NCBI GenBank assembly: GCA_009619095.1 | Contig: WJOT01000045.1 | Location: forward strand, 1-55,643 | DNA from: Clostridia bacterium | GTDB lineage: Bacteria; UBA6262; WVXT01 | Direction: 5' to 3' | Length of the DNA: 55,643 nt | Shown: positions 1 through 55,643 of the stretch, one piece after another | How the letters are laid out: each line of letters starts with the position of its first letter | How positions within the stretch are numbered: the first letter of the stretch is position 1 | Notes under the pieces: generated by a model | The model's database searches: none | Told to the model about the DNA's origin: nothing | What the model saw: the letters and a program-made list of their open reading frames with translations, nothing else | Made by a program: the position numbers and the translations under genes

Positions 1-3000
1 AAAAATTATAGAGACTAAATCCTCGGGTCGTGTCACTTTTTCTATCTTGCATGCAAGTGCTTCTATGTCATTTAAAACCTGGTATGTCTTTTCGGGCATA
101 TTCCGCTCGATGCAATCTCCAATCTTGCGCAGTCTCATTATTAATACAAACAATGCATCCCAATCATCCGTTTCAATTGTCTTTAACTCGTATTCTATCG
201 ACCTTAAACCAGCCAAGATTTGTCTCTGGAGGTCAGGCTTTGATTTCGTCAATATCCTATTACTCTTAACGGTATCCATGGCCCGAGCCATAGTGGTTTC
301 AATCTCTATTAGAATCTTTATTGCTTTTACAAACTGATCATTTTCAAGAACTGTTTTTAAGGCTTTAGCAATCTCACCTATGCTTACATTCTCTTTCTTC
401 ATCAAATTCAAGGCAAATCTTACATCCTTTTTAAACTGTTTCTTCTCAAATGCTTTGTCATCCCTACCCGTTATCTCATGTGAAAGCTCATGATATAGCC
501 TTACCTGAAGAAGGATGTTTCTTACTTTTGGATTTAATACCTCTTGAATTGACCTATTTATACCAATAAAGCCATTAGCAAGGTGGTCTTCACACATATG
601 GGATGATTTATTCAGGAAGGCAATAACAAAGAAATTAGATGATTTGTTCCTCCGTCCCTTCAAGGCATTCTCAATTATGATTCTTATTGCATCTTTCGAA
701 ATATCTATTCCATTTTCAACTATTACTGTAAAGGAGTGGTTTCTAACAGAGACTTTGATTCGCTTGGCCTTACCTTCTTTTACAAGGCTTAAGCCGAACT
801 TTTTGGTCTCTTCTAAATCCCTAAATTTGACTTCTCCCATATCATCTCTTATAGATTTCTCGCTGTAATAATCGCTCCCTTCATATAACTCCATATATCC
901 ACATTTGGCTACACCAGTGCCAGGTGCTGAGGATGATTTTTTCGCAAAGCTTCTTATGAAGTTCCTGATCCTCTGGATGCGGGTCGGTTTTAATCCTAAG
1001 CCCTCTACCAAAGCCCGGGCTGTCTTTAATCTCATATCCATTCTTAAGACCCGTTTTCCTCCGAACCGGATAGAATCAAACTTCAAGCAATCCAGTAGAT
1101 AATCTACTCCAGACTTGTCTCCCAATTTGGCTAAAGTTTTTGCTATTTTGCAATCTTGATCAAAATAGGTTACCCGATTCCATTCTAATTTTGGAAGCGC
1201 CTCCTTGAGTGAAGTGACGGCACTGGTCAATGATAATTTCTCTATTACAGGTAGAAGATTTTCTAAAATAACCTTATCGCTTTTGTCAGCTTCTTCCCAG
1301 CAGTTCTGCACTAACCTAATGGCTCTTCTCTCTCTTGCTTTTGCTAAAAGCAAGATAATCTTTATCGCATTACGATATATAGAACGTTTCCCAAGACTTT
1401 CGATATCTCTATTGGTCTCTTTATATAAAGCCAGAAGTTTGGGAACGACAAATTCAACATCTCCTATTTCTATTAGAGCTTCTGCAATTAAATATATGAC
1501 CCCACGGTGAGAAGTTATAAAATCTATATGCTCTCCCTTTTCTCTTGCAAATTTTTCTGCTACAGAATGGGTTTCTAATAAATCTTTAAGTTCCTGACTT
1601 GCATGGGCTTTATCTTTCCCTTTACCAAGCAGAGCAATTGCCTTTCCCTGGGCAACGAATGCACCAATCTCTTCAAAATCAACGCCATCTTTTCCAATAG
1701 ACCCGAGAGATTTGTTCAAATCAGGAATCAATTCTGAGCTACCAAATTCTATTGCTAATTTAGCCCCGTTTAGGTTATCTTCATAATGGCGTGAGCCTAC
1801 AAATTTTCTTATAATTTCCAATGCCCTTTTATCTTTGAGTTTAACTATAACCTCAGCTACTTTGTACTCGATATCCCTACTATCCCCACCTTCTTCCCTA
1901 TACATTAGATCTCTAATTTCGTCTTCAAAATCCCAATAATATTTCAAATATTTTAAGGCTTCTTTTTTATTTACATTAGCCAAGGCAAGTATGGCATCTG
2001 TTTTGGCATAGGTAGAAGAACCTGAGAAAATCTCTCTCGCCAATCTTTCAACCTTCTCTGGGTCGTAGTTAAGTTGGCTCAGTATTAGGGTGGCTTCAGC
2101 AAGCTTACGCCAGTAATTTTCTAAATCGTGCTCAAATTTTCGCCTTTTATCCTTCCCTAATCCTTTCTCTTTGAGTTTAACTTTCAATTCTCTAATCCTA
2201 TCCCCACAATCATCAATTACGCCCCCCTTATCTCCTATAACGGAGATAATCTCAGAGGTAACTTCTTTTCTGTGTGCGATTTTAAAGATCTTGTGGTAGA
2301 GTGGGAAAATCAGGTGATACAACTTTCTCTTCATATATTTTACAAACCACATTAACAAGGAATTTGTGGAATCGATAACTTGCTGAATTATCCAAGAGAT
2401 TAATTCCATAAATTTTCTGGCAAGAACTGTGACCAGTTTTCCCAAGGGCCTCTTTATTCTTTGAATATTAGTCTCTTTTAATCCCAGTCCCTCTAATAAG
2501 GCATTGGCGGCTTCTAATCTCCAATCTATGTTTTCTGGGGGTATTGTCTGAGTTATTAAAGGCTTAAGCTCAAGGTGATTTAAAAGATGACCTATACCTG
2601 TTTTATTTCCCAACTTCATCAAAGTCTCTGATATCTTTCGTTCATTTTTGATATGATCTAATGGTACCTTTTTCTGCAATGTAGTAATTCTTTCCTTAAG
2701 AGCAGGTATAGCACTTGTTAGTCGTAGTTCCTCTATAGCGGGCAGAAGATTTAATAAGCCTTCATTATCCTTCTTTTTAATGGCTCTCTCCCATAGCTTC
2801 TGTGCTAAATATAAGGCACCTTGAGCTTTTGCCTTCGACAAGAGTGATGCAACCTTGCACATATCCAGATATATCGAACCTTTTATTGGAGCAAATGTTT
2901 TCTTCTCCAATTCAGACCACTCCACATACAACGCCTGGAGTCTTGGTATGACAAAATCAACATCGCCCATCTCAATGAGTGCTTCACTAATCTTATAAAT

Positions 3001-6000
3001 AAATTTTTTAAATAAATATAAATCGAATCGCTCACCACGAGGACCTCTGTTTCTACTTTCCAATTCAAGATAGTATTCTAACCAATTTTCCAATCTAAGC
3101 TTTGCATCTGCTTTATCATTTCTGTAACCAAGCGGGCCGATTGCCCTTGCTAAGTCAATTTGAGGATCCTTTAAGGGTGAAAAGGAGTGTTTTTCAGTAT
3201 AATCAAGCAAAATTCTCAAATCAGGGACTAAATCTGGACTCCCAAATTCTATTGCCAATTCAGCGCCCCGAATATTTGCCTCATAACCACGTTCACCTAA
3301 GAGTTCTCTTATAACTGACACTGCCTTTTTATGCCTTAGCTCGACCAAGAGCTCGGCTACCTTTTGATGAGCCTCCCTAATATATAGGTCTCTAAAATCC
3401 TTGTAGGAATTGGAAATTTCCTTTTCATATTGCCACTCATCTAAATATGCTAAGGCCTTCCTGCGATTCACATTGGCTAAGGCAAGCAGGGCATATGCTT
3501 TAGCATATGGAGAAGGACTATCAAGAATCTTTTTCACCCAATTTTTAATCTTTTTAGAATGGTATCTAAGGTAACTCAGCACTAAGGTTGCTCTAGCCAT
3601 ATCACGCCAGTAACCATCCAACTGCACCATTTCATAGCTATATAATCCCCTTCTTCCTGTTTGCTCTTCTAATATTGAAATTTCATCCAAACATGTATCA
3701 ATTATTTCTTCCATTGAGTCAATAATCTTTCTCTTAACTCTTCTCCTATGTCTAATTTTAAAGCATTCACTGTCTAAGTTGACTTTTAACTTATGTAATA
3801 TAGTCTTCATTGCCGGAATTATTAACTGTAGTATTACATGAATTCTTCTAAATAGGTGGAGCCGTTTCTTAGTGGATACAAAGACTCTTCCATCTTTGAT
3901 TAAATCCTTTAAGGTTAAGCCTTTTTCGCCTTTTGGTTTGAATTGGAATACTAAACTACCGAACTTAGTCTTATCCTTATCGACGCTATTTGCTCTTGCA
4001 ATAGCAATCTGCATAGGTCCTTTTATGGTGTAGATGTAGAAACTTTCCTGGGTTAAGGCATAGGGATAGGTGCCCCGGAGATTTGCGCTGCCCTTGTAGA
4101 TGCTGAATATCGCCTCATTTCGTGCCCTTATATGCTCTTCACTGAGCTGAGCAAGATTAAGGCCGGGTGTAGCTGAATCCGTCGAGATTATGCTGAGTTT
4201 ATTACGCTTTGACCTCTCAGAACCATAGTATTTCTTCAACCAAGTAAACCTTTTATCATTTAACCATATCTTATCAAGATATGTTTTAACATCAAAAACT
4301 GTCGTATCATTGTAGGCTGAGTCTTCCTTTGCTACGAGAACTACGTTGTACCCTTCCTCAAGGAGCAATTCAACCACCAACATGTCCGTAGGTAATTCAC
4401 CGAAGTTGTCTAAGTAGTAGAGAATTTTTCCCGAGGGATGCCTATCTAATTTTTTCCACAGATTTTTAAAGAATTCATCTTCAGGAATCTCAATACTTCT
4501 CCTTGCAATACTCTTACCACCAAAGGATAAAAGCTTTTTATTATAGAATTCTTGCTCCATTATATTGGTTACCGCAGCAAACCCCATGGCAGTTTTCAAA
4601 GCATCGTAGAAACCACCCTCTCTGCTAGCTTTTTTAACTCTCTTTCTAAGTTTAGAATAAAGATTATCTGTTATAGCCATATCTCTATCTTTATTATTTT
4701 CATATAAGTCTGGATATACCATTCTAAGGATTCTGAAAAGTATTTGCTCATAATGAAAACGTGTAAGATTTGCCATTTGCCGACTAGTAAATAGATTCAT
4801 CAACGCCTCTTTAATGTTCTCTACTATGTAATTGAGGTCTTCATCTTCTATTTGGAGGTCACCTTCTCTAGCCTTCTTTCTTATCAGGTCTGGATATTCT
4901 CCTACTATCCTTTGAATCAACCCTAACCTATGGTCAAACAGGGTTTTTCCATCAGCAGTCTTCACATCCCTCGCTTCCTTACGTGTAAATAGGTCAGGCT
5001 TGTAACTTCTTGGACCGAGGACTACCCTCCTGCTCGGCTTCTCTCTCTTGAATCTTCTGATTTCTTTCTTTATGACAGGATGCAGCTTGTGCTCGAGAAG
5101 CCCATCTATTATCTCTTTAGCAAGCTGAATATTTTGACTACCTACCTCGTTTCTCTTATTCAAATCCATTAACTTGTTAATATATTTGTCGTCAATTTTC
5201 GGCACTTTACCCCGAATTCGGAAGTTGGGAGCCATTAATTTCCCTAATTTGACATAGTCAAATCGAATTCCAAAAATCTTCCACAGTTCCAATCTCCCGA
5301 AAGCACTTTTCATGTTTAAGACGTCTTCACTGGGACTGATTATTTCGAATTCCTTGCCAGGAGATTCAGAACCATAAATTATAAGAAGAGAAATTGCTAT
5401 AAAAAGAGTTCCCATGCCCTGTCCATCAAATTGTCTCGATAAGTTCGGGGTAATCTCCATCAATTGTGCTGTGCCATCTTCCTGCTGCATAATTGTGTAA
5501 GAGCCGTGAGTGTATCTTCCTCTAAACTTTTGAGGATCACGATTCTTTAAGTGCACCGTTATACATCTTTCTTCAAGAGCAGGACTAAACTCAATCCAAT
5601 AACCAGCCTCAAACAACTTTCGTACTTTTTCTTCTACTTCACGCTGTTCCTGTTTTGAAAGGACAATTCCTTTTCTGGAGAATAGGGACAGCACCCCCTT
5701 TCCTAGGGAACTCATAAACCATCTCCCCAAAAACCATAACCAACTGTTAATTCGTATTTCTAATATTACTCGCATCTTCCGAGCAAATAAGGATGGCGCT
5801 AGTTTTTTCAAGAAGCTTACCAGTATAATGGTATAAGCGGGGATTTCGATGAACAATATCTGGAGGGGGCTCCCGAGGAGTTTGGGGCGGGACTGGAGTT
5901 TCTTAGCTAAGGCAATCTGCCAACGAGTTAAATGTAGTCCTTCATGAGCAAGGATATGCGGCAGTAGAAGCTTTCTTAAGCGATTGATTATTCTTGATTT

Positions 6001-9000
6001 AGTTTTTACTACCCAGATTCTATTTATCCATACTGTTTTACCGGCATGGTCTACTTCTGCTTGTTTCCACCATGCTACATTAGTTCCATCCTCATCAACC
6101 TTAACCTCATAACCTCTCTTCAATGCTTTTTTATACTCATCTGAACCTTTGATAACCCTATCTACCAATTCTGAATCTATCTCCTCGCCTTTTAAACGCA
6201 AGGAAATAAAGTGGTTAAACAAAGACAATACAAATGGCAAATTACACAATATCAAGAGAGCAAAAGGTACAATTAAGCTCCAGCCACCACCGATATAAGG
6301 TATCCAGATGTGCTGTATAATTTCTTTCCCTAACCAATTAACAGCCACTATCGATGCCAGTAATCCAAAAATCGAGCTCTTTTCTTTCATAATCGGCGTT
6401 TTAATCATGCGATATTCATTTTCAACTGCGGTTTTATACCTCTCGTGCTTTACATTATCCATTTGATCCAAAAACTGCTTAGGTTTCAACACATCCCTTA
6501 GATAGATGCCGGCTCTATTAAGTACTTTTAATTGCCATAGCAGCAATGCCAGGTCTAAAAGTGGACCGGTACCGTTGACCGATACATTACTTGTTACATC
6601 TTTGGCTTGTCTAGCGTTATTTAATTCTTCCACTCTTTCCTCAGCTAACTCCTCAATGGTTTCAGACGTGATATCTTCGACTTCGGATTCGCCTTTGCCG
6701 AAGATGGCTGTTCTAATTTCTGGCTCGGTTAGTACGGAGGGCGGCCAGAGTTTTGGTAGTTTGTCCCAAACAGCCAGAGCAACTTCAGCCTCTATAATAT
6801 TATCAAAGGCGCCTGAAAGGAAAAAGTCTCTGCAATCATCACCAGAGATAATCTCAGAGACTGTTTCTTCCTTTACATCATATCGAAAGACAAAAGGCAG
6901 ATTCTCATTCTTTATCCTGACAACTCCTAAAACAAACGCCTCCTTGTCTCTCGTTAAAACTACAGAAAAAAATTCAACACTGTCTATCACTTCCGTTGAT
7001 TTGCCTCGAGCACGAAGTTCTTCCTTCCAATCACTTATTAGCTGTCGGGATGCCCTTTCTATCTCCTCTGGGTTAAACTGAGAGGAGAGAATTACAGTAA
7101 GATTCGCCCCAAGGCAAATCACGGCGTATCTCTGGAACGATGCGTCTCCAAATATATGCGCTGGCCTTATTGCCCCTACAATCCCCGCCAATGCCTTCTC
7201 CAGGTCCGACCTCTTCTTTCTGGGAGAGGGTTCCAAATCAGAGGAATAGTTCTCTCCCAGCCGGGGAGTAACCACTACATAGGACATATTCCTATCACGC
7301 AGGAGCTCTGTAATCCCTGGCGTATGGAAACCTCCAGCAATGAGAACTGCGACTTTCACTCCTTCTTTTTCCATCCGGGAGATGGTGTTATCTACTAAAG
7401 CTTCGTTTCTCTTTAAAGCAATCCTGTAGAACTCCTCAAATTTTGATAGGTTCGCCGTTATTTCGGGTGCCATAAATGTCGCCCCTACAGATGCTGCATC
7501 ATAATCCCCTTTGTCATTGCGAGCGACCGAAGGGAGCGTGGCAATCTCGTCAACAGAAAGAGATTGCTTCGTCATTTCACTCCTCGCAATGACAATTGGA
7601 AAGCGGCCCCCTGCCTTATGGGCGGTAAGGAAATTGGAGAACATCCCTGGAGTAATCTCATCACGGTGTCTATAGTAATATGCCAGGTCTTCATTGGAAA
7701 TCTTGAGACTCACCAGGTCCTTTAAAACACCAAGCATCCTGGAGAGCTTTACTAATTTCCTCTCCTCTTCTCTCTCACATAGTCCCTCCTTAACTTCTTC
7801 CTCCAACTCACTAATCTCTGAGAATAACCTATTCTGGTCTATCCTGTCGTAGAGCTTGTTGTACTTGATATATAAGTTGAGGTTAGGATACTCATTCTTA
7901 CCTTCCCCGGAAGTCACAAGCTCAGTCAGTATTCTGGGGTCTTGAGACCTTATACCCTTTCCCATCCTGGAAGAGAGAGACTGGAGATAAGTATAGTATT
8001 CGCCTGATGTCACCTTTCCTAATCTATAGTCAAGGCTCATAATCAGAAGGTCAGATAGTTCATCATTAGTTAATTTTTTGCTCAGTTCTTTTATGTATTT
8101 CGACCTCTCAGAATCTACCCTGGAGAAGTCTATCTTCTTCTCAAATTTAGAGGCTTCGACAAACAGTTTGAAATTGGGGTATTTCCCCCTCATCCTAACC
8201 CTCTCCCCCGAGGGGAGAGGAGAACCATCCAGAAGATGATGGAGGTATTGGGAGTATTGAGTGAGTGAGATTTTCTTCTTCTGGTAGGCTTCTATCTTCG
8301 ATTCTAACTCTTTCAATCTCTTGTTATACAGGCGGGCTTTCAGTGGGTTAATCTCTTTCTTTACTTTCTGGAAGTAATTCCTCAACCTTTCTCCTGAAGA
8401 GAGACCTTCGTCAAAGGCTTTCAGGTTCTTATCATATGCGCGTTTATTCTCCACACCATAAATATTTACAGCTGGTGCCTTGTCATTTTTGACTATGGCA
8501 AAGTATTCCTCTCCAGTAATTTTTCCTTCCTTAAGAAATTCACTGGCTACTTTCTCCTTTATCTTATTTTCAGGAAAGGTGGAGAGAAGTGTGGTGTCCA
8601 CAAGACCAGAGGAACCCTCAACACATATCAATAGAGGCAGAGTAGACTCTCTGGCTACACCTTTCTGGAGATATTTCAGGATATTTGCGCTGTTTAGCTG
8701 GGCTTCAGGACTGGAATGGGCGTCCTGGATGTGGATAATCAGTCTATTCGCCATCCCTTGTGGCTTCTTGCTTGTTGCTTGCGTATGGACTTCTTTTACT
8801 GTGCCGTATTGGGAAGGAACGGTGAATAGATTATGAGGAGTGATAAGAGAGGATACTTCACCTGCTACATCTTTTTCTTCAAGCTTCTTTCCTAAACCTT
8901 TTCGTCTATCTGATTGGTGAGGTTTCTCCCGGGAAGAGAGAAGTTTCTGCCTGGCTTTACGCCTCTCTCTCCAGAAACTTCTATCTGGCATAGAGGCTCC

Positions 9001-9093
9001 CACTACCTGGGTGAAGAAAAATATGCTACTTACAACCAGTGCCAGGATTCTAAGCCATATTTTATTTGCCTTGCTATACCACCAAGCTACCAT
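1..9093 (-). CDS. Giant multidomain membrane protein B, 3' end beyond window
   Basis: The frame is open for 3031 codons from ATG at 9093 to the window edge with no stop. The start is chosen because it lies 6 bp after the receiver-gene stop, with GAGGA about 10 nt upstream, and because a signal-peptide-like segment follows (basic start, hydrophobic core to FFFTQVVGAS). Order: signal/TM; TraB/ChaN-like region paralogous to gene A (to about residue 800); membrane hairpin (about 900-970); HEGLH zincin motif (about 1050); GNAT-like fold with GQGMG (about 1235); DUF89-like domain (about 1550-1680); two HEAT-like helical blocks of about 500 residues each; a C-terminal domain with HELSH (about 2868). 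The product is probably exported or membrane-anchored. No single function can be named. The overall call as one giant gene is strong; individual domains are tentative. Confidence 0.9.
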   Translation of the reverse strand, partial: MVAWWYSKANKIWLRILALVVSSIFFFTQVVGASMPDRSFWRERRKARQKLLSSREKPHQSDRRKGLGKKLEEKDVAGEVSSLITPHNLFTVPSQYGTVKEVHTQATSKKPQGMANRLIIHIQDAHSSPEAQLNSANILKYLQKGVARESTLPLLICVEGSSGLVDTTLLSTFPENKIKEKVASEFLKEGKITGEEYFAIVKNDKAPAVNIYGVENKRAYDKNLKAFDEGLSSGERLRNYFQKVKKEINPLKARLYNKRLKELESKIEAYQKKKISLTQYSQYLHHLLDGSPLPSGERVRMRGKYPNFKLFVEASKFEKKIDFSRVDSERSKYIKELSKKLTNDELSDLLIMSLDYRLGKVTSGEYYTYLQSLSSRMGKGIRSQDPRILTELVTSGEGKNEYPNLNLYIKYNKLYDRIDQNRLFSEISELEEEVKEGLCEREEERKLVKLSRMLGVLKDLVSLKISNEDLAYYYRHRDEITPGMFSNFLTAHKAGGRFPIVIARSEMTKQSLSVDEIATLPSVARNDKGDYDAASVGATFMAPEITANLSKFEEFYRIALKRNEALVDNTISRMEKEGVKVAVLIAGGFHTPGITELLRDRNMSYVVVTPRLGENYSSDLEPSPRKKRSDLEKALAGIVGAIRPAHIFGDASFQRYAVICLGANLTVILSSQFNPEEIERASRQLISDWKEELRARGKSTEVIDSVEFFSVVLTRDKEAFVLGVVRIKNENLPFVFRYDVKEETVSEIISGDDCRDFFLSGAFDNIIEAEVALAVWDKLPKLWPPSVLTEPEIRTAIFGKGESEVEDITSETIEELAEERVEELNNARQAKDVTSNVSVNGTGPLLDLALLLWQLKVLNRAGIYLRDVLKPKQFLDQMDNVKHERYKTAVENEYRMIKTPIMKEKSSIFGLLASIVAVNWLGKEIIQHIWIPYIGGGWSLIVPFALLILCNLPFVLSLFNHFISLRLKGEEIDSELVDRVIKGSDEYKKALKRGYEVKVDEDGTNVAWWKQAEVDHAGKTVWINRIWVVKTKSRIINRLRKLLLPHILAHEGLHLTRWQIALAKKLQSRPKLLGSPLQILFIEIPAYTIILVSFLKKLAPSLFARKMRVILEIRINSWLWFLGRWFMSSLGKGVLSLFSRKGIVLSKQEQREVEEKVRKLFEAGYWIEFSPALEERCITVHLKNRDPQKFRGRYTHGSYTIMQQEDGTAQLMEITPNLSRQFDGQGMGTLFIAISLLIIYGSESPGKEFEIISPSEDVLNMKSAFGRLELWKIFGIRFDYVKLGKLMAPNFRIRGKVPKIDDKYINKLMDLNKRNEVGSQNIQLAKEIIDGLLEHKLHPVIKKEIRRFKREKPSRRVVLGPRSYKPDLFTRKEARDVKTADGKTLFDHRLGLIQRIVGEYPDLIRKKAREGDLQIEDEDLNYIVENIKEALMNLFTSRQMANLTRFHYEQILFRILRMVYPDLYENNKDRDMAITDNLYSKLRKRVKKASREGGFYDALKTAMGFAAVTNIMEQEFYNKKLLSFGGKSIARRSIEIPEDEFFKNLWKKLDRHPSGKILYYLDNFGELPTDMLVVELLLEEGYNVVLVAKEDSAYNDTTVFDVKTYLDKIWLNDKRFTWLKKYYGSERSKRNKLSIISTDSATPGLNLAQLSEEHIRARNEAIFSIYKGSANLRGTYPYALTQESFYIYTIKGPMQIAIARANSVDKDKTKFGSLVFQFKPKGEKGLTLKDLIKDGRVFVSTKKRLHLFRRIHVILQLIIPAMKTILHKLKVNLDSECFKIRHRRRVKRKIIDSMEEIIDTCLDEISILEEQTGRRGLYSYEMVQLDGYWRDMARATLVLSYLRYHSKKIKNWVKKILDSPSPYAKAYALLALANVNRRKALAYLDEWQYEKEISNSYKDFRDLYIREAHQKVAELLVELRHKKAVSVIRELLGERGYEANIRGAELAIEFGSPDLVPDLRILLDYTEKHSFSPLKDPQIDLARAIGPLGYRNDKADAKLRLENWLEYYLELESRNRGPRGERFDLYLFKKFIYKISEALIEMGDVDFVIPRLQALYVEWSELEKKTFAPIKGSIYLDMCKVASLLSKAKAQGALYLAQKLWERAIKKKDNEGLLNLLPAIEELRLTSAIPALKERITTLQKKVPLDHIKNERKISETLMKLGNKTGIGHLLNHLELKPLITQTIPPENIDWRLEAANALLEGLGLKETNIQRIKRPLGKLVTVLARKFMELISWIIQQVIDSTNSLLMWFVKYMKRKLYHLIFPLYHKIFKIAHRKEVTSEIISVIGDKGGVIDDCGDRIRELKVKLKEKGLGKDKRRKFEHDLENYWRKLAEATLILSQLNYDPEKVERLAREIFSGSSTYAKTDAILALANVNKKEALKYLKYYWDFEDEIRDLMYREEGGDSRDIEYKVAEVIVKLKDKRALEIIRKFVGSRHYEDNLNGAKLAIEFGSSELIPDLNKSLGSIGKDGVDFEEIGAFVAQGKAIALLGKGKDKAHASQELKDLLETHSVAEKFAREKGEHIDFITSHRGVIYLIAEALIEIGDVEFVVPKLLALYKETNRDIESLGKRSIYRNAIKIILLLAKARERRAIRLVQNCWEEADKSDKVILENLLPVIEKLSLTSAVTSLKEALPKLEWNRVTYFDQDCKIAKTLAKLGDKSGVDYLLDCLKFDSIRFGGKRVLRMDMRLKTARALVEGLGLKPTRIQRIRNFIRSFAKKSSSAPGTGVAKCGYMELYEGSDYYSEKSIRDDMGEVKFRDLEETKKFGLSLVKEGKAKRIKVSVRNHSFTVIVENGIDISKDAIRIIIENALKGRRNKSSNFFVIAFLNKSSHMCEDHLANGFIGINRSIQEVLNPKVRNILLQVRLYHELSHEITGRDDKAFEKKQFKKDVRFALNLMKKENVSIGEIAKALKTVLENDQFVKAIKILIEIETTMARAMDTVKSNRILTKSKPDLQRQILAGLRSIEYELKTIETDDWDALFVLIMRLRKIGDCIERNMPEKTYQVLNDIEALACKIEKVTRPEDLVSIIF
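478..492 (-). other. HExxH motif (HELSH) near the C-terminal part of giant B
   Basis: The codons read H-E-L-S-H in the context LYHELSHEITG, at about residue 2868. It follows an alpha/beta stretch and precedes a Lys/Glu-rich helix, which is a common setting for a zinc metallopeptidase active-site helix. No third ligand was identified, so activity is not established. Confidence 0.5.
950..3710 (-). other. Two tandem HEAT-like helical blocks in giant B
   Basis: Two consecutive segments of about 500 residues share the same succession of helical pairs. Both contain a YAK(A/T)xAxLALANVN(R/K)(K/R)(E/K)AL motif (block 1 near 3480-3540, block 2 near 1980-2040), then a VAELLVELRHKKA-type helix and a GA(E/K)LAIEFGS helix. 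The offset between blocks is about 1.5 kb. Such alpha-solenoids usually bind protein partners. The repeat is seen directly; the HEAT label is by resemblance. Confidence 0.6.
4060..4440 (-). other. DUF89/ARMT1-like domain core in giant B
   Basis: The core begins with YYLDNFGELPTDM and NVVLVAKEDSAYNDTT, followed by STDSATPGL and AIFSIYKGSANLRG. This is the order of the metal-binding (DN.GE) and KG(Q/S).N motifs of the DUF89 damage-control phosphatase family. Two further copies occur in gene A. The family hydrolyses phosphometabolites in characterised members; the substrate here is unknown. Confidence 0.6.
5240..5560 (-). other. GNAT-like domain in giant B
   Basis: A beta-rich stretch ends in RQFDGQGMGTLFIAIS, which resembles the acetyl-CoA-binding Q-x-x-G-x-G/A loop and following helix of GNAT acetyltransferases. 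Only this motif supports the call. Confidence 0.4.
5932..5946 (-). other. HExxH motif (HEGLH) after membrane hairpin in giant B
   Basis: The segment LLLPHILAHEGLHL follows two predicted membrane helices (6190-6385) and a conserved D-H-A-x-x-T-V-W-I-(N/D)-R block. The same arrangement recurs three times in gene A. The placement resembles membrane-linked zincins such as M48/M56 peptidases, but no third zinc ligand is assigned. Confidence 0.55.
7511..7595. repeat. Palindromic dispersed repeat (TGTCATTGCGAG type) inside giant B
   Basis: The 85-bp element is bounded by a 13-bp inverted repeat, TTGTCATTGCGAG and CTCGCAATGACAA, with an inner inverted pair GCAATCTC/GAGATTGC. It is translated in frame (VIARSEMTKQSLS and onward). 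The same element family is scattered through many unrelated bacterial genomes, which is established general knowledge. No transposase is encoded. Confidence 0.85.
8201..8219. repeat. Short GC-rich palindrome inside giant B
   Basis: The sequence CTCTCCCCCGAGGGGAGAG forms a near-perfect hairpin and is translated in frame as part of SPLPSGERVRMRG. It belongs to a common dispersed repeat type. Gene A carries the corresponding element with a different loop at 55360-55378. Confidence 0.7.
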
Positions 9094-9099
9094 TTTCTC

Positions 9100-9489
9100 T
9101 CAATCCTCATCCCGTTCTTTCTCGTTAATTTCCAGACCTCTCATCCTATCCAAAAGATTATCAAAATCGATCGGTTTCAATAAGTAATCTGCCGCTCCCA
9201 TCTCCATTCCTTTCTTTTTGCGAATTTCATTAACTACTGATATCATCATCACTGGAATTGAATTTAGCGCTTCATCTCTCTTGAGAGCTTCCATCACTTC
9301 AAAGCCGTCCATTTCAGGCATAAGTACATCTAAGGTAATTAGGTCTGGAGGACTTGCCCTGGCCTTCTCTAAACCCTCTTCACCACTTAAGGCAAGCACT
9401 GCCTCATATCCTTCTGCCTCTAAACTAATCTTAATCAGATACCCTACCGGGAAATCATCATCAATAACTAAAATCTTACACAACTTCAT
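9100..9489 (-). CDS. Single-domain CheY-like response regulator
   Basis: The 129-residue protein is a complete receiver domain with no output domain. Visible landmarks are the acidic pair D10-D11 (ILVIDDD), phosphoacceptor D54 (TLDVLMPEMDG), switch serine S84 and conserved K105 (LLKPID). The start is fixed by AGGAGGA at 9495-9501, 5 nt before ATG. It would receive phosphate from a histidine kinase not encoded in the window and act through protein contact. Its stop lies 6 bp before the giant B start and supplies that gene's ribosome-binding site, so the two are probably translationally coupled. A c-di-GMP riboswitch precedes it. The family call is very secure; the partner kinase and target are unknown. 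Confidence 0.95.
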   Translation of the reverse strand: MKLCKILVIDDDFPVGYLIKISLEAEGYEAVLALSGEEGLEKARASPPDLITLDVLMPEMDGFEVMEALKRDEALNSIPVMMISVVNEIRKKKGMEMGAADYLLKPIDFDNLLDRMRGLEINEKERDED

Positions 9490-9494
9490 CGTAA

Positions 9495-9501
9495 TCCTCC
9501 T
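9495..9501 (-). promoter_or_regulatory. Ribosome-binding site of the receiver gene
   Basis: AGGAGGA on the minus strand ends 5 nt before the ATG at 9489. It is a strong Shine-Dalgarno sequence and fixes that start. Confidence 0.85.
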
Positions 9502-9537
9502 TCAAAATGTATATTCTCTTATATTGACGCTAAGATT

Positions 9538-9572
9538 TGCTTGCCTTTATAGCGGTAAAGAGTAAGCTTTGC
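9538..9572 (-). other. Small hairpin just upstream of the receiver gene
   Basis: On the minus strand GCTT...AAGC encloses CTTTA...TAAAG with a short loop, about 50 nt before the ATG. It has no following T-run, so it is not a terminator. Its function is unknown. Confidence 0.35.
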
Positions 9573-9597
9573 TTCTTCCGGGAGACAGACTCTCGCC

Positions 9598-9630
9598 GTC
9601 CCTCGGGCGACCGTCGCGCAATGGCGGGAC
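9598..9630. repeat. GC-rich palindromic repeat in the receiver-gene leader
   Basis: GTCCC and GGGAC bound a 33-bp imperfect hairpin with an inner GCGACCGTCGC palindrome. The GGCGGGAC end is shared with the in-frame elements at 17554-17584 and 19473-19503, suggesting a related dispersed family. Confidence 0.55.
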
Positions 9631-9705
9631 AAACTCCGGTTAGCCACCTTGCGAGTGCACCTACTCGCCCTGCCTTTCTCCCCAAAAAAGAGGGAAATTT
9701 CATAT

Positions 9706-9760
9706 AAAAAAAGCCGGACTACTCATAACGGGTTCTTCTACTCGTTATCGGCAGCCCGGC
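9706..9760 (-). terminator. Intrinsic terminator forming the riboswitch expression platform
   Basis: On the minus strand GCCGGGCT (9753-9760) pairs fully, with one G-T wobble, with AGTCCGGC (9713-9720). An inner ATAACG/CGTTAT stem lies between them, and seven T follow (9706-9712). The 5' strand of the outer stem is also the conserved 3' segment of the c-di-GMP aptamer, so the two folds exclude each other. Ligand binding should prevent termination. It would also stop read-through from the gene ending at 9957. Confidence 0.8.
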
Positions 9761-9842
9761 CGGTTCAACTGCAATGTTGTCTATCTAAGTAACCCCGAGG
9801 CTTTGCGCCCCCCGATTGCTCGGGGTTTGCCCTTTCGGAATA
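9749..9842 (-). ncRNA. Class I cyclic-di-GMP (GEMM) riboswitch aptamer
   Basis: Reading the minus strand, the conserved blocks occur in order: AAAGGGCAAACC, a perfect CCCCGA/UCGGGG stem closed by a GCAA GNRA tetraloop, GGCGCAAAGCC, a variable arm, then GCCGGGCUGCCG. This matches the GEMM-I consensus, including the tetraloop stem and the 3' G-rich strand. The G-tract at the ligand-contact block favours c-di-GMP over the related cGAMP-sensing variants, but this cannot be settled by eye. It lies about 260 nt upstream of the receiver gene, with an overlapping terminator. Confidence 0.87.
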
Positions 9843-9901
9843 TTTATTATTTCAAAATCTCCGTCAAGAAGGTCAAAACTTCAAATCATTTTACAATAGT
9901 C

Positions 9902-9930
9902 ATGTTACAATCATGTAAACAGATTGTAAA
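9902..9930 (-). promoter_or_regulatory. Candidate sigma70-type promoter for the riboswitch leader
   Basis: TTTACA (9925-9930) and TAACAT (9902-9907) are separated by exactly 17 bp on the minus strand, giving five of six and four of six consensus matches. Transcription would begin near 9895, some 50 nt before the aptamer core. A weaker alternative uses TTGACG at 9862-9867. The AT-rich stretch sits between the stop at 9957 and the aptamer. Confidence 0.5.
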
Positions 9931-9956
9931 TTTTTAGCAAAATTTAAATAAGAAAT

Positions 9957-11843
9957 TTACGCCTGAAACTTATATATTCTTCCTTCAGCTTCAATTTCTT
10001 CAAGGTACTCCTCATGTATCGGCGTTGGCGGAAGAATAATCCTATTGCCCTTCTTTATCTGAGATAATAGCCTTTCTGCATCCTCTCTAAAGTAGTTCGC
10101 CCTTATGAACTCTTCCAGCCCAGCACAATATTTACCCTCTATGGCTACAGCCAGCCCTGCTGCTGTAGATAATACCTCTCCCTTTTTCGCTGGTTCCAGC
10201 ACTACCCAGAGAAGATTCTTCACCATTTCCCTCTCTACATCCTGCTCCCATCTATCTATATTATCGGTAATAATGCTAATCCTAGTCTCTCTCCTGCCTC
10301 CGAGTCTCCTATTGATGAGTGAGAATACTACCTTCGTGCTTATCTTCCCAGTCCTCGATATGCCTGCTATTCCTCCCGCCTTGCTCAATGTTTCCCGGTC
10401 AATTATCAGTTCTTTATCTATTACCCTGGCTATTGCCGATAGACCATGTCTACTCATATAGTCCCTTAGAATCTGCTCTATAACTTCTCTGGGCAGGTCT
10501 CTTCTACTGGAGACAAAGGCAAATTTGACGCCATCCGGATTCCCCTCTTCCTCTGCTACCTTAACTATCCTATCCATAAATTCAAATGCTGTCTTGCTCC
10601 TTGGCTTAACCTTGAGCTCTATATCCATTCCCCAAGGTGTAACCCTTTTAACAGAATCCATCTTGAAGAGACTATCAAAGTCGAACAGGAATACCTTTCT
10701 TCCTCTGGAGAGCGCACCTGGCTTAATATACTTGGAGAACGACTTACTCTTTTCTATCCCGAAGAAGTAGCTAAGAGCTTCAGCCGGTGATAATTCCTTT
10801 CCTGACCTGAAAGTTACCGGTACACTGGCCGACTCGAATTGACCGATTCCCGTAGGATAGCTGAGACGAGTGGCAAATCCTGCAACAGGGTATAGCCCAC
10901 CAATAGCTTTCTTACCAGGTAGAGTAATCTCTAATACAGGCTCCCCTCCCTTCAGAAAGCCAAAAGCCACACTCCACTTATTGGATAGCCAGGAACGAAT
11001 TCCTGTCCTTATTTTTATCTTTATGAATGCTGTCTTCTTCCCATACTTCCCAGGATTGGACAAGACCTCTTCCCCTACGGGAATAATTCGGCTACTTTCT
11101 ATCCCCAGATCCAAAATCCGTCTTTGCCACCACCGACCAAATCCTCTTAGTTTCTCAGGCAGTACCAGAGCTATCTGCTCCCGTCCCGCCTTCCTCGTTG
11201 CCTCCAGGAATCGGGTCAATTGAGCACCCGGGTTCTTCTTCAGTTTCTCTTCTCTACACATTGCCAATCCCTTGATACCGCTCTCAACGAATTGCTCTAT
11301 ATCCACACCTGCCAATGCCAATATGAACAAAGCTCCTTCGCTGAATATCGCAGAAGAACCACTCGTCCCTTCAGGAACATTAAATGTCCTCAGTAACTTC
11401 TTCGCTTTCTCAGCAAGTCGTGTGTTAGTTTCCGTTATTACCACAATATGTTTGCGCACTTTAGATTCAATCCCCTCAACAGAAATTTCCTGGGCTTCCT
11501 GGGCTTTGTAAGATTTAGCTAACTTCTCACATAAATATCCTACCAACTTCGGAGAAGAAACCACGAACAGGGTCTCCTCCAGGTTATTTATATTACTCTC
11601 AATCTCCTTTCTTATCGCCTGTGGAGGCATAGCCTGTAAAGCAAAGACTTCAGAATAACCTCTCTCCCCTGCTATGGTGGCTGCCACTTCCTCATATAGC
11701 CTGGTTTCTTCAATCACCACCCTCTTATGGCGTGTCCGCACCGTTCTGGCAAACTTCCCAATTTCTTTTGCCTCTCTTGCCATTTCCTTAGTAGGAGATG
11801 TCCAGGTAATCTCTGGATTCCGCCCGTAAGAAACTTCCTCCAT
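9957..11843 (-). CDS. PGI-like plus HAD-like protein, probably the C-terminal end of giant A
   Basis: The 628-residue ORF starts at ATG 11843, with only a weak AGGAAGAG about 19 nt upstream, and overlaps the preceding ORF by 56 bp. Residues 1-280 align in motif order with the bacterial (transaldolase-fusion type) phosphoglucose isomerase: LFVVSSPKL, then GSSAIFSEGALFILALAGVD, then the PEKLRGFGRWW helix and IIPVGEE. The usual SKSGTT and ES.GK residues are absent, so it is probably not an active isomerase. Residues 381-540 look HAD-like: FDFDS, SSRRD, a conserved lysine and ITDN. The start of the PGI domain (GRMGWLGLEEEKLS) lies in the preceding ORF. This suggests a frameshifted single gene rather than a separate cistron. 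Confidence 0.75.
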   Translation of the reverse strand: MEEVSYGRNPEITWTSPTKEMAREAKEIGKFARTVRTRHKRVVIEETRLYEEVAATIAGERGYSEVFALQAMPPQAIRKEIESNINNLEETLFVVSSPKLVGYLCEKLAKSYKAQEAQEISVEGIESKVRKHIVVITETNTRLAEKAKKLLRTFNVPEGTSGSSAIFSEGALFILALAGVDIEQFVESGIKGLAMCREEKLKKNPGAQLTRFLEATRKAGREQIALVLPEKLRGFGRWWQRRILDLGIESSRIIPVGEEVLSNPGKYGKKTAFIKIKIRTGIRSWLSNKWSVAFGFLKGGEPVLEITLPGKKAIGGLYPVAGFATRLSYPTGIGQFESASVPVTFRSGKELSPAEALSYFFGIEKSKSFSKYIKPGALSRGRKVFLFDFDSLFKMDSVKRVTPWGMDIELKVKPRSKTAFEFMDRIVKVAEEEGNPDGVKFAFVSSRRDLPREVIEQILRDYMSRHGLSAIARVIDKELIIDRETLSKAGGIAGISRTGKISTKVVFSLINRRLGGRRETRISIITDNIDRWEQDVEREMVKNLLWVVLEPAKKGEVLSTAAGLAVAIEGKYCAGLEEFIRANYFREDAERLLSQIKKGNRIILPPTPIHEEYLEEIEAEGRIYKFQA

Positions 11844-14800
11844 CCATATATGTCTTTTTAATCTCTTCCTTAGACAATTTTTCTTCCTCTAGACCAAGCC
11901 AGCCCATCCTGCCTTCAATCCTCTCTTGTTTCTGCTGGGCAATAGCTGCAACAGGTTCTAGCCCTCTCCCTGACAAAGGCGCCAGCGCTCGCTGCACAAT
12001 ATCCAGACTTAAAGCTTTGGGCAATGTGACTCGCTCCTCTCCCATCAGGCCAACTGTTGCAAGGCCAACCTCCCGGTATATCGCCCACACGCCAACACCG
12101 GTAACAGCACAAATGAATAAACCCCACAATCCTAATCCAAAAGGAATTTCAAAAGTGCTGCCCCATCTAGCTTGCGGTCCATTCCTAATAATATCCCCAA
12201 CTGCCCCAAACACATCTGAGTTGATAATTAATGAAATTACAAATCCACCAAATAAAAGTGACCATAATCGCCTGGAAGGCCGTTTTTTACTCTCGTCCGA
12301 GTCCTTGGTATCGGTTTTTTTCGACAGGGTTTTCTCAGAATCCACTTTTCCTATATTAGCCCACCAATTCAAAACTCGTTTTATTGCCGACACAATAAGA
12401 ACCGGCAAACCCATCAGCAGAACACATAATAGGATAAACCTACTCAATTTAGACGGCTGTCCAATCGAAGCACCTAAATCTGAAATCGGCCCCATAATTG
12501 AGTCCCTAATAGATAGAAGCGTCCCTGCAACCAATGCACCCACCAAAACTAAAGGAAGCACGCTCCTTCCTAATTTTCTCTTACGATACTCTTCCATCTT
12601 TTCACGCCACTTGCTCCTTTTAGAATCTTCAGGACTCTTGCCTGGAGTCTGGGTTGTCTCCTCTTGGTCGAATAATCTTATTCTTTCAAGTGCTTCATTT
12701 AGCGTAGAAAGGCCTCCAATTTTATTTTTCTTTGGGAACTTATTAGGGAGTCTGTTTCGTGCACCTATTCTATCAAGTATGTACTTAAGCCGTCTTAATT
12801 GTAGATAGAGCTTGGGTTTGTTTGCGTCTTCCACTTTTCCTTTAAAGGATGGTCTTTCCATTTCTTCAATTAGGTAAACCAACATCTCCTTATCGGTAGA
12901 AAATTCTTCTGCAATAATATCAATGGCAACCTTTCTTCTATCTCTCCTGTTTACAGGTCCCCATTTCTCGAAATCTTTCGAAAGTAGAAGTGCCTGAGTG
13001 GGATCTTTTCCTTGATATGCCAGATCCAGCATTTCCCAAAGTCTATCAACGATAGAATCTTTTTCCTTAGTTTCTATCTTAATATAAATTTCGTCTGTCA
13101 GGATTTTTTTGGCTTCAGCAATATCTTGTCTATTGGTATTTTTGAGAGCTATCAGTAGGTTTTGTATCTGTAGCGTTTTTTGTTGCGCTTTTTGCACCAA
13201 TTCTCGTTCTCGCACAGATTTCTCGTCCCAATAATATGCTTCGAGAACAAAATATGCAAGTTGTATAGTTTTTCTCGAAAATTGTTTTCGGGCGAGTTTC
13301 TCACCTAATACGCTTACAGCAACTCTATGGTATTTCCTTAGTAAGGAATTTTTGGAAGGGCCAGATGTAGTTAATTTAACATCCGCGTAGTCTTCTTTGA
13401 AAGCTTTGCGAGCCGCCAGTTCCACCATTTTGCAAAGCCCATTGGCGACAGATTTCTTTCGATTATCGGTATGCATATTAATTTTATGTAAAGTTTCAAG
13501 AGCTTTATCAATCTTTTCTGGCTCGTCTCTCTGGGTTTTTTCCAGGTCCGCCAGAAGACCTTCTCTAAACTGTTTTCTTAATTCTTCGGTTAATTCTCCT
13601 CTTTGCTCAGCCAGGTACGCTGCTAAAACTGTCAATACAATCAAATAGGCTCTATTATAAACTCCCTCCGTATCTTTTGACCTATCGCTTATCTTATTAA
13701 CCAGTAATCTATATCTTTCTATTATCTCATCTATATCTATCTCTTCAAAAGGCGAGGTGCGTTCGTCGCGGGCGCCTTTCCCTGCCCTTTCCTCCTCTGG
13801 TCGTCCCTCCTTACCTCTCTTATGAAGACCTGCTCTTTCCACCATTTCCTCAACCAATTCATTGACTCGGCCAAATAAGCGGAAGGCCTGAATTCTGCCA
13901 TGCTCAGTAGTGAAGTCCTTTAATCTCAAAACCAAACAACTGCGTTTTAACTCATTAAAGGCCTCAAACCAGGATTCTAAATAAAGCCTTCTTATCTCAT
14001 CTGGGTAAAGATCTACCAGATAATTATTAGCTAATCCATAATTAACCACTGGAATCTCTCTTCTTTTTATTTTACTCAATGCAGTCACTTCATCAATCAA
14101 GATAGAAAAACCTACTTTTTTACCATCAGCCAAAAATTGGTTGACCGCATGTTGCCCAGTTGTCCCTACTTCATCTTCACGAGGTATACCACCTGGTTTT
14201 AGAATATATTTAAACCACAGACCGAGCACCTCTACCTCTTCTTGTGGTGAATAAGGATAAGGCAGAGGTATGAGATTATTATTTTTAAGATTTACCACTA
14301 TGGCTTTAGCCAGGAATTTAGCTACATTTTCAATCTCTTCAGGCTGTTCGCCTCGGCCATAATCTTTTATTTTCTCAAAAAGCTCAAAGACCTCTTCATC
14401 TATCTTTTTAGCCTCGGTTATAGAGTGGACATTCTTTAATTTTCTCCTTCGTTTTAAAATTTCATCAAGTACAGACAAGAATTCTTTGTCAGTAATAGGC
14501 TTCTTTGGTTGGGGAGTCTCTGTTTTCAGCTGTTCATCAGGTAGCAATCTCTCTATTTCCTTGCGAGTGAGCCGATTATTATCTTTATCAAATATAGCTC
14601 TTAAATCATGAGCTGGCCCTTTAGCTACTCTCTTAAGCATCCTTCTGTATCTTTTTTGCAAAGCCTTTTCTTCTCGAGACAATTTGCCTGCCTTGTCTGT
14701 TAAAATTCTTTTACCTATTTCTACATAGGGCTGTGTCTGCCAGTTTCTCCTATTATATTCTTCAGAATGGATATCGGCTGTAATCTCTCCAGCATTAAAC

Positions 14801-17800
14801 AGTCCGTACCATTTGATTAGCGTATCAAAGAATTGAAGTCTTCTAGCGTCTTCCTCTTCAGAAAGATTCTTCTGGTTGTAGACAAAATAAGGATGCTTTT
14901 CAGAAGACATATATAGTGGATCCAGTTTCCCTTTTGAATCCCTCTCTACATTTACGAGAATAAAAGCAACTTTTCCTGGCCAGGAAGCTGAAGCAAACTT
15001 ATTAAGCATCTTCTGACCAATACAAGGTATCACCAGTGCTGCACATCCATCTTTTCCCAAGGACTCAGTGAATTTTTGAAGTAGAGATGAGCCGGAAGCA
15101 ACCATATTGCTAGCCTGGAATGCTACTACTATATAATCGGGGTTGAGAAGATGAAGCTCAGCCCCTGCCTTCTGGGCAGAATTTATTATTGTATTATCGG
15201 ATTTATAAACAGGTAAAACCTCTTTTGCTCCCTGGTTTATTTTTTCGATATCTCGACCAGCAAAACAGGAGGTAACATCACCGCTTGCACTCCGTTCAGA
15301 AAAGCGGCCCTGAATATTTTCAGGAATATGAGCTAAGAATATACCTTCATCATTTCCTAAAACCTCTTTAGACAAATTACAAGTGGCTAAATCGTAAACA
15401 AAATTTTCTAACCTCATGCCATCACGTTTAACTGTGGTAGTTAAGATAATTCTTTCAAGACTCTCCCTTAGTAGTTTTTTCTCTTCTTCACTTAATCTTA
15501 AATCTTCAAGATGAACTTTTGTTATATCCTTCTTCTTTCTTAACATCTCATCCAATCTTATAGCAGGACGATAGTTGCCATAATATTCTTTTGATAACCT
15601 TAAAATTAGCTGTCGGCAGGCTGTTTGTAAAAAGTTAATCAATGTCTCATCAGTTATGCCGCTTTTGGAAGAAACATGAACCGCTATTTGATGAGGCTTA
15701 TACCCCTTATCTTTAATAATTTCTTCAAAAATCTGTCTGTAATCATAACCTAAATTTTCTAAAAAGATAATTTCTATCCCTTCTTCTGTCCCTACTGACT
15801 CAACCAGGGCTCTATTCCCAAAAGATTGTCCACCAATACCACAATGAATGAGAACCTTTATACCCAAATCCTCTTTTAAATGCCTAATGTGCTCCTGAAT
15901 CCTTTTCCGTTCCTTCATTGCATAATCACCAAAAATGCCTCCTGCTTTACTCTCAAATCCAATTCTGTCTTCAGCCACAAGTTGACGATTTAAGTCTAAA
16001 GCATTCCTAAAGGTTCGGCTTGATATAAATTCTCTCCAACGCTTCTTGGTTATCTTCTCTTTGCCTTTCATTCCTTTTAAATTAACTACTCCTTTAATTC
16101 TTCTCAAATAAATAAATAATGGTAGCTTATTAATTATTTTACCAATCCCAAGGAAAAGACTGCTACGCGTCCCCACCAAAAGGGGTTTGCCGCGCACCCA
16201 TTGAATGATATTGACTACGCTATGATAAAAGGCGCTTGCCAGGTAACCTGATAGGGCGGCCATGATGAATATACAGACCCGAGCAGTAAACCCTTCCTGC
16301 CCTGGCTGTAAAAGTTCAAAAGAAGACAACCCGTGCATAATTACTGTGGCGAGCAACAGCGAACCCATTCCCATCCCCAAGAAATGTAAAAAGATATTGA
16401 ATTTCTCCACAGATGTTGCTGGCCGTGGCTCGGTCTTTCCCCTTTCAAACACCTCCTTATGGTATACAAAAGCAAGTATGCCTGAGGCAGCCCCAACCCA
16501 GGCTCCTGCCAGGACAAGCGAAATGGGAATACCGAATATAAAGGAACCTACTAACAGAGACAAGAAAGCGGGCAGAACAAGAATGGCGTTTTCACCCAAA
16601 GGCGCGTCACGAAAGGCGGTCTTTTTGGGATGCTCTTTGAATCTCTTCCCCCAAAAGCTCGCTACCAACTGTGGAGATGTGCCATCGACTCGGCCCTTTT
16701 GGGGTTGGGATGGTGTAATCTTTTGAGTTTTGAGTTTATATCTTGTTATAGCACCAGAAGGTTCCTTGACTATATTAATAGGGTCAGGTGCGCCTCTTAA
16801 CATTACAAGCTTGTCAAAGTAAGTTAATCGACCGACCACAGTACCATCCATTGTAGTCTTTCCATCTTCCGCGATAGTAATAGACTTCCCTTCGAACGAT
16901 GGACTCTCCTTGCATTTTTTCACCACACCTCCACTCACTTCCACTTCCACTTTTCCACCTTTCTTCAGTGCCACTGTCAAGGGGCCAAATTGTTCATATA
17001 CATCGACTTTTTTGAGTTCTTCCCACCTATCTTTACCCTTAACCTTCGGTTTTTTAGTTATAGACTTCATAATATGGAATAGAGAGTGAGATCTAGAGTC
17101 AGGTCCATATATTATTGATACATCGTTCCTTAACGCATGGGAAGCAACCCAATTTGCCATTGTCATTCCGATGCCTATGCCTGAAGATTCACCTGCGCTA
17201 ATATCTTTAATCACATATTCGTCATTGGAGAGAAAAACCTTAAGTCCTGCATCTTCGCATTGAAGGGGGATACCATTTACACGAATACTAAAGAAATTAA
17301 AAGTCAGATTTTTGGAAATCTCTGTGGGTGTCGAGGAAAGTATGATCTCGTCGTTGGTTTTGATATTCTGGAGCGTCACGCGCTTGACCATCCTTGGATG
17401 ACCAGGTTTATGCGAAGTGATTTCGATTATATTGCCGTGTTTGCCTATTACTTTCCGAACCCCACGAGTTTCATTAACTCCCACAGCAGTTCCCCTGCTG
17501 TCAACTCTCCATACGAAACCATCATCATCAATAATTGGTGTCAGGTCTCGCCTGTCCGCCCCGCCTAAGGCGGATATGGCGGGACTTAGAACTTTGTTAA
17601 GATAGAACTTTATGGGCATTATGAAGTAGGCAGGGATTTCAAGGATGGGGGTGAATAATATCTGGAGGGGAATCCGAAAGAAGGCAGGGAGGGATTGGAG
17701 TTTTTCAGATAAAGCAATCTGCCATCGTTTAAGATGCTTGCCTTCATGAGCAAGGATAATGGGTAGGAGGAGTTTTCTCAAACGATTAATTCGTGCTGAA

Positions 17801-17835
17801 TCAGATTTTACCACCCATCTCCTGTCAATCCACAC
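11788..17835 (-). CDS. Continuation of giant A: membrane segments, PGI domain, start of second PGI-like domain
   Basis: The 2015-codon ORF opens at an internal GTG inside duplicated DNA with no ribosome-binding site, so the start is almost certainly artificial. Order: HEGKH zincin segment (about 30-35), an unrecognised beta-rich region, membrane helices (about 420-580), then a phosphoglucose-isomerase domain. The PGI motifs are GIGGQSFGN (about 665), SKSGITDET (about 723), RFSERSASGD (about 843), TESLGKDG (about 925) and QPYVEIGK (about 1035), with a further GTTGQH at about 1225. A helical region and three or four membrane helices (12050-12590) follow, then the beginning of a second PGI-like domain. 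PGI interconverts glucose-6-P and fructose-6-P; the key motifs look intact here. It fuses in frame to gene A when one 1919-bp copy is removed. Confidence 0.8.
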   Translation of the reverse strand: MWIDRRWVVKSDSARINRLRKLLLPIILAHEGKHLKRWQIALSEKLQSLPAFFRIPLQILFTPILEIPAYFIMPIKFYLNKVLSPAISALGGADRRDLTPIIDDDGFVWRVDSRGTAVGVNETRGVRKVIGKHGNIIEITSHKPGHPRMVKRVTLQNIKTNDEIILSSTPTEISKNLTFNFFSIRVNGIPLQCEDAGLKVFLSNDEYVIKDISAGESSGIGIGMTMANWVASHALRNDVSIIYGPDSRSHSLFHIMKSITKKPKVKGKDRWEELKKVDVYEQFGPLTVALKKGGKVEVEVSGGVVKKCKESPSFEGKSITIAEDGKTTMDGTVVGRLTYFDKLVMLRGAPDPINIVKEPSGAITRYKLKTQKITPSQPQKGRVDGTSPQLVASFWGKRFKEHPKKTAFRDAPLGENAILVLPAFLSLLVGSFIFGIPISLVLAGAWVGAASGILAFVYHKEVFERGKTEPRPATSVEKFNIFLHFLGMGMGSLLLATVIMHGLSSFELLQPGQEGFTARVCIFIMAALSGYLASAFYHSVVNIIQWVRGKPLLVGTRSSLFLGIGKIINKLPLFIYLRRIKGVVNLKGMKGKEKITKKRWREFISSRTFRNALDLNRQLVAEDRIGFESKAGGIFGDYAMKERKRIQEHIRHLKEDLGIKVLIHCGIGGQSFGNRALVESVGTEEGIEIIFLENLGYDYRQIFEEIIKDKGYKPHQIAVHVSSKSGITDETLINFLQTACRQLILRLSKEYYGNYRPAIRLDEMLRKKKDITKVHLEDLRLSEEEKKLLRESLERIILTTTVKRDGMRLENFVYDLATCNLSKEVLGNDEGIFLAHIPENIQGRFSERSASGDVTSCFAGRDIEKINQGAKEVLPVYKSDNTIINSAQKAGAELHLLNPDYIVVAFQASNMVASGSSLLQKFTESLGKDGCAALVIPCIGQKMLNKFASASWPGKVAFILVNVERDSKGKLDPLYMSSEKHPYFVYNQKNLSEEEDARRLQFFDTLIKWYGLFNAGEITADIHSEEYNRRNWQTQPYVEIGKRILTDKAGKLSREEKALQKRYRRMLKRVAKGPAHDLRAIFDKDNNRLTRKEIERLLPDEQLKTETPQPKKPITDKEFLSVLDEILKRRRKLKNVHSITEAKKIDEEVFELFEKIKDYGRGEQPEEIENVAKFLAKAIVVNLKNNNLIPLPYPYSPQEEVEVLGLWFKYILKPGGIPREDEVGTTGQHAVNQFLADGKKVGFSILIDEVTALSKIKRREIPVVNYGLANNYLVDLYPDEIRRLYLESWFEAFNELKRSCLVLRLKDFTTEHGRIQAFRLFGRVNELVEEMVERAGLHKRGKEGRPEEERAGKGARDERTSPFEEIDIDEIIERYRLLVNKISDRSKDTEGVYNRAYLIVLTVLAAYLAEQRGELTEELRKQFREGLLADLEKTQRDEPEKIDKALETLHKINMHTDNRKKSVANGLCKMVELAARKAFKEDYADVKLTTSGPSKNSLLRKYHRVAVSVLGEKLARKQFSRKTIQLAYFVLEAYYWDEKSVRERELVQKAQQKTLQIQNLLIALKNTNRQDIAEAKKILTDEIYIKIETKEKDSIVDRLWEMLDLAYQGKDPTQALLLSKDFEKWGPVNRRDRRKVAIDIIAEEFSTDKEMLVYLIEEMERPSFKGKVEDANKPKLYLQLRRLKYILDRIGARNRLPNKFPKKNKIGGLSTLNEALERIRLFDQEETTQTPGKSPEDSKRSKWREKMEEYRKRKLGRSVLPLVLVGALVAGTLLSIRDSIMGPISDLGASIGQPSKLSRFILLCVLLMGLPVLIVSAIKRVLNWWANIGKVDSEKTLSKKTDTKDSDESKKRPSRRLWSLLFGGFVISLIINSDVFGAVGDIIRNGPQARWGSTFEIPFGLGLWGLFICAVTGVGVWAIYREVGLATVGLMGEERVTLPKALSLDIVQRALAPLSGRGLEPVAAIAQQKQERIEGRMGWLGLEEEKLSKEEIKKTYMDGGSFLRAESRDYLDISY
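14100..15900 (-). other. Phosphoglucose isomerase (SIS-fold) domain
   Basis: It carries GIGG (15815-15846), SKSGITDET (15641-15675), RFSERSASG (15279-15310), ESLGKDG (15035-15070), QPYVEIGK (14711-14735) and TGQH (14131-14168), the set of motifs used by PGI. TGQH comes after QPYVEIGK, which differs from E. coli PGI order. It is embedded in a membrane-protein context instead of being a free cytosolic enzyme. Confidence 0.75.
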
Positions 17836-17838
17836 TGT
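15920..17838. repeat. Tandem direct repeat copy 1 (1919 bp)
   Basis: The block appears identical to 17839-19757 at a constant offset of 1919 in every line compared, with one shared T at the junction. The length is not a multiple of three. It covers the HEGKH segment, the beta-rich region, membrane helices and the very start of the PGI domain. Confidence 0.95.
17554..17584. repeat. Palindromic repeat read in frame (copy in first tandem unit)
   Basis: GTCC and GGGAC ends flank an internal CCGCC-TAA-GGCGG palindrome. It is translated as SPAISALGGADRRD. It is a short dispersed element of the GGCGGGA type, sitting between a membrane-proximal segment and a beta-rich domain. Confidence 0.65.
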
Positions 17839-20800
17839 GCATAATCACCAAAAATGCCTCCTGCTTTACTCTCAAATCCAATTCTGTCTTCAGCCACAAG
17901 TTGACGATTTAAGTCTAAAGCATTCCTAAAGGTTCGGCTTGATATAAATTCTCTCCAACGCTTCTTGGTTATCTTCTCTTTGCCTTTCATTCCTTTTAAA
18001 TTAACTACTCCTTTAATTCTTCTCAAATAAATAAATAATGGTAGCTTATTAATTATTTTACCAATCCCAAGGAAAAGACTGCTACGCGTCCCCACCAAAA
18101 GGGGTTTGCCGCGCACCCATTGAATGATATTGACTACGCTATGATAAAAGGCGCTTGCCAGGTAACCTGATAGGGCGGCCATGATGAATATACAGACCCG
18201 AGCAGTAAACCCTTCCTGCCCTGGCTGTAAAAGTTCAAAAGAAGACAACCCGTGCATAATTACTGTGGCGAGCAACAGCGAACCCATTCCCATCCCCAAG
18301 AAATGTAAAAAGATATTGAATTTCTCCACAGATGTTGCTGGCCGTGGCTCGGTCTTTCCCCTTTCAAACACCTCCTTATGGTATACAAAAGCAAGTATGC
18401 CTGAGGCAGCCCCAACCCAGGCTCCTGCCAGGACAAGCGAAATGGGAATACCGAATATAAAGGAACCTACTAACAGAGACAAGAAAGCGGGCAGAACAAG
18501 AATGGCGTTTTCACCCAAAGGCGCGTCACGAAAGGCGGTCTTTTTGGGATGCTCTTTGAATCTCTTCCCCCAAAAGCTCGCTACCAACTGTGGAGATGTG
18601 CCATCGACTCGGCCCTTTTGGGGTTGGGATGGTGTAATCTTTTGAGTTTTGAGTTTATATCTTGTTATAGCACCAGAAGGTTCCTTGACTATATTAATAG
18701 GGTCAGGTGCGCCTCTTAACATTACAAGCTTGTCAAAGTAAGTTAATCGACCGACCACAGTACCATCCATTGTAGTCTTTCCATCTTCCGCGATAGTAAT
18801 AGACTTCCCTTCGAACGATGGACTCTCCTTGCATTTTTTCACCACACCTCCACTCACTTCCACTTCCACTTTTCCACCTTTCTTCAGTGCCACTGTCAAG
18901 GGGCCAAATTGTTCATATACATCGACTTTTTTGAGTTCTTCCCACCTATCTTTACCCTTAACCTTCGGTTTTTTAGTTATAGACTTCATAATATGGAATA
19001 GAGAGTGAGATCTAGAGTCAGGTCCATATATTATTGATACATCGTTCCTTAACGCATGGGAAGCAACCCAATTTGCCATTGTCATTCCGATGCCTATGCC
19101 TGAAGATTCACCTGCGCTAATATCTTTAATCACATATTCGTCATTGGAGAGAAAAACCTTAAGTCCTGCATCTTCGCATTGAAGGGGGATACCATTTACA
19201 CGAATACTAAAGAAATTAAAAGTCAGATTTTTGGAAATCTCTGTGGGTGTCGAGGAAAGTATGATCTCGTCGTTGGTTTTGATATTCTGGAGCGTCACGC
19301 GCTTGACCATCCTTGGATGACCAGGTTTATGCGAAGTGATTTCGATTATATTGCCGTGTTTGCCTATTACTTTCCGAACCCCACGAGTTTCATTAACTCC
19401 CACAGCAGTTCCCCTGCTGTCAACTCTCCATACGAAACCATCATCATCAATAATTGGTGTCAGGTCTCGCCTGTCCGCCCCGCCTAAGGCGGATATGGCG
19501 GGACTTAGAACTTTGTTAAGATAGAACTTTATGGGCATTATGAAGTAGGCAGGGATTTCAAGGATGGGGGTGAATAATATCTGGAGGGGAATCCGAAAGA
19601 AGGCAGGGAGGGATTGGAGTTTTTCAGATAAAGCAATCTGCCATCGTTTAAGATGCTTGCCTTCATGAGCAAGGATAATGGGTAGGAGGAGTTTTCTCAA
19701 ACGATTAATTCGTGCTGAATCAGATTTTACCACCCATCTCCTGTCAATCCACACTGTATTATTCGCATGGTCTACTGTCGCTGGTTCCCACCACTTCAAA
19801 TGAGTACCATCATCATATTTAACTTCATATCCTTCCTTTACGGCTCTTTTATACAAGTCCGATCTTTTAACAATCGTATCCAATTCTGAATCCAATTCTT
19901 TCCCTTTTATACGTAAAACAAGTAAGTGGGTAATTAATGCCAGTAGGAATGGGACATTACATAATATCACGGCAACAATAGGAACAGCTAAACTCCACCC
20001 GCTTCCAATATAAGGTATCCATATATGTTTTATCACCTCCACCCCTAACCAAACAACAAGTCCTATCGCTGTCAATAATCCAAAAACTGAAGTCTTTTGT
20101 TTGCCTTTTGAATCATCTTTTGGTTTTTCTTCCTTATCTCCCACAGCCAATTTTTCTTCTACAATCTCCACGAAGGTCTTTTCTGTCCTTTGCGCTTCCT
20201 TAGTTATCTCTTTTATAGCTTTCTCTTCATCCCCATCAAAAAATCTCTCTACTACTTTAGCGAATGCCTCACTTATAATCATATATGCATAATCTCTAAG
20301 TGTCTGACGAGCAACACCAAAGGTTCTATTATTAAAGTCTGTGTATTTTCGCCGAAACGACGCCTCCCACCCTTCATAATGATTTATACCTCCTTTAACA
20401 CCCACAAAAGCCAACGGTTGACCTTCTCGACTCATTCCATCCATAGCCTGGTCTCTTCTTCCTCTAACTGCATGAGCCATATACACATCCTTCTTCCACC
20501 CCCTTATCCTTGCATTCGATTGACCTTTCATAAGAATAACATCACAGTTTTTTAATATAGTTGCTAAATTCTTACTCATCCTTGCCGGGTCTATTCCTTG
20601 AATTTGTGGACCGTTTTTAAAGAGGATAAACCTTCTTGGGGTTCTCAATCTTCTAAAGATTCTGAAAAGTTTTTTATCCTGTGTTCTTCTAGAATCTTCT
20701 TCTAAAATATCTTCTACATCTTTCCACGAAAGATGGCTTAAATACTGTCCATTCTTAGGTACAAAATATATCTTTAAATTTGGATTAATCTCTTCCATTG

Positions 20801-23800
20801 TTTCCGAAAGTTTTAAATCTACAAGACCTGCAACATTTCCCTCTGTAAGATAAACAAGTGTCTTTTGAGGTTTATCTTTCAAATATTTATTGTAAAAATC
20901 TTCTATAAATTCATCCCCAAAAAGTCTTAAAGTAGTTTCGCCTTTCTCAAAGTTATTTATTATATCCTTAATATGTGATTGCAATTGGGGATATATCATT
21001 TTATAGGGAAAGAGCCATACATTTAGCCGAGCTCCCCGTTGAATGACATCTACCCTGTCCATCAATATAGCTAATTTAAGCCAATGTTTAAACCTTTCTA
21101 AATCACTTACAGGTGTATATCTCATTTTTTCATCCTCTCTCCTCAGAAATTCAGCAACTGTTTCCTGACATGATTTGTTTCTATAAATAAGAGGATTTTC
21201 ACGGAGGTCGTCGGGAATATATACTCTACTTCGGGCTAACAATTTAAAAAGCTTTTCAGCTACTAAGGTTGCCTGAGAAGGGGTAAGGCTTCTCCAGAAA
21301 TAATCACCCGATGCCAATTTGTACTCTTGCAGCATTCTTAATGTATCTCTCAATTCTTTCTCCAAGACTTTTAGGTCTGGATTTACTATTCTAACCTTTA
21401 TTTCATTCAAAAATAAATCTACGACCCCGGCTTCTATCTCCTCATTAACCTCTTCATAAGCTGATAACCCTCTCATCCCTTGGTCAAATAGAGTCTTTAA
21501 TGGGAACACACCTGCAGGCGTATTCTTTCCTTCTCGGAAGATTTCTGAAACCACCTCATCATCCGCCACATCTTTCGGCGTCGGTATAAGAAATTTCATT
21601 ATCGCTTCATCCTGCTTTTCTGGACCATAATTAGTAATATCTATAAACCCCTTTCTTTTTAAAAAGTCTATAAATCTTTGGCGAGCTGGTCTTCTTTTTC
21701 TCTCCGTTTCAACAGAAACTTCATTTATCCTATTTTTTACCTCTGTTTTGGTGGCATCATCCATCAAGATTGGCCTAAGGGAATTAGAATATTCTGTTGG
21801 GTGTTTATTTAAATCTTTCCCGAGCCAATCGAAATCAACAAACTGTACTTGAGCAGGGCTTATGTCCTTTATACTTATATTAGATTCTTTTAACCTTTCC
21901 TTAAGTCTATCTATTTTAGCCTCCTCTTCTGTTAAAAAATATGTATAAACTGTGACCAACTCCCAATTCTCCATGCGAGAAACAGTCAACCCTAAACTTT
22001 CTTTTAAGTCATTTATCATACTATCTATCTTTCCCTTCTTTTGTATTGGAACAGGGGAAATTGTATAGGCATAAATAATATCATCTTCCCTGACAACAAC
22101 GAAATCTTCTGGCAATCTTTCTTGTAATTTCTTTTCTAAAGATTTAATCCTATCTTTAGTCTTAAATCTATACATTAAGGCATAATTTTTATATCCGTTC
22201 TCTTCACCAACTATTCTAAGTCTACCAACATCTATCTGTAAATCTAATCGTTCACTGACTTCACGAAAAGCAGCCTCCTGGGGGTCTTCCGGAAATTCTT
22301 TTATACTACCATCTTCACTCATTCTTCGTACCAATCCTAAATGACCAGCAGCAACGGTCCATCTATTTGGGGAAAGAGCCCTATAAGGGTTCCTCTTAAC
22401 AAGAAGAACCTTCCCCTGTCTGTTGCATAAAACTACCCTTATACTTTTATGCAAAAGACCCTTCTCGTGTGCGTCATCTTTAGTAACCCCTTCTATATGT
22501 CTTCCTTTTTTATCATAAATTGGAATTTTTTGTCTTTCTTTTATTATTTCATGGATAGGATAGAAACTTACTTTACCCTTTAGTCCTTTCCTTATATATT
22601 CTTGAGTCGTGGGAGTTAGTTCTTCATGGCTTCTAACAGCTTTGTACCTCTCAACACCGCACTGAGCATACAATATGTGTGGTGTAATTTCTTTACCTAT
22701 TGCCTGCTCGAACACCTCTGAGGTAATATCTTCAGAACAAGTTTCTAACTGAATTACAGGAGTTATTATCTTGTTCCCCCTTTCATCTACTTCAACGGCG
22801 TTCTTTTCTACAAAATAAACAGGCAATCTATCTGTAATATGTTTTACTTTTTTTACTAATTTATCTTGAGGTAGATTTAATAATTCCTCTTTTGTTATAT
22901 CAAAGAGGTTAAGGAATTTCTCTATAGAAATCCAGTAAGACATCATATTATGTGGATATTTCGCTATTTCTTCAGGAGACTGATTTTTAAATTTGTCTGA
23001 GAAAGCAGGACTTCCGGCCATTCGCAACTCCCCATCATAATCTAAGAGCATACCACCAGGCTGGCCCAAATTATCCACAACTTCAGCTACAATAGCCTTA
23101 TTTGACTTTTCCAGCAATCCTATATAAAGAGGGTCAATGGTATCGAGCACATTACTTACTGTCCCTACCTTTATATATTCCACCCCATCTTCTAATATCT
23201 CCTTAAGTACTCCACTTGTAATTAAATAAGTAAATACATCAAAATGTCCGGTAGGGTTATAATTTTCTATTGGAGCGCTTTTTGCATGGAATAAAGAAAG
23301 AACTGGTATTAATTTGCTATTACAAACTGGACAGTTTACCTTCCCTTTATTATACTCTTCTTGTGAGACCTTTAATTTTTTATGCCTAGGACAGGTGTAG
23401 TGAAGAGATAAACGTCTTGTTATTCTCTGCATATAATAATAAACCCGCCCTTCCACTCCAAAATTACTATTTATGTTCATAAAATCTTTTGTCATCTTCG
23501 ATGTTGGAGCACTAACCATAAGACCAGTTGGGATATCAATTTCATGCTCTTCTGATACCTTTTTTGTATTAGCATTTTTTAATTCTATAAAAGACCGTTC
23601 CCTACCCTGCATTCTTAATAAATTAGCTAACACTTTGGGCAAAAATGGTATTTCCCATCTTGTACTTTTACCTCCAGTAGCTAACAGCCGAAATAATTTG
23701 CTCTTTCTACCCGCACCCTTCATCTTTTGGATGCCTATCTTTCTAAGTTCTTCTTTATCTTCATCAGTCAGATTCTCTCGAACATCGATGTAATTCTGCT

Positions 23801-26800
23801 CGTTCAGTTCATCAAGTGCTACATATCCTATGGATTTCTTTGGCGGTTTAATCTTGCTATCGTCGAGCTGAAAGGTTTCTTTTGTTAGTTCGTCTTTCTT
23901 AATCTTTTTATATATTTTAACAAACCACTTAACATCAAAGAATTCTTTTACATTTTCTTTTTCTTCTTCACTCAATCCTTCGAGTGGACACACCTCTTTT
24001 ATTTTTTGTTTGCGATAATCTTTAATGAATTTTATCGGCATTATGCCATAAGCAGGGATTTCGTATAAGTAAAGAGTAGAGAGTAGAGGGTAGAGAGTGG
24101 CGAATAAAGAGTGGTGAGTAGAGAGTAGAAAGATGCTTAAGTGTATACCTTCATGGGCAAGGATAATGGGTAGGAGGAGTTTTCTCAAACGATTAATTCG
24201 TGCTGAATCAGATTTTACCACCCATCTCCTGTCAATCCACACTGTATTATTCGCATGGTCTACTGTCGCTGGTTCCCACCACTTCAAATGAGTACCATCA
24301 TCATATTTAACTTCATATCCTTCCTTTACGGCTCTTTTATACAAGTCCGATCTTTTAACAATCGTATCCAATTCTGAATCCAATTCTTTCCCTTTTATAC
24401 GTAAAACAAGTAAGTGGGTAATTAATGCCAGTAGGAATGGGACATTACATAATATCACGGCAACAATAGGAACAGCTAAACTCCACCCGCTTCCAATATA
24501 AGGTATCCATATATGTTTTATCACCTCCACCCCTAACCAAACAACAAGTCCTATCGCTGTCAATAATCCAAAAACTGAAGTCTTTTGTTTGCCTTTTGAA
24601 TCATCTTTTGGTTTTTCTTCCTTATCTCCCACAGCCAATTTTTCTTCTACAACCTGGACGAAAGTCTTTCCTGTCCTTTGCGCTTCCTTAGTTATCTTTT
24701 CTATAGCCTTCTCTTCATCCCCATCAAAAAATCTCTCTACTACTTTAGAGAATGCCTCACTTATAATCATATATGCATATTCTCTAAGTGTCTGACGAGC
24801 AACACCAAAGGTTCTATCAATGGCTGGGTCTTCGAATTTCTTCCAGAACGAAGCCTCTCCATTATAATAATGAGGTATACCCGCTTTGACACCTACAAAA
24901 ATGGGTGGGTTACGCGCCCAACCTACTCCATCCATAGATTGGTCTCCTCTCCTATTAACCACATGAGCCATATACATCGGCTTCTTCCATCCCCTTATCC
25001 TTGCATTCGACTGACCTTTCATTAAAATAACATCACACTTTATTAATACCTTTGCCAAACTATCACTCATCCTTGCTGGGTCTATCCCTTGAATCTCTGG
25101 ACCTTTCCTAACAAGGATAAACCTCTTTTGTTGTCCAAACTTCCTCAACTTTCTGAAAATCATTTTTTCGGGCGGCTGCGTACGGTCATGCTGCAAAATA
25201 ATTTCTACATCCCTCCATGATAGGTCGTTCAGACACTGCCCATTCTTTGGGACAAAATATATGGTTAAATTTGGATTCATCTCCAGCATTGCCTCAGCGA
25301 GTTCTAAATCTGCAACACCTTCACCGTTATTATTTGTTAGGTAGACAAGCACCTTGCGAGGTCTGCCTTTTAAATACTCATTGTAGAATTCTTCTCTGAA
25401 AGTGGGTCCAAAAAGTCTAAAGGTATAATTGCCTTTCTTAAATTCATCTATAATCTCTCTAATATAATCCTCTGGATGTTTTAACAACCTCAAGCGAGAT
25501 TCCTTTTGAATAATATCTACCCTATTCATTATTGTGGCTAATTCAACCAAATATGTAAATCTTTCATATGGTTTCATCGACTTATATTTTTTACTTTTTA
25601 CCTCCTCTTGCAAAAATCCATAGACGATTAAATTACATAAACCATTTAAATGTCTAAGAGGATTTCTATAAAAGGCGTCCGCTATCGGTGAAGGCTTAAA
25701 CATCATTTGTGACAGCCTGAATAATTGTATGGTTACTAAAGTTGCCTGGCTTGGTGTAAGGGTTTCCCAGAAATACTCACCCGATGCCAATTTGTACTCC
25801 TGTAGCAGCTTTAACATATCCACCAGTTCTTTTTCTAAATAGTCTAATGCATGGCTTTCTCCTTTCTGCCGCCTTGTCTCTTCTAAGAAGAAATCAATAA
25901 CCCTGGCTTTCATTCCCTCTTTTATTTCTTCGTAAGCTAATAGACCTTCCATTCCTTGATCAAGTAGAGTCTTTAATGGAAACACACCAGCAGGTGTATT
26001 TTTACCATCGCGGAAAAGCTTAGCAACATCTTCGTCCTTCGCTTCCTTTATGCGCATTGGCATAAATTGGCTTAGTATCCTATCATCTTCAGGTTTTGGC
26101 AAGAATAACCTCATTATCTCACGATCTTGTTCTTCTGGACTTAATCCTGTAATGTTTATATTTACCCTTTTCTTTAGAAATTCTATGAATCTCTCACGAG
26201 CCGGTTTACTTACTCTTTCTGTTTCAGCAGAAACTTGCTTTGTCCTATCTCTTACTACTTTTTTAATAACATCATTTCCCAATACTAATTGAACTACATC
26301 GGTAAATTCTCCGGGATGCTTATTGTAACTCTTTTCCAGCCATTCAAAATCAACAAATTGTATTTGAGTGGGGTCTAAAGTCTTTTTGCGTATATCAGTC
26401 ATTCTTAATCTTTCGGAAAGGGTATTCAATTTAGCCTCTTCATCTTCTGTCAAAACATATGTATAAACTATTTTTAACTCCCGATTCCATGTGCAAAGAA
26501 CATTAACTTTTAAATCTACTTTTAACTCCTCTACTATCTTATCTATATGTGGCTTTAGGAGTTCTGACCAGAAAGATGCTATAGTATAAGCATAAACAAT
26601 ACCCCCCTCTTCGACAACAATAAATTCTTCTGGTAATTTCCTTTCTATTTTTTCTATTATCTCATCTAATAATGGGCCAGTTATCCCTTCGGTCTCAAAT
26701 CCATACATCAGGAGATAGTTTCTATATCCTTCCTTCTCACCAACTAATCTAAGTCTTTGAGAATCTATCTGCAGGTCTAATCTTTCATTTATTTCACGAA

Positions 26801-29800
26801 ATGCAGTATCTTTAGGTTCTTCCGGAAATTCTTCTATTTTTTCATCCTCTTCTTTAAATCTCTGTAGTAATATTGAATGACCAGAGGCATTGGTCCACCT
26901 ATTTGGGAATAGGGGCCGAAAAGGTGCTCTCCTGGTAAGAAGAACCTTGCCATCACTATTATATATGACTACAATAACGCTCTTATGTAGCTTTCCCTCC
27001 TTATGAACCTCTTCTTTAGGTAACCCCTCCTTAAATAATGGTTTCTCAAAAGGAGGCTCCGCATAAACCGGAATTCTTTGCCTTTCTTTTAATATTGTGA
27101 TTAAAGGATAGAAACTCAATTTCTTCTTCAGATTTTCCCTTATAAATTCTTGAGTAGTGGTGGTTTGTTCTTCGGGAGATTTAACAGCTTTATACCTGTT
27201 GACCCTACACTGGGCATATAACATATATGATGAAGCCTTTTTGCCAGTCGCCTTCTCAAATGCCTCTGAAGTAATATCTTCAGAGCAGTTCTCTAACTGA
27301 ATTACAGGGGTGATCTTTTTGCGGCCTTTCTCTTCTTCAATAGCATTCTTATCCACTAAATAAGAGGGTAATTTATCTGTGATACGTTTTACTCTATTCT
27401 CTATTTTCTCTTGAGATAGATTTAATAATTCCTCTTTTGTTATGTTAAAAAGATTGATGAACTTCTCTACAGAGATCCAGTAAGACAGCATATTATGTGG
27501 ATATTTTGCTAACTCTTGCAATCGCTGGTTCTTAAATTTATCTGAAAAAGCAGGGCTTCCAGCCATTCGTAATTCTCCGCCATAATCAAATAACATCCCA
27601 CCAGGCTGGCCAAAATTATCCACGACCTCAGCTACAATAGCCTTATTTGACTTTTCTAATAACCCTATATAGAGAGGGTCAAAGGTATCTAATACATTAC
27701 CCATTGTATCTATCTTTATATATTCCACTCCATTTTTTACAAACGCCCTGAGCACTCCACTAGCGATTAAATATGTAAACACATCAAAATGTCCAGTGGG
27801 ACTATAATTTTCTATTTTATCAGTTGTTGCTTTGAACAAAGAGAGAACTGGCATTAACTTCCTATTACAATGTGGGCAGATTACCTTACCTTTATTGTAA
27901 TCTCTTTGTGAAATCTTTACTTTTTTATGTCTGGGGCAGGTATAGTGACGAGATAAGCGCCTTGCTATTCTCTGCATATAGTAGTAAATTTTCCCTATCA
28001 GCCCAAAATTATTGCTTATATCCATAAAACGCTGTGTTACCTTTCCCGTCATAGGACTGACCATAAAGCAAGCCGGAATATCAATATCATAATCCTCTGA
28101 TACCTTTTTTGTATCAGCGAGTTTTAATTCTACGAAAGACCTTTCCCTATCCTCACCTGTCTTGGGGTCTTTCATTCTTAGCAACTTAATTAGACCTTTG
28201 GCCAAACCTGATATTCTCCATCTCGTACCTCTGCCGCCGCCGGTAAATACGCGCGCCAATTTGCTTTTTCTACCCTTACCTTTTATTTTCTTTATACCAA
28301 TCTTCCTAAGCTCTTCTTTATCTTCATCAGACAGATTCTCTTCAACATCGATATAGTTCTCCTCGCTTAGTTTATCAAGTGGTATATATCCTTCCTTCTT
28401 TTTTGGTGGTTTAATATTATCCTCATCAAGTTGGTAAGTTTCTTTTGTCAATCTACCTTTTTTAATCTTCCTATATATCTTAAGATACCACGGGCCATCA
28501 AAAGTTCTTCTTACCTCCTTTTTTTCCTCCTCCTTTAAACCTTCGAGTGGCCGCACCTCTTCTATTTTAGAGAGGAAATAATACTCTCCAATAATCTTCC
28601 CTGGCATCACAGCATATGCAATGATTTCATTAAGGAGGTAGTAAATAATCCCGACAAGACCTTCCCGCCCTGGTATCTGCAATCGGCTGATGTGCATCCC
28701 CTCAAGAGCAAGAATAATAGGAAAGATTAGTTTTCTTATCCCGGTAATAAACCAGTTGGATTTTACTAACCATCTACGATTAATAACCAAAATTCTTGCT
28801 TCAGGATAAATTTTTGCTATTCTAAATCTGCTCAACCATCTCTGGATCCTATTCCTCCCCCCGGGCTTAAAAAGTATAACCCTTCTAATCTTCTTATCTG
28901 TCTTAAACTCATCAAGAATATATTTCAAAGCTGGGTCGAGCTCTTTATCTTTTAAACTGATAAACGGAACAATAAAGAGGCTGATAAACAATGCCACCAG
29001 GTATGGCAATCCATATAATATTAGGGCAATAGCAGTGATAAATAAGCCCAACTCACCTCCAGTATGCGGTATACCTGTAAGCAGTATAATCAAGAAGCCC
29101 AACACAGAGGTCAAAAGCGTGGTTATCCCTAATCCAAGAATTGAGGTTTTTTGTTTGCCTGTACTAGTGTCTTCTCTTTTCCTCTTTCTTGACTCTGTTT
29201 TATCCTCATCGGCAGCTTCACCGGGTTTTGGAGGTTGCCCCTTCTTAACTTTTTTCTTAGGTCTTGCAGCTTTACTGACCTGAATCCTTAACTGTAATAA
29301 AAGTCGTGTAAGTGCCTCTCTTGCACGCTTTAATAATGACCGCAAACGGGCAAGCATTTCAACTGTATACTTTCTTGCTCTAACAAAACCTTGACTCGAA
29401 GCCTGTTTGACATTCCTGCGTGGCACCTCTCCTATTTGCTCTTCAGCCTCAACTGTGGGTGGTTCCTCTAATTCTGTTTCAGGTCCTTCTAATCGTTGCT
29501 CTGGTAATTGCCTAAGATTCTTCTTAATTTCAACTCGTGTCTCTGCTGCTTGACGATGGTATCCATCACCGATATTTTGGCGATGTTCTTCAAGGAGTTC
29601 CTTTAATTTTTCATAACGCTGCATCTCCGGAGAGGCAGAATCATCAGCATCAGGTTCCGGAGGAGGTATCCTAGCTATATCTGCACTGAACCTTCTGTGC
29701 TGCAAAATATCATATCCTGTTAGTATCATATCCCAAATTTTGTATACAATAAGGATTCCAATAACTATATAAACAAGCATCATAATAGCATTAGTTGCAG

Positions 29801-32800
29801 CTTGGTAAGAGTATACAGAAGTGTAGCTGCCTAAAGTAGATGCGATGATTCCAGGACCAGGCACAACAACAAAGAAAATGGTCCACATCAAGCCTAACCA
29901 GAACCCACGGCCAGTTTCTGACAGGGCACGGTTTATATATGAATCCCGTCTTTTTCCAGGAGACCAGTATCTATTAATTATCAATACACGGTAGAGCCAA
30001 GGAAAAATTCCAAAAACCAGGGTTAAATGAAGTGCAACATATAAGGCAGATGGTATCCCGCCAAAACCAAGGGCGCAAGTAATACTGGTGGCAACTCCAA
30101 AGCCTACACCTAATATACGAACAAAGGGATTCCCTACAGGTCCTAGACTCTTACCAAGTTTATTATTATAGGTAAAGGTTACTAGCATTGCCGAGATACC
30201 CAAGAGTATTGATGGATAGGTCATTATTATATTTATAAGGTCTAATCTATATGCTGCCCATAAATATCCACCAACTGTCAATATTCCAAGGAGAGTGATA
30301 AAAGAGTAGGATCTAAAGCGATAATCCCACAGCTGCCTTAAGGTTAATCTTATCTTCTCCATTAGAGGTCTATTCGCTAATCTTTGTCGGAAATCACTAT
30401 CAAGACCAAATAAAGATACTTGCTTCTCTTCATCAAGTCTTGCACCAGGCATTCTTAAGAAGAAAGGACTGACCCCAATAAATCCTTTAATTACATAAAT
30501 GGCATTTACCCAAATCTGAAAGCCAGAAAATCTTGCCACATCTTCAGGTCTCTCTTTGAGCCAGCGTCCAGAACCAACAATTGCTCCTGATGTGCGTATT
30601 CTCATTAATAATTTATGGAAAACCAGTATCTGGTTCATCAACAGACCCCAGAAAAAGAATATGACTTTTATACCTACAAAGGCGGTTAGTCCATACACAA
30701 TCATAAATGGTAATGTAATTATGCTAAGAAGGGCAAGGGGTGCTAAGACGAAGAAGTCTGCAATACCCATCCTTAGTTCACGAATAGACAGAGGAACATT
30801 ACCTAAGAAGAACTTCTTCTGGAGCACAGGATTCCACATCAATTGAATAAATCCGCTTGCCCACCTGGTAAGGGAGCCAAAAAACTGATGGAAGGTTGCT
30901 TCACGCATCTTTACAAAATGGACCTCGTTAGCCCCTGAGATAGGAACCAATCCTCGTAACATAGCATTTATACCTATACGCCAAATCTTGTCAATATCTT
31001 CACTAATCAAGTCTAAGCCATAAACACTAGTAGGCCTCTCTTTACCATCCCTTAGATAGGCCACAATTGCTTCATTAACATCATAATGTTGTGAGGAACC
31101 CCAGCCATAACCTCCCCATCCACCAAGCCATCCTTCTGTTCCTACTACAGAATATCCAAAAGATGTCTCCGAACTCTCTGTGGCACCTGCTGCTGGAGAG
31201 AGTTTTCCAGTAGCTGCTACTCGCCTTATTGGTTGATTTCCAGCAATTATTTTTTTACCACCTTCAGCAACCTCAATAAACTGAATCAAATTCTTCTTAA
31301 ACCGGTCTGCCCTACGAGTAATAGTGTTACGGTCAATGGTATATTCAGCGACAGTGCCTGGTAAAATGAATGGTTCAGCAGCTACTTCACAGCTCACCTT
31401 ATTTTTTGCTGCAGCATTATTGAAAATTACACGAGACTCTACATTTTCTCCTTTGCCTGTATATTGGTCCCAAAGCTCTACTGTCCTCTCCCTGATTCTA
31501 CGCTCAATCATATTATCTTGATGTCTATCTTCAGGTCTTGTTCCTGGATAGCCTGTGGAATTGTCCAAGATTAGTAACTGAACATTTCTCGCATCCTTTC
31601 CTAATTCCTTTGCCAATGAGACTAAGAAGATATGGGAATCATAGGAGAGAACACCGCCGGAACCACCTCCTGTTCGGCTAAAGATGTATTTGCGCAATAA
31701 GAATCCACCTCGAATCTGCAAATAATTATCTTCAGTTTCAGGTACATCTTCCAATTGCAAAACAGCACCTAATTGTTGTTGATTTTGTGGATCTTCCTCG
31801 AATTCACGAAGAGAATTCAATAAACTACGCACTATTTCTTCATTGTTAAGATTAATCCCCCTTCGTTCGTTACGGATCGTGACATAGTTAAGGCCTATAT
31901 CTCGAAGTTCTTGCTCAAGATTCATAATATCTAAGGTATAAGTTTCTTTCAGAAATTTCCAATCATTTACCAGGGCATTTACATTCGGAGGTTTAGCAGA
32001 TTCATAGGCCATATATTTAACCACGCACCTCTTTTTGATAAGTTTATCTTCATAACCGGACTTGGGTAGGATATTGAATATGGATAAGATGCTCTTTATA
32101 TAGCTCCAAATTAGTCTGGGTCCAATGTAGATAGAAAAGCCAGCTACAATCATTAAAAGTAGCATTACTCCCCAATGATTCAAAATAGTCATTGACACAA
32201 AATGGATACTTCCACCGATTAGCTGAATTAGAGGTAGTGTTCCTCCACCGACGAAACGTATATTAAACCATTGATAGACACTTAAACCAATTATTATTGA
32301 AATGTAGAGGTAGAGCGATTTCCAAACTATAAAGAAGAGGGTAGACCGTACCCGTTCCCCTGCTGAAGGAGTAAACCAATAACGAAGCGAAGTTCCTATT
32401 AAGGAATAACTGCTGATTAACCTTGTAACGAATTCTACTCCTATAACCACTAATAATGGATAGATCAGGATAGCAAAATCAAAGGTTAGGGCAGTGAATA
32501 CATGCCCTATTCCCAAAAATGTTAATCCAGCCCCTAATCCTCCCACAATCCGTCGTGCCCACATCGTCCGTCTCTCTCCGCCTCTAAATGTGGAAGCCAA
32601 TATATTAAGACTTATCCCGCCTATTATCCCTACCAGGACCCATCCCAAGTTTCCTGCAATCTGCGTCCCAAGGCTACCGAGTAATTGCACACCTTCCGGA
32701 GGAACCACATTATTCTCAATCAAACCATGTGCGGGTGTTAGAATCTTCTCTACTATCTGTGCATTTAAATCTACATGAAAGACGGCTATTCCAAGTAGGG

Positions 32801-35800
32801 CAATCATAACTGGAATCAATAACCTGCCAAAAACCAAAAGCAATGGGTGTCTAGTCCCTCCCATCTTTGGAATTGCCCAGTTACGTAAATTCTGCGGTGT
32901 TGTATTTTCCAATATTTCTGCTAATCTATTCTCAAAATCCTCATCATCAGGAATCCTTCTCAATTCTTCTACGCCTTCACCAATGTATTCATTAATGAGA
33001 TCCTTGATATGGTATCTTGGATTCGTGTAGAAAGGATAGTATTGTCTAAAATTAGCATGTCCTTCATCAACTGCACATTCAGCGTCGGGTATGGGATATG
33101 TCTTAGTGATTCTTCTAATCCAATAACGGATTCCTCTGGTTGACCCAAGACCTGTATAGGCTTCATTCTGATTCCTTAGCTCTTGAGCCAAGAATTCAAA
33201 CCAATCGCGAGTTGCCTCTTGTAGTCGTTCATTGTATCTCTCTCCTAATCTGTGACGCACGAGGGTGACAAGGATAGGCAGGCTGTTTAGTGCAAAACCA
33301 TCTAATGTATATGGGTTTACTGCTCCGCCATGCTGGAATGTGACTGGGATTGTAACGACTCTACTTTGTGGGTGATTTCCTTGTACACCAGGGATCGCAT
33401 TTAGCATAATCTCATTCTTAGCATTATAAACATCTTCTTCGTCAATATCTTTATAGGTTGGAATATTTCTTTGCCTGCGTCGTTTCAGTAAGAGACCAGA
33501 AAAATAATTGATGATTGGTGCTAAGATGAAAAGTGAGGCGAGGATAATCCATACCCAGAAGAGTGTAAGAGTCTCTTCTGGTTCTTCAACCTTTGATGTA
33601 GCCTCAACCGTTTCCTTAAGTTTTGCTTCTTTTCCCTTGAGTTTTGCTTTTTCTACTTCAGTAAGTTCTGCTTTTTCTTGTTCAGATGGAAATATAACTG
33701 GAAATGCATATGGCCCTTTCGATTGATCTGCGTATAAGAGGTATGATGTAGCTGTTGGAGAGACAGGCCAGGCTTCTCTATCTGAATGAGGGAGCACATT
33801 AAATCCTTGACCCGAATCCAAGCCTATCCTTGGATCAAAATCTTCTACTTCCCGCCCAATTACCGTAGGCAATAGATTATTTTGTAAATAAGTATTCAAA
33901 TGTGAAGCTGCCCAATTTTCTCCACCACTGTACTTAAGTAACTTAGTTAGTAAATAGAAATGTGCAGTTACTTCCCCAGAGATAGCATCTCCCCTGTCAA
34001 AAGGAAGGCTCCAGTCAAGACCCCATTTTCCATCCATAGTAACACCCGGTCTGGCTACATTATCAATTGCTTTCTGTAAGGTTTCCTTCTCTAATCCCAT
34101 TTCCCTTGCTGCTTCAAGGAACCAGAGCCAGTCCTCAGATGAATGTAATGGATGAGGTGCAAGGGCAGTTGTTTTACCAAAGACATCCTGAATCTCAATT
34201 ATTCCTCGAGGGACAAATCCTCTCTCTCGAAGGACTGGCAAGACATTTCCCTCTAACCATTTTTGTTGATTTTCTAACGCTGCCTTAACCATTTCTTTAA
34301 GCTCATTGTCTATTTCTCTATCCTTCAAAATATTATTCAAATGTTTCAACAATAGATATGCCTTTGCATTTGTAGAGGTTGGATAATACCTGGGCTTTGC
34401 CCACTTATTATCTTTTAACACAAGTGGTTCTTCTTCACAGAAGCCACCAATCTTTCCATTGCGAATATCCCGAAATTCTAATGCCTTTTCTAACAGATTC
34501 TTCCCAAATACCCAGTACTTAGCTGCCTCATCTGGGTCTTCTATGCTTAGGGCTAGCTGGAACGAAGCCATTGCTAAGGCAATCTGAGATTCTGCTGTGG
34601 GTTTTGCTTCCTCTGACTTTTCATATCTAGGATTATACTTTCTAGCTAGTTTTGTCTCGGCATTATAACTGCTAGCTACTGGATACATACCTCCCTGGGT
34701 TCTTTCATAGTAGAAGTCGATAATTAGTTTAGCAGCGCCTTTTTTCTTTGCTCTTAGAAACGCTGGGACTAATTCTGACTCTTTTACAGTATCAATATAG
34801 AGTTTTGAGAAGGTAAACGGAGATGTAGGAATCAAGCCATTTATTCTTAAACGTAAGAGTTCAGCTATGAATTTATCGTTATCAAATTTTATTTTTGCTT
34901 CTGGTATCCCTCTCCCTTCCCATGGTAGTGGCAGGTGCAAGAATTGCTCTATTGGAAAGATACCCTCCATTATTATCTTTTTCTGCTCAGAAGCTTCTTT
35001 GACAGGCTTTGCAAATTTGGAGGTATCTCCAATATAGCGGTCAGGGATATTCAACCTTCCCCTGAATATGAGAGTAGAAATTGCGTTGGAGATCCTATCT
35101 TTTAAATTCGTAAATACTGTTCTCTTCTCTCTTGCAGGATATATAGTATTGTATTCTGGACCATAGGCTATGGCTATGAGCGTACCATCGTATTCGAATA
35201 CATCAACACGAGGAGCATTTGGACCATTTACATAACCAAACAGGAATATCCTACCATTCTGCTTCTTAACCTCATTCAACTCCACAAATTCAAAGCTTGG
35301 AACACTAAATGAATATTGTGAATTCTCTGTAGCGGGATTTAAGACCCTTATATAGGAATCATATCTCCTCTTCTTCTCATCTCTTATCTCGAAGCCAACA
35401 AGGAATTTTCTTCCCTTGAGTATTATTATCCTTTTAACCTTATGGGGATGATTTCTAAGAATTCCTTTGATCTTCTCTGCTTCTACTTCAGAAATAACTT
35501 CTTTGGAGTTCCTTAATTTATTAAGAGCGGTAAGCTCTGCTTGACTCAAGCTCTCTAAATCGTCTAATAGCTCTATTGGTATATCTCCTCTGCTACCTCG
35601 TGTCTTAGTAACACCTACGCTTCTTGGATTGTCTCCAAAATCGAATGAGAGTTCTACCAATTTCCTTCCAAAACCATTAAACCTTGTCAGATTTACTCTA
35701 TTCTTTAATGAGTTCTGAGGACAAATTGTATATCCCTTTGCATATGAACTCCTCACCCATTCTGGATAAATTCTGTATATAGTCTCTTTACCATTCAAAT

Positions 35801-38800
35801 CCTGAATATTCATTACCTTCCTTCCCCAGATGTCAGCAATCATATAATAATCTGTCCAGGTAATCTGCATTCCTTCACCTATGGTTTTAGTCACTTCCAC
35901 AGGCTGGATAAGGGTATCATCTGTAATGCCTAATCTTTGAAGCTCTTCTTCTATATCTTTTCTCTTATCCTTTGGAATCTGGTTAAGAAACTGTTTGATT
36001 GTTTTACCTAATATTTCTTTCAATTCTTTGGGCGAGGATTTAGAGTCAGTTGTCCAAACAACCTTATCCTTATATTTGAGGATTGTGTTGGTTACCCTAT
36101 CTGGATTCTTAGGGTCATCATATTCCCTTATCTCTTCCCAGCCGTTCCACCTGGATTTATGTTCTCTTCCAAACCGGTCTAAGAATTTGGTTTTAACATT
36201 AAGTTGGTAGGGATAGGTAAATAGACTGTGAATAATAGGAGCGAGTTTTTTGCGGTTGTCCCTGTTCCCAATGACTTTGGTAACTACATCTTGAGGCAAG
36301 TAAGTTAAATCATCTGTCCATTCCACAATCGCATTGTCATTTTCATCGAACTTACCTTCAAACTTACCAATGCTATATGGAATGGTATAATCATTTGATT
36401 TTGAATCGTGGCCAAAAGCGATGCGATATCTTTCCTGATTTGTAATGGAATCACGAATGATTATAGTTGAAAGTGAATCTCTATCATTTAATTTTCCTTC
36501 ACGTTCTTCTATTGAATCACCGTATATATCTAACCATTGGGTAGTGATGTAAGGAATAAGTTCCTGGTATCTTGCATCTCTGGTTATATCCTCATTTCTA
36601 GAGAGGTTCTTCGCTAATTCTTCTAAATCACTGTAGGTTAAGCCTGCACCTATTATATCCTCACGAGTTATTCTTTGGACCTGGTCAACCTTTAAAGAAA
36701 GCCCTATACTGAGATAATGTTTCTTACCGGCTATCTTTATGAATTCTGTCCTCCCTATCTCTCTACCATATTTAGTCCAGTATACGTCTGATATCCTCCC
36801 TTTATTCTTTATCTTTATTACTTGGCCGTGTTCGTCATACCATTCTTTCCTCGTCCTGTCGTTATTTATAATATCTGTTATCTCAAACTTCGCTATTCTT
36901 CCTTCGTAATTAATAAATCTACCCACCTCTATAAGTATATTCCCTGCCCAGGTTTCCATCTGAGTTGATATTCCATACTTATTATAGAAGAGGGTTGTCT
37001 CCCTATTTCCGACTATTATCTTTATCAATTGTCCATGCTCATCATAGTGTTCTATTCTTTCTCTACGACCATTTATGAGGTCTGTTATCTTAAACTTCGC
37101 TATTCTACCTTCATAATCTATAAAGGTGCCATCTTTTATCTTTGTAGTTCCTACCCAAACTTCCATCCTTGTCGGTTTTCCATACTTATTGTAGAATAGT
37201 TTTGTTTCTCTATCTCCAACTATAATCTTTCTTAGCTGGCCGTGTTGGTCATAGCACTCTACCCTTGTCCTACCACCATTTACTTTATCTTCTATGGCAA
37301 ACTCTGCGAGTCCCTCATGATACCTTACAAAGAACCCTTCCTTTATCAATTCATATCCTCTTGTAGTCCTTACTTCTATCTTTATATTTGTGGGTTTACC
37401 ATATTCATTATAAGAAAGTCTCGTTTCCCTATCTCCAACCGTTATCTTCCTTAATTGGCCATATTCATCGTAGCATTCTACTCTCGTTCTACCTCCATTT
37501 TCCTTATCTTCTATCGCAAATTCAGCTAATCCATCATGATACCTTATGAAGAAGCCTTCTTTTATTGGATACCCTCCTACTCTTATCTCTATTCCTTTTG
37601 GCTTCCCGTATTCGTCATAATTAAGTATCGTTACTCTATTCCCAATCTTTATCTTCTTTAATTGTCCATATTCATCATATCCTTCAATCCTTGTTCTATT
37701 GTCATTTATCTTATCTGTTATCTTAAACCACGCTAATCCATCTCTATATTCAATAAATTCACCCATCTTTATCTCTACTTTCCCGACCTTTATCCTCATT
37801 ATCGTCGGTTCTCCATACTCTGTATAGTCTATTGTAGTTACCCTATCTCCAACCTTAATCTTTCTTAGCTGGCCATACTCATCATAAAATTCCATCCTTG
37901 TTCTATTGTTATTTATCTTATCTGTTACCTCAAACCTCGCTAACCCGTCTTTATATCCTTTAAATTCACCTTCTTTTATTACTTTATCTCCTACTCTTAT
38001 TACCATCCCTGTTGGTAATCCCTGCTCTGTATAGCCGATTATGGTTACTCTATTCCCAACATCAATCCTTCTCAGCTGGCCATATTCATCGTAATACTCT
38101 ACCCTCGTCCTGTTGTCGTTTATAATGTCTTTTGTCACAAACCGGGCTAATCCGTTTTCGTATTTCTCAAATGCACCTACTTTTATTTCTATGTCCCCTA
38201 CTTTTGTCACCATATCTGTTGGCAATCCATATTTATCATAATTGAGCATCGTTACCCTATTCCCAACTTTTATCTCTCTTAACTGCCCATATCTATCATA
38301 ACCTTCTATCCTCTTCCTGTTGGCGTTTATCTTATCTGTTACCTCAAACCTCGCTAACCCGTCTTTATATTCCTTAAATTCACCCACTTTTATTTCTATA
38401 TCTCCTACTTTTGTCTCCATACCTGTTGGCAATCCATAATCATCATAGTAGAGGTTTGTTACCCTATTCCCAACTATCATTTTCCTCAATTGTCCATATT
38501 CATCATAGTATTCTATCCTCTTCCTATTATTGTTGGTTATATCTGTAAACTCTATCTTTGCTAATCCATCCTCAAACCCTTTGAAGACCCCTCTATTAAT
38601 CAGTTTCTTCCCAACATATGTCTTTCTCCCCTTCTCCTTCCAATAATCATCATATTCTACCAGCGTAAATCTATTCCCTTTCTGCTCTAATACAACATTC
38701 CCGTATTGGTCTAACCATTTGGTTGTGAGATATGGGATGAGTTTATTGTAGCTTCTGTCTTTTGTAATGTCTTCATTTTGAGTGAGTCTATATGCCAATT

Positions 38801-41800
38801 CCTTGAATTGCTCCTCACTTAACCCTGCTCTTAGTGCATCATTAAGCTCTACTATCTGAATCTGGTCTGCGCCAGAAGGAATACCTAAACTTATAACCTT
38901 GTCATATTCTTTTGTATCTGGATTGAATCCATATGTTACTGTTCCTATGCGTTTTGTCTTATCATCGTTGTAATGGTAGACTACCTCTCTACTGCCAGCT
39001 TCATTCTCCTCTCCAATAATCTCTCTTGTAACTATTCCATCAACATCAACCCATCTTATCTTGTATGGATGCTTTCCTGGACGGAGGTCTCTAATTACAA
39101 TCTTATACCCTGTGATATTACTATCCTTGTCTTGGAGAACCTCTGGCTCACAGTGAACCATTACATTCTCTTTCTTACCTCTCGTTGGTATCCACTCTAT
39201 ATTATCCTCTATATCTTGCTCTATTCCAAAATCAGCGATGACATTTGTCTGTTTTCCAAGATTATCCGCTCCGAGGAATTCTCTTGCTGCCTCATCTGTC
39301 TGTGGGACTGAATATAATGGGTAGTAGACATCGTTTGTAGAATCATAATATCCATAGGTGATTGTCTTGGTTCTTGGATTTACCTCTTTATACATCTTCT
39401 GGTAGTAGGTTATATAGGTGGTCTCTCCTGTAATCAGGTTTTGAACTTCCCTAATTGGGTAGTATTCATACTCTTTATCAGGTATTCCATCATCATCCCT
39501 ATCAACAGACTTAGAGGCTGTAAACCAGTACCAGTGATTGGGTCTTATCCCTGTTTTTCTATAGAGCCTTGCCTCCTTCCTCATTATCTCGAGTTTCTTC
39601 TTGAAGAGTGCCTCATCCTCTTTAACCTGCTTCATAGAGGCCTCAATAGTGAGAATAGTAACCACATTATCATTACCAGGTGGGATATAGAGGCACTGAC
39701 CCTTTTCCGCGTCATACCATAGAATCGTTCCAATATTGGCGAGGGAGGCTAATTCCTCTTCAATCGCTTTTCCCTCATCAGGTGTGAGCTTCCCTTCTTT
39801 CTTTTTCCTCTCAAGCTCCCTCTTTCTTAGAAGTTTATCTATTAATGCCTTAGCCTCTTCAATCGTTTTCTCTCCTGGCCTTAATTTCTTCGCCGACCTA
39901 TAATCAGGCTCACCATTAATCAACTCAACATAGCTGATATATCGTATCTCCTTCTCCTTCTTGTCTAAGGTCTCTTTTGACTTCCTTACAGATTTTTCAT
40001 CGAAAGGATTCATTCCTCTTCTGGCTACAGCATATATCGATGTGGGTGAGAGGTCAGATTCTAAGCTTCCAAGGTCTGCTCCATCTGGAATAGTCTCAGG
40101 TAAAGAGACCCCTAATCCTTCCTTAATCTCTACCCTACTAAGTTGCTCGAGTATTTCCTCTACTGCTTTTCTTACCTCTTCAGAGGGAACATCTTCTTGA
40201 GGCTCGAGCCTTTCAACCTTTACCTTCTTTGGTGATAAGGTACTTAAAGTGGTTAAATCAATATTCTCTGGCTCCTCATTTGATTCTATCCAATCTCCAT
40301 TCGACTTGAAGCTCTCTATCTTCCTTGCAACATCTAAACCAAAGAGTGTGGAAAGTAGTCTTATCCGTATTCTCTTATTCTTCCCATCTAAATCAAAGAT
40401 ACCGTCCCAACTGTTTACTGCCTTACAGCTCCTCTTCGCATCCTTCCTTGTGATATCCCATTCAATCTCAATGGTATCCTCAGAAGAACCTTCCTCTCTG
40501 AAGAAATCCATAGCCCGCTTATACTCCTTCTCACCCATCATCTTCCTGAGTGCATCTTGAACCCATTTATCATCAGTCTCTTTACCTAAAGAAAGTAACC
40601 ATATAGCCCCTGCTCCCACCTTTGCAAGAGGATCCCAATTCTTTCTGTACTGTTTCAATTCACTTAAGATATGATTTAAATCCTTCCTGGTATAGGTGGT
40701 CTTTATCCTCAAGTTATCAAGCTTGAACTCAACCTTCTGAGTAGGAGCAAGTAGCTTAGCTAAAGCCACATATAGTGTTGTTTCTGTGCATATCTCTTCT
40801 CTTTCTCCAGCTATCTTCTGGTAGCCAGAAACCTTAACTGGTTGCCCATTCCTTGTAATTGTTACCTCTATCTCGGCATTCTTTAAGCTCTCTAAGATTC
40901 TCTCTGTAGTCTTTTCTCCATCAAACTCGCGTGCATTATCCAGTATCTCTCTTCCTAATATTAGTACTACCAGTGCATTAAACTCTGCATCATACCTCTT
41001 ATCAAACTCCCATCTCTTACTACCTGGATTCCAGATATATCCAGCATTGAAATAACCCTTATCCTTATCATATAGCTCTGCCAGTCTCCTAAATATCCTC
41101 ACAGCCTGCCTGGCATACTTCTGATTTCCTGTTATGCGGTATAGCTTCCAGAGGAGGCTAAATGCCTTGAGATTGGTTGTGCCCTTCTTATAGTTCTTCA
41201 GGTCACCTTCTGTCCCTTCCCTAATTAGCCCATCAGATTTATCAATGATGCCAGCTTTAGCACCTATATCAAAGATTAGCCCGCGTTTCCCAGAGAGGAA
41301 TCTATTTAGTGCCAGAGCCTTCTCACTCCGAAGCATCTCTAACAAGTTTTCATCTGTAACATCCTTAAACTTGTTCAAATACGGTCTATCACCTAACAGG
41401 AAGAAGAAGCCTGAGGGTTCACCTATAGAGTACTTGAAGAGTTGCTGAATATTCCCGTTCTCATAGAAGTCTCTAAGCTTCTTCTCATCCCTGGTATCTT
41501 GATGCTCTAAGGAATATCTGTATCCCAAATTATCCTTTAATCCGTAAAGCATAGATGCCATCACATAATTTAAGGCTAGGTCAACTACCATCTCTGCAGG
41601 GGCTTTATCGCCTTTACTCGGTAGTATATGGCCATTCTCTAAGATTACCTTTGCCGACATATTCTCCAAGTTAGGAATCGATTCTGCAAGCAAAGGAAGC
41701 ATTTCTGAAGCATCTAGATATCCAAGTGCCAATCCTCTTAAGATGTTAGCAAGATAATCATCAGCATCGTATACATCGCGAATTACAGTGGAGGTATTCT

Positions 41801-44800
41801 TTGGCTCTAATCCATCTGGGATAGGAGAGTCTATAGAGAATGGATTGTATTTTAATTGGGCAAACCCAAACCAGGCTGTAGGTGCAATGCTCACCTTTGC
41901 ATTTGGTGTGGTCCATAGGGTATCGTGGAATGGTCGAATGCCAACTTCAGAACAATATGGTAACCCAACACCTGCCTTATTCCTCTGTGCTAAATCAGAT
42001 AGGTGGGCCAATAGATTGTCTGCTTCTTCGGTCTGTCCAGCAATCTTCTTGGCTAAGGCAACCATTGAGGAGAACTCAGGGAATATGGCTTGAGCTCTTT
42101 CACCCCTTCCATTCTCATCTGTTGCATCGTAACCAATAATCTCGCCATCCTCTTTAACTCCTGCCATCTTATTAAGATTCTCAAGAATCTTCTGGACAGT
42201 ATCTCCTCCTCCAAAGATTGGCTTACTATTATCTCTATTATTCAAGACCTCAACACCCAATCCTATTATTGCGAGCGCATTTACATCTGTTGCATAGACT
42301 CTGTCTGTCTCCCATTTCCCTGTCTCAGGATTGAATCTTGAGCCTCTATAGAAAAATCCCTCTTCCTTATTAAACTTGGTGGAGAGCCATTTGAGTATTC
42401 TGTCTGCTGCATTTTTATAGTCTCTATTGCCTGTTATCCTGTAGAGATTCATAAAGAATGCGTATGCATCAATGTTCTCTTCAAATGATTTTACCTCTAC
42501 AGTCTTCTGCTGAATACTTGAAAGTTGTGTTAGTGCCTTCTCTGCCCTCTGTTTATATCTCCTCTCTTTTGTCTTCTTGTACAACCACTCGTTGAGCTTG
42601 TATGTAAACTCGAGTTCTCTCTGCTCTTTTTTATCCTCGACCTCTGTCCTTTTTATTCCACCCCCTTCTTCATCCTCTCTCTCCAAAAGTTCATCGGCAA
42701 AGCTAATAGCCCTTTCTAAGAATTCCTTATTGCCCTGCTTTCTGTATCTGTTTAAATCATTCCTTTGCCATGCCCTTCTACCCTCCGGAGTAGATAATGC
42801 CTGCCTATGGAAACTATGTATGAATGAAAATCCTAAGAATGCCTGAGGTCCTGATGTAACCCTACCATCTAAAATTCTACCACCACGGCTTGTTGTATCA
42901 AGAGAATTAGCAACACCTCCCTTCACATAGATACTCTTACTATTGATATAATTAAGGATTATATCGGAGTACTCTTCAGTATGAGGAGTAAGTGCCAAGA
43001 GCATTGAGATTAATGCCTGGTCATATGTTACTCCCTCCTCTATTGATGGTACAGTGAGCTGATTATTGATATGGCTTGGAGCAAGACCAGTGTAAGGATA
43101 TAGAGCACCCAATATAAACGAGATAATCTCTTCTGGCTTAATCTCTTTTGAGTTCTCTGCAAACTTCGATTTTAATGAAAGCCTCTGCTCTTCTGGTCTA
43201 CGCTCTTCAATTGCCCCTCCTTCTTCTTTAATAGCTTTGTATGTAAGATATCTTTCAAGGTCTATCTGGTATCTCTCCCTCTCTGCATCATATGATTTCC
43301 TTCCATAGATAATCGTTCCTTTTATATTACCCTTTTCATCCACCAAGGCATATACTGGTCTTGAAAACGCGGGCTGGGTAAGGTCTTGCCCAAAGATGTC
43401 AGTCCCTCTAACAATACCTATTGACTCGAGTTTCTTCATCCTAATCTCATCGAAATTCCTCTTTTCACGGTATGTATGGATAATTTTCCCATTCTCATCG
43501 ACTACAAAGGCGTATGAATTGTTTAAAGCTTCAATATATTTTTCAGCATTTGCTATGTCTCTAAAAACAAATATAGGATATCCCAGGATATAGATTTGAT
43601 GCCATAAATCTCTAAACAGCCTTGGGCTAGTGAGTGTCTCTAAAATTCCCTTTCCTTCGGCTATGCTATTTATCAAAGTAAATGGAGCGTCGATTATATC
43701 AAAAATAATCCTTGGAATTGGGCCGTATTCTTCAAATTCCTTGCCACCTGAGAGGATGTGTAGAATGTTGGGAAGAACATTTGTAGTTGCTCCAACAGGA
43801 TTGTTAATCTTAAATTCCATGGGCTTGTGAACTTTAGTTTCAGTTACTATTTTGCCGATGGGTATCTCCTCTTCGGTTTTATGTATTTCATCTCTTTCAG
43901 GAATTACATGAACAGGTGTTCTCAAATCCTTATTTGCACTTATCTTTGCCCAAAGCGCAACAAGATCGAATTCTCCTGAGGGAGAAATATATCTATTTTT
44001 AAATATATCTCTCATACATCCACCATCTGAAAGACCAGTTGCTCCAAATAGATTGGTAACTATGTTAAGCCAGTAGCCTGTCTGAGGCAATTTATCCCTA
44101 TTCTCTTTCAATCTCTTAATCAACGCAGCTGCGGCCTCTTCAGCCTTTCTTTCATCACCCTTACCTATTGTATCAATCCAGCCCCTAATCTGTTTGGCTT
44201 CTTCTGGGCTGAGTGCTTTAGGCAGGTTATCATTTGTAATAGCCAAATCAAATAATAGGAACAATCCAGGCATTATATGAGAGTCGATGATTTGGGCACT
44301 TTCAAATGTATATAGATTTATTCCTAACATAATTGCCTGGAATGCAGCATAGCTCCATAATTGCTGTTTGAACTTTATTGCGTCATCTTTTGCCAAATTA
44401 AGGAGGAATTCTCCGAGTTTTATATCTGCACCTCTGGAATCCAATACATTTCTCCCGAATATTATCTCATTGGCTTTCTCTGGGTCAATCTTGCCAGTAT
44501 CTGGGTCAACTCCTGTCTGGAGATTTACAATTACAATCGTATCGTCCCTTTCAATCTGTGATGATGGAATCTGGGCATACCTTGTTCCAGTACGTGTAGT
44601 ATCTACCTTGAAGAATCCGATTGGGTCCTCGTTTATCTTTCCGTCCTCTTCGTACTGGAGAATGGTATGACCTTCATCTTTATCTACAAGCACTGAAGGT
44701 TTATGAGACATCTTTCCAGTAACCCTGAAATAAATCTTTCTCTCGTCATTGCTAATTACCTCATCAAGCCTTTCAACACTATCCAGTTCATCTGGTTTTA

Positions 44801-47800
44801 TAGGAACTAATTCCTCTTTCCCATCCTTCGTCTTCCTGTACGCCTTGCATATTACCTCAATCTCCTCTCCGTCTACTCGCACATAGGTTTTACCATCCTT
44901 AACGAAGACCTCCTCAGCAGGACGATAATATTTATCAGTAAATGCATAGTATCTTCTTACCTCTGTACCATTCCCAAATTCATCCTTTATTATCTCAGCT
45001 AACATATATCTTAATTTAGTCTCTTCATCCACGCCCTCTAATTTTGCATATACCTCTAAGAGGAGCTCTTTTGAAATCCTAAATCCCTTTGCCTTTACCC
45101 AATCCTTAAACATATCCGTCTTCCTGATTCTGATTCTTCTCCTTATTTGTGTTTGCGCTATTATGTCTGCAATCTCCTTAGGAAATCGCTTTATGCGGTC
45201 AGAATACCTTATTGAAAGTTGCGATAAAAGGTTAAGTGCAACTGTTTTAGGCGTCTTCTGTGGAGCTGGAAATACTTTTACTTTTGGTGCTTCAAACGGT
45301 TCTTCCTCTGCTGGTTTTTGGTCGGCTGGCTTAGTGGGTTCCCCAGCAACAATTGTTGGTTTAGTGGATTCTTTCTCGGCAGGTCTCTCTTCTCTGGTTA
45401 CCTCTGGTTCAACTATTGGTGGTGCAACTTCTGGTTCTTCTTCAACTGCTTCTGTGGCTGGAGTAACCTCTCTCTCTGCAGGTTTTTCCTCTGGCTTCTC
45501 TTCTTCCCTTTCCTTCAGAATATTCACTATCAATTCAAACATTGATAATGAGCTCTCGCTAAGTTTAATCTCTCTTTCAAGTCTTACAATCAGAGGTGGG
45601 GTACCACCGCTTGGTCCAAGAAGGTTCCCTGTTTCTTTGTTGAGGTCTTCTACTGAAAGCCCAGGCTCTATACCTCTCTTCTTTGTATCTTTTTCATAGG
45701 ATTCTCTCTCGTTCTTTACATATTCCTCTAATGCCTTGACCCGTTTCTCAAGTTCCTCTATCTTCTTGTCCAGCTCTTTCTGTTTCTCTTCGTCCTTCTC
45801 AGCCTTCCTCTTTTCTCTTAGCCCCTCAAGCTCCTCTTTCCTCTTCTTTATAGTAGATTCTATTCTTTCTATATCCTCCAGCAATGGTAAAACTGCCTCA
45901 ATATTTTCAATCTGTTTCCTTATCTCTTCAGCCCTTTGCCTGTCTTCAGGGGTTGCCTTCTTATTTATCTCATCAAGTATGTATTCCTGCTTGCCTAATT
46001 CAAGTTCTGCTAACTCAAGCTGTGCAGTGGCTCTCTCAAGTTCTGTCTTTGCTTGTTCCTGTTTCTTGCGGGCTTCTTCAATCTTCGAATCAAACTTCTC
46101 ATCTGCATCAGGAACAAGTCTTCTGTATTCAGTAAGTATAGCCTGACGCTCTTCCTCAGCCTTTAAAGATGGTAATGAAAGCTCCATAAACTCTATATTT
46201 CTTTCAAGTCTTACAATAAGGGCTGGGATACCGCCTCCCAATCCAAGAAGCTTCTCCATCTCTTTCTTAAGGTCTTCTACTGAAAGCTTTGGATTTATCC
46301 CTTTCTCTTTTACCTCTTTTTCATATAATTCCCTCTCGCTCTTTGAATACTCCTCTAAGGCTTTAACCTGCTTCTCAAGCTCCTCTATCTTCTTATCAAG
46401 CTCTTTCTGTTTCTCTTCGTCCTTCTCAGCCTTCCTCTCTTCTCTTAGCCCCTTTAACTCCTCTCTCCTATTCTGAATAGCAGATTCTATTCTTTCTATA
46501 TCCTCCAGTAATGGTAAAACTGCCTTAATATTTTCAATCTGTTTCCTTATCTCCTCAGACCTTTGCTCGTCTTGAGAGGTAGCCTTTTTATCTACCTGCT
46601 CAAGTATGTACTTCTGTTTGGCCAACTCAAGCTCTGCTAACTCAACCCTTGCATTTGCCCTCTCCAGCTCTGTCCTGGCTCGTTTGAATTCTTTACGAGC
46701 TCGTTTTATTCTTGATTTAAACTTCTTATCTGCATCAGGAACAAGCTGTCTCAAGTAGGCGAGGCGGGCACGATGTTCCTGGCTCTCTTCTATGCGTTCC
46801 CTTAGTTTATCAAACTGACTTTCCCAATCTATGACACCTTTCTTAGCCGGCACTTCTCCACTTATAAGATTCTTTATGGTTTGTGAAGCTAGTAGGGTAT
46901 AATGATCAAATACTCCTTTTGCTACCTGCGCCACTTTAACATCTGCTGCTGTATAAGAAACTCCTTCATATTGGCTCTTTGCTACAACAGCTGCAGGCGC
47001 TGAAGCCAACATAGAACCACCCATAAGGGGCATAATAAGAGAGTTTAAGGCTTTAGTTATATTTTCGGAATTGGTTGCACGGTGGAAAAATCTACTGAAC
47101 CCGACTTTTGCTATATTCAGTTCAACTAGAGCGGCTGTAATGGCTTTTGTAAAGGCTGGTTCCTGTTCATCACTTAAGATATTGGAAGGAATTTTTGAAA
47201 TCATCAGATTGATTTCTGGCTGGGAGAAAAACCTTCCATCTTTGGGAGGAGAATGAGCCTGCATCTGCTTTAAAAATTCCCGCAAAAGCCTATCTTTCTG
47301 TGAAAGCTCATTCAATATATCGTAAGCTAACTGCATCGGATTCTCTGTCCCTACTACTTGCTTTTTAAAAGCCGAAACAGATGAACGGATGGAGGTAGAA
47401 ACATCTTTAAGTCCCAAAAACGATAAGTGTTTCAGGGATCTGTCAAATGCTCTTGTTGGTTCTTTGGCAAGGTAGGAATAATCCAACCGCCTCTCTATTC
47501 TACTTGTAATGAGACGGTGGGTCAGATACCCTAACAAAATAGATATTCCAAAAACAGGGAGAGCAACCATAATCTTCGCTAACAGTAAAGGTAATCCTAA
47601 AGCAACGAGCGGGGCAACCCATCCACCTGTAAATAAAATAGCAATTCCTAAGAGTGCACCTGCAGATATAATGACCATCCTTGCATTGAGCGCTGAAGCC
47701 CTGACCATATACGCCCATCTGCTCATTCTTTTCTCAGCTGCTTCTCCTTTTGCAATGGTGTCCTGCTGTGCAATTCTCCGTGCAATATACCACTGGGACA

Positions 47801-50800
47801 TCATAAATAATACACCCTGAACCGCAAAAAGTGCCAGCAAGGGATAACCTACGATAGCAAGGACTCTTCCTCCTGAAATACTACCTGCTTCGATAGCTGC
47901 CAAAAATGACTTGAATACAAAGGCACCAAAAAGCGATGTTCCTCCAATACCTGCAATGCCTATCAATAAACCAGCAGCAAAACCGAGCGGTCCTACCCAT
48001 CTATTTTTCGCAGCAGCATCACTGCTCTTCAGGAAAATTCTGTATGCAAGAAATCCACCCGCTGCAATAGCAAGTACACCCGGTATAGAAAACATAAGGG
48101 CTGAACTCCCCCCAGTAACAAGTAAAGAGGCAGTAATGCCTAACCCCACCAGAAAACCTCCAATTCCCCCTCTGAAAAACCTCTTAGCTGCGCTCATTGT
48201 TAGTCTTGGCGCCTTCTTGAAATCTTTACGCGAGGTAGCTAATAGTAATAATGAAGAAGCAACTCCGATGATGCCTAATACAGCTGATGAGAGGAGGAAG
48301 ATTGCACCAACTACTTCCGCAGTAATCAGTACTGTACCTACAAGGGAAAGAAGTGTTAAAGCAGCTATGAAAGGAGAAAACGTAGCTGTTATGGTAAGGG
48401 TTTTCCTCCACGCAGATATGCCAACAGCCTCTACTATTTCCTTACCCTTCATCCTGTGGCCAAGAGCAATAGCATCTGCCATCTTTGCTACGCTTGAATC
48501 TACCTGTGCTAATCTCTTGACCTGTGAACTCAACGCCCACCCTACGAAAATGGTGATGAGAGCAATAGAAAGAAGGCCCACTGCACCGATTCCAAGCAGA
48601 AGTGAAAGAATATTACCTATTACTGGCAAACCTGTAGCAGAACTAACGCCTCCAACAGTAAGTGCCTTAAATACCCAGCCTAAGAAGAATACCAGGCCGA
48701 TATTTGAGCCAATGGCAAAAGCTGGAGGGACTATCCTTATGAACAAAAGCTTCATCCTGTCTTTCAGAGGAATCCTCCTCTCCTTTTTCAACTCCCTGCC
48801 TGCCTGTGTCCGTTGTTCTTCACCAACTTCTTTACCAGCAAACTGACAGGCAAGCCCTATAACCTCTCCTGCCATTTTCTGCTCTGCTTTCCCTCTCATG
48901 TTTTCATATATCTGACCTGTTATACGTTTTATTTCTGAGTATATCTGTTGTGGTTTGATAAAATTCTTCTGGTATCCCGGACGCGAAGGCAGTTTCTGGA
49001 GTCTGTGTTTATTCCACCCCATATCTCCGATAAATCGCATCCACTCCACATCAACTATCCGAAGAGCTTTAAACTTAAGATGGTCGGTAATAATGGTATA
49101 TATAGCCTCTGCATCTGCTGAAGCACTCTTGCCCTTTAACGTACTCACCCTAATGAGAGCATCCCGTACAGTTTCTATATCCATATTCTCAAAACCGAAT
49201 TCTTCAACCATAACGGATAAGATATCTTCTGCTGAAAGTATCTCAGTTGCTTTTTTGCCTCTGTGAACTGTCACCACATCAGCTATTCTTTCTTGAATCG
49301 CATCGAGAACCTCAGGTTCAATAATAGCTTCTACGCCACCATCCGTTATTCCCCTTCTGAGGTTAGCTTGTTCTTGATTGAATGGTCTCAAAAATTCACC
49401 AAATTGTATCTCCTGCACCGTCGTGTTATGGTTATGGTCATTGATAGCCTTTCTCATCTGAAAGACAATTTTCTGGTTTCGTTTGGATTCTTTAGTATTC
49501 TTGTGAAACTGAAGGTCGTATACCTGGCCATCTTTCACCTTACTTTCAAAATACGCTAGCTCCTCAGTAATCAGGTTTTTATATTTTATCAAAATAGAGT
49601 CTTTCGCCGACCCGAAGCCAAACCAGAAGCCAATCCTGCCATTTCTGGCAACTCTACCTCTAAACTGTATGTCTGTCTCATCGAGTTCATCCCAGTAGGT
49701 AGAGATAGCAACCATATTGTCCCCTTTAAAATCTACTCCTCTGCCACCTAAATTTGTCGATACAATGATAACTTTCTTAAATCTGGATAACTCTTCAACC
49801 TTATCTTTTATAAGCTCATAATTATCTGAAGTGAACTCTATAATAACGCTATCGATAGAATCATCTCCAGCCATCTTTTGTAAATCCTGTACAGTCTTAC
49901 CTGATAAGTTCTCTTCAGCATCGCCTCCTACAATCCTGCCATCTTGGGTTAAACGTCTCACATTACCTTTCCCGATATCTGTTTGAAGAAGTGAATCCAC
50001 AAATTCACTTACTTTTTTATCCGATTCACATCTTACCAGTATAGAACCCACTTCTGAAAGACCTTTATTTTTCATTTCATCTGTCAAATTACCTCTACGA
50101 AGTTGAGCTACCATGTCAGTAGCAGCGTTTGTTGCCGAATCTTTATCAGAAAATAGTTGTGCATAATCGGTTCTTTGAGGTTTTGCTTCCTCACCCTCTG
50201 GCCTCAGGTCTACAAAATCCAAACCAAATGCTTCTGCCGTATCTCGACCTATAGTCGCTGAAGCCGCACTGAACCCTGAAACAAGCTCGAGCTTAGGATT
50301 CAATATCTCCGGCAATCCCATTGAAGCAACGCTCATCTCTTCTGGTTCAAGCGGGAGGTTAGCATTATTAAGACGATTCTCTTTTATCCTCATAGCTATA
50401 TCAAGACCATAGCTCCAGCGCCTTCCTTTTAGTTTCTGACTACTGGCTTCTTTATCAATAATTTCAATATCAGAGTCAGTTACGTCGTAATGTTCTCGTC
50501 TGTTGTAATAAAGGTAAGCAGAAAGCGCAAGTTCTACGAACTCCTGCCATAAGTAGAAATCTCCAAATCCAAAAAGTGTCCCTTTATTCTGTTTGTATTC
50601 GTCCAATGATTCGAGTTTCTTCTTAAGCCAGGTTATTCCTTCTTTCTGTCTAAGAACAACTGTTGCTGAACCATCATTCCTTTCGCAGAGCGCGTTATTA
50701 ACATTCTTGCCGTCTTTGGTTAACAAGCCCCTGTGTATCAGTTCATCAGCAATCTCCTGCATTCGTAACCTTTGTCTGGCGAGTTCCATTAATTTATTTT

Positions 50801-53800
50801 CATCAAACATACCTGAGCTTGATATAACACAAGGCGTAAATACATGCAGCTTTAGCGGGATATCACCTTCATCGAATGCAAGAAAGTATGTCTGCTCTCC
50901 CCACTTGAGCGCTTTGTCTTCTGATCTTCGTGAAGTAAATACATCATCTTCAAACCGGTGTATGAAATTATGGATGTTTAGATAAACAATATCTGCCTCA
51001 GCATACAATTGTTGCTCTGTAGTCTCTTCTTTGTTCCCCCTGCCATCAACAAAATATGCTTGCCTTCTTCCTCCCGGGGAAACGACAAAACCTGTCTTCA
51101 GGCCAAAATAAGCACCTACCTTGCCTCCCTTCGTTCCATCTCTCTCAACCAGATTTTCTTCTGTATGAACAATTGTTACTTCCTTTTTAACAGATGGGGT
51201 TTTCTCCCGTTTTATCTTGTTAGCAAAGCTTCGTAGAATTGCGGTACCATTAAAAGCAAACGATTTACCTGCTGAAGTAGGCATACGTACTATTGCACCA
51301 TGCCGCATTGAACGAGCACCCTTCTTCTGCATCTTCCACATTTCTTCATCCCAAGGGGCATACTGTTCTCCTGAAATGGTAACCGCTTTACCAGTAAGAC
51401 CGCTGGCCAATATAGCCTGTTTTACTAACTCTAGAGCTTCTTCACTATCAAAGTCTTCTTCCTGGGCTTTTAGCGCTTTTAATCTCCGGTCAAACTCTTC
51501 CTGAGTTATTATTTTTGCTATTTTTGCGTGGCCTTCATCTGGTCTTTCCTGGGAAACAAGCTCAACTATCTCCTGTATGCCTTTAAGCACAGTGGTTTTG
51601 GCTCTGGGTTTTCTTAAATCCAACTCCTCTTTTAAGTATTCGTCTAATTCTGGGTCGGGCCTATATTTTAAGTCTCTTAACATTGCCTGTTTTACAGAGG
51701 TGGCTATTGCTAGTCTCAATTTTTCATCTGAGGCATTTTTCTCTTTGAGGTTAGCATATCTTTCGTACAATTCTAGGAAGGCTGCGTGGTTAATGCGTTT
51801 GGAGGATTCTAGATATTTAAGGTAGGAGTCTCTTTGTGCATCAGTAAATTTGTCACTTAAGAGGTACTCGAGTTCTTGCTGGACTACCCATACCTCTTCT
51901 GCAAACTTCTGTTCAGTAGTTAATTTTCCTCGTGGCCTATATTGCCTAAGAATGATATGTAAAAGTTCATGGTATATAGTTAAACTCAAAGCAACATCAT
52001 TCCCAAAAGCATTATCATCAATGTCAATTATCCTATCCCAGTTCCTCCCTAAACTTAAAAGGTTTCTCCAAACTTTTATTTCCAGACTTTCCAAATATTC
52101 TATAGTAGATTGTGGTAGAGAAAAGATTTGTTTTAACCTTCTGATTGCATTTCCTTTTGCAGTATCTATTCTCTTTCTGGCATCCTCGCTTATCTCTTTA
52201 ATTTCCTGTTCTTGCTTTTTAGTTTTCCTTACCTTAACAAACTCATGAGTGTCGGGTTCTCCAATACTTCTCAATGTTAACAATAACTTTTCTAACTGTT
52301 CTTCAATAAATTTATCACCTTCCCTTATAGTTATATCTATGTCAACTCCATCATCTTTAGTGTTTTCGAAGCACCGTAATCGTGTTTCCATCTCATGTTT
52401 GCTTGCCTCTAACATTAATCTTATATATTCTTTGGTGTGTATATCCTCCTTATCTTTATCTTTTAAACTAGGACTTAAAACAAAGTATAATTCTCCACCT
52501 CGTAATTCAAAGGATACGTTTTCAAGCGTCCTTAAACTAAGTAAAGCCAAATCTCTTTTTTCCTTTTTTTGTATATAAGACTTTTTATCTAACTCTGTTC
52601 CGATTTGTGGTGATAGCGGATAACGTTTCCATACTTTATCAAATTCTTCTGTATTTTCTTCAATCTTGTTTTCTAAGCGTTTTATTACTTCTACATCTTC
52701 ATCATCAAGATATGGAAATAAAAACTTTACTCTTGACAAAATATCTTTCATGAATTTTATGTTATCAAGCATAAAGTAATAATCCTTTGTTAAGTCAGCT
52801 AGAGTTACCTTCCAATCTTTCTCCTCAAGGTAGCTTATAAGTTTTTGCCCTCTATAGGCTATGGCAGGTGCGATATTGTATACAATTTCACGTTGTATTA
52901 ACACTCTGCCTAAAATATCTGCTGGACTACCGATCATAGTATTATGATAATACATCAATTGTAGCCATCTGTCTCTTATGGAAGTATCCTTTGATTTTAT
53001 TTCCTTAAAACGTACCCAGTCTCTATAGTGTTCATCTGATACCTGGTTTCTATCACAATCTAAATAGCTATACTCTTTTCTAACATCTGCATAAATAATG
53101 GCTGATTTACGTTGTATTTCATTAGCCTCATCCATGTAACCATTCATTCTCTTTTGAATTTCCCTAACTTTATTGTAACTCTCTTCATCCATTACTATTT
53201 TTGCTTCTTCTAAATCTTTTGCAAGTTCGGTAAGTAGTTTCACATCTTTATGTGCTTCTTCCAAAACTTTTTTTATTTTTCCACTGTGTAAATACTCCTC
53301 GAACATTAGTATCGCAAGTTTTGAGGGGCTAGGCTCTTTCTTGGATCCGAAAAGAGGCTGGTCAGATGTCAATCTGGCTTTGAGGGATGATAAGTGCATC
53401 TTGATTCCATCCATAATGCGGCGAGTTCGGCTCTTTGCAAGGCTACTTTTAACTTTTTCTATGCTTCTATCTACCAAGCCTTTAAGGTTGACTTTTGCTC
53501 CCTTAAATTCTACTATTTTGCCCTTTCTTTGAATGGCAAAGTAGATAATCGTGCCGAATATAACAAAGCCGGCTATCAGAATGGGAATGAAATGGTGAGG
53601 GAATAAATTAGCGAGTTGGTTCGCGACTTCTGATTTATCGGACAGGGTTGTTTCAAGTGGCAGACCGCCACTGGGAAGATGCGAAGCGAGTGACGAAATT
53701 CGTTCCGTGACTTCTTCCATAATATTATGAGAAATTTGACTACCCCAGTCAAAAAATCCTCCTAAGAATACGAAGGGTATAAACGCGAAGGAAGAAGATG

Positions 53801-55643: not shown

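Follow-up and report, generated by a model that had tools for sequence, protein, structure and literature searches.

Giant open reading frames (ORFs) have been reported from Omnitrophota and related phyla, where they encode many helices and few annotated domains, and roles in adhesion or in the degradation of prey surfaces have been proposed for them (PMC10066038; PMC12057145, the latter citing the West-Roberts 2023 preprint). Bacterial giant ORFs are already known, yet unexplained.

A second relevant architecture is that of polymorphic toxins and similar proteins, in which a conserved trafficking end is combined with exchangeable domains. The locus described here lies on a contig of 55,643 nucleotides (G000:C31), the whole of which constitutes the window, and encodes a giant protein, giant A, that can be compared with both. 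Giant A shares with the Omnitrophota giants its great length (>20 kb), its many membrane helices and some carbohydrate-related domains; however, the Omnitrophota proteins have been described with few annotated domains and with adhesin or polysaccharide-degradation themes, whereas giant A comes from a different phylum-level group and its family combines a fixed cap and tail with swapped housekeeping-type modules and a bundle-fused SecA-like motor. The family resembles polymorphic toxins in having a fixed end and exchangeable domains, but both of its ends are fixed, the variable part lies in the middle, and the modules look metabolic. Canonical SecA is a free-standing cytosolic ATPase that works with SecYEG; giant A shares its collinear DEAD, preprotein-binding, helicase and helical-scaffold-like segments, but here the motor is internal and fused to 10 helices. 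Finally, eukaryotic-type UDP-glucose pyrophosphorylase (UDPGP, PF01704) is matched in its fold-defining segments and in a PxGHxD-type motif, while the copies in giant A differ by loss of the metal Asp, an altered glycine-rich loop, a zinc-ribbon-like insertion, and fusion to NUDIX and ARMT1-like domains. A keyword literature search for SecA-like fused giants returned nothing apparently on point, and novelty is claimed relative to the incomplete coverage of that search. The design, with fixed ends and an exchangeable middle, looks undescribed, and does not look like a simple sugar-polymer machine.

Host lineage

The source metagenome-assembled genome (MAG) is 86% complete, with 3.3% contamination. 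Six species are available from the phylum-level group of the host, including three more of the same genus (G001-G003) and two of the order, and beyond this group the next kin share the domain only. The canonical SecA of the host has its nearest named counterparts in DAOVHK01 CSMAG_1339 (98% identical) and JAUXBS01 CSMAG_2805 (65%), cold-seep MAGs that both carry the submitter label 'Clostridia'; its identity to Omnitrophota records is only ~51-52%, no higher than to other phyla. Membership of the host in Omnitrophota, the phylum whose giant genes the sequence-only reading had mentioned, is thus not supported. A cold-seep genome catalogue (PMC10491686) reportedly uses CSMAG genome names, and the habitat of the host is probably sea-floor cold seeps.

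Reading frames and full extent of giant A

The window as printed holds the chain of giant A in three ORFs rather than one, owing to a duplication and a frameshift, and a second giant follows downstream:

17808-55643, minus strand: stop-free giant ORF, 12,611 aa, 5'-open
53832-55643, minus strand: N-terminal cap, partial (giant residues 1-604)
15919-19757, minus strand: exact tandem duplication, period 1,919 bp, copies meeting at 17838; frame broken
11788-17835, minus strand: ORF3, continuation of the chain (frame join and relatives)
9957-11843, minus strand: ORF2, end of the chain, with PGI-like domain b and then the shared C-terminal tail
9957-55643, minus strand: predicted whole chain of giant A, ~14,780 aa, with the missing N-terminus added, one duplication copy and one frameshift
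1-9093, minus strand: ORF1, the next giant, 3'-open; cap with signal-peptide-like start, linker HEGLH, ARMT1-like domain, HEAT-like repeats

The giant ORF is a single stop-free frame of 12,611 codons (37.8-kb, zero N), and its 5' end runs off the contig edge. It is encoded on the minus strand, a detail that the sequence-only reading had left out. Its start is matched by that of the downstream paralog ORF1, with 92% identity in two blocks at the DNA level and 80% identity over 629 aligned columns at the protein level. ORF1 carries ~203 extra N-terminal residues, opening with a signal-peptide-like stretch; since the frame of giant A exits the contig and ORF1 possesses these residues, giant A is short of them here.

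At the other end, positions 15919-17838 and 17838-19757 are 100% identical head-to-tail copies, and because 1919 mod 3 = 2, reading of the second copy shifts into a different frame, that of ORF3. The frame end at 17808 is not natural and is caused by this duplication. When one copy is used, giant residue ~12,602 continues into ORF3, and the alignment of the PGI-like domain to 3ff1 passes straight across the join (DYAMKER...). The remaining repeats within the gene are 72-92% identical, save one 98-bp stretch at 99%, so that the perfect 1.9-kb pair arose either through misassembly or through a duplication in the very recent past. The first 98 bp of the 1,919-bp repeat (read strand) are 99% identical to positions 24148-24245, which may have led to a wrong join. 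Further along, near 11,800, there is an overlap between ORF3 and ORF2, which are in different frames; their equivalents in G002 (L045) and G003 (L049) form one frame, which points to a second frameshift, real or due to sequencing error. A single chain of ~14,780 residues ending at 9957 is thus implied by the relatives and by the frame, not by a continuous frame in the window. Since no relative spans the whole chain on one contig, the contiguity of the middle of giant A is read from the open frame itself.

The possibility that the chain is a chimera of unrelated contigs has to be considered at this point, since wrong joins typically leave such a trace, a flawless 1,919-bp tandem repeat that breaks the frame, and the contig ends inside the repeated cap. 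Such an assembly artefact is nevertheless exceedingly improbable: the duplication alone looks artificial, and related multi-module giants occur in three other MAGs. A chance or artefactual origin of the whole ORF was likewise rejected, given its 12,611 codons without a stop and these related giants.

Shared ends and unlike middles

What unites the giants of this genus is found at their ends, the C-terminal one being the following:

9957-10727, minus strand: shared orphan C-terminal tail, ~270 aa, which ends giants in G000-G003

A profile of this C-terminus identified the tail in ten giants from four congeneric species, at the C-terminus in every complete case, with at least three in the host genome (the window, C125 and C128), three in G002, and two each in G001 and G003, the G003 copies being interrupted by stretches of N or by breaks in the frame. 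None was found outside the genus among 386 genomes, where matches essentially cover the PGI part only; there were no relatives in plasmids, and no significant match in the PDB. By eye, the tail looks like a degenerate HAD-like fold (FLFDFDSL, FAFVSS, ISIITDN), which no profile match backs. The N-terminal cap, in turn, is common to giant A, ORF1 and the G002 giants, and those giants whose start is available begin with it. It had no significant match in the PDB, and a scan of genome contigs gave no confirmed relatives.

By identity, the tail-bearing giants fall into three loci: A (the window, L045, L049), B (L065, L068, L070, L071) and C (L066, L067, L069). Within locus A, the window and L045 (G002:C34) have in common only the last ~780 residues, and upstream of this common end L045 carries CofD and adenosine deaminase domains; within locus B, the likeness of L065 and L071 is confined to the last ~790 residues. 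Direct comparison of same-locus middles, over the stretches available, revealed no homology. The giant A tail is followed by an ORF with a cap, in the window as well as in L045. In L045, a remnant of only the first ~70 cap residues (5533-6639) lies between that tail and the intact cap, which suggests decay or recombination of tandem giants.

The content of the middles is equally diverse. The locus C giant L067 (G001:C187, 2778-13022) encodes, in one frame of 3,415 aa, phosphotransacetylase, acetate kinase, HTH domains and sigma-70 regions 2 and 4, together with membrane segments and the shared tail. Its acetate kinase match covers positions 2-391 of 392 (E=2e-140), with catalytic motifs intact by eye, and is the sole acetate kinase found in the G001 genome, while relatives in the order carry free-standing copies. 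A Pfam search for PGI in the four congeneric genomes, all of them incomplete, gave no match, and the PGI-like domains of the giants may therefore be the only PGIs there.

Common ends and unlike middles are direct observations. The reading that we prefer, tentatively and with somewhat less than even confidence, is that giant A belongs to a family, specific to this genus, of giant proteins of the inner membrane whose ends are fixed and whose middles can be exchanged. A bolder version is doubtful: that the giants form a new class of cellular protein, membrane-threaded multi-enzyme chains with a common cap and tail, whose middles are exchanged wholesale among sister species and which supply some enzymes of central metabolism that the cell encodes nowhere else (acetate kinase, phosphotransacetylase, possibly PGI). 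If true, basic metabolism would be built into a single anchored chain that also has a SecA-like motor of its own. In either case, the cap and the tail provide a sequence handle by which, in this genus, giants can be recognised and counted, and by which one can ask what is conserved.

Several insertions in the cap are of note. An interspersed repeat of ~40 bp, with ~35 copies in the genome, lies in frame in the giant A cap at 55341-55382 (giant residues ~88-101, SSPLPLGERVRVRGKYP); the ORF1 cap carries the same element (SPLPSGERVRMRG), and in the G002 cap this linker holds another insert, NVGATLRGRP. Residues ~500-530 of the ORF1 cap (VIARSEMTKQS...SVARNDK) form a repeat-like peptide insert that is absent from the giant A cap and looks like a translated genomic repeat.

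The SecA-like motor and its helix bundle

Downstream of the cap, the chain crosses the membrane and reaches its best-recognised module:

53532-53588, minus strand: membrane segment followed by positive charges, a predicted out-to-in crossing between cap and motor (hydrophobicity scan and topology model)
51957-51971, minus strand: HELLH motif (HExxH, metallopeptidase-like), before the motor
48894-51506, minus strand: SecA-like motor with TSAGKS (Walker A), FDEGD, TNLGGRGVDF, QFRGRVARNG and helical-scaffold-like LRIVDVEW
47532-48701, minus strand: 10-helix membrane bundle (predicted helices), directly after the motor

The motor occupies giant residues ~1380-2250, where SecA_DEAD (E=4.9e-8), Helicase_C and SecA_PP_bind all exceed the Pfam cut-offs, the last as a partial match at 23.8 bits versus a cut-off of 23.5. 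The SecA-like profile of giant A also matches SecA in the PDB (E=2.8e-12), and the alignment to 4ys0 is collinear over four SecA segments and includes GRGxD, RGRxxRxG and LRIxDxxW, the helical-scaffold segment being its weak part. The SecA-like motor proposed from the sequence is thus borne out by family matches, by the structure-database match and by the motor motifs. G002 encodes another SecA-like protein with membrane segments after it (L048), ~22% identical to the giant with part of the helix region included, and an ordinary SecA of 927 aa is encoded elsewhere in the host genome (G000:C9).

The arm after the bundle

The bundle is followed by a long stretch with fewer recognisable domains:

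46983-47039, minus strand: weak membrane segment, possible in-to-out crossing at the start of an exported arm
45474-46856, minus strand: duplicated coiled-coil-like block (DNA copies 45573-46118 and 46200-46745, 82% identical)
40644-42896, minus strand: candidate alpha-barrel region (GH76/GH88/GlcNAc-2-epimerase-like), weak, with several related families in agreement
36744-38786, minus strand: diverged tandem repeats of ~85 aa, 'YD-like'
33684-34856, minus strand: putative further barrel-like region (residues 6930-7320)
30384-32108, minus strand: GT-like region, with SEDID and LTRW strings followed by helices

The domain assignments of the sequence-only reading fared unevenly here. Its alpha-barrels hold for the first region, where GH76 exceeds its cut-off and related families agree, although GH88 and GlcNAc-2-epimerase remain below theirs; for the second, at 33684-34856, a Pfam search gave no relevant family. 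The repeats taken for YD repeats are instead a diverged ~85-aa tandem repeat that matched no Pfam RHS/YD family. The GT2/GT84-like polymerase found no backing beyond the motif-like strings: in this region Pfam gave no family at E<=5, a sister-species glycosyltransferase was not matched at the profile level, and 386 genomes contained no homologue. AlphaFold2 models of this region and of the N-cap reached a pLDDT of 38 and were unusable. For the first 8,800 residues of the giant, a single-sequence PDB search gave no match and NCBIfam yielded one, weak and irrelevant. A PHROGs search gave no useful match, and viral contigs scanned with the motor, the GT-like region and the tail contained no relatives.

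Topology and selection

The dozens of membrane helices that had been noted are supported by a Kyte-Doolittle scan, which detects ~40 hydrophobic segments in the chain. A crude dynamic programme based on Kyte-Doolittle hydrophobicity and the positive-inside rule places the motor, the GT-like region and the UDPGP, NUDIX, ARMT1 and PGI domains inside, and assigns the barrels and repeats to the exterior. A penalty of 8-9 units is incurred when the motor is forced outside or the barrels inside, whereas UDPGP copy 2 and the first PGI are weakly placed and flip for ~1 unit. The side of the N-cap is undecided in the model (cost 0.2), its export being signalled solely by the signal-peptide-like start. 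The model puts the tail outside, a placement that is unreliable because a hydrophobic strand in PGI b was probably taken wrongly for a helix. The motor and the nucleotide and sugar-phosphate domains are thus cytosolic in this rough model, and the external ATP- or UTP-dependent domains that had been named as counter-evidence to the earlier reading were not found.

An externally placed arm of barrels and repeats would suit a surface weapon or adhesin used in predation, as proposed for the giants of Omnitrophota and related lineages (PMC10066038; PMC12057145), with a middle that varies between fixed ends in the manner of an arms race. However, most of the recognised modules are cytosolic and housekeeping-like, neither toxins nor adhesins, and a link to prey is absent, which makes such a role distinctly unlikely. 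The swapped middles, the bundle-fused motor and the apparently intact acetate kinase nonetheless allow the idea to be recast as testable statements on topology, processing and metabolism.

Across the cap, the modules and ORF2, dN/dS ranges from 0.18 to 0.49, indicating purifying selection. This bears on the suggestion that the giants arose by non-adaptive accretion, with gene copies fusing in frame at repeated linkers and then decaying, to no common function. Degenerate catalytic sites, the complete turnover of middles, the tandem duplication and the in-frame genomic repeats are all in keeping with that process; values well below 1, the strong conservation of cap and tail, and the retention of the SecA motor motifs are not, and accretion of this kind is unlikely.

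Predicted cytosolic modules and linkers

The distal part of the chain consists of a repeated set of modules separated by linkers:

28554-29168, minus strand: linker copy 1, membrane hairpin and degenerate LEGMH
27054-28346, minus strand: UDPGP copy 1, inserted CPRH...CPHC zinc-ribbon-like loop; metal Asp replaced by Gly
26739-27020, minus strand: NUDIX copy 1, IPP-isomerase-type
24999-25604, minus strand: ARMT1-like copy 1 (LTNNNGEGVAD, KGQSN)
23964-24590, minus strand: linker copy 2, membrane hairpin and HEGIH...EIPAY
22554-23816, minus strand: UDPGP copy 2, zinc-ribbon-like loop; metal Asp replaced by Ser
22203-22454, minus strand: NUDIX copy 2
20484-21116, minus strand: ARMT1-like copy 2, degenerate (LTEGNVAGLVD)
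19464-20102, minus strand: linker copy 3, membrane hairpin and HEGKH...EIPAY
14656-16068, minus strand: PGI-like domain a (ORF3), SKSG and GRFS retained

Giant A contains two copies each of UDPGP (E=7.5e-35), ARMT1-like (E=2.5e-29) and NUDIX (E=1.8e-11) domains. The UGPase-like assignment made earlier stands as far as the family is concerned, with two copies matching the profile, but not as regards the chemistry: the metal-Asp motif NxDN has become TMGN in the first copy and TVSN in the second, so that the Asp is lost from both. The glycine-rich loop reads GGGRGTRW and GGKSTRW, respectively, and both copies have an inserted CPxH...CPxC loop. Judged by these residues, UDPGP looks catalytically dead in both copies; yet its dN/dS of 0.20, among the lowest measured, suggests that the block is kept for something. 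The catalytic residues of the ARMT1-like domains are nearly intact in copy 1, degenerate in copy 2, and intact by eye in ORF1. The PGI-like domains score below the Pfam cut-off, with SKSG and GRFS present in domain a and the arginine of GGR[FY]S lost from domain b (ORF2). The PGI formerly assigned to the giant ORF does belong to the chain, but it straddles the end then given for that ORF.

It is against these modules that the proposal of the sequence-only reading can be weighed, that of a self-contained machine for the export of a polysaccharide or envelope glycan, in which precursor synthesis, polymerisation, trimming and SecA-driven transport are united in one chain. Each domain does lie in the right compartment of the rough topology model, and sugar-related families (UDPGP, PGI, GH76/GH88-like) are present. 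Nevertheless, the UDPGP metal Asp has been lost twice, the arginine is gone from PGI b, and a polymerase is not confirmed, the GT region having no family match. The combination is also not conserved: the same-locus middle differs between species, and elsewhere in the family there are enzymes unrelated to glycans (phosphotransacetylase, acetate kinase), as well as a sigma factor. A machine of this type is very improbable for giant A, and export of a polysaccharide is not supported as the general function of the family.

There are three linkers in the chain and a further one in ORF1, and neighbouring copies are up to 85-99% alike at the DNA level. HEGxH is found in them at giant residues 10497 and 11993 and at ORF1 residue 1050, and a Glu farther downstream is conserved. 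Such HExxH motifs between modules would be expected if the HEGxH...EIPAY linkers were proteases that cut a polyprotein into separate, hairpin-tethered enzymes, a scheme also favoured by the near full-length acetate kinase of the G001 giant, the only one found in that genome. Linker copy 1 is degenerate (LEGMH), however, and since the motif is absent from the other giants examined, a general polyprotein model is not favoured, and cleavage of this sort appears quite improbable.

A proposed working of the family

If giant A is indeed an inner-membrane protein with fixed ends and exchangeable middles, a tentative scheme can be drawn. The cap, which is probably exported, and the ~270-aa tail are the conserved parts, and the modules between them would be joined by membrane hairpins. 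The cytosolic SecA-like ATPase, fused to its own 10-helix bundle, would probably move a polymer through the membrane, and this polymer might be the adjoining arm of ~4,500 residues, with its coiled coils, sugar-hydrolase-type barrels and repeats. Because catalytic residues are kept in some modules and lost in others, the cytosolic UDPGP, NUDIX, ARMT1 and PGI domains would more likely bind or sense sugar phosphates, or perform side chemistry, than run a UDP-sugar pathway; the intact-looking acetate kinase elsewhere in the family would fit working enzymes as well as sensors. New modules would probably be gained through recombination at the repeated linkers.

Other giants and their neighbours

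The locus B giant L065 of the host genome (G000:C125, 2-14488) has 4,829 aa and no Pfam hit; its PTGFGKT and HDEVDT strings resemble another DEAD-type motor, while SecA profiles gave no match. A near-identical RND-type transporter lies close to the locus C giant in both G000 and G002, and the same 512-aa TPR protein follows the locus C giants (L066, L067, L069) in three species.

Follow-up and report, generated by a model that had tools for sequence, protein, structure and literature searches.

We observed a module, duplicated in tandem in this lineage within a giant open reading frame (ORF) of the analysed window (a stretch of 55,643 nucleotides), in which a transmembrane (TM) hairpin, an HExxH-like site, a UDPGP (UGPase-like) domain with an inserted zinc ribbon, a Nudix domain and an ARMT1/DUF89 domain follow one another (Table 1). 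The window thus adds a lineage in which the module was duplicated, catalytic residues were lost in both copies and selection was maintained. We hold with moderate confidence that this is a module of pseudo-enzymes which is tethered to the membrane, faces the cytosol and belongs to a giant carbohydrate polyenzyme. The three enzyme-derived domains (a UGPase-type nucleotidyltransferase with zinc-ribbon insert, Nudix and DUF89/ARMT1) would form a membrane-tethered block facing the cytosol, as part of a giant carbohydrate-metabolism polyenzyme; related giants set such domains beside PGM, PGI, epimerase and starch synthase. The module copies would most likely be sensor or scaffold domains binding a nucleotide sugar or phosphometabolite, would keep the polyprotein assembled at the inner membrane, and may have a part in its regulation. 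An earlier note on this DNA had described two full copies with a third entry segment and assigned the domains to the UGPase, Nudix and DUF89 families, and alignment and Pfam confirmed both claims: the copies are 58% identical across 1,544 aligned columns (UDPGP 70%, Nudix 50%), and UDPGP, ARMT1-like and NUDIX each scored above curated cut-off in either copy taken alone.

Table 1. Features of the window, with positions, strand and basis or remark
Feature	Position	Strand	Basis or remark
Giant ORF	17808..55643	(-)	12,611 aa; runs past contig edge at 5' end
N-terminal domain at giant's start, ORF3-type	54393..55643	(-)	first ~204 aa off contig
Module copy 1	24609..29171	(-)	giant aa 8825-10345
TM hairpin, copy 1	28968..29141	(-)	hydropathy; K/R 6-0-3 (preceding, loop, following)
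Degenerate metallopeptidase-like site LEGMH, copy 1	28692..28706	(-)	by eye
UDPGP domain, copy 1	27069..28334	(-)	Pfam 64.1 bits
Zn-ribbon-like insert CxxH...CxxC, copy 1	27867..27938	(-)	sequence
Nudix-like domain, copy 1	26730..26990	(-)	box ...REINERLDL
ARMT1/DUF89-like core, copy 1	24999..25604	(-)	DN..D -> NN..D
Module copy 2	20109..24608	(-)	giant aa 10346-11845
TM hairpin, copy 2	24420..24575	(-)	hydropathy; K/R 5-1-3
Intact HExxH (HEGIH), then EIPAY, copy 2	24141..24155	(-)	by eye
UDPGP domain, copy 2	22521..23771	(-)	Pfam 66.8 bits
Zn-ribbon-like insert, copy 2	23322..23393	(-)	sequence
Nudix-like domain, copy 2	22200..22454	(-)	box ...REVSERLDL
ARMT1/DUF89-like core, copy 2	20508..20942	(-)	DN..D -> EG..H
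Third entry segment, TM hairpin + HEGKH	19518..20120	(-)	8.1e-86
Entry-segment fragment	17841-17599		within exact 1,919-bp tandem repeat
628-aa ORF	9957..11843	(-)	PGI-like
ORF3, neighbouring ORF			3,031 aa
ORF3 N-terminal signal/TM segment + EreA/ChaN-like domain	7180..9093	(-)	giant-protein family marker
ORF3 entry segment, hairpin + HEGLH	5803..6387	(-)	1.0e-52, diverged; precedes ARMT1 domain
Third ARMT1-like domain, ORF3	3997..4866	(-)	metal-site residues intact (DNFGE...ND)

Catalytic residues and selection in the two copies

The curated cut-off of UDPGP (PF01704) is 22 bits, and copy 1 also matched human UGPase among solved-structure profiles (4.7e-11). The module domains have in common with eukaryotic-type UGPase the NB loop GGxGT, which is kept as GGGRGTR in copy 1 and reads GGKSTR in copy 2, the GxEYI core, and the equivalents of Lys135 and His228, retained in both copies. 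In the A. nidulans enzyme (AnUGP) these two residues and Lys403 are catalytic, Asp258 binds Mg and Asn256 binds the sugar (PMC10470519). In the sequence alignment, Lys403 corresponds to a Lys of copy 1 and an Arg of copy 2. Unlike eukaryotic-type UGPase, however, the module domains are embedded in a giant, carry the zinc-ribbon insert, and have Gly (copy 1) or Ser (copy 2) for Asp258 and Thr in both copies for Asn256. AlphaFold2 run on the UDPGP pair (two sequences) gave a pLDDT of 35, and residues were thus mapped by sequence alignment only. The zinc-ribbon-like CxxH...CxxC insert sits inside UDPGP, which corrects the earlier note; in copy 1 it gave weak Pfam matches to HMBD and Zn_Ribbon, under cut-off.

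Agreement with Nudix (PF00293) was marginal in Pfam (22.0 bits in copy 1 and 26.8 in copy 2, against a cut-off of 21.1) and weak in solved-structure profiles, where it came via IPP isomerase. The RExxE core is common to the module domains and the IPP isomerase-like Nudix proteins, whereas, unlike the canonical family, the Nudix box GX5EX7REUXEEXGU is incomplete in both copies, the last Glu being Arg, the Gly being replaced and an insertion lying within the box.

The ARMT1-like (PF01937) domains scored 64.1 bits in copy 1 and 41.8 in copy 2 against a cut-off of 25, and solved-structure profiles matched PDB 2g8l and 2ffj. A family-level match and the KGQxN motif are common to them and the damage-control phosphatases PANK4 and PH1575, but the module domains have KGQSN in place of KGQGN, a longer N-terminal part and an altered Asp pair: at the equivalents of the two Asp shown to be essential in PANK4 (D623 and D659; PMC9352595) we noticed Asn/Asp in copy 1, Glu/His in copy 2 and Asp/Asp in the ORF3 domain. 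The Asn of copy 1 might still bind metal. The ORF3 domain, a third and more intact ARMT1 in the neighbouring ORF, is a further correction to the earlier note. The same genome also has a separate stand-alone ARMT1, which is intact. In the tree, a branch with support 95/97 separated the giant-borne ARMT1 domains from stand-alone ARMT1, and recent capture of the copies from the cell's own ARMT1 gene was rejected on this tree.

The losses form a mosaic, copy 1 being without HExxH but with the better DUF89 and GGxGT loop, and copy 2 keeping HExxH but with the worse DUF89 and loop. The division into one active and one scaffold copy, suggested earlier, was rejected because both copies bear losses. 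The dN/dS of the module was about 0.35 overall (UDPGP 0.23, Nudix 0.50, ARMT1 core 0.41), with a dS between the two modules of about 0.87, and this purifying selection suggests that a function, probably a non-catalytic one, is retained. When metal and nucleotide sites were inspected, catalytic metal ligands were found to be lost in both copies while some phosphate- and nucleotide-contacting residues were kept. With key catalytic residues gone from both, binding or scaffolding is a more probable role than catalysis; residual or altered catalysis is a possibility.

Carbohydrate enzymes in related giant proteins

Few gene products are as poorly understood as the giant proteins of bacteria, which run to tens of thousands of residues; the usual explanation makes them adhesins or weapons of predation. 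We observed that giants of Omnitrophota, Auribacterota and R3-B46 (PVC-type) repeatedly embed sugar-phosphate and nucleotide-sugar enzymes, namely UDPGP, PGM, PGI, epimerase, starch synthase, CofD, ARMT1 and Nudix, and that many such giants have the N-terminal domain of the window giant in common. This domain (I[QK]DAH...VEG...GGFHxxGI) is complete in ORF3 and present from residue 204 in the giant; we found 107 relatives with the IQDAH-type domain, and PGM in 14 of 39 N-domain proteins. Its VIA Z of 8.6-8.8 to EreC and ChaN was not far above unrelated rows, and Foldseek gave no significant match (E about 0.7-0.8).

UDPGP was absent from all 14 control genomes and from the five other genomes of the window's phylum, yet 58 of the 384 Omnitrophota genomes have it, for the most part in frames of large or giant size (53 of the 63 matches lay in frames >1,000 aa, and these reached 57,756 aa). 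Arrangements in giants elsewhere included UDPGP-epimerase-GT5-ARMT1 (one frame of 30,185 aa), UDPGP-GT5-Nudix (17,444 aa) and PGM-CofD-UDPGP-aldolase-transaldolase-PGI (11,858 aa). Where the motif could be read in other giant-borne UDPGPs, 13 of 18 had retained the catalytic Asp; one intact UDPGP relative has GHFD as well as this Asp. To judge from their residues the embedded domain types mostly look like working enzymes. The general idea of the earlier note, that sugar-nucleotide enzymes reside inside a giant protein, therefore extends to many related giants. As for the same three-domain order elsewhere, the domain types recur in other giants but the exact UDPGP-Nudix-ARMT1 unit was not found: the module alignment scanned against genome contigs gave no relative, the module profile searched in 98 genomes matched the window's contig only, and the literature excerpts reported no UDPGP-Nudix-DUF89 fusion.

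The earlier note had also read the module as an active supply or quality-control cassette, in which UGPase makes an NDP-sugar and Nudix and DUF89 clear damaged products. The families are indeed correct, catalytic residues are retained in other giants, where UDPGP has GT5, epimerase, ARMT1 and Nudix as neighbours, and the metal site of the ORF3 ARMT1 is intact. However, both module copies are without the Mg-binding Asp and the sugar-binding Asn of UGPase, the final Glu of the Nudix box and one or both of the essential Asp of DUF89, and the genome has independent housekeeping NTP-transferases besides its intact ARMT1, so that we consider this reading unlikely. Similarly improbable is neutral accretion, whereby the giant gene would grow by capturing and duplicating fragments of metabolic genes, the active sites of which then decay, with no dedicated function. 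The tandem copies, the exact 1,919-bp duplication, in-frame repeat elements and the degenerate active sites agree with it, as does another giant in which halves of enolase and glutamate-dehydrogenase type come in reverse order; against it stand a dN/dS well below 1, a frame without stops, the separate lineage of the giant-borne ARMT1 domains, which are not recent captures, and the catalytic Asp retained in most other giant UDPGPs checked.

The common N-terminal domain and the recurrent, often catalytically complete enzymes lead to a testable alternative to adhesins and weapons, that at least one giant family is metabolic. We would suggest, only tentatively, that PVC-group bacteria string entire sections of central carbohydrate metabolism into single giant membrane-tethered polypeptides, one-chain assembly lines in which some modules have turned into pseudo-enzyme regulators, as here. 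The enzymes of such lines would be PGI, PGM, UGPase, epimerase, glycogen-type synthase, damage-control phosphatase and Nudix, and duplication with catalytic loss under selection would be a route to pseudo-enzyme scaffolds.

Entry segment, predicted topology and contig

The membrane hairpin proposed at the module entry was borne out by hydropathy. The three hairpins have K/R counts of 6-0-3, 5-1-3 and 5-1-3, an asymmetry which, on simple hydropathy and K/R counting, suggests that the module faces the cytoplasm. The HExxH motif, on the other hand, which had been ascribed to the module as a whole, stands in copy 2 (HEGIH) and is gone from copy 1 (LEGMH); it is kept in the third entry segment and in ORF3. 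No Pfam peptidase match above cut-off was obtained for the HExxH segment, and in the other giants sampled no such entry segment of hairpin and HExxH was detected.

The predicted topology bears on whether the giant is a surface protein with domains directed at metabolites of a prey or host. Omnitrophota/PVC giants (Seymour et al. 2023, PMC10066038; West-Roberts et al. 2023 preprint via PMC12057145) are likewise single giant ORFs with many TM helices and few annotated domains, but in the excerpts of these sources they figure chiefly as adhesins or coats for predation, whereas the cargo of the window giant is sugar-phosphate and nucleotide-sugar enzyme domains and its module is predicted to face the cytosol. 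Omnitrophota gigantic proteins with Skillet-clade Lipocone domains (PMC12419801, eLife 2025) similarly have TM segments, polysaccharide biosynthesis enzymes and MPTase peptidases; they are interpreted there as predation proteins with toxin domains, and the excerpt of that paper does not mention a UDPGP-Nudix-ARMT1 module. Although Omnitrophota giants are published, in the excerpts of PMC10066038, PMC12419801 and PMC12057145, as predatory surface proteins, and some giants carry glycosidase-like, LysM and peptidoglycan-binding domains, such a role is quite improbable for the module, as the K/R pattern places it on the cytoplasmic side, it is built from families of cytosolic metabolic enzymes that depend on NTP or metal, and Pfam detected no delivery or toxin domain in it.

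The window is the entire contig, and the N-terminus of the giant is incomplete. No stop occurs in the 37.8 kb of its frame; for an open frame of 12,611 codons to arise by chance at 40% GC, the natural-log probability is about -822. Repeats were mapped by comparing the DNA piece by piece; a self-BLAST with the complete giant had given the trivial match only. The exact 1,919-bp tandem repeat, which includes the entry-segment fragment, is the one certain oddity of this single MAG contig, and the third entry segment shares 496 identical bp with that of copy 2 (19669-20164 = 24157-24652). In spite of these exact repeats in a MAG contig, an assembly artefact is hardly credible, since the modules are merely 58% identical and synonymously diverged and are therefore not an assembly duplicate, a sister genome has the same N- and C-terminal parts as the giant, and suspicion is limited to the 1,919-bp repeat. 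If this repeat and the frame change near 11.8 kb are not real, the gene would form a single ORF of about 14.8 kaa. The 628-aa PGI-like ORF is probably the C-terminal end of the giant; the sister genome has one ORF there.

Architecture and active-site residues of the module

The giant protein carries a module in two full copies of 58% identity, each comprising a TM hairpin, an HExxH-like site and UDPGP (UGPase-like), Nudix and ARMT1-like (DUF89) domains, and copy 2 is followed by a third entry segment (the hairpin and HExxH start of the module), 496 bp of which are identical to the copy-2 entry. This bears out the tandem arrangement described in the earlier note, and its hairpin, UGPase-, Nudix- and DUF89-like parts were likewise recovered, as a hairpin was present in each copy and all three domains exceeded the Pfam curated cut-offs in both, Nudix by a narrow margin. 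In PDB profile searches the UDPGP part, which is interrupted by a CxxH...CxxC zinc-ribbon-like insert, matched human UGPase (4.7e-11), the ARMT1/DUF89 part matched PH1575-type structures (2.5e-26, with a canonical stand-alone protein included in the query profile), and the Nudix part gave a weak pointer to IPP isomerase. The neighbouring ORF of at least 3,031 aa (ORF3) has a parallel layout, with its own N-terminal domain, hairpin/HExxH and ARMT1 domain. The two Nudix domains of the giant were the sole Nudix matches in this genome at E<=0.001, and the sister genome had none.

By hydropathy the giant has about 38 candidate TM segments. Each module hairpin is preceded by 5-6 K/R, has 0-1 in its loop and is followed by 3, so that by the positive-inside rule this simple scan would place the enzyme domains in the cytosol.

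In A. nidulans UGPase phosphates are contacted by Lys135, His228 and Lys403, and Mg is bound by Asp258 and the sugar by Asn256 (PMC10470519). When equivalents were assigned by aligning the module to UGPases, a mapping from sequence alone, Lys135 and His228 appeared retained in both copies and Lys403 to be Lys/Arg (copies 1/2), while Asn256 would be Thr/Thr and Asp258 Gly/Ser. DUF89 enzymes need two Asp, D623 and D659 in PANK4 (PMC9352595); the aligned pair reads Asn/Asp in copy 1 and Glu/His in copy 2, and both Asp are present in the ORF3 domain and in the stand-alone ARMT1 of the genome. The Nudix box reads REINER in copy 1 and REVSER in copy 2 against the expected REuxEE. Copy 1 has LEGMH in place of HExxH, a motif that copy 2, the third entry and ORF3 all retain. 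Since the losses are scattered over both copies, the degeneration reads as a mosaic, and the proposed division into an active and a scaffold copy did not hold. Catalysis by either copy is doubtful. Despite these losses the copies have not drifted freely, as dN/dS between them was 0.23 for UDPGP, 0.50 for Nudix and 0.41 for the ARMT1 core (Nei-Gojobori; rough values, with dS near saturation).

Sugar-nucleotide enzymes in other giant proteins

Profile and contig scans of further genomes yielded no other occurrence of the module; the exact three-domain order was thus not found elsewhere, but the same enzyme types recur in other giants. Among 384 genomes of one phylum, taken as Omnitrophota, 58 carried UDPGP, and 53 of the 63 matches lay in frames >1,000 aa, 14 of them in frames >5,000 aa and the longest in one of 57,756 aa (G627:C2; loci L179 and L186); frame lengths are limited by contig ends, and the 10-kb flanks cover part of each giant. 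A 30,185-aa frame holds, in order, UDPGP, NAD-epimerase, starch synthase GT5 and ARMT1; a 17,444-aa frame holds UDPGP, GT5 and Nudix (26.5 and 19.9 bits in two runs, cut-off 21.1); and an 11,858-aa frame holds PGM-C, CofD, UDPGP, KDPG aldolase, transaldolase and PGI. Among the other UDPGPs borne by giants, the motif was readable by eye in 18; the Mg-Asp was retained in 13 of these, and two had a QDTN form. In the ARMT1 tree a branch supported at 95/97 separated the giant-borne domains from the stand-alone ARMT1s, and the window copies fell closest to the ARMT1 of the 30,185-aa giant (long branches, inner order unsure). Sugar-nucleotide enzymes within giant proteins are real and recurrent.

In the parts of the publications consulted, the giant ORFs of Omnitrophota mostly figure as proteins of adhesion or predation in which few domains are annotated (PMC10066038); one paper of 2025 notes that gigantic proteins of Omnitrophota include enzymes for polysaccharide biosynthesis and MPTase peptidases (PMC12419801). 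The portions of the literature searched contained no description of the module or of systematic enzyme cargo.

The suggestion of a sugar-nucleotide supply or quality-control cassette fits the giant family, in which such enzymes recur, but sits poorly with the doubtful catalysis of both window copies; the genome also encodes separate NTP-transferases. On our best reading, the module would be a membrane-tethered, cytosolic pseudo-enzyme block within a carbohydrate polyenzyme, predicted to bind nucleotide sugars or phosphometabolites. Neutral accretion of enzyme pieces in giant genes is a serious rival, favoured by the reversed order of enolase and glutamate-dehydrogenase-type halves in another giant and by fresh duplications on the window contig.

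The N-terminal domain family

The N-terminal domain shared by the giant and ORF3 marks a wide protein family. Its profile had matches in 14 of 386 genomes, the longest frame reaching 24,620 aa. Scanning named genomes brought the number of relatives, picked out by a single motif, to 107 in that set, mostly from Omnitrophota; further carriers were Auribacter, Theseobacter, the PVC bacterium of Bugula neritina and R3-B46. Its model (pLDDT 91) resembles EreC and ChaN (Z ~8.7), a likeness that is suggestive, not proof. Downstream of it, 39 proteins carried PGM/PMM (14), NTP-transferase (4), ARMT1 (3), SecA-like DEAD (3), CofD (2) and transaldolase (2), with GPI, PGK, PFK, UDPGP and others once. In a giant-type ORF of the sister genome, a tandem pair of CofD domains and an adenosine-deaminase domain precede the same C-terminal end as is found in the window.

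Short in-frame repeat-like elements (SPLPSGERVRMRG; VIARSEMTKQSLSVDEIATLPSVARND; NVGATLRGRP) occur in the N-terminal domain of ORF3 and in the corresponding stretches of loci L023 and L024, and they vary between paralogues. At L023:5530-6630 a truncated ORF lying just upstream repeats the domain's initial 64 residues. In a 3,214-aa N-domain protein (L178:751-10392), enolase and ELFV dehydrogenase both have their C-terminal parts placed ahead of the N-terminal ones.

Contig and gene layout

Features of the window contig
Feature	Position	Strand	Remarks
Giant ORF	55643-17808	-	12,611 aa, continues past contig end
ORFs after giant		-	2,015 aa, 628 aa, at least 3,031 aa, in that order
Module copy 1	giant aa 8825-10345	-	
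Module copy 2	giant aa 10346-11845	-	
Exact tandem repeat	15919-17837 and 17838-19756		1,919 bp, 100%; length not divisible by 3
Overlap of 2,015-aa and 628-aa ORFs	11788-11843		different frames
Repeat-like elements, ORF3	~8185-8225 and 7500-7595		N-terminal domain
Tandem repeats of giant	36806-38585		~207 bp; YDEYGQL..GNRVT..YGxPT
Coiled-coil-like stretch of giant	45543-46745		tandem duplication, 627 bp, ~80%
SecA-like DEAD, preprotein-binding, helicase-C domains	~48950-51600		giant aa 1350-2230

The window spans the entire contig, which belongs to a genome of 1.99 Mb, 86% complete, and every large gene in it lies on the minus strand. The giant ORF stops just beyond the junction of the 1,919-bp units, and skipping one unit joins it with the 2,015-aa ORF in a single frame of ~13,978 aa; the repeat either arose by duplication very recently or is an error of assembly. 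The stretch matching the overlap of the 2,015-aa and 628-aa ORFs is a single ORF in the sister genome (L023 7630-19095); the split is thus likely due to a frameshift or an error in sequencing. The ~207-bp repeats are reminiscent of WG/YD-type surface repeats. SecA-type domains were present in three further giants.
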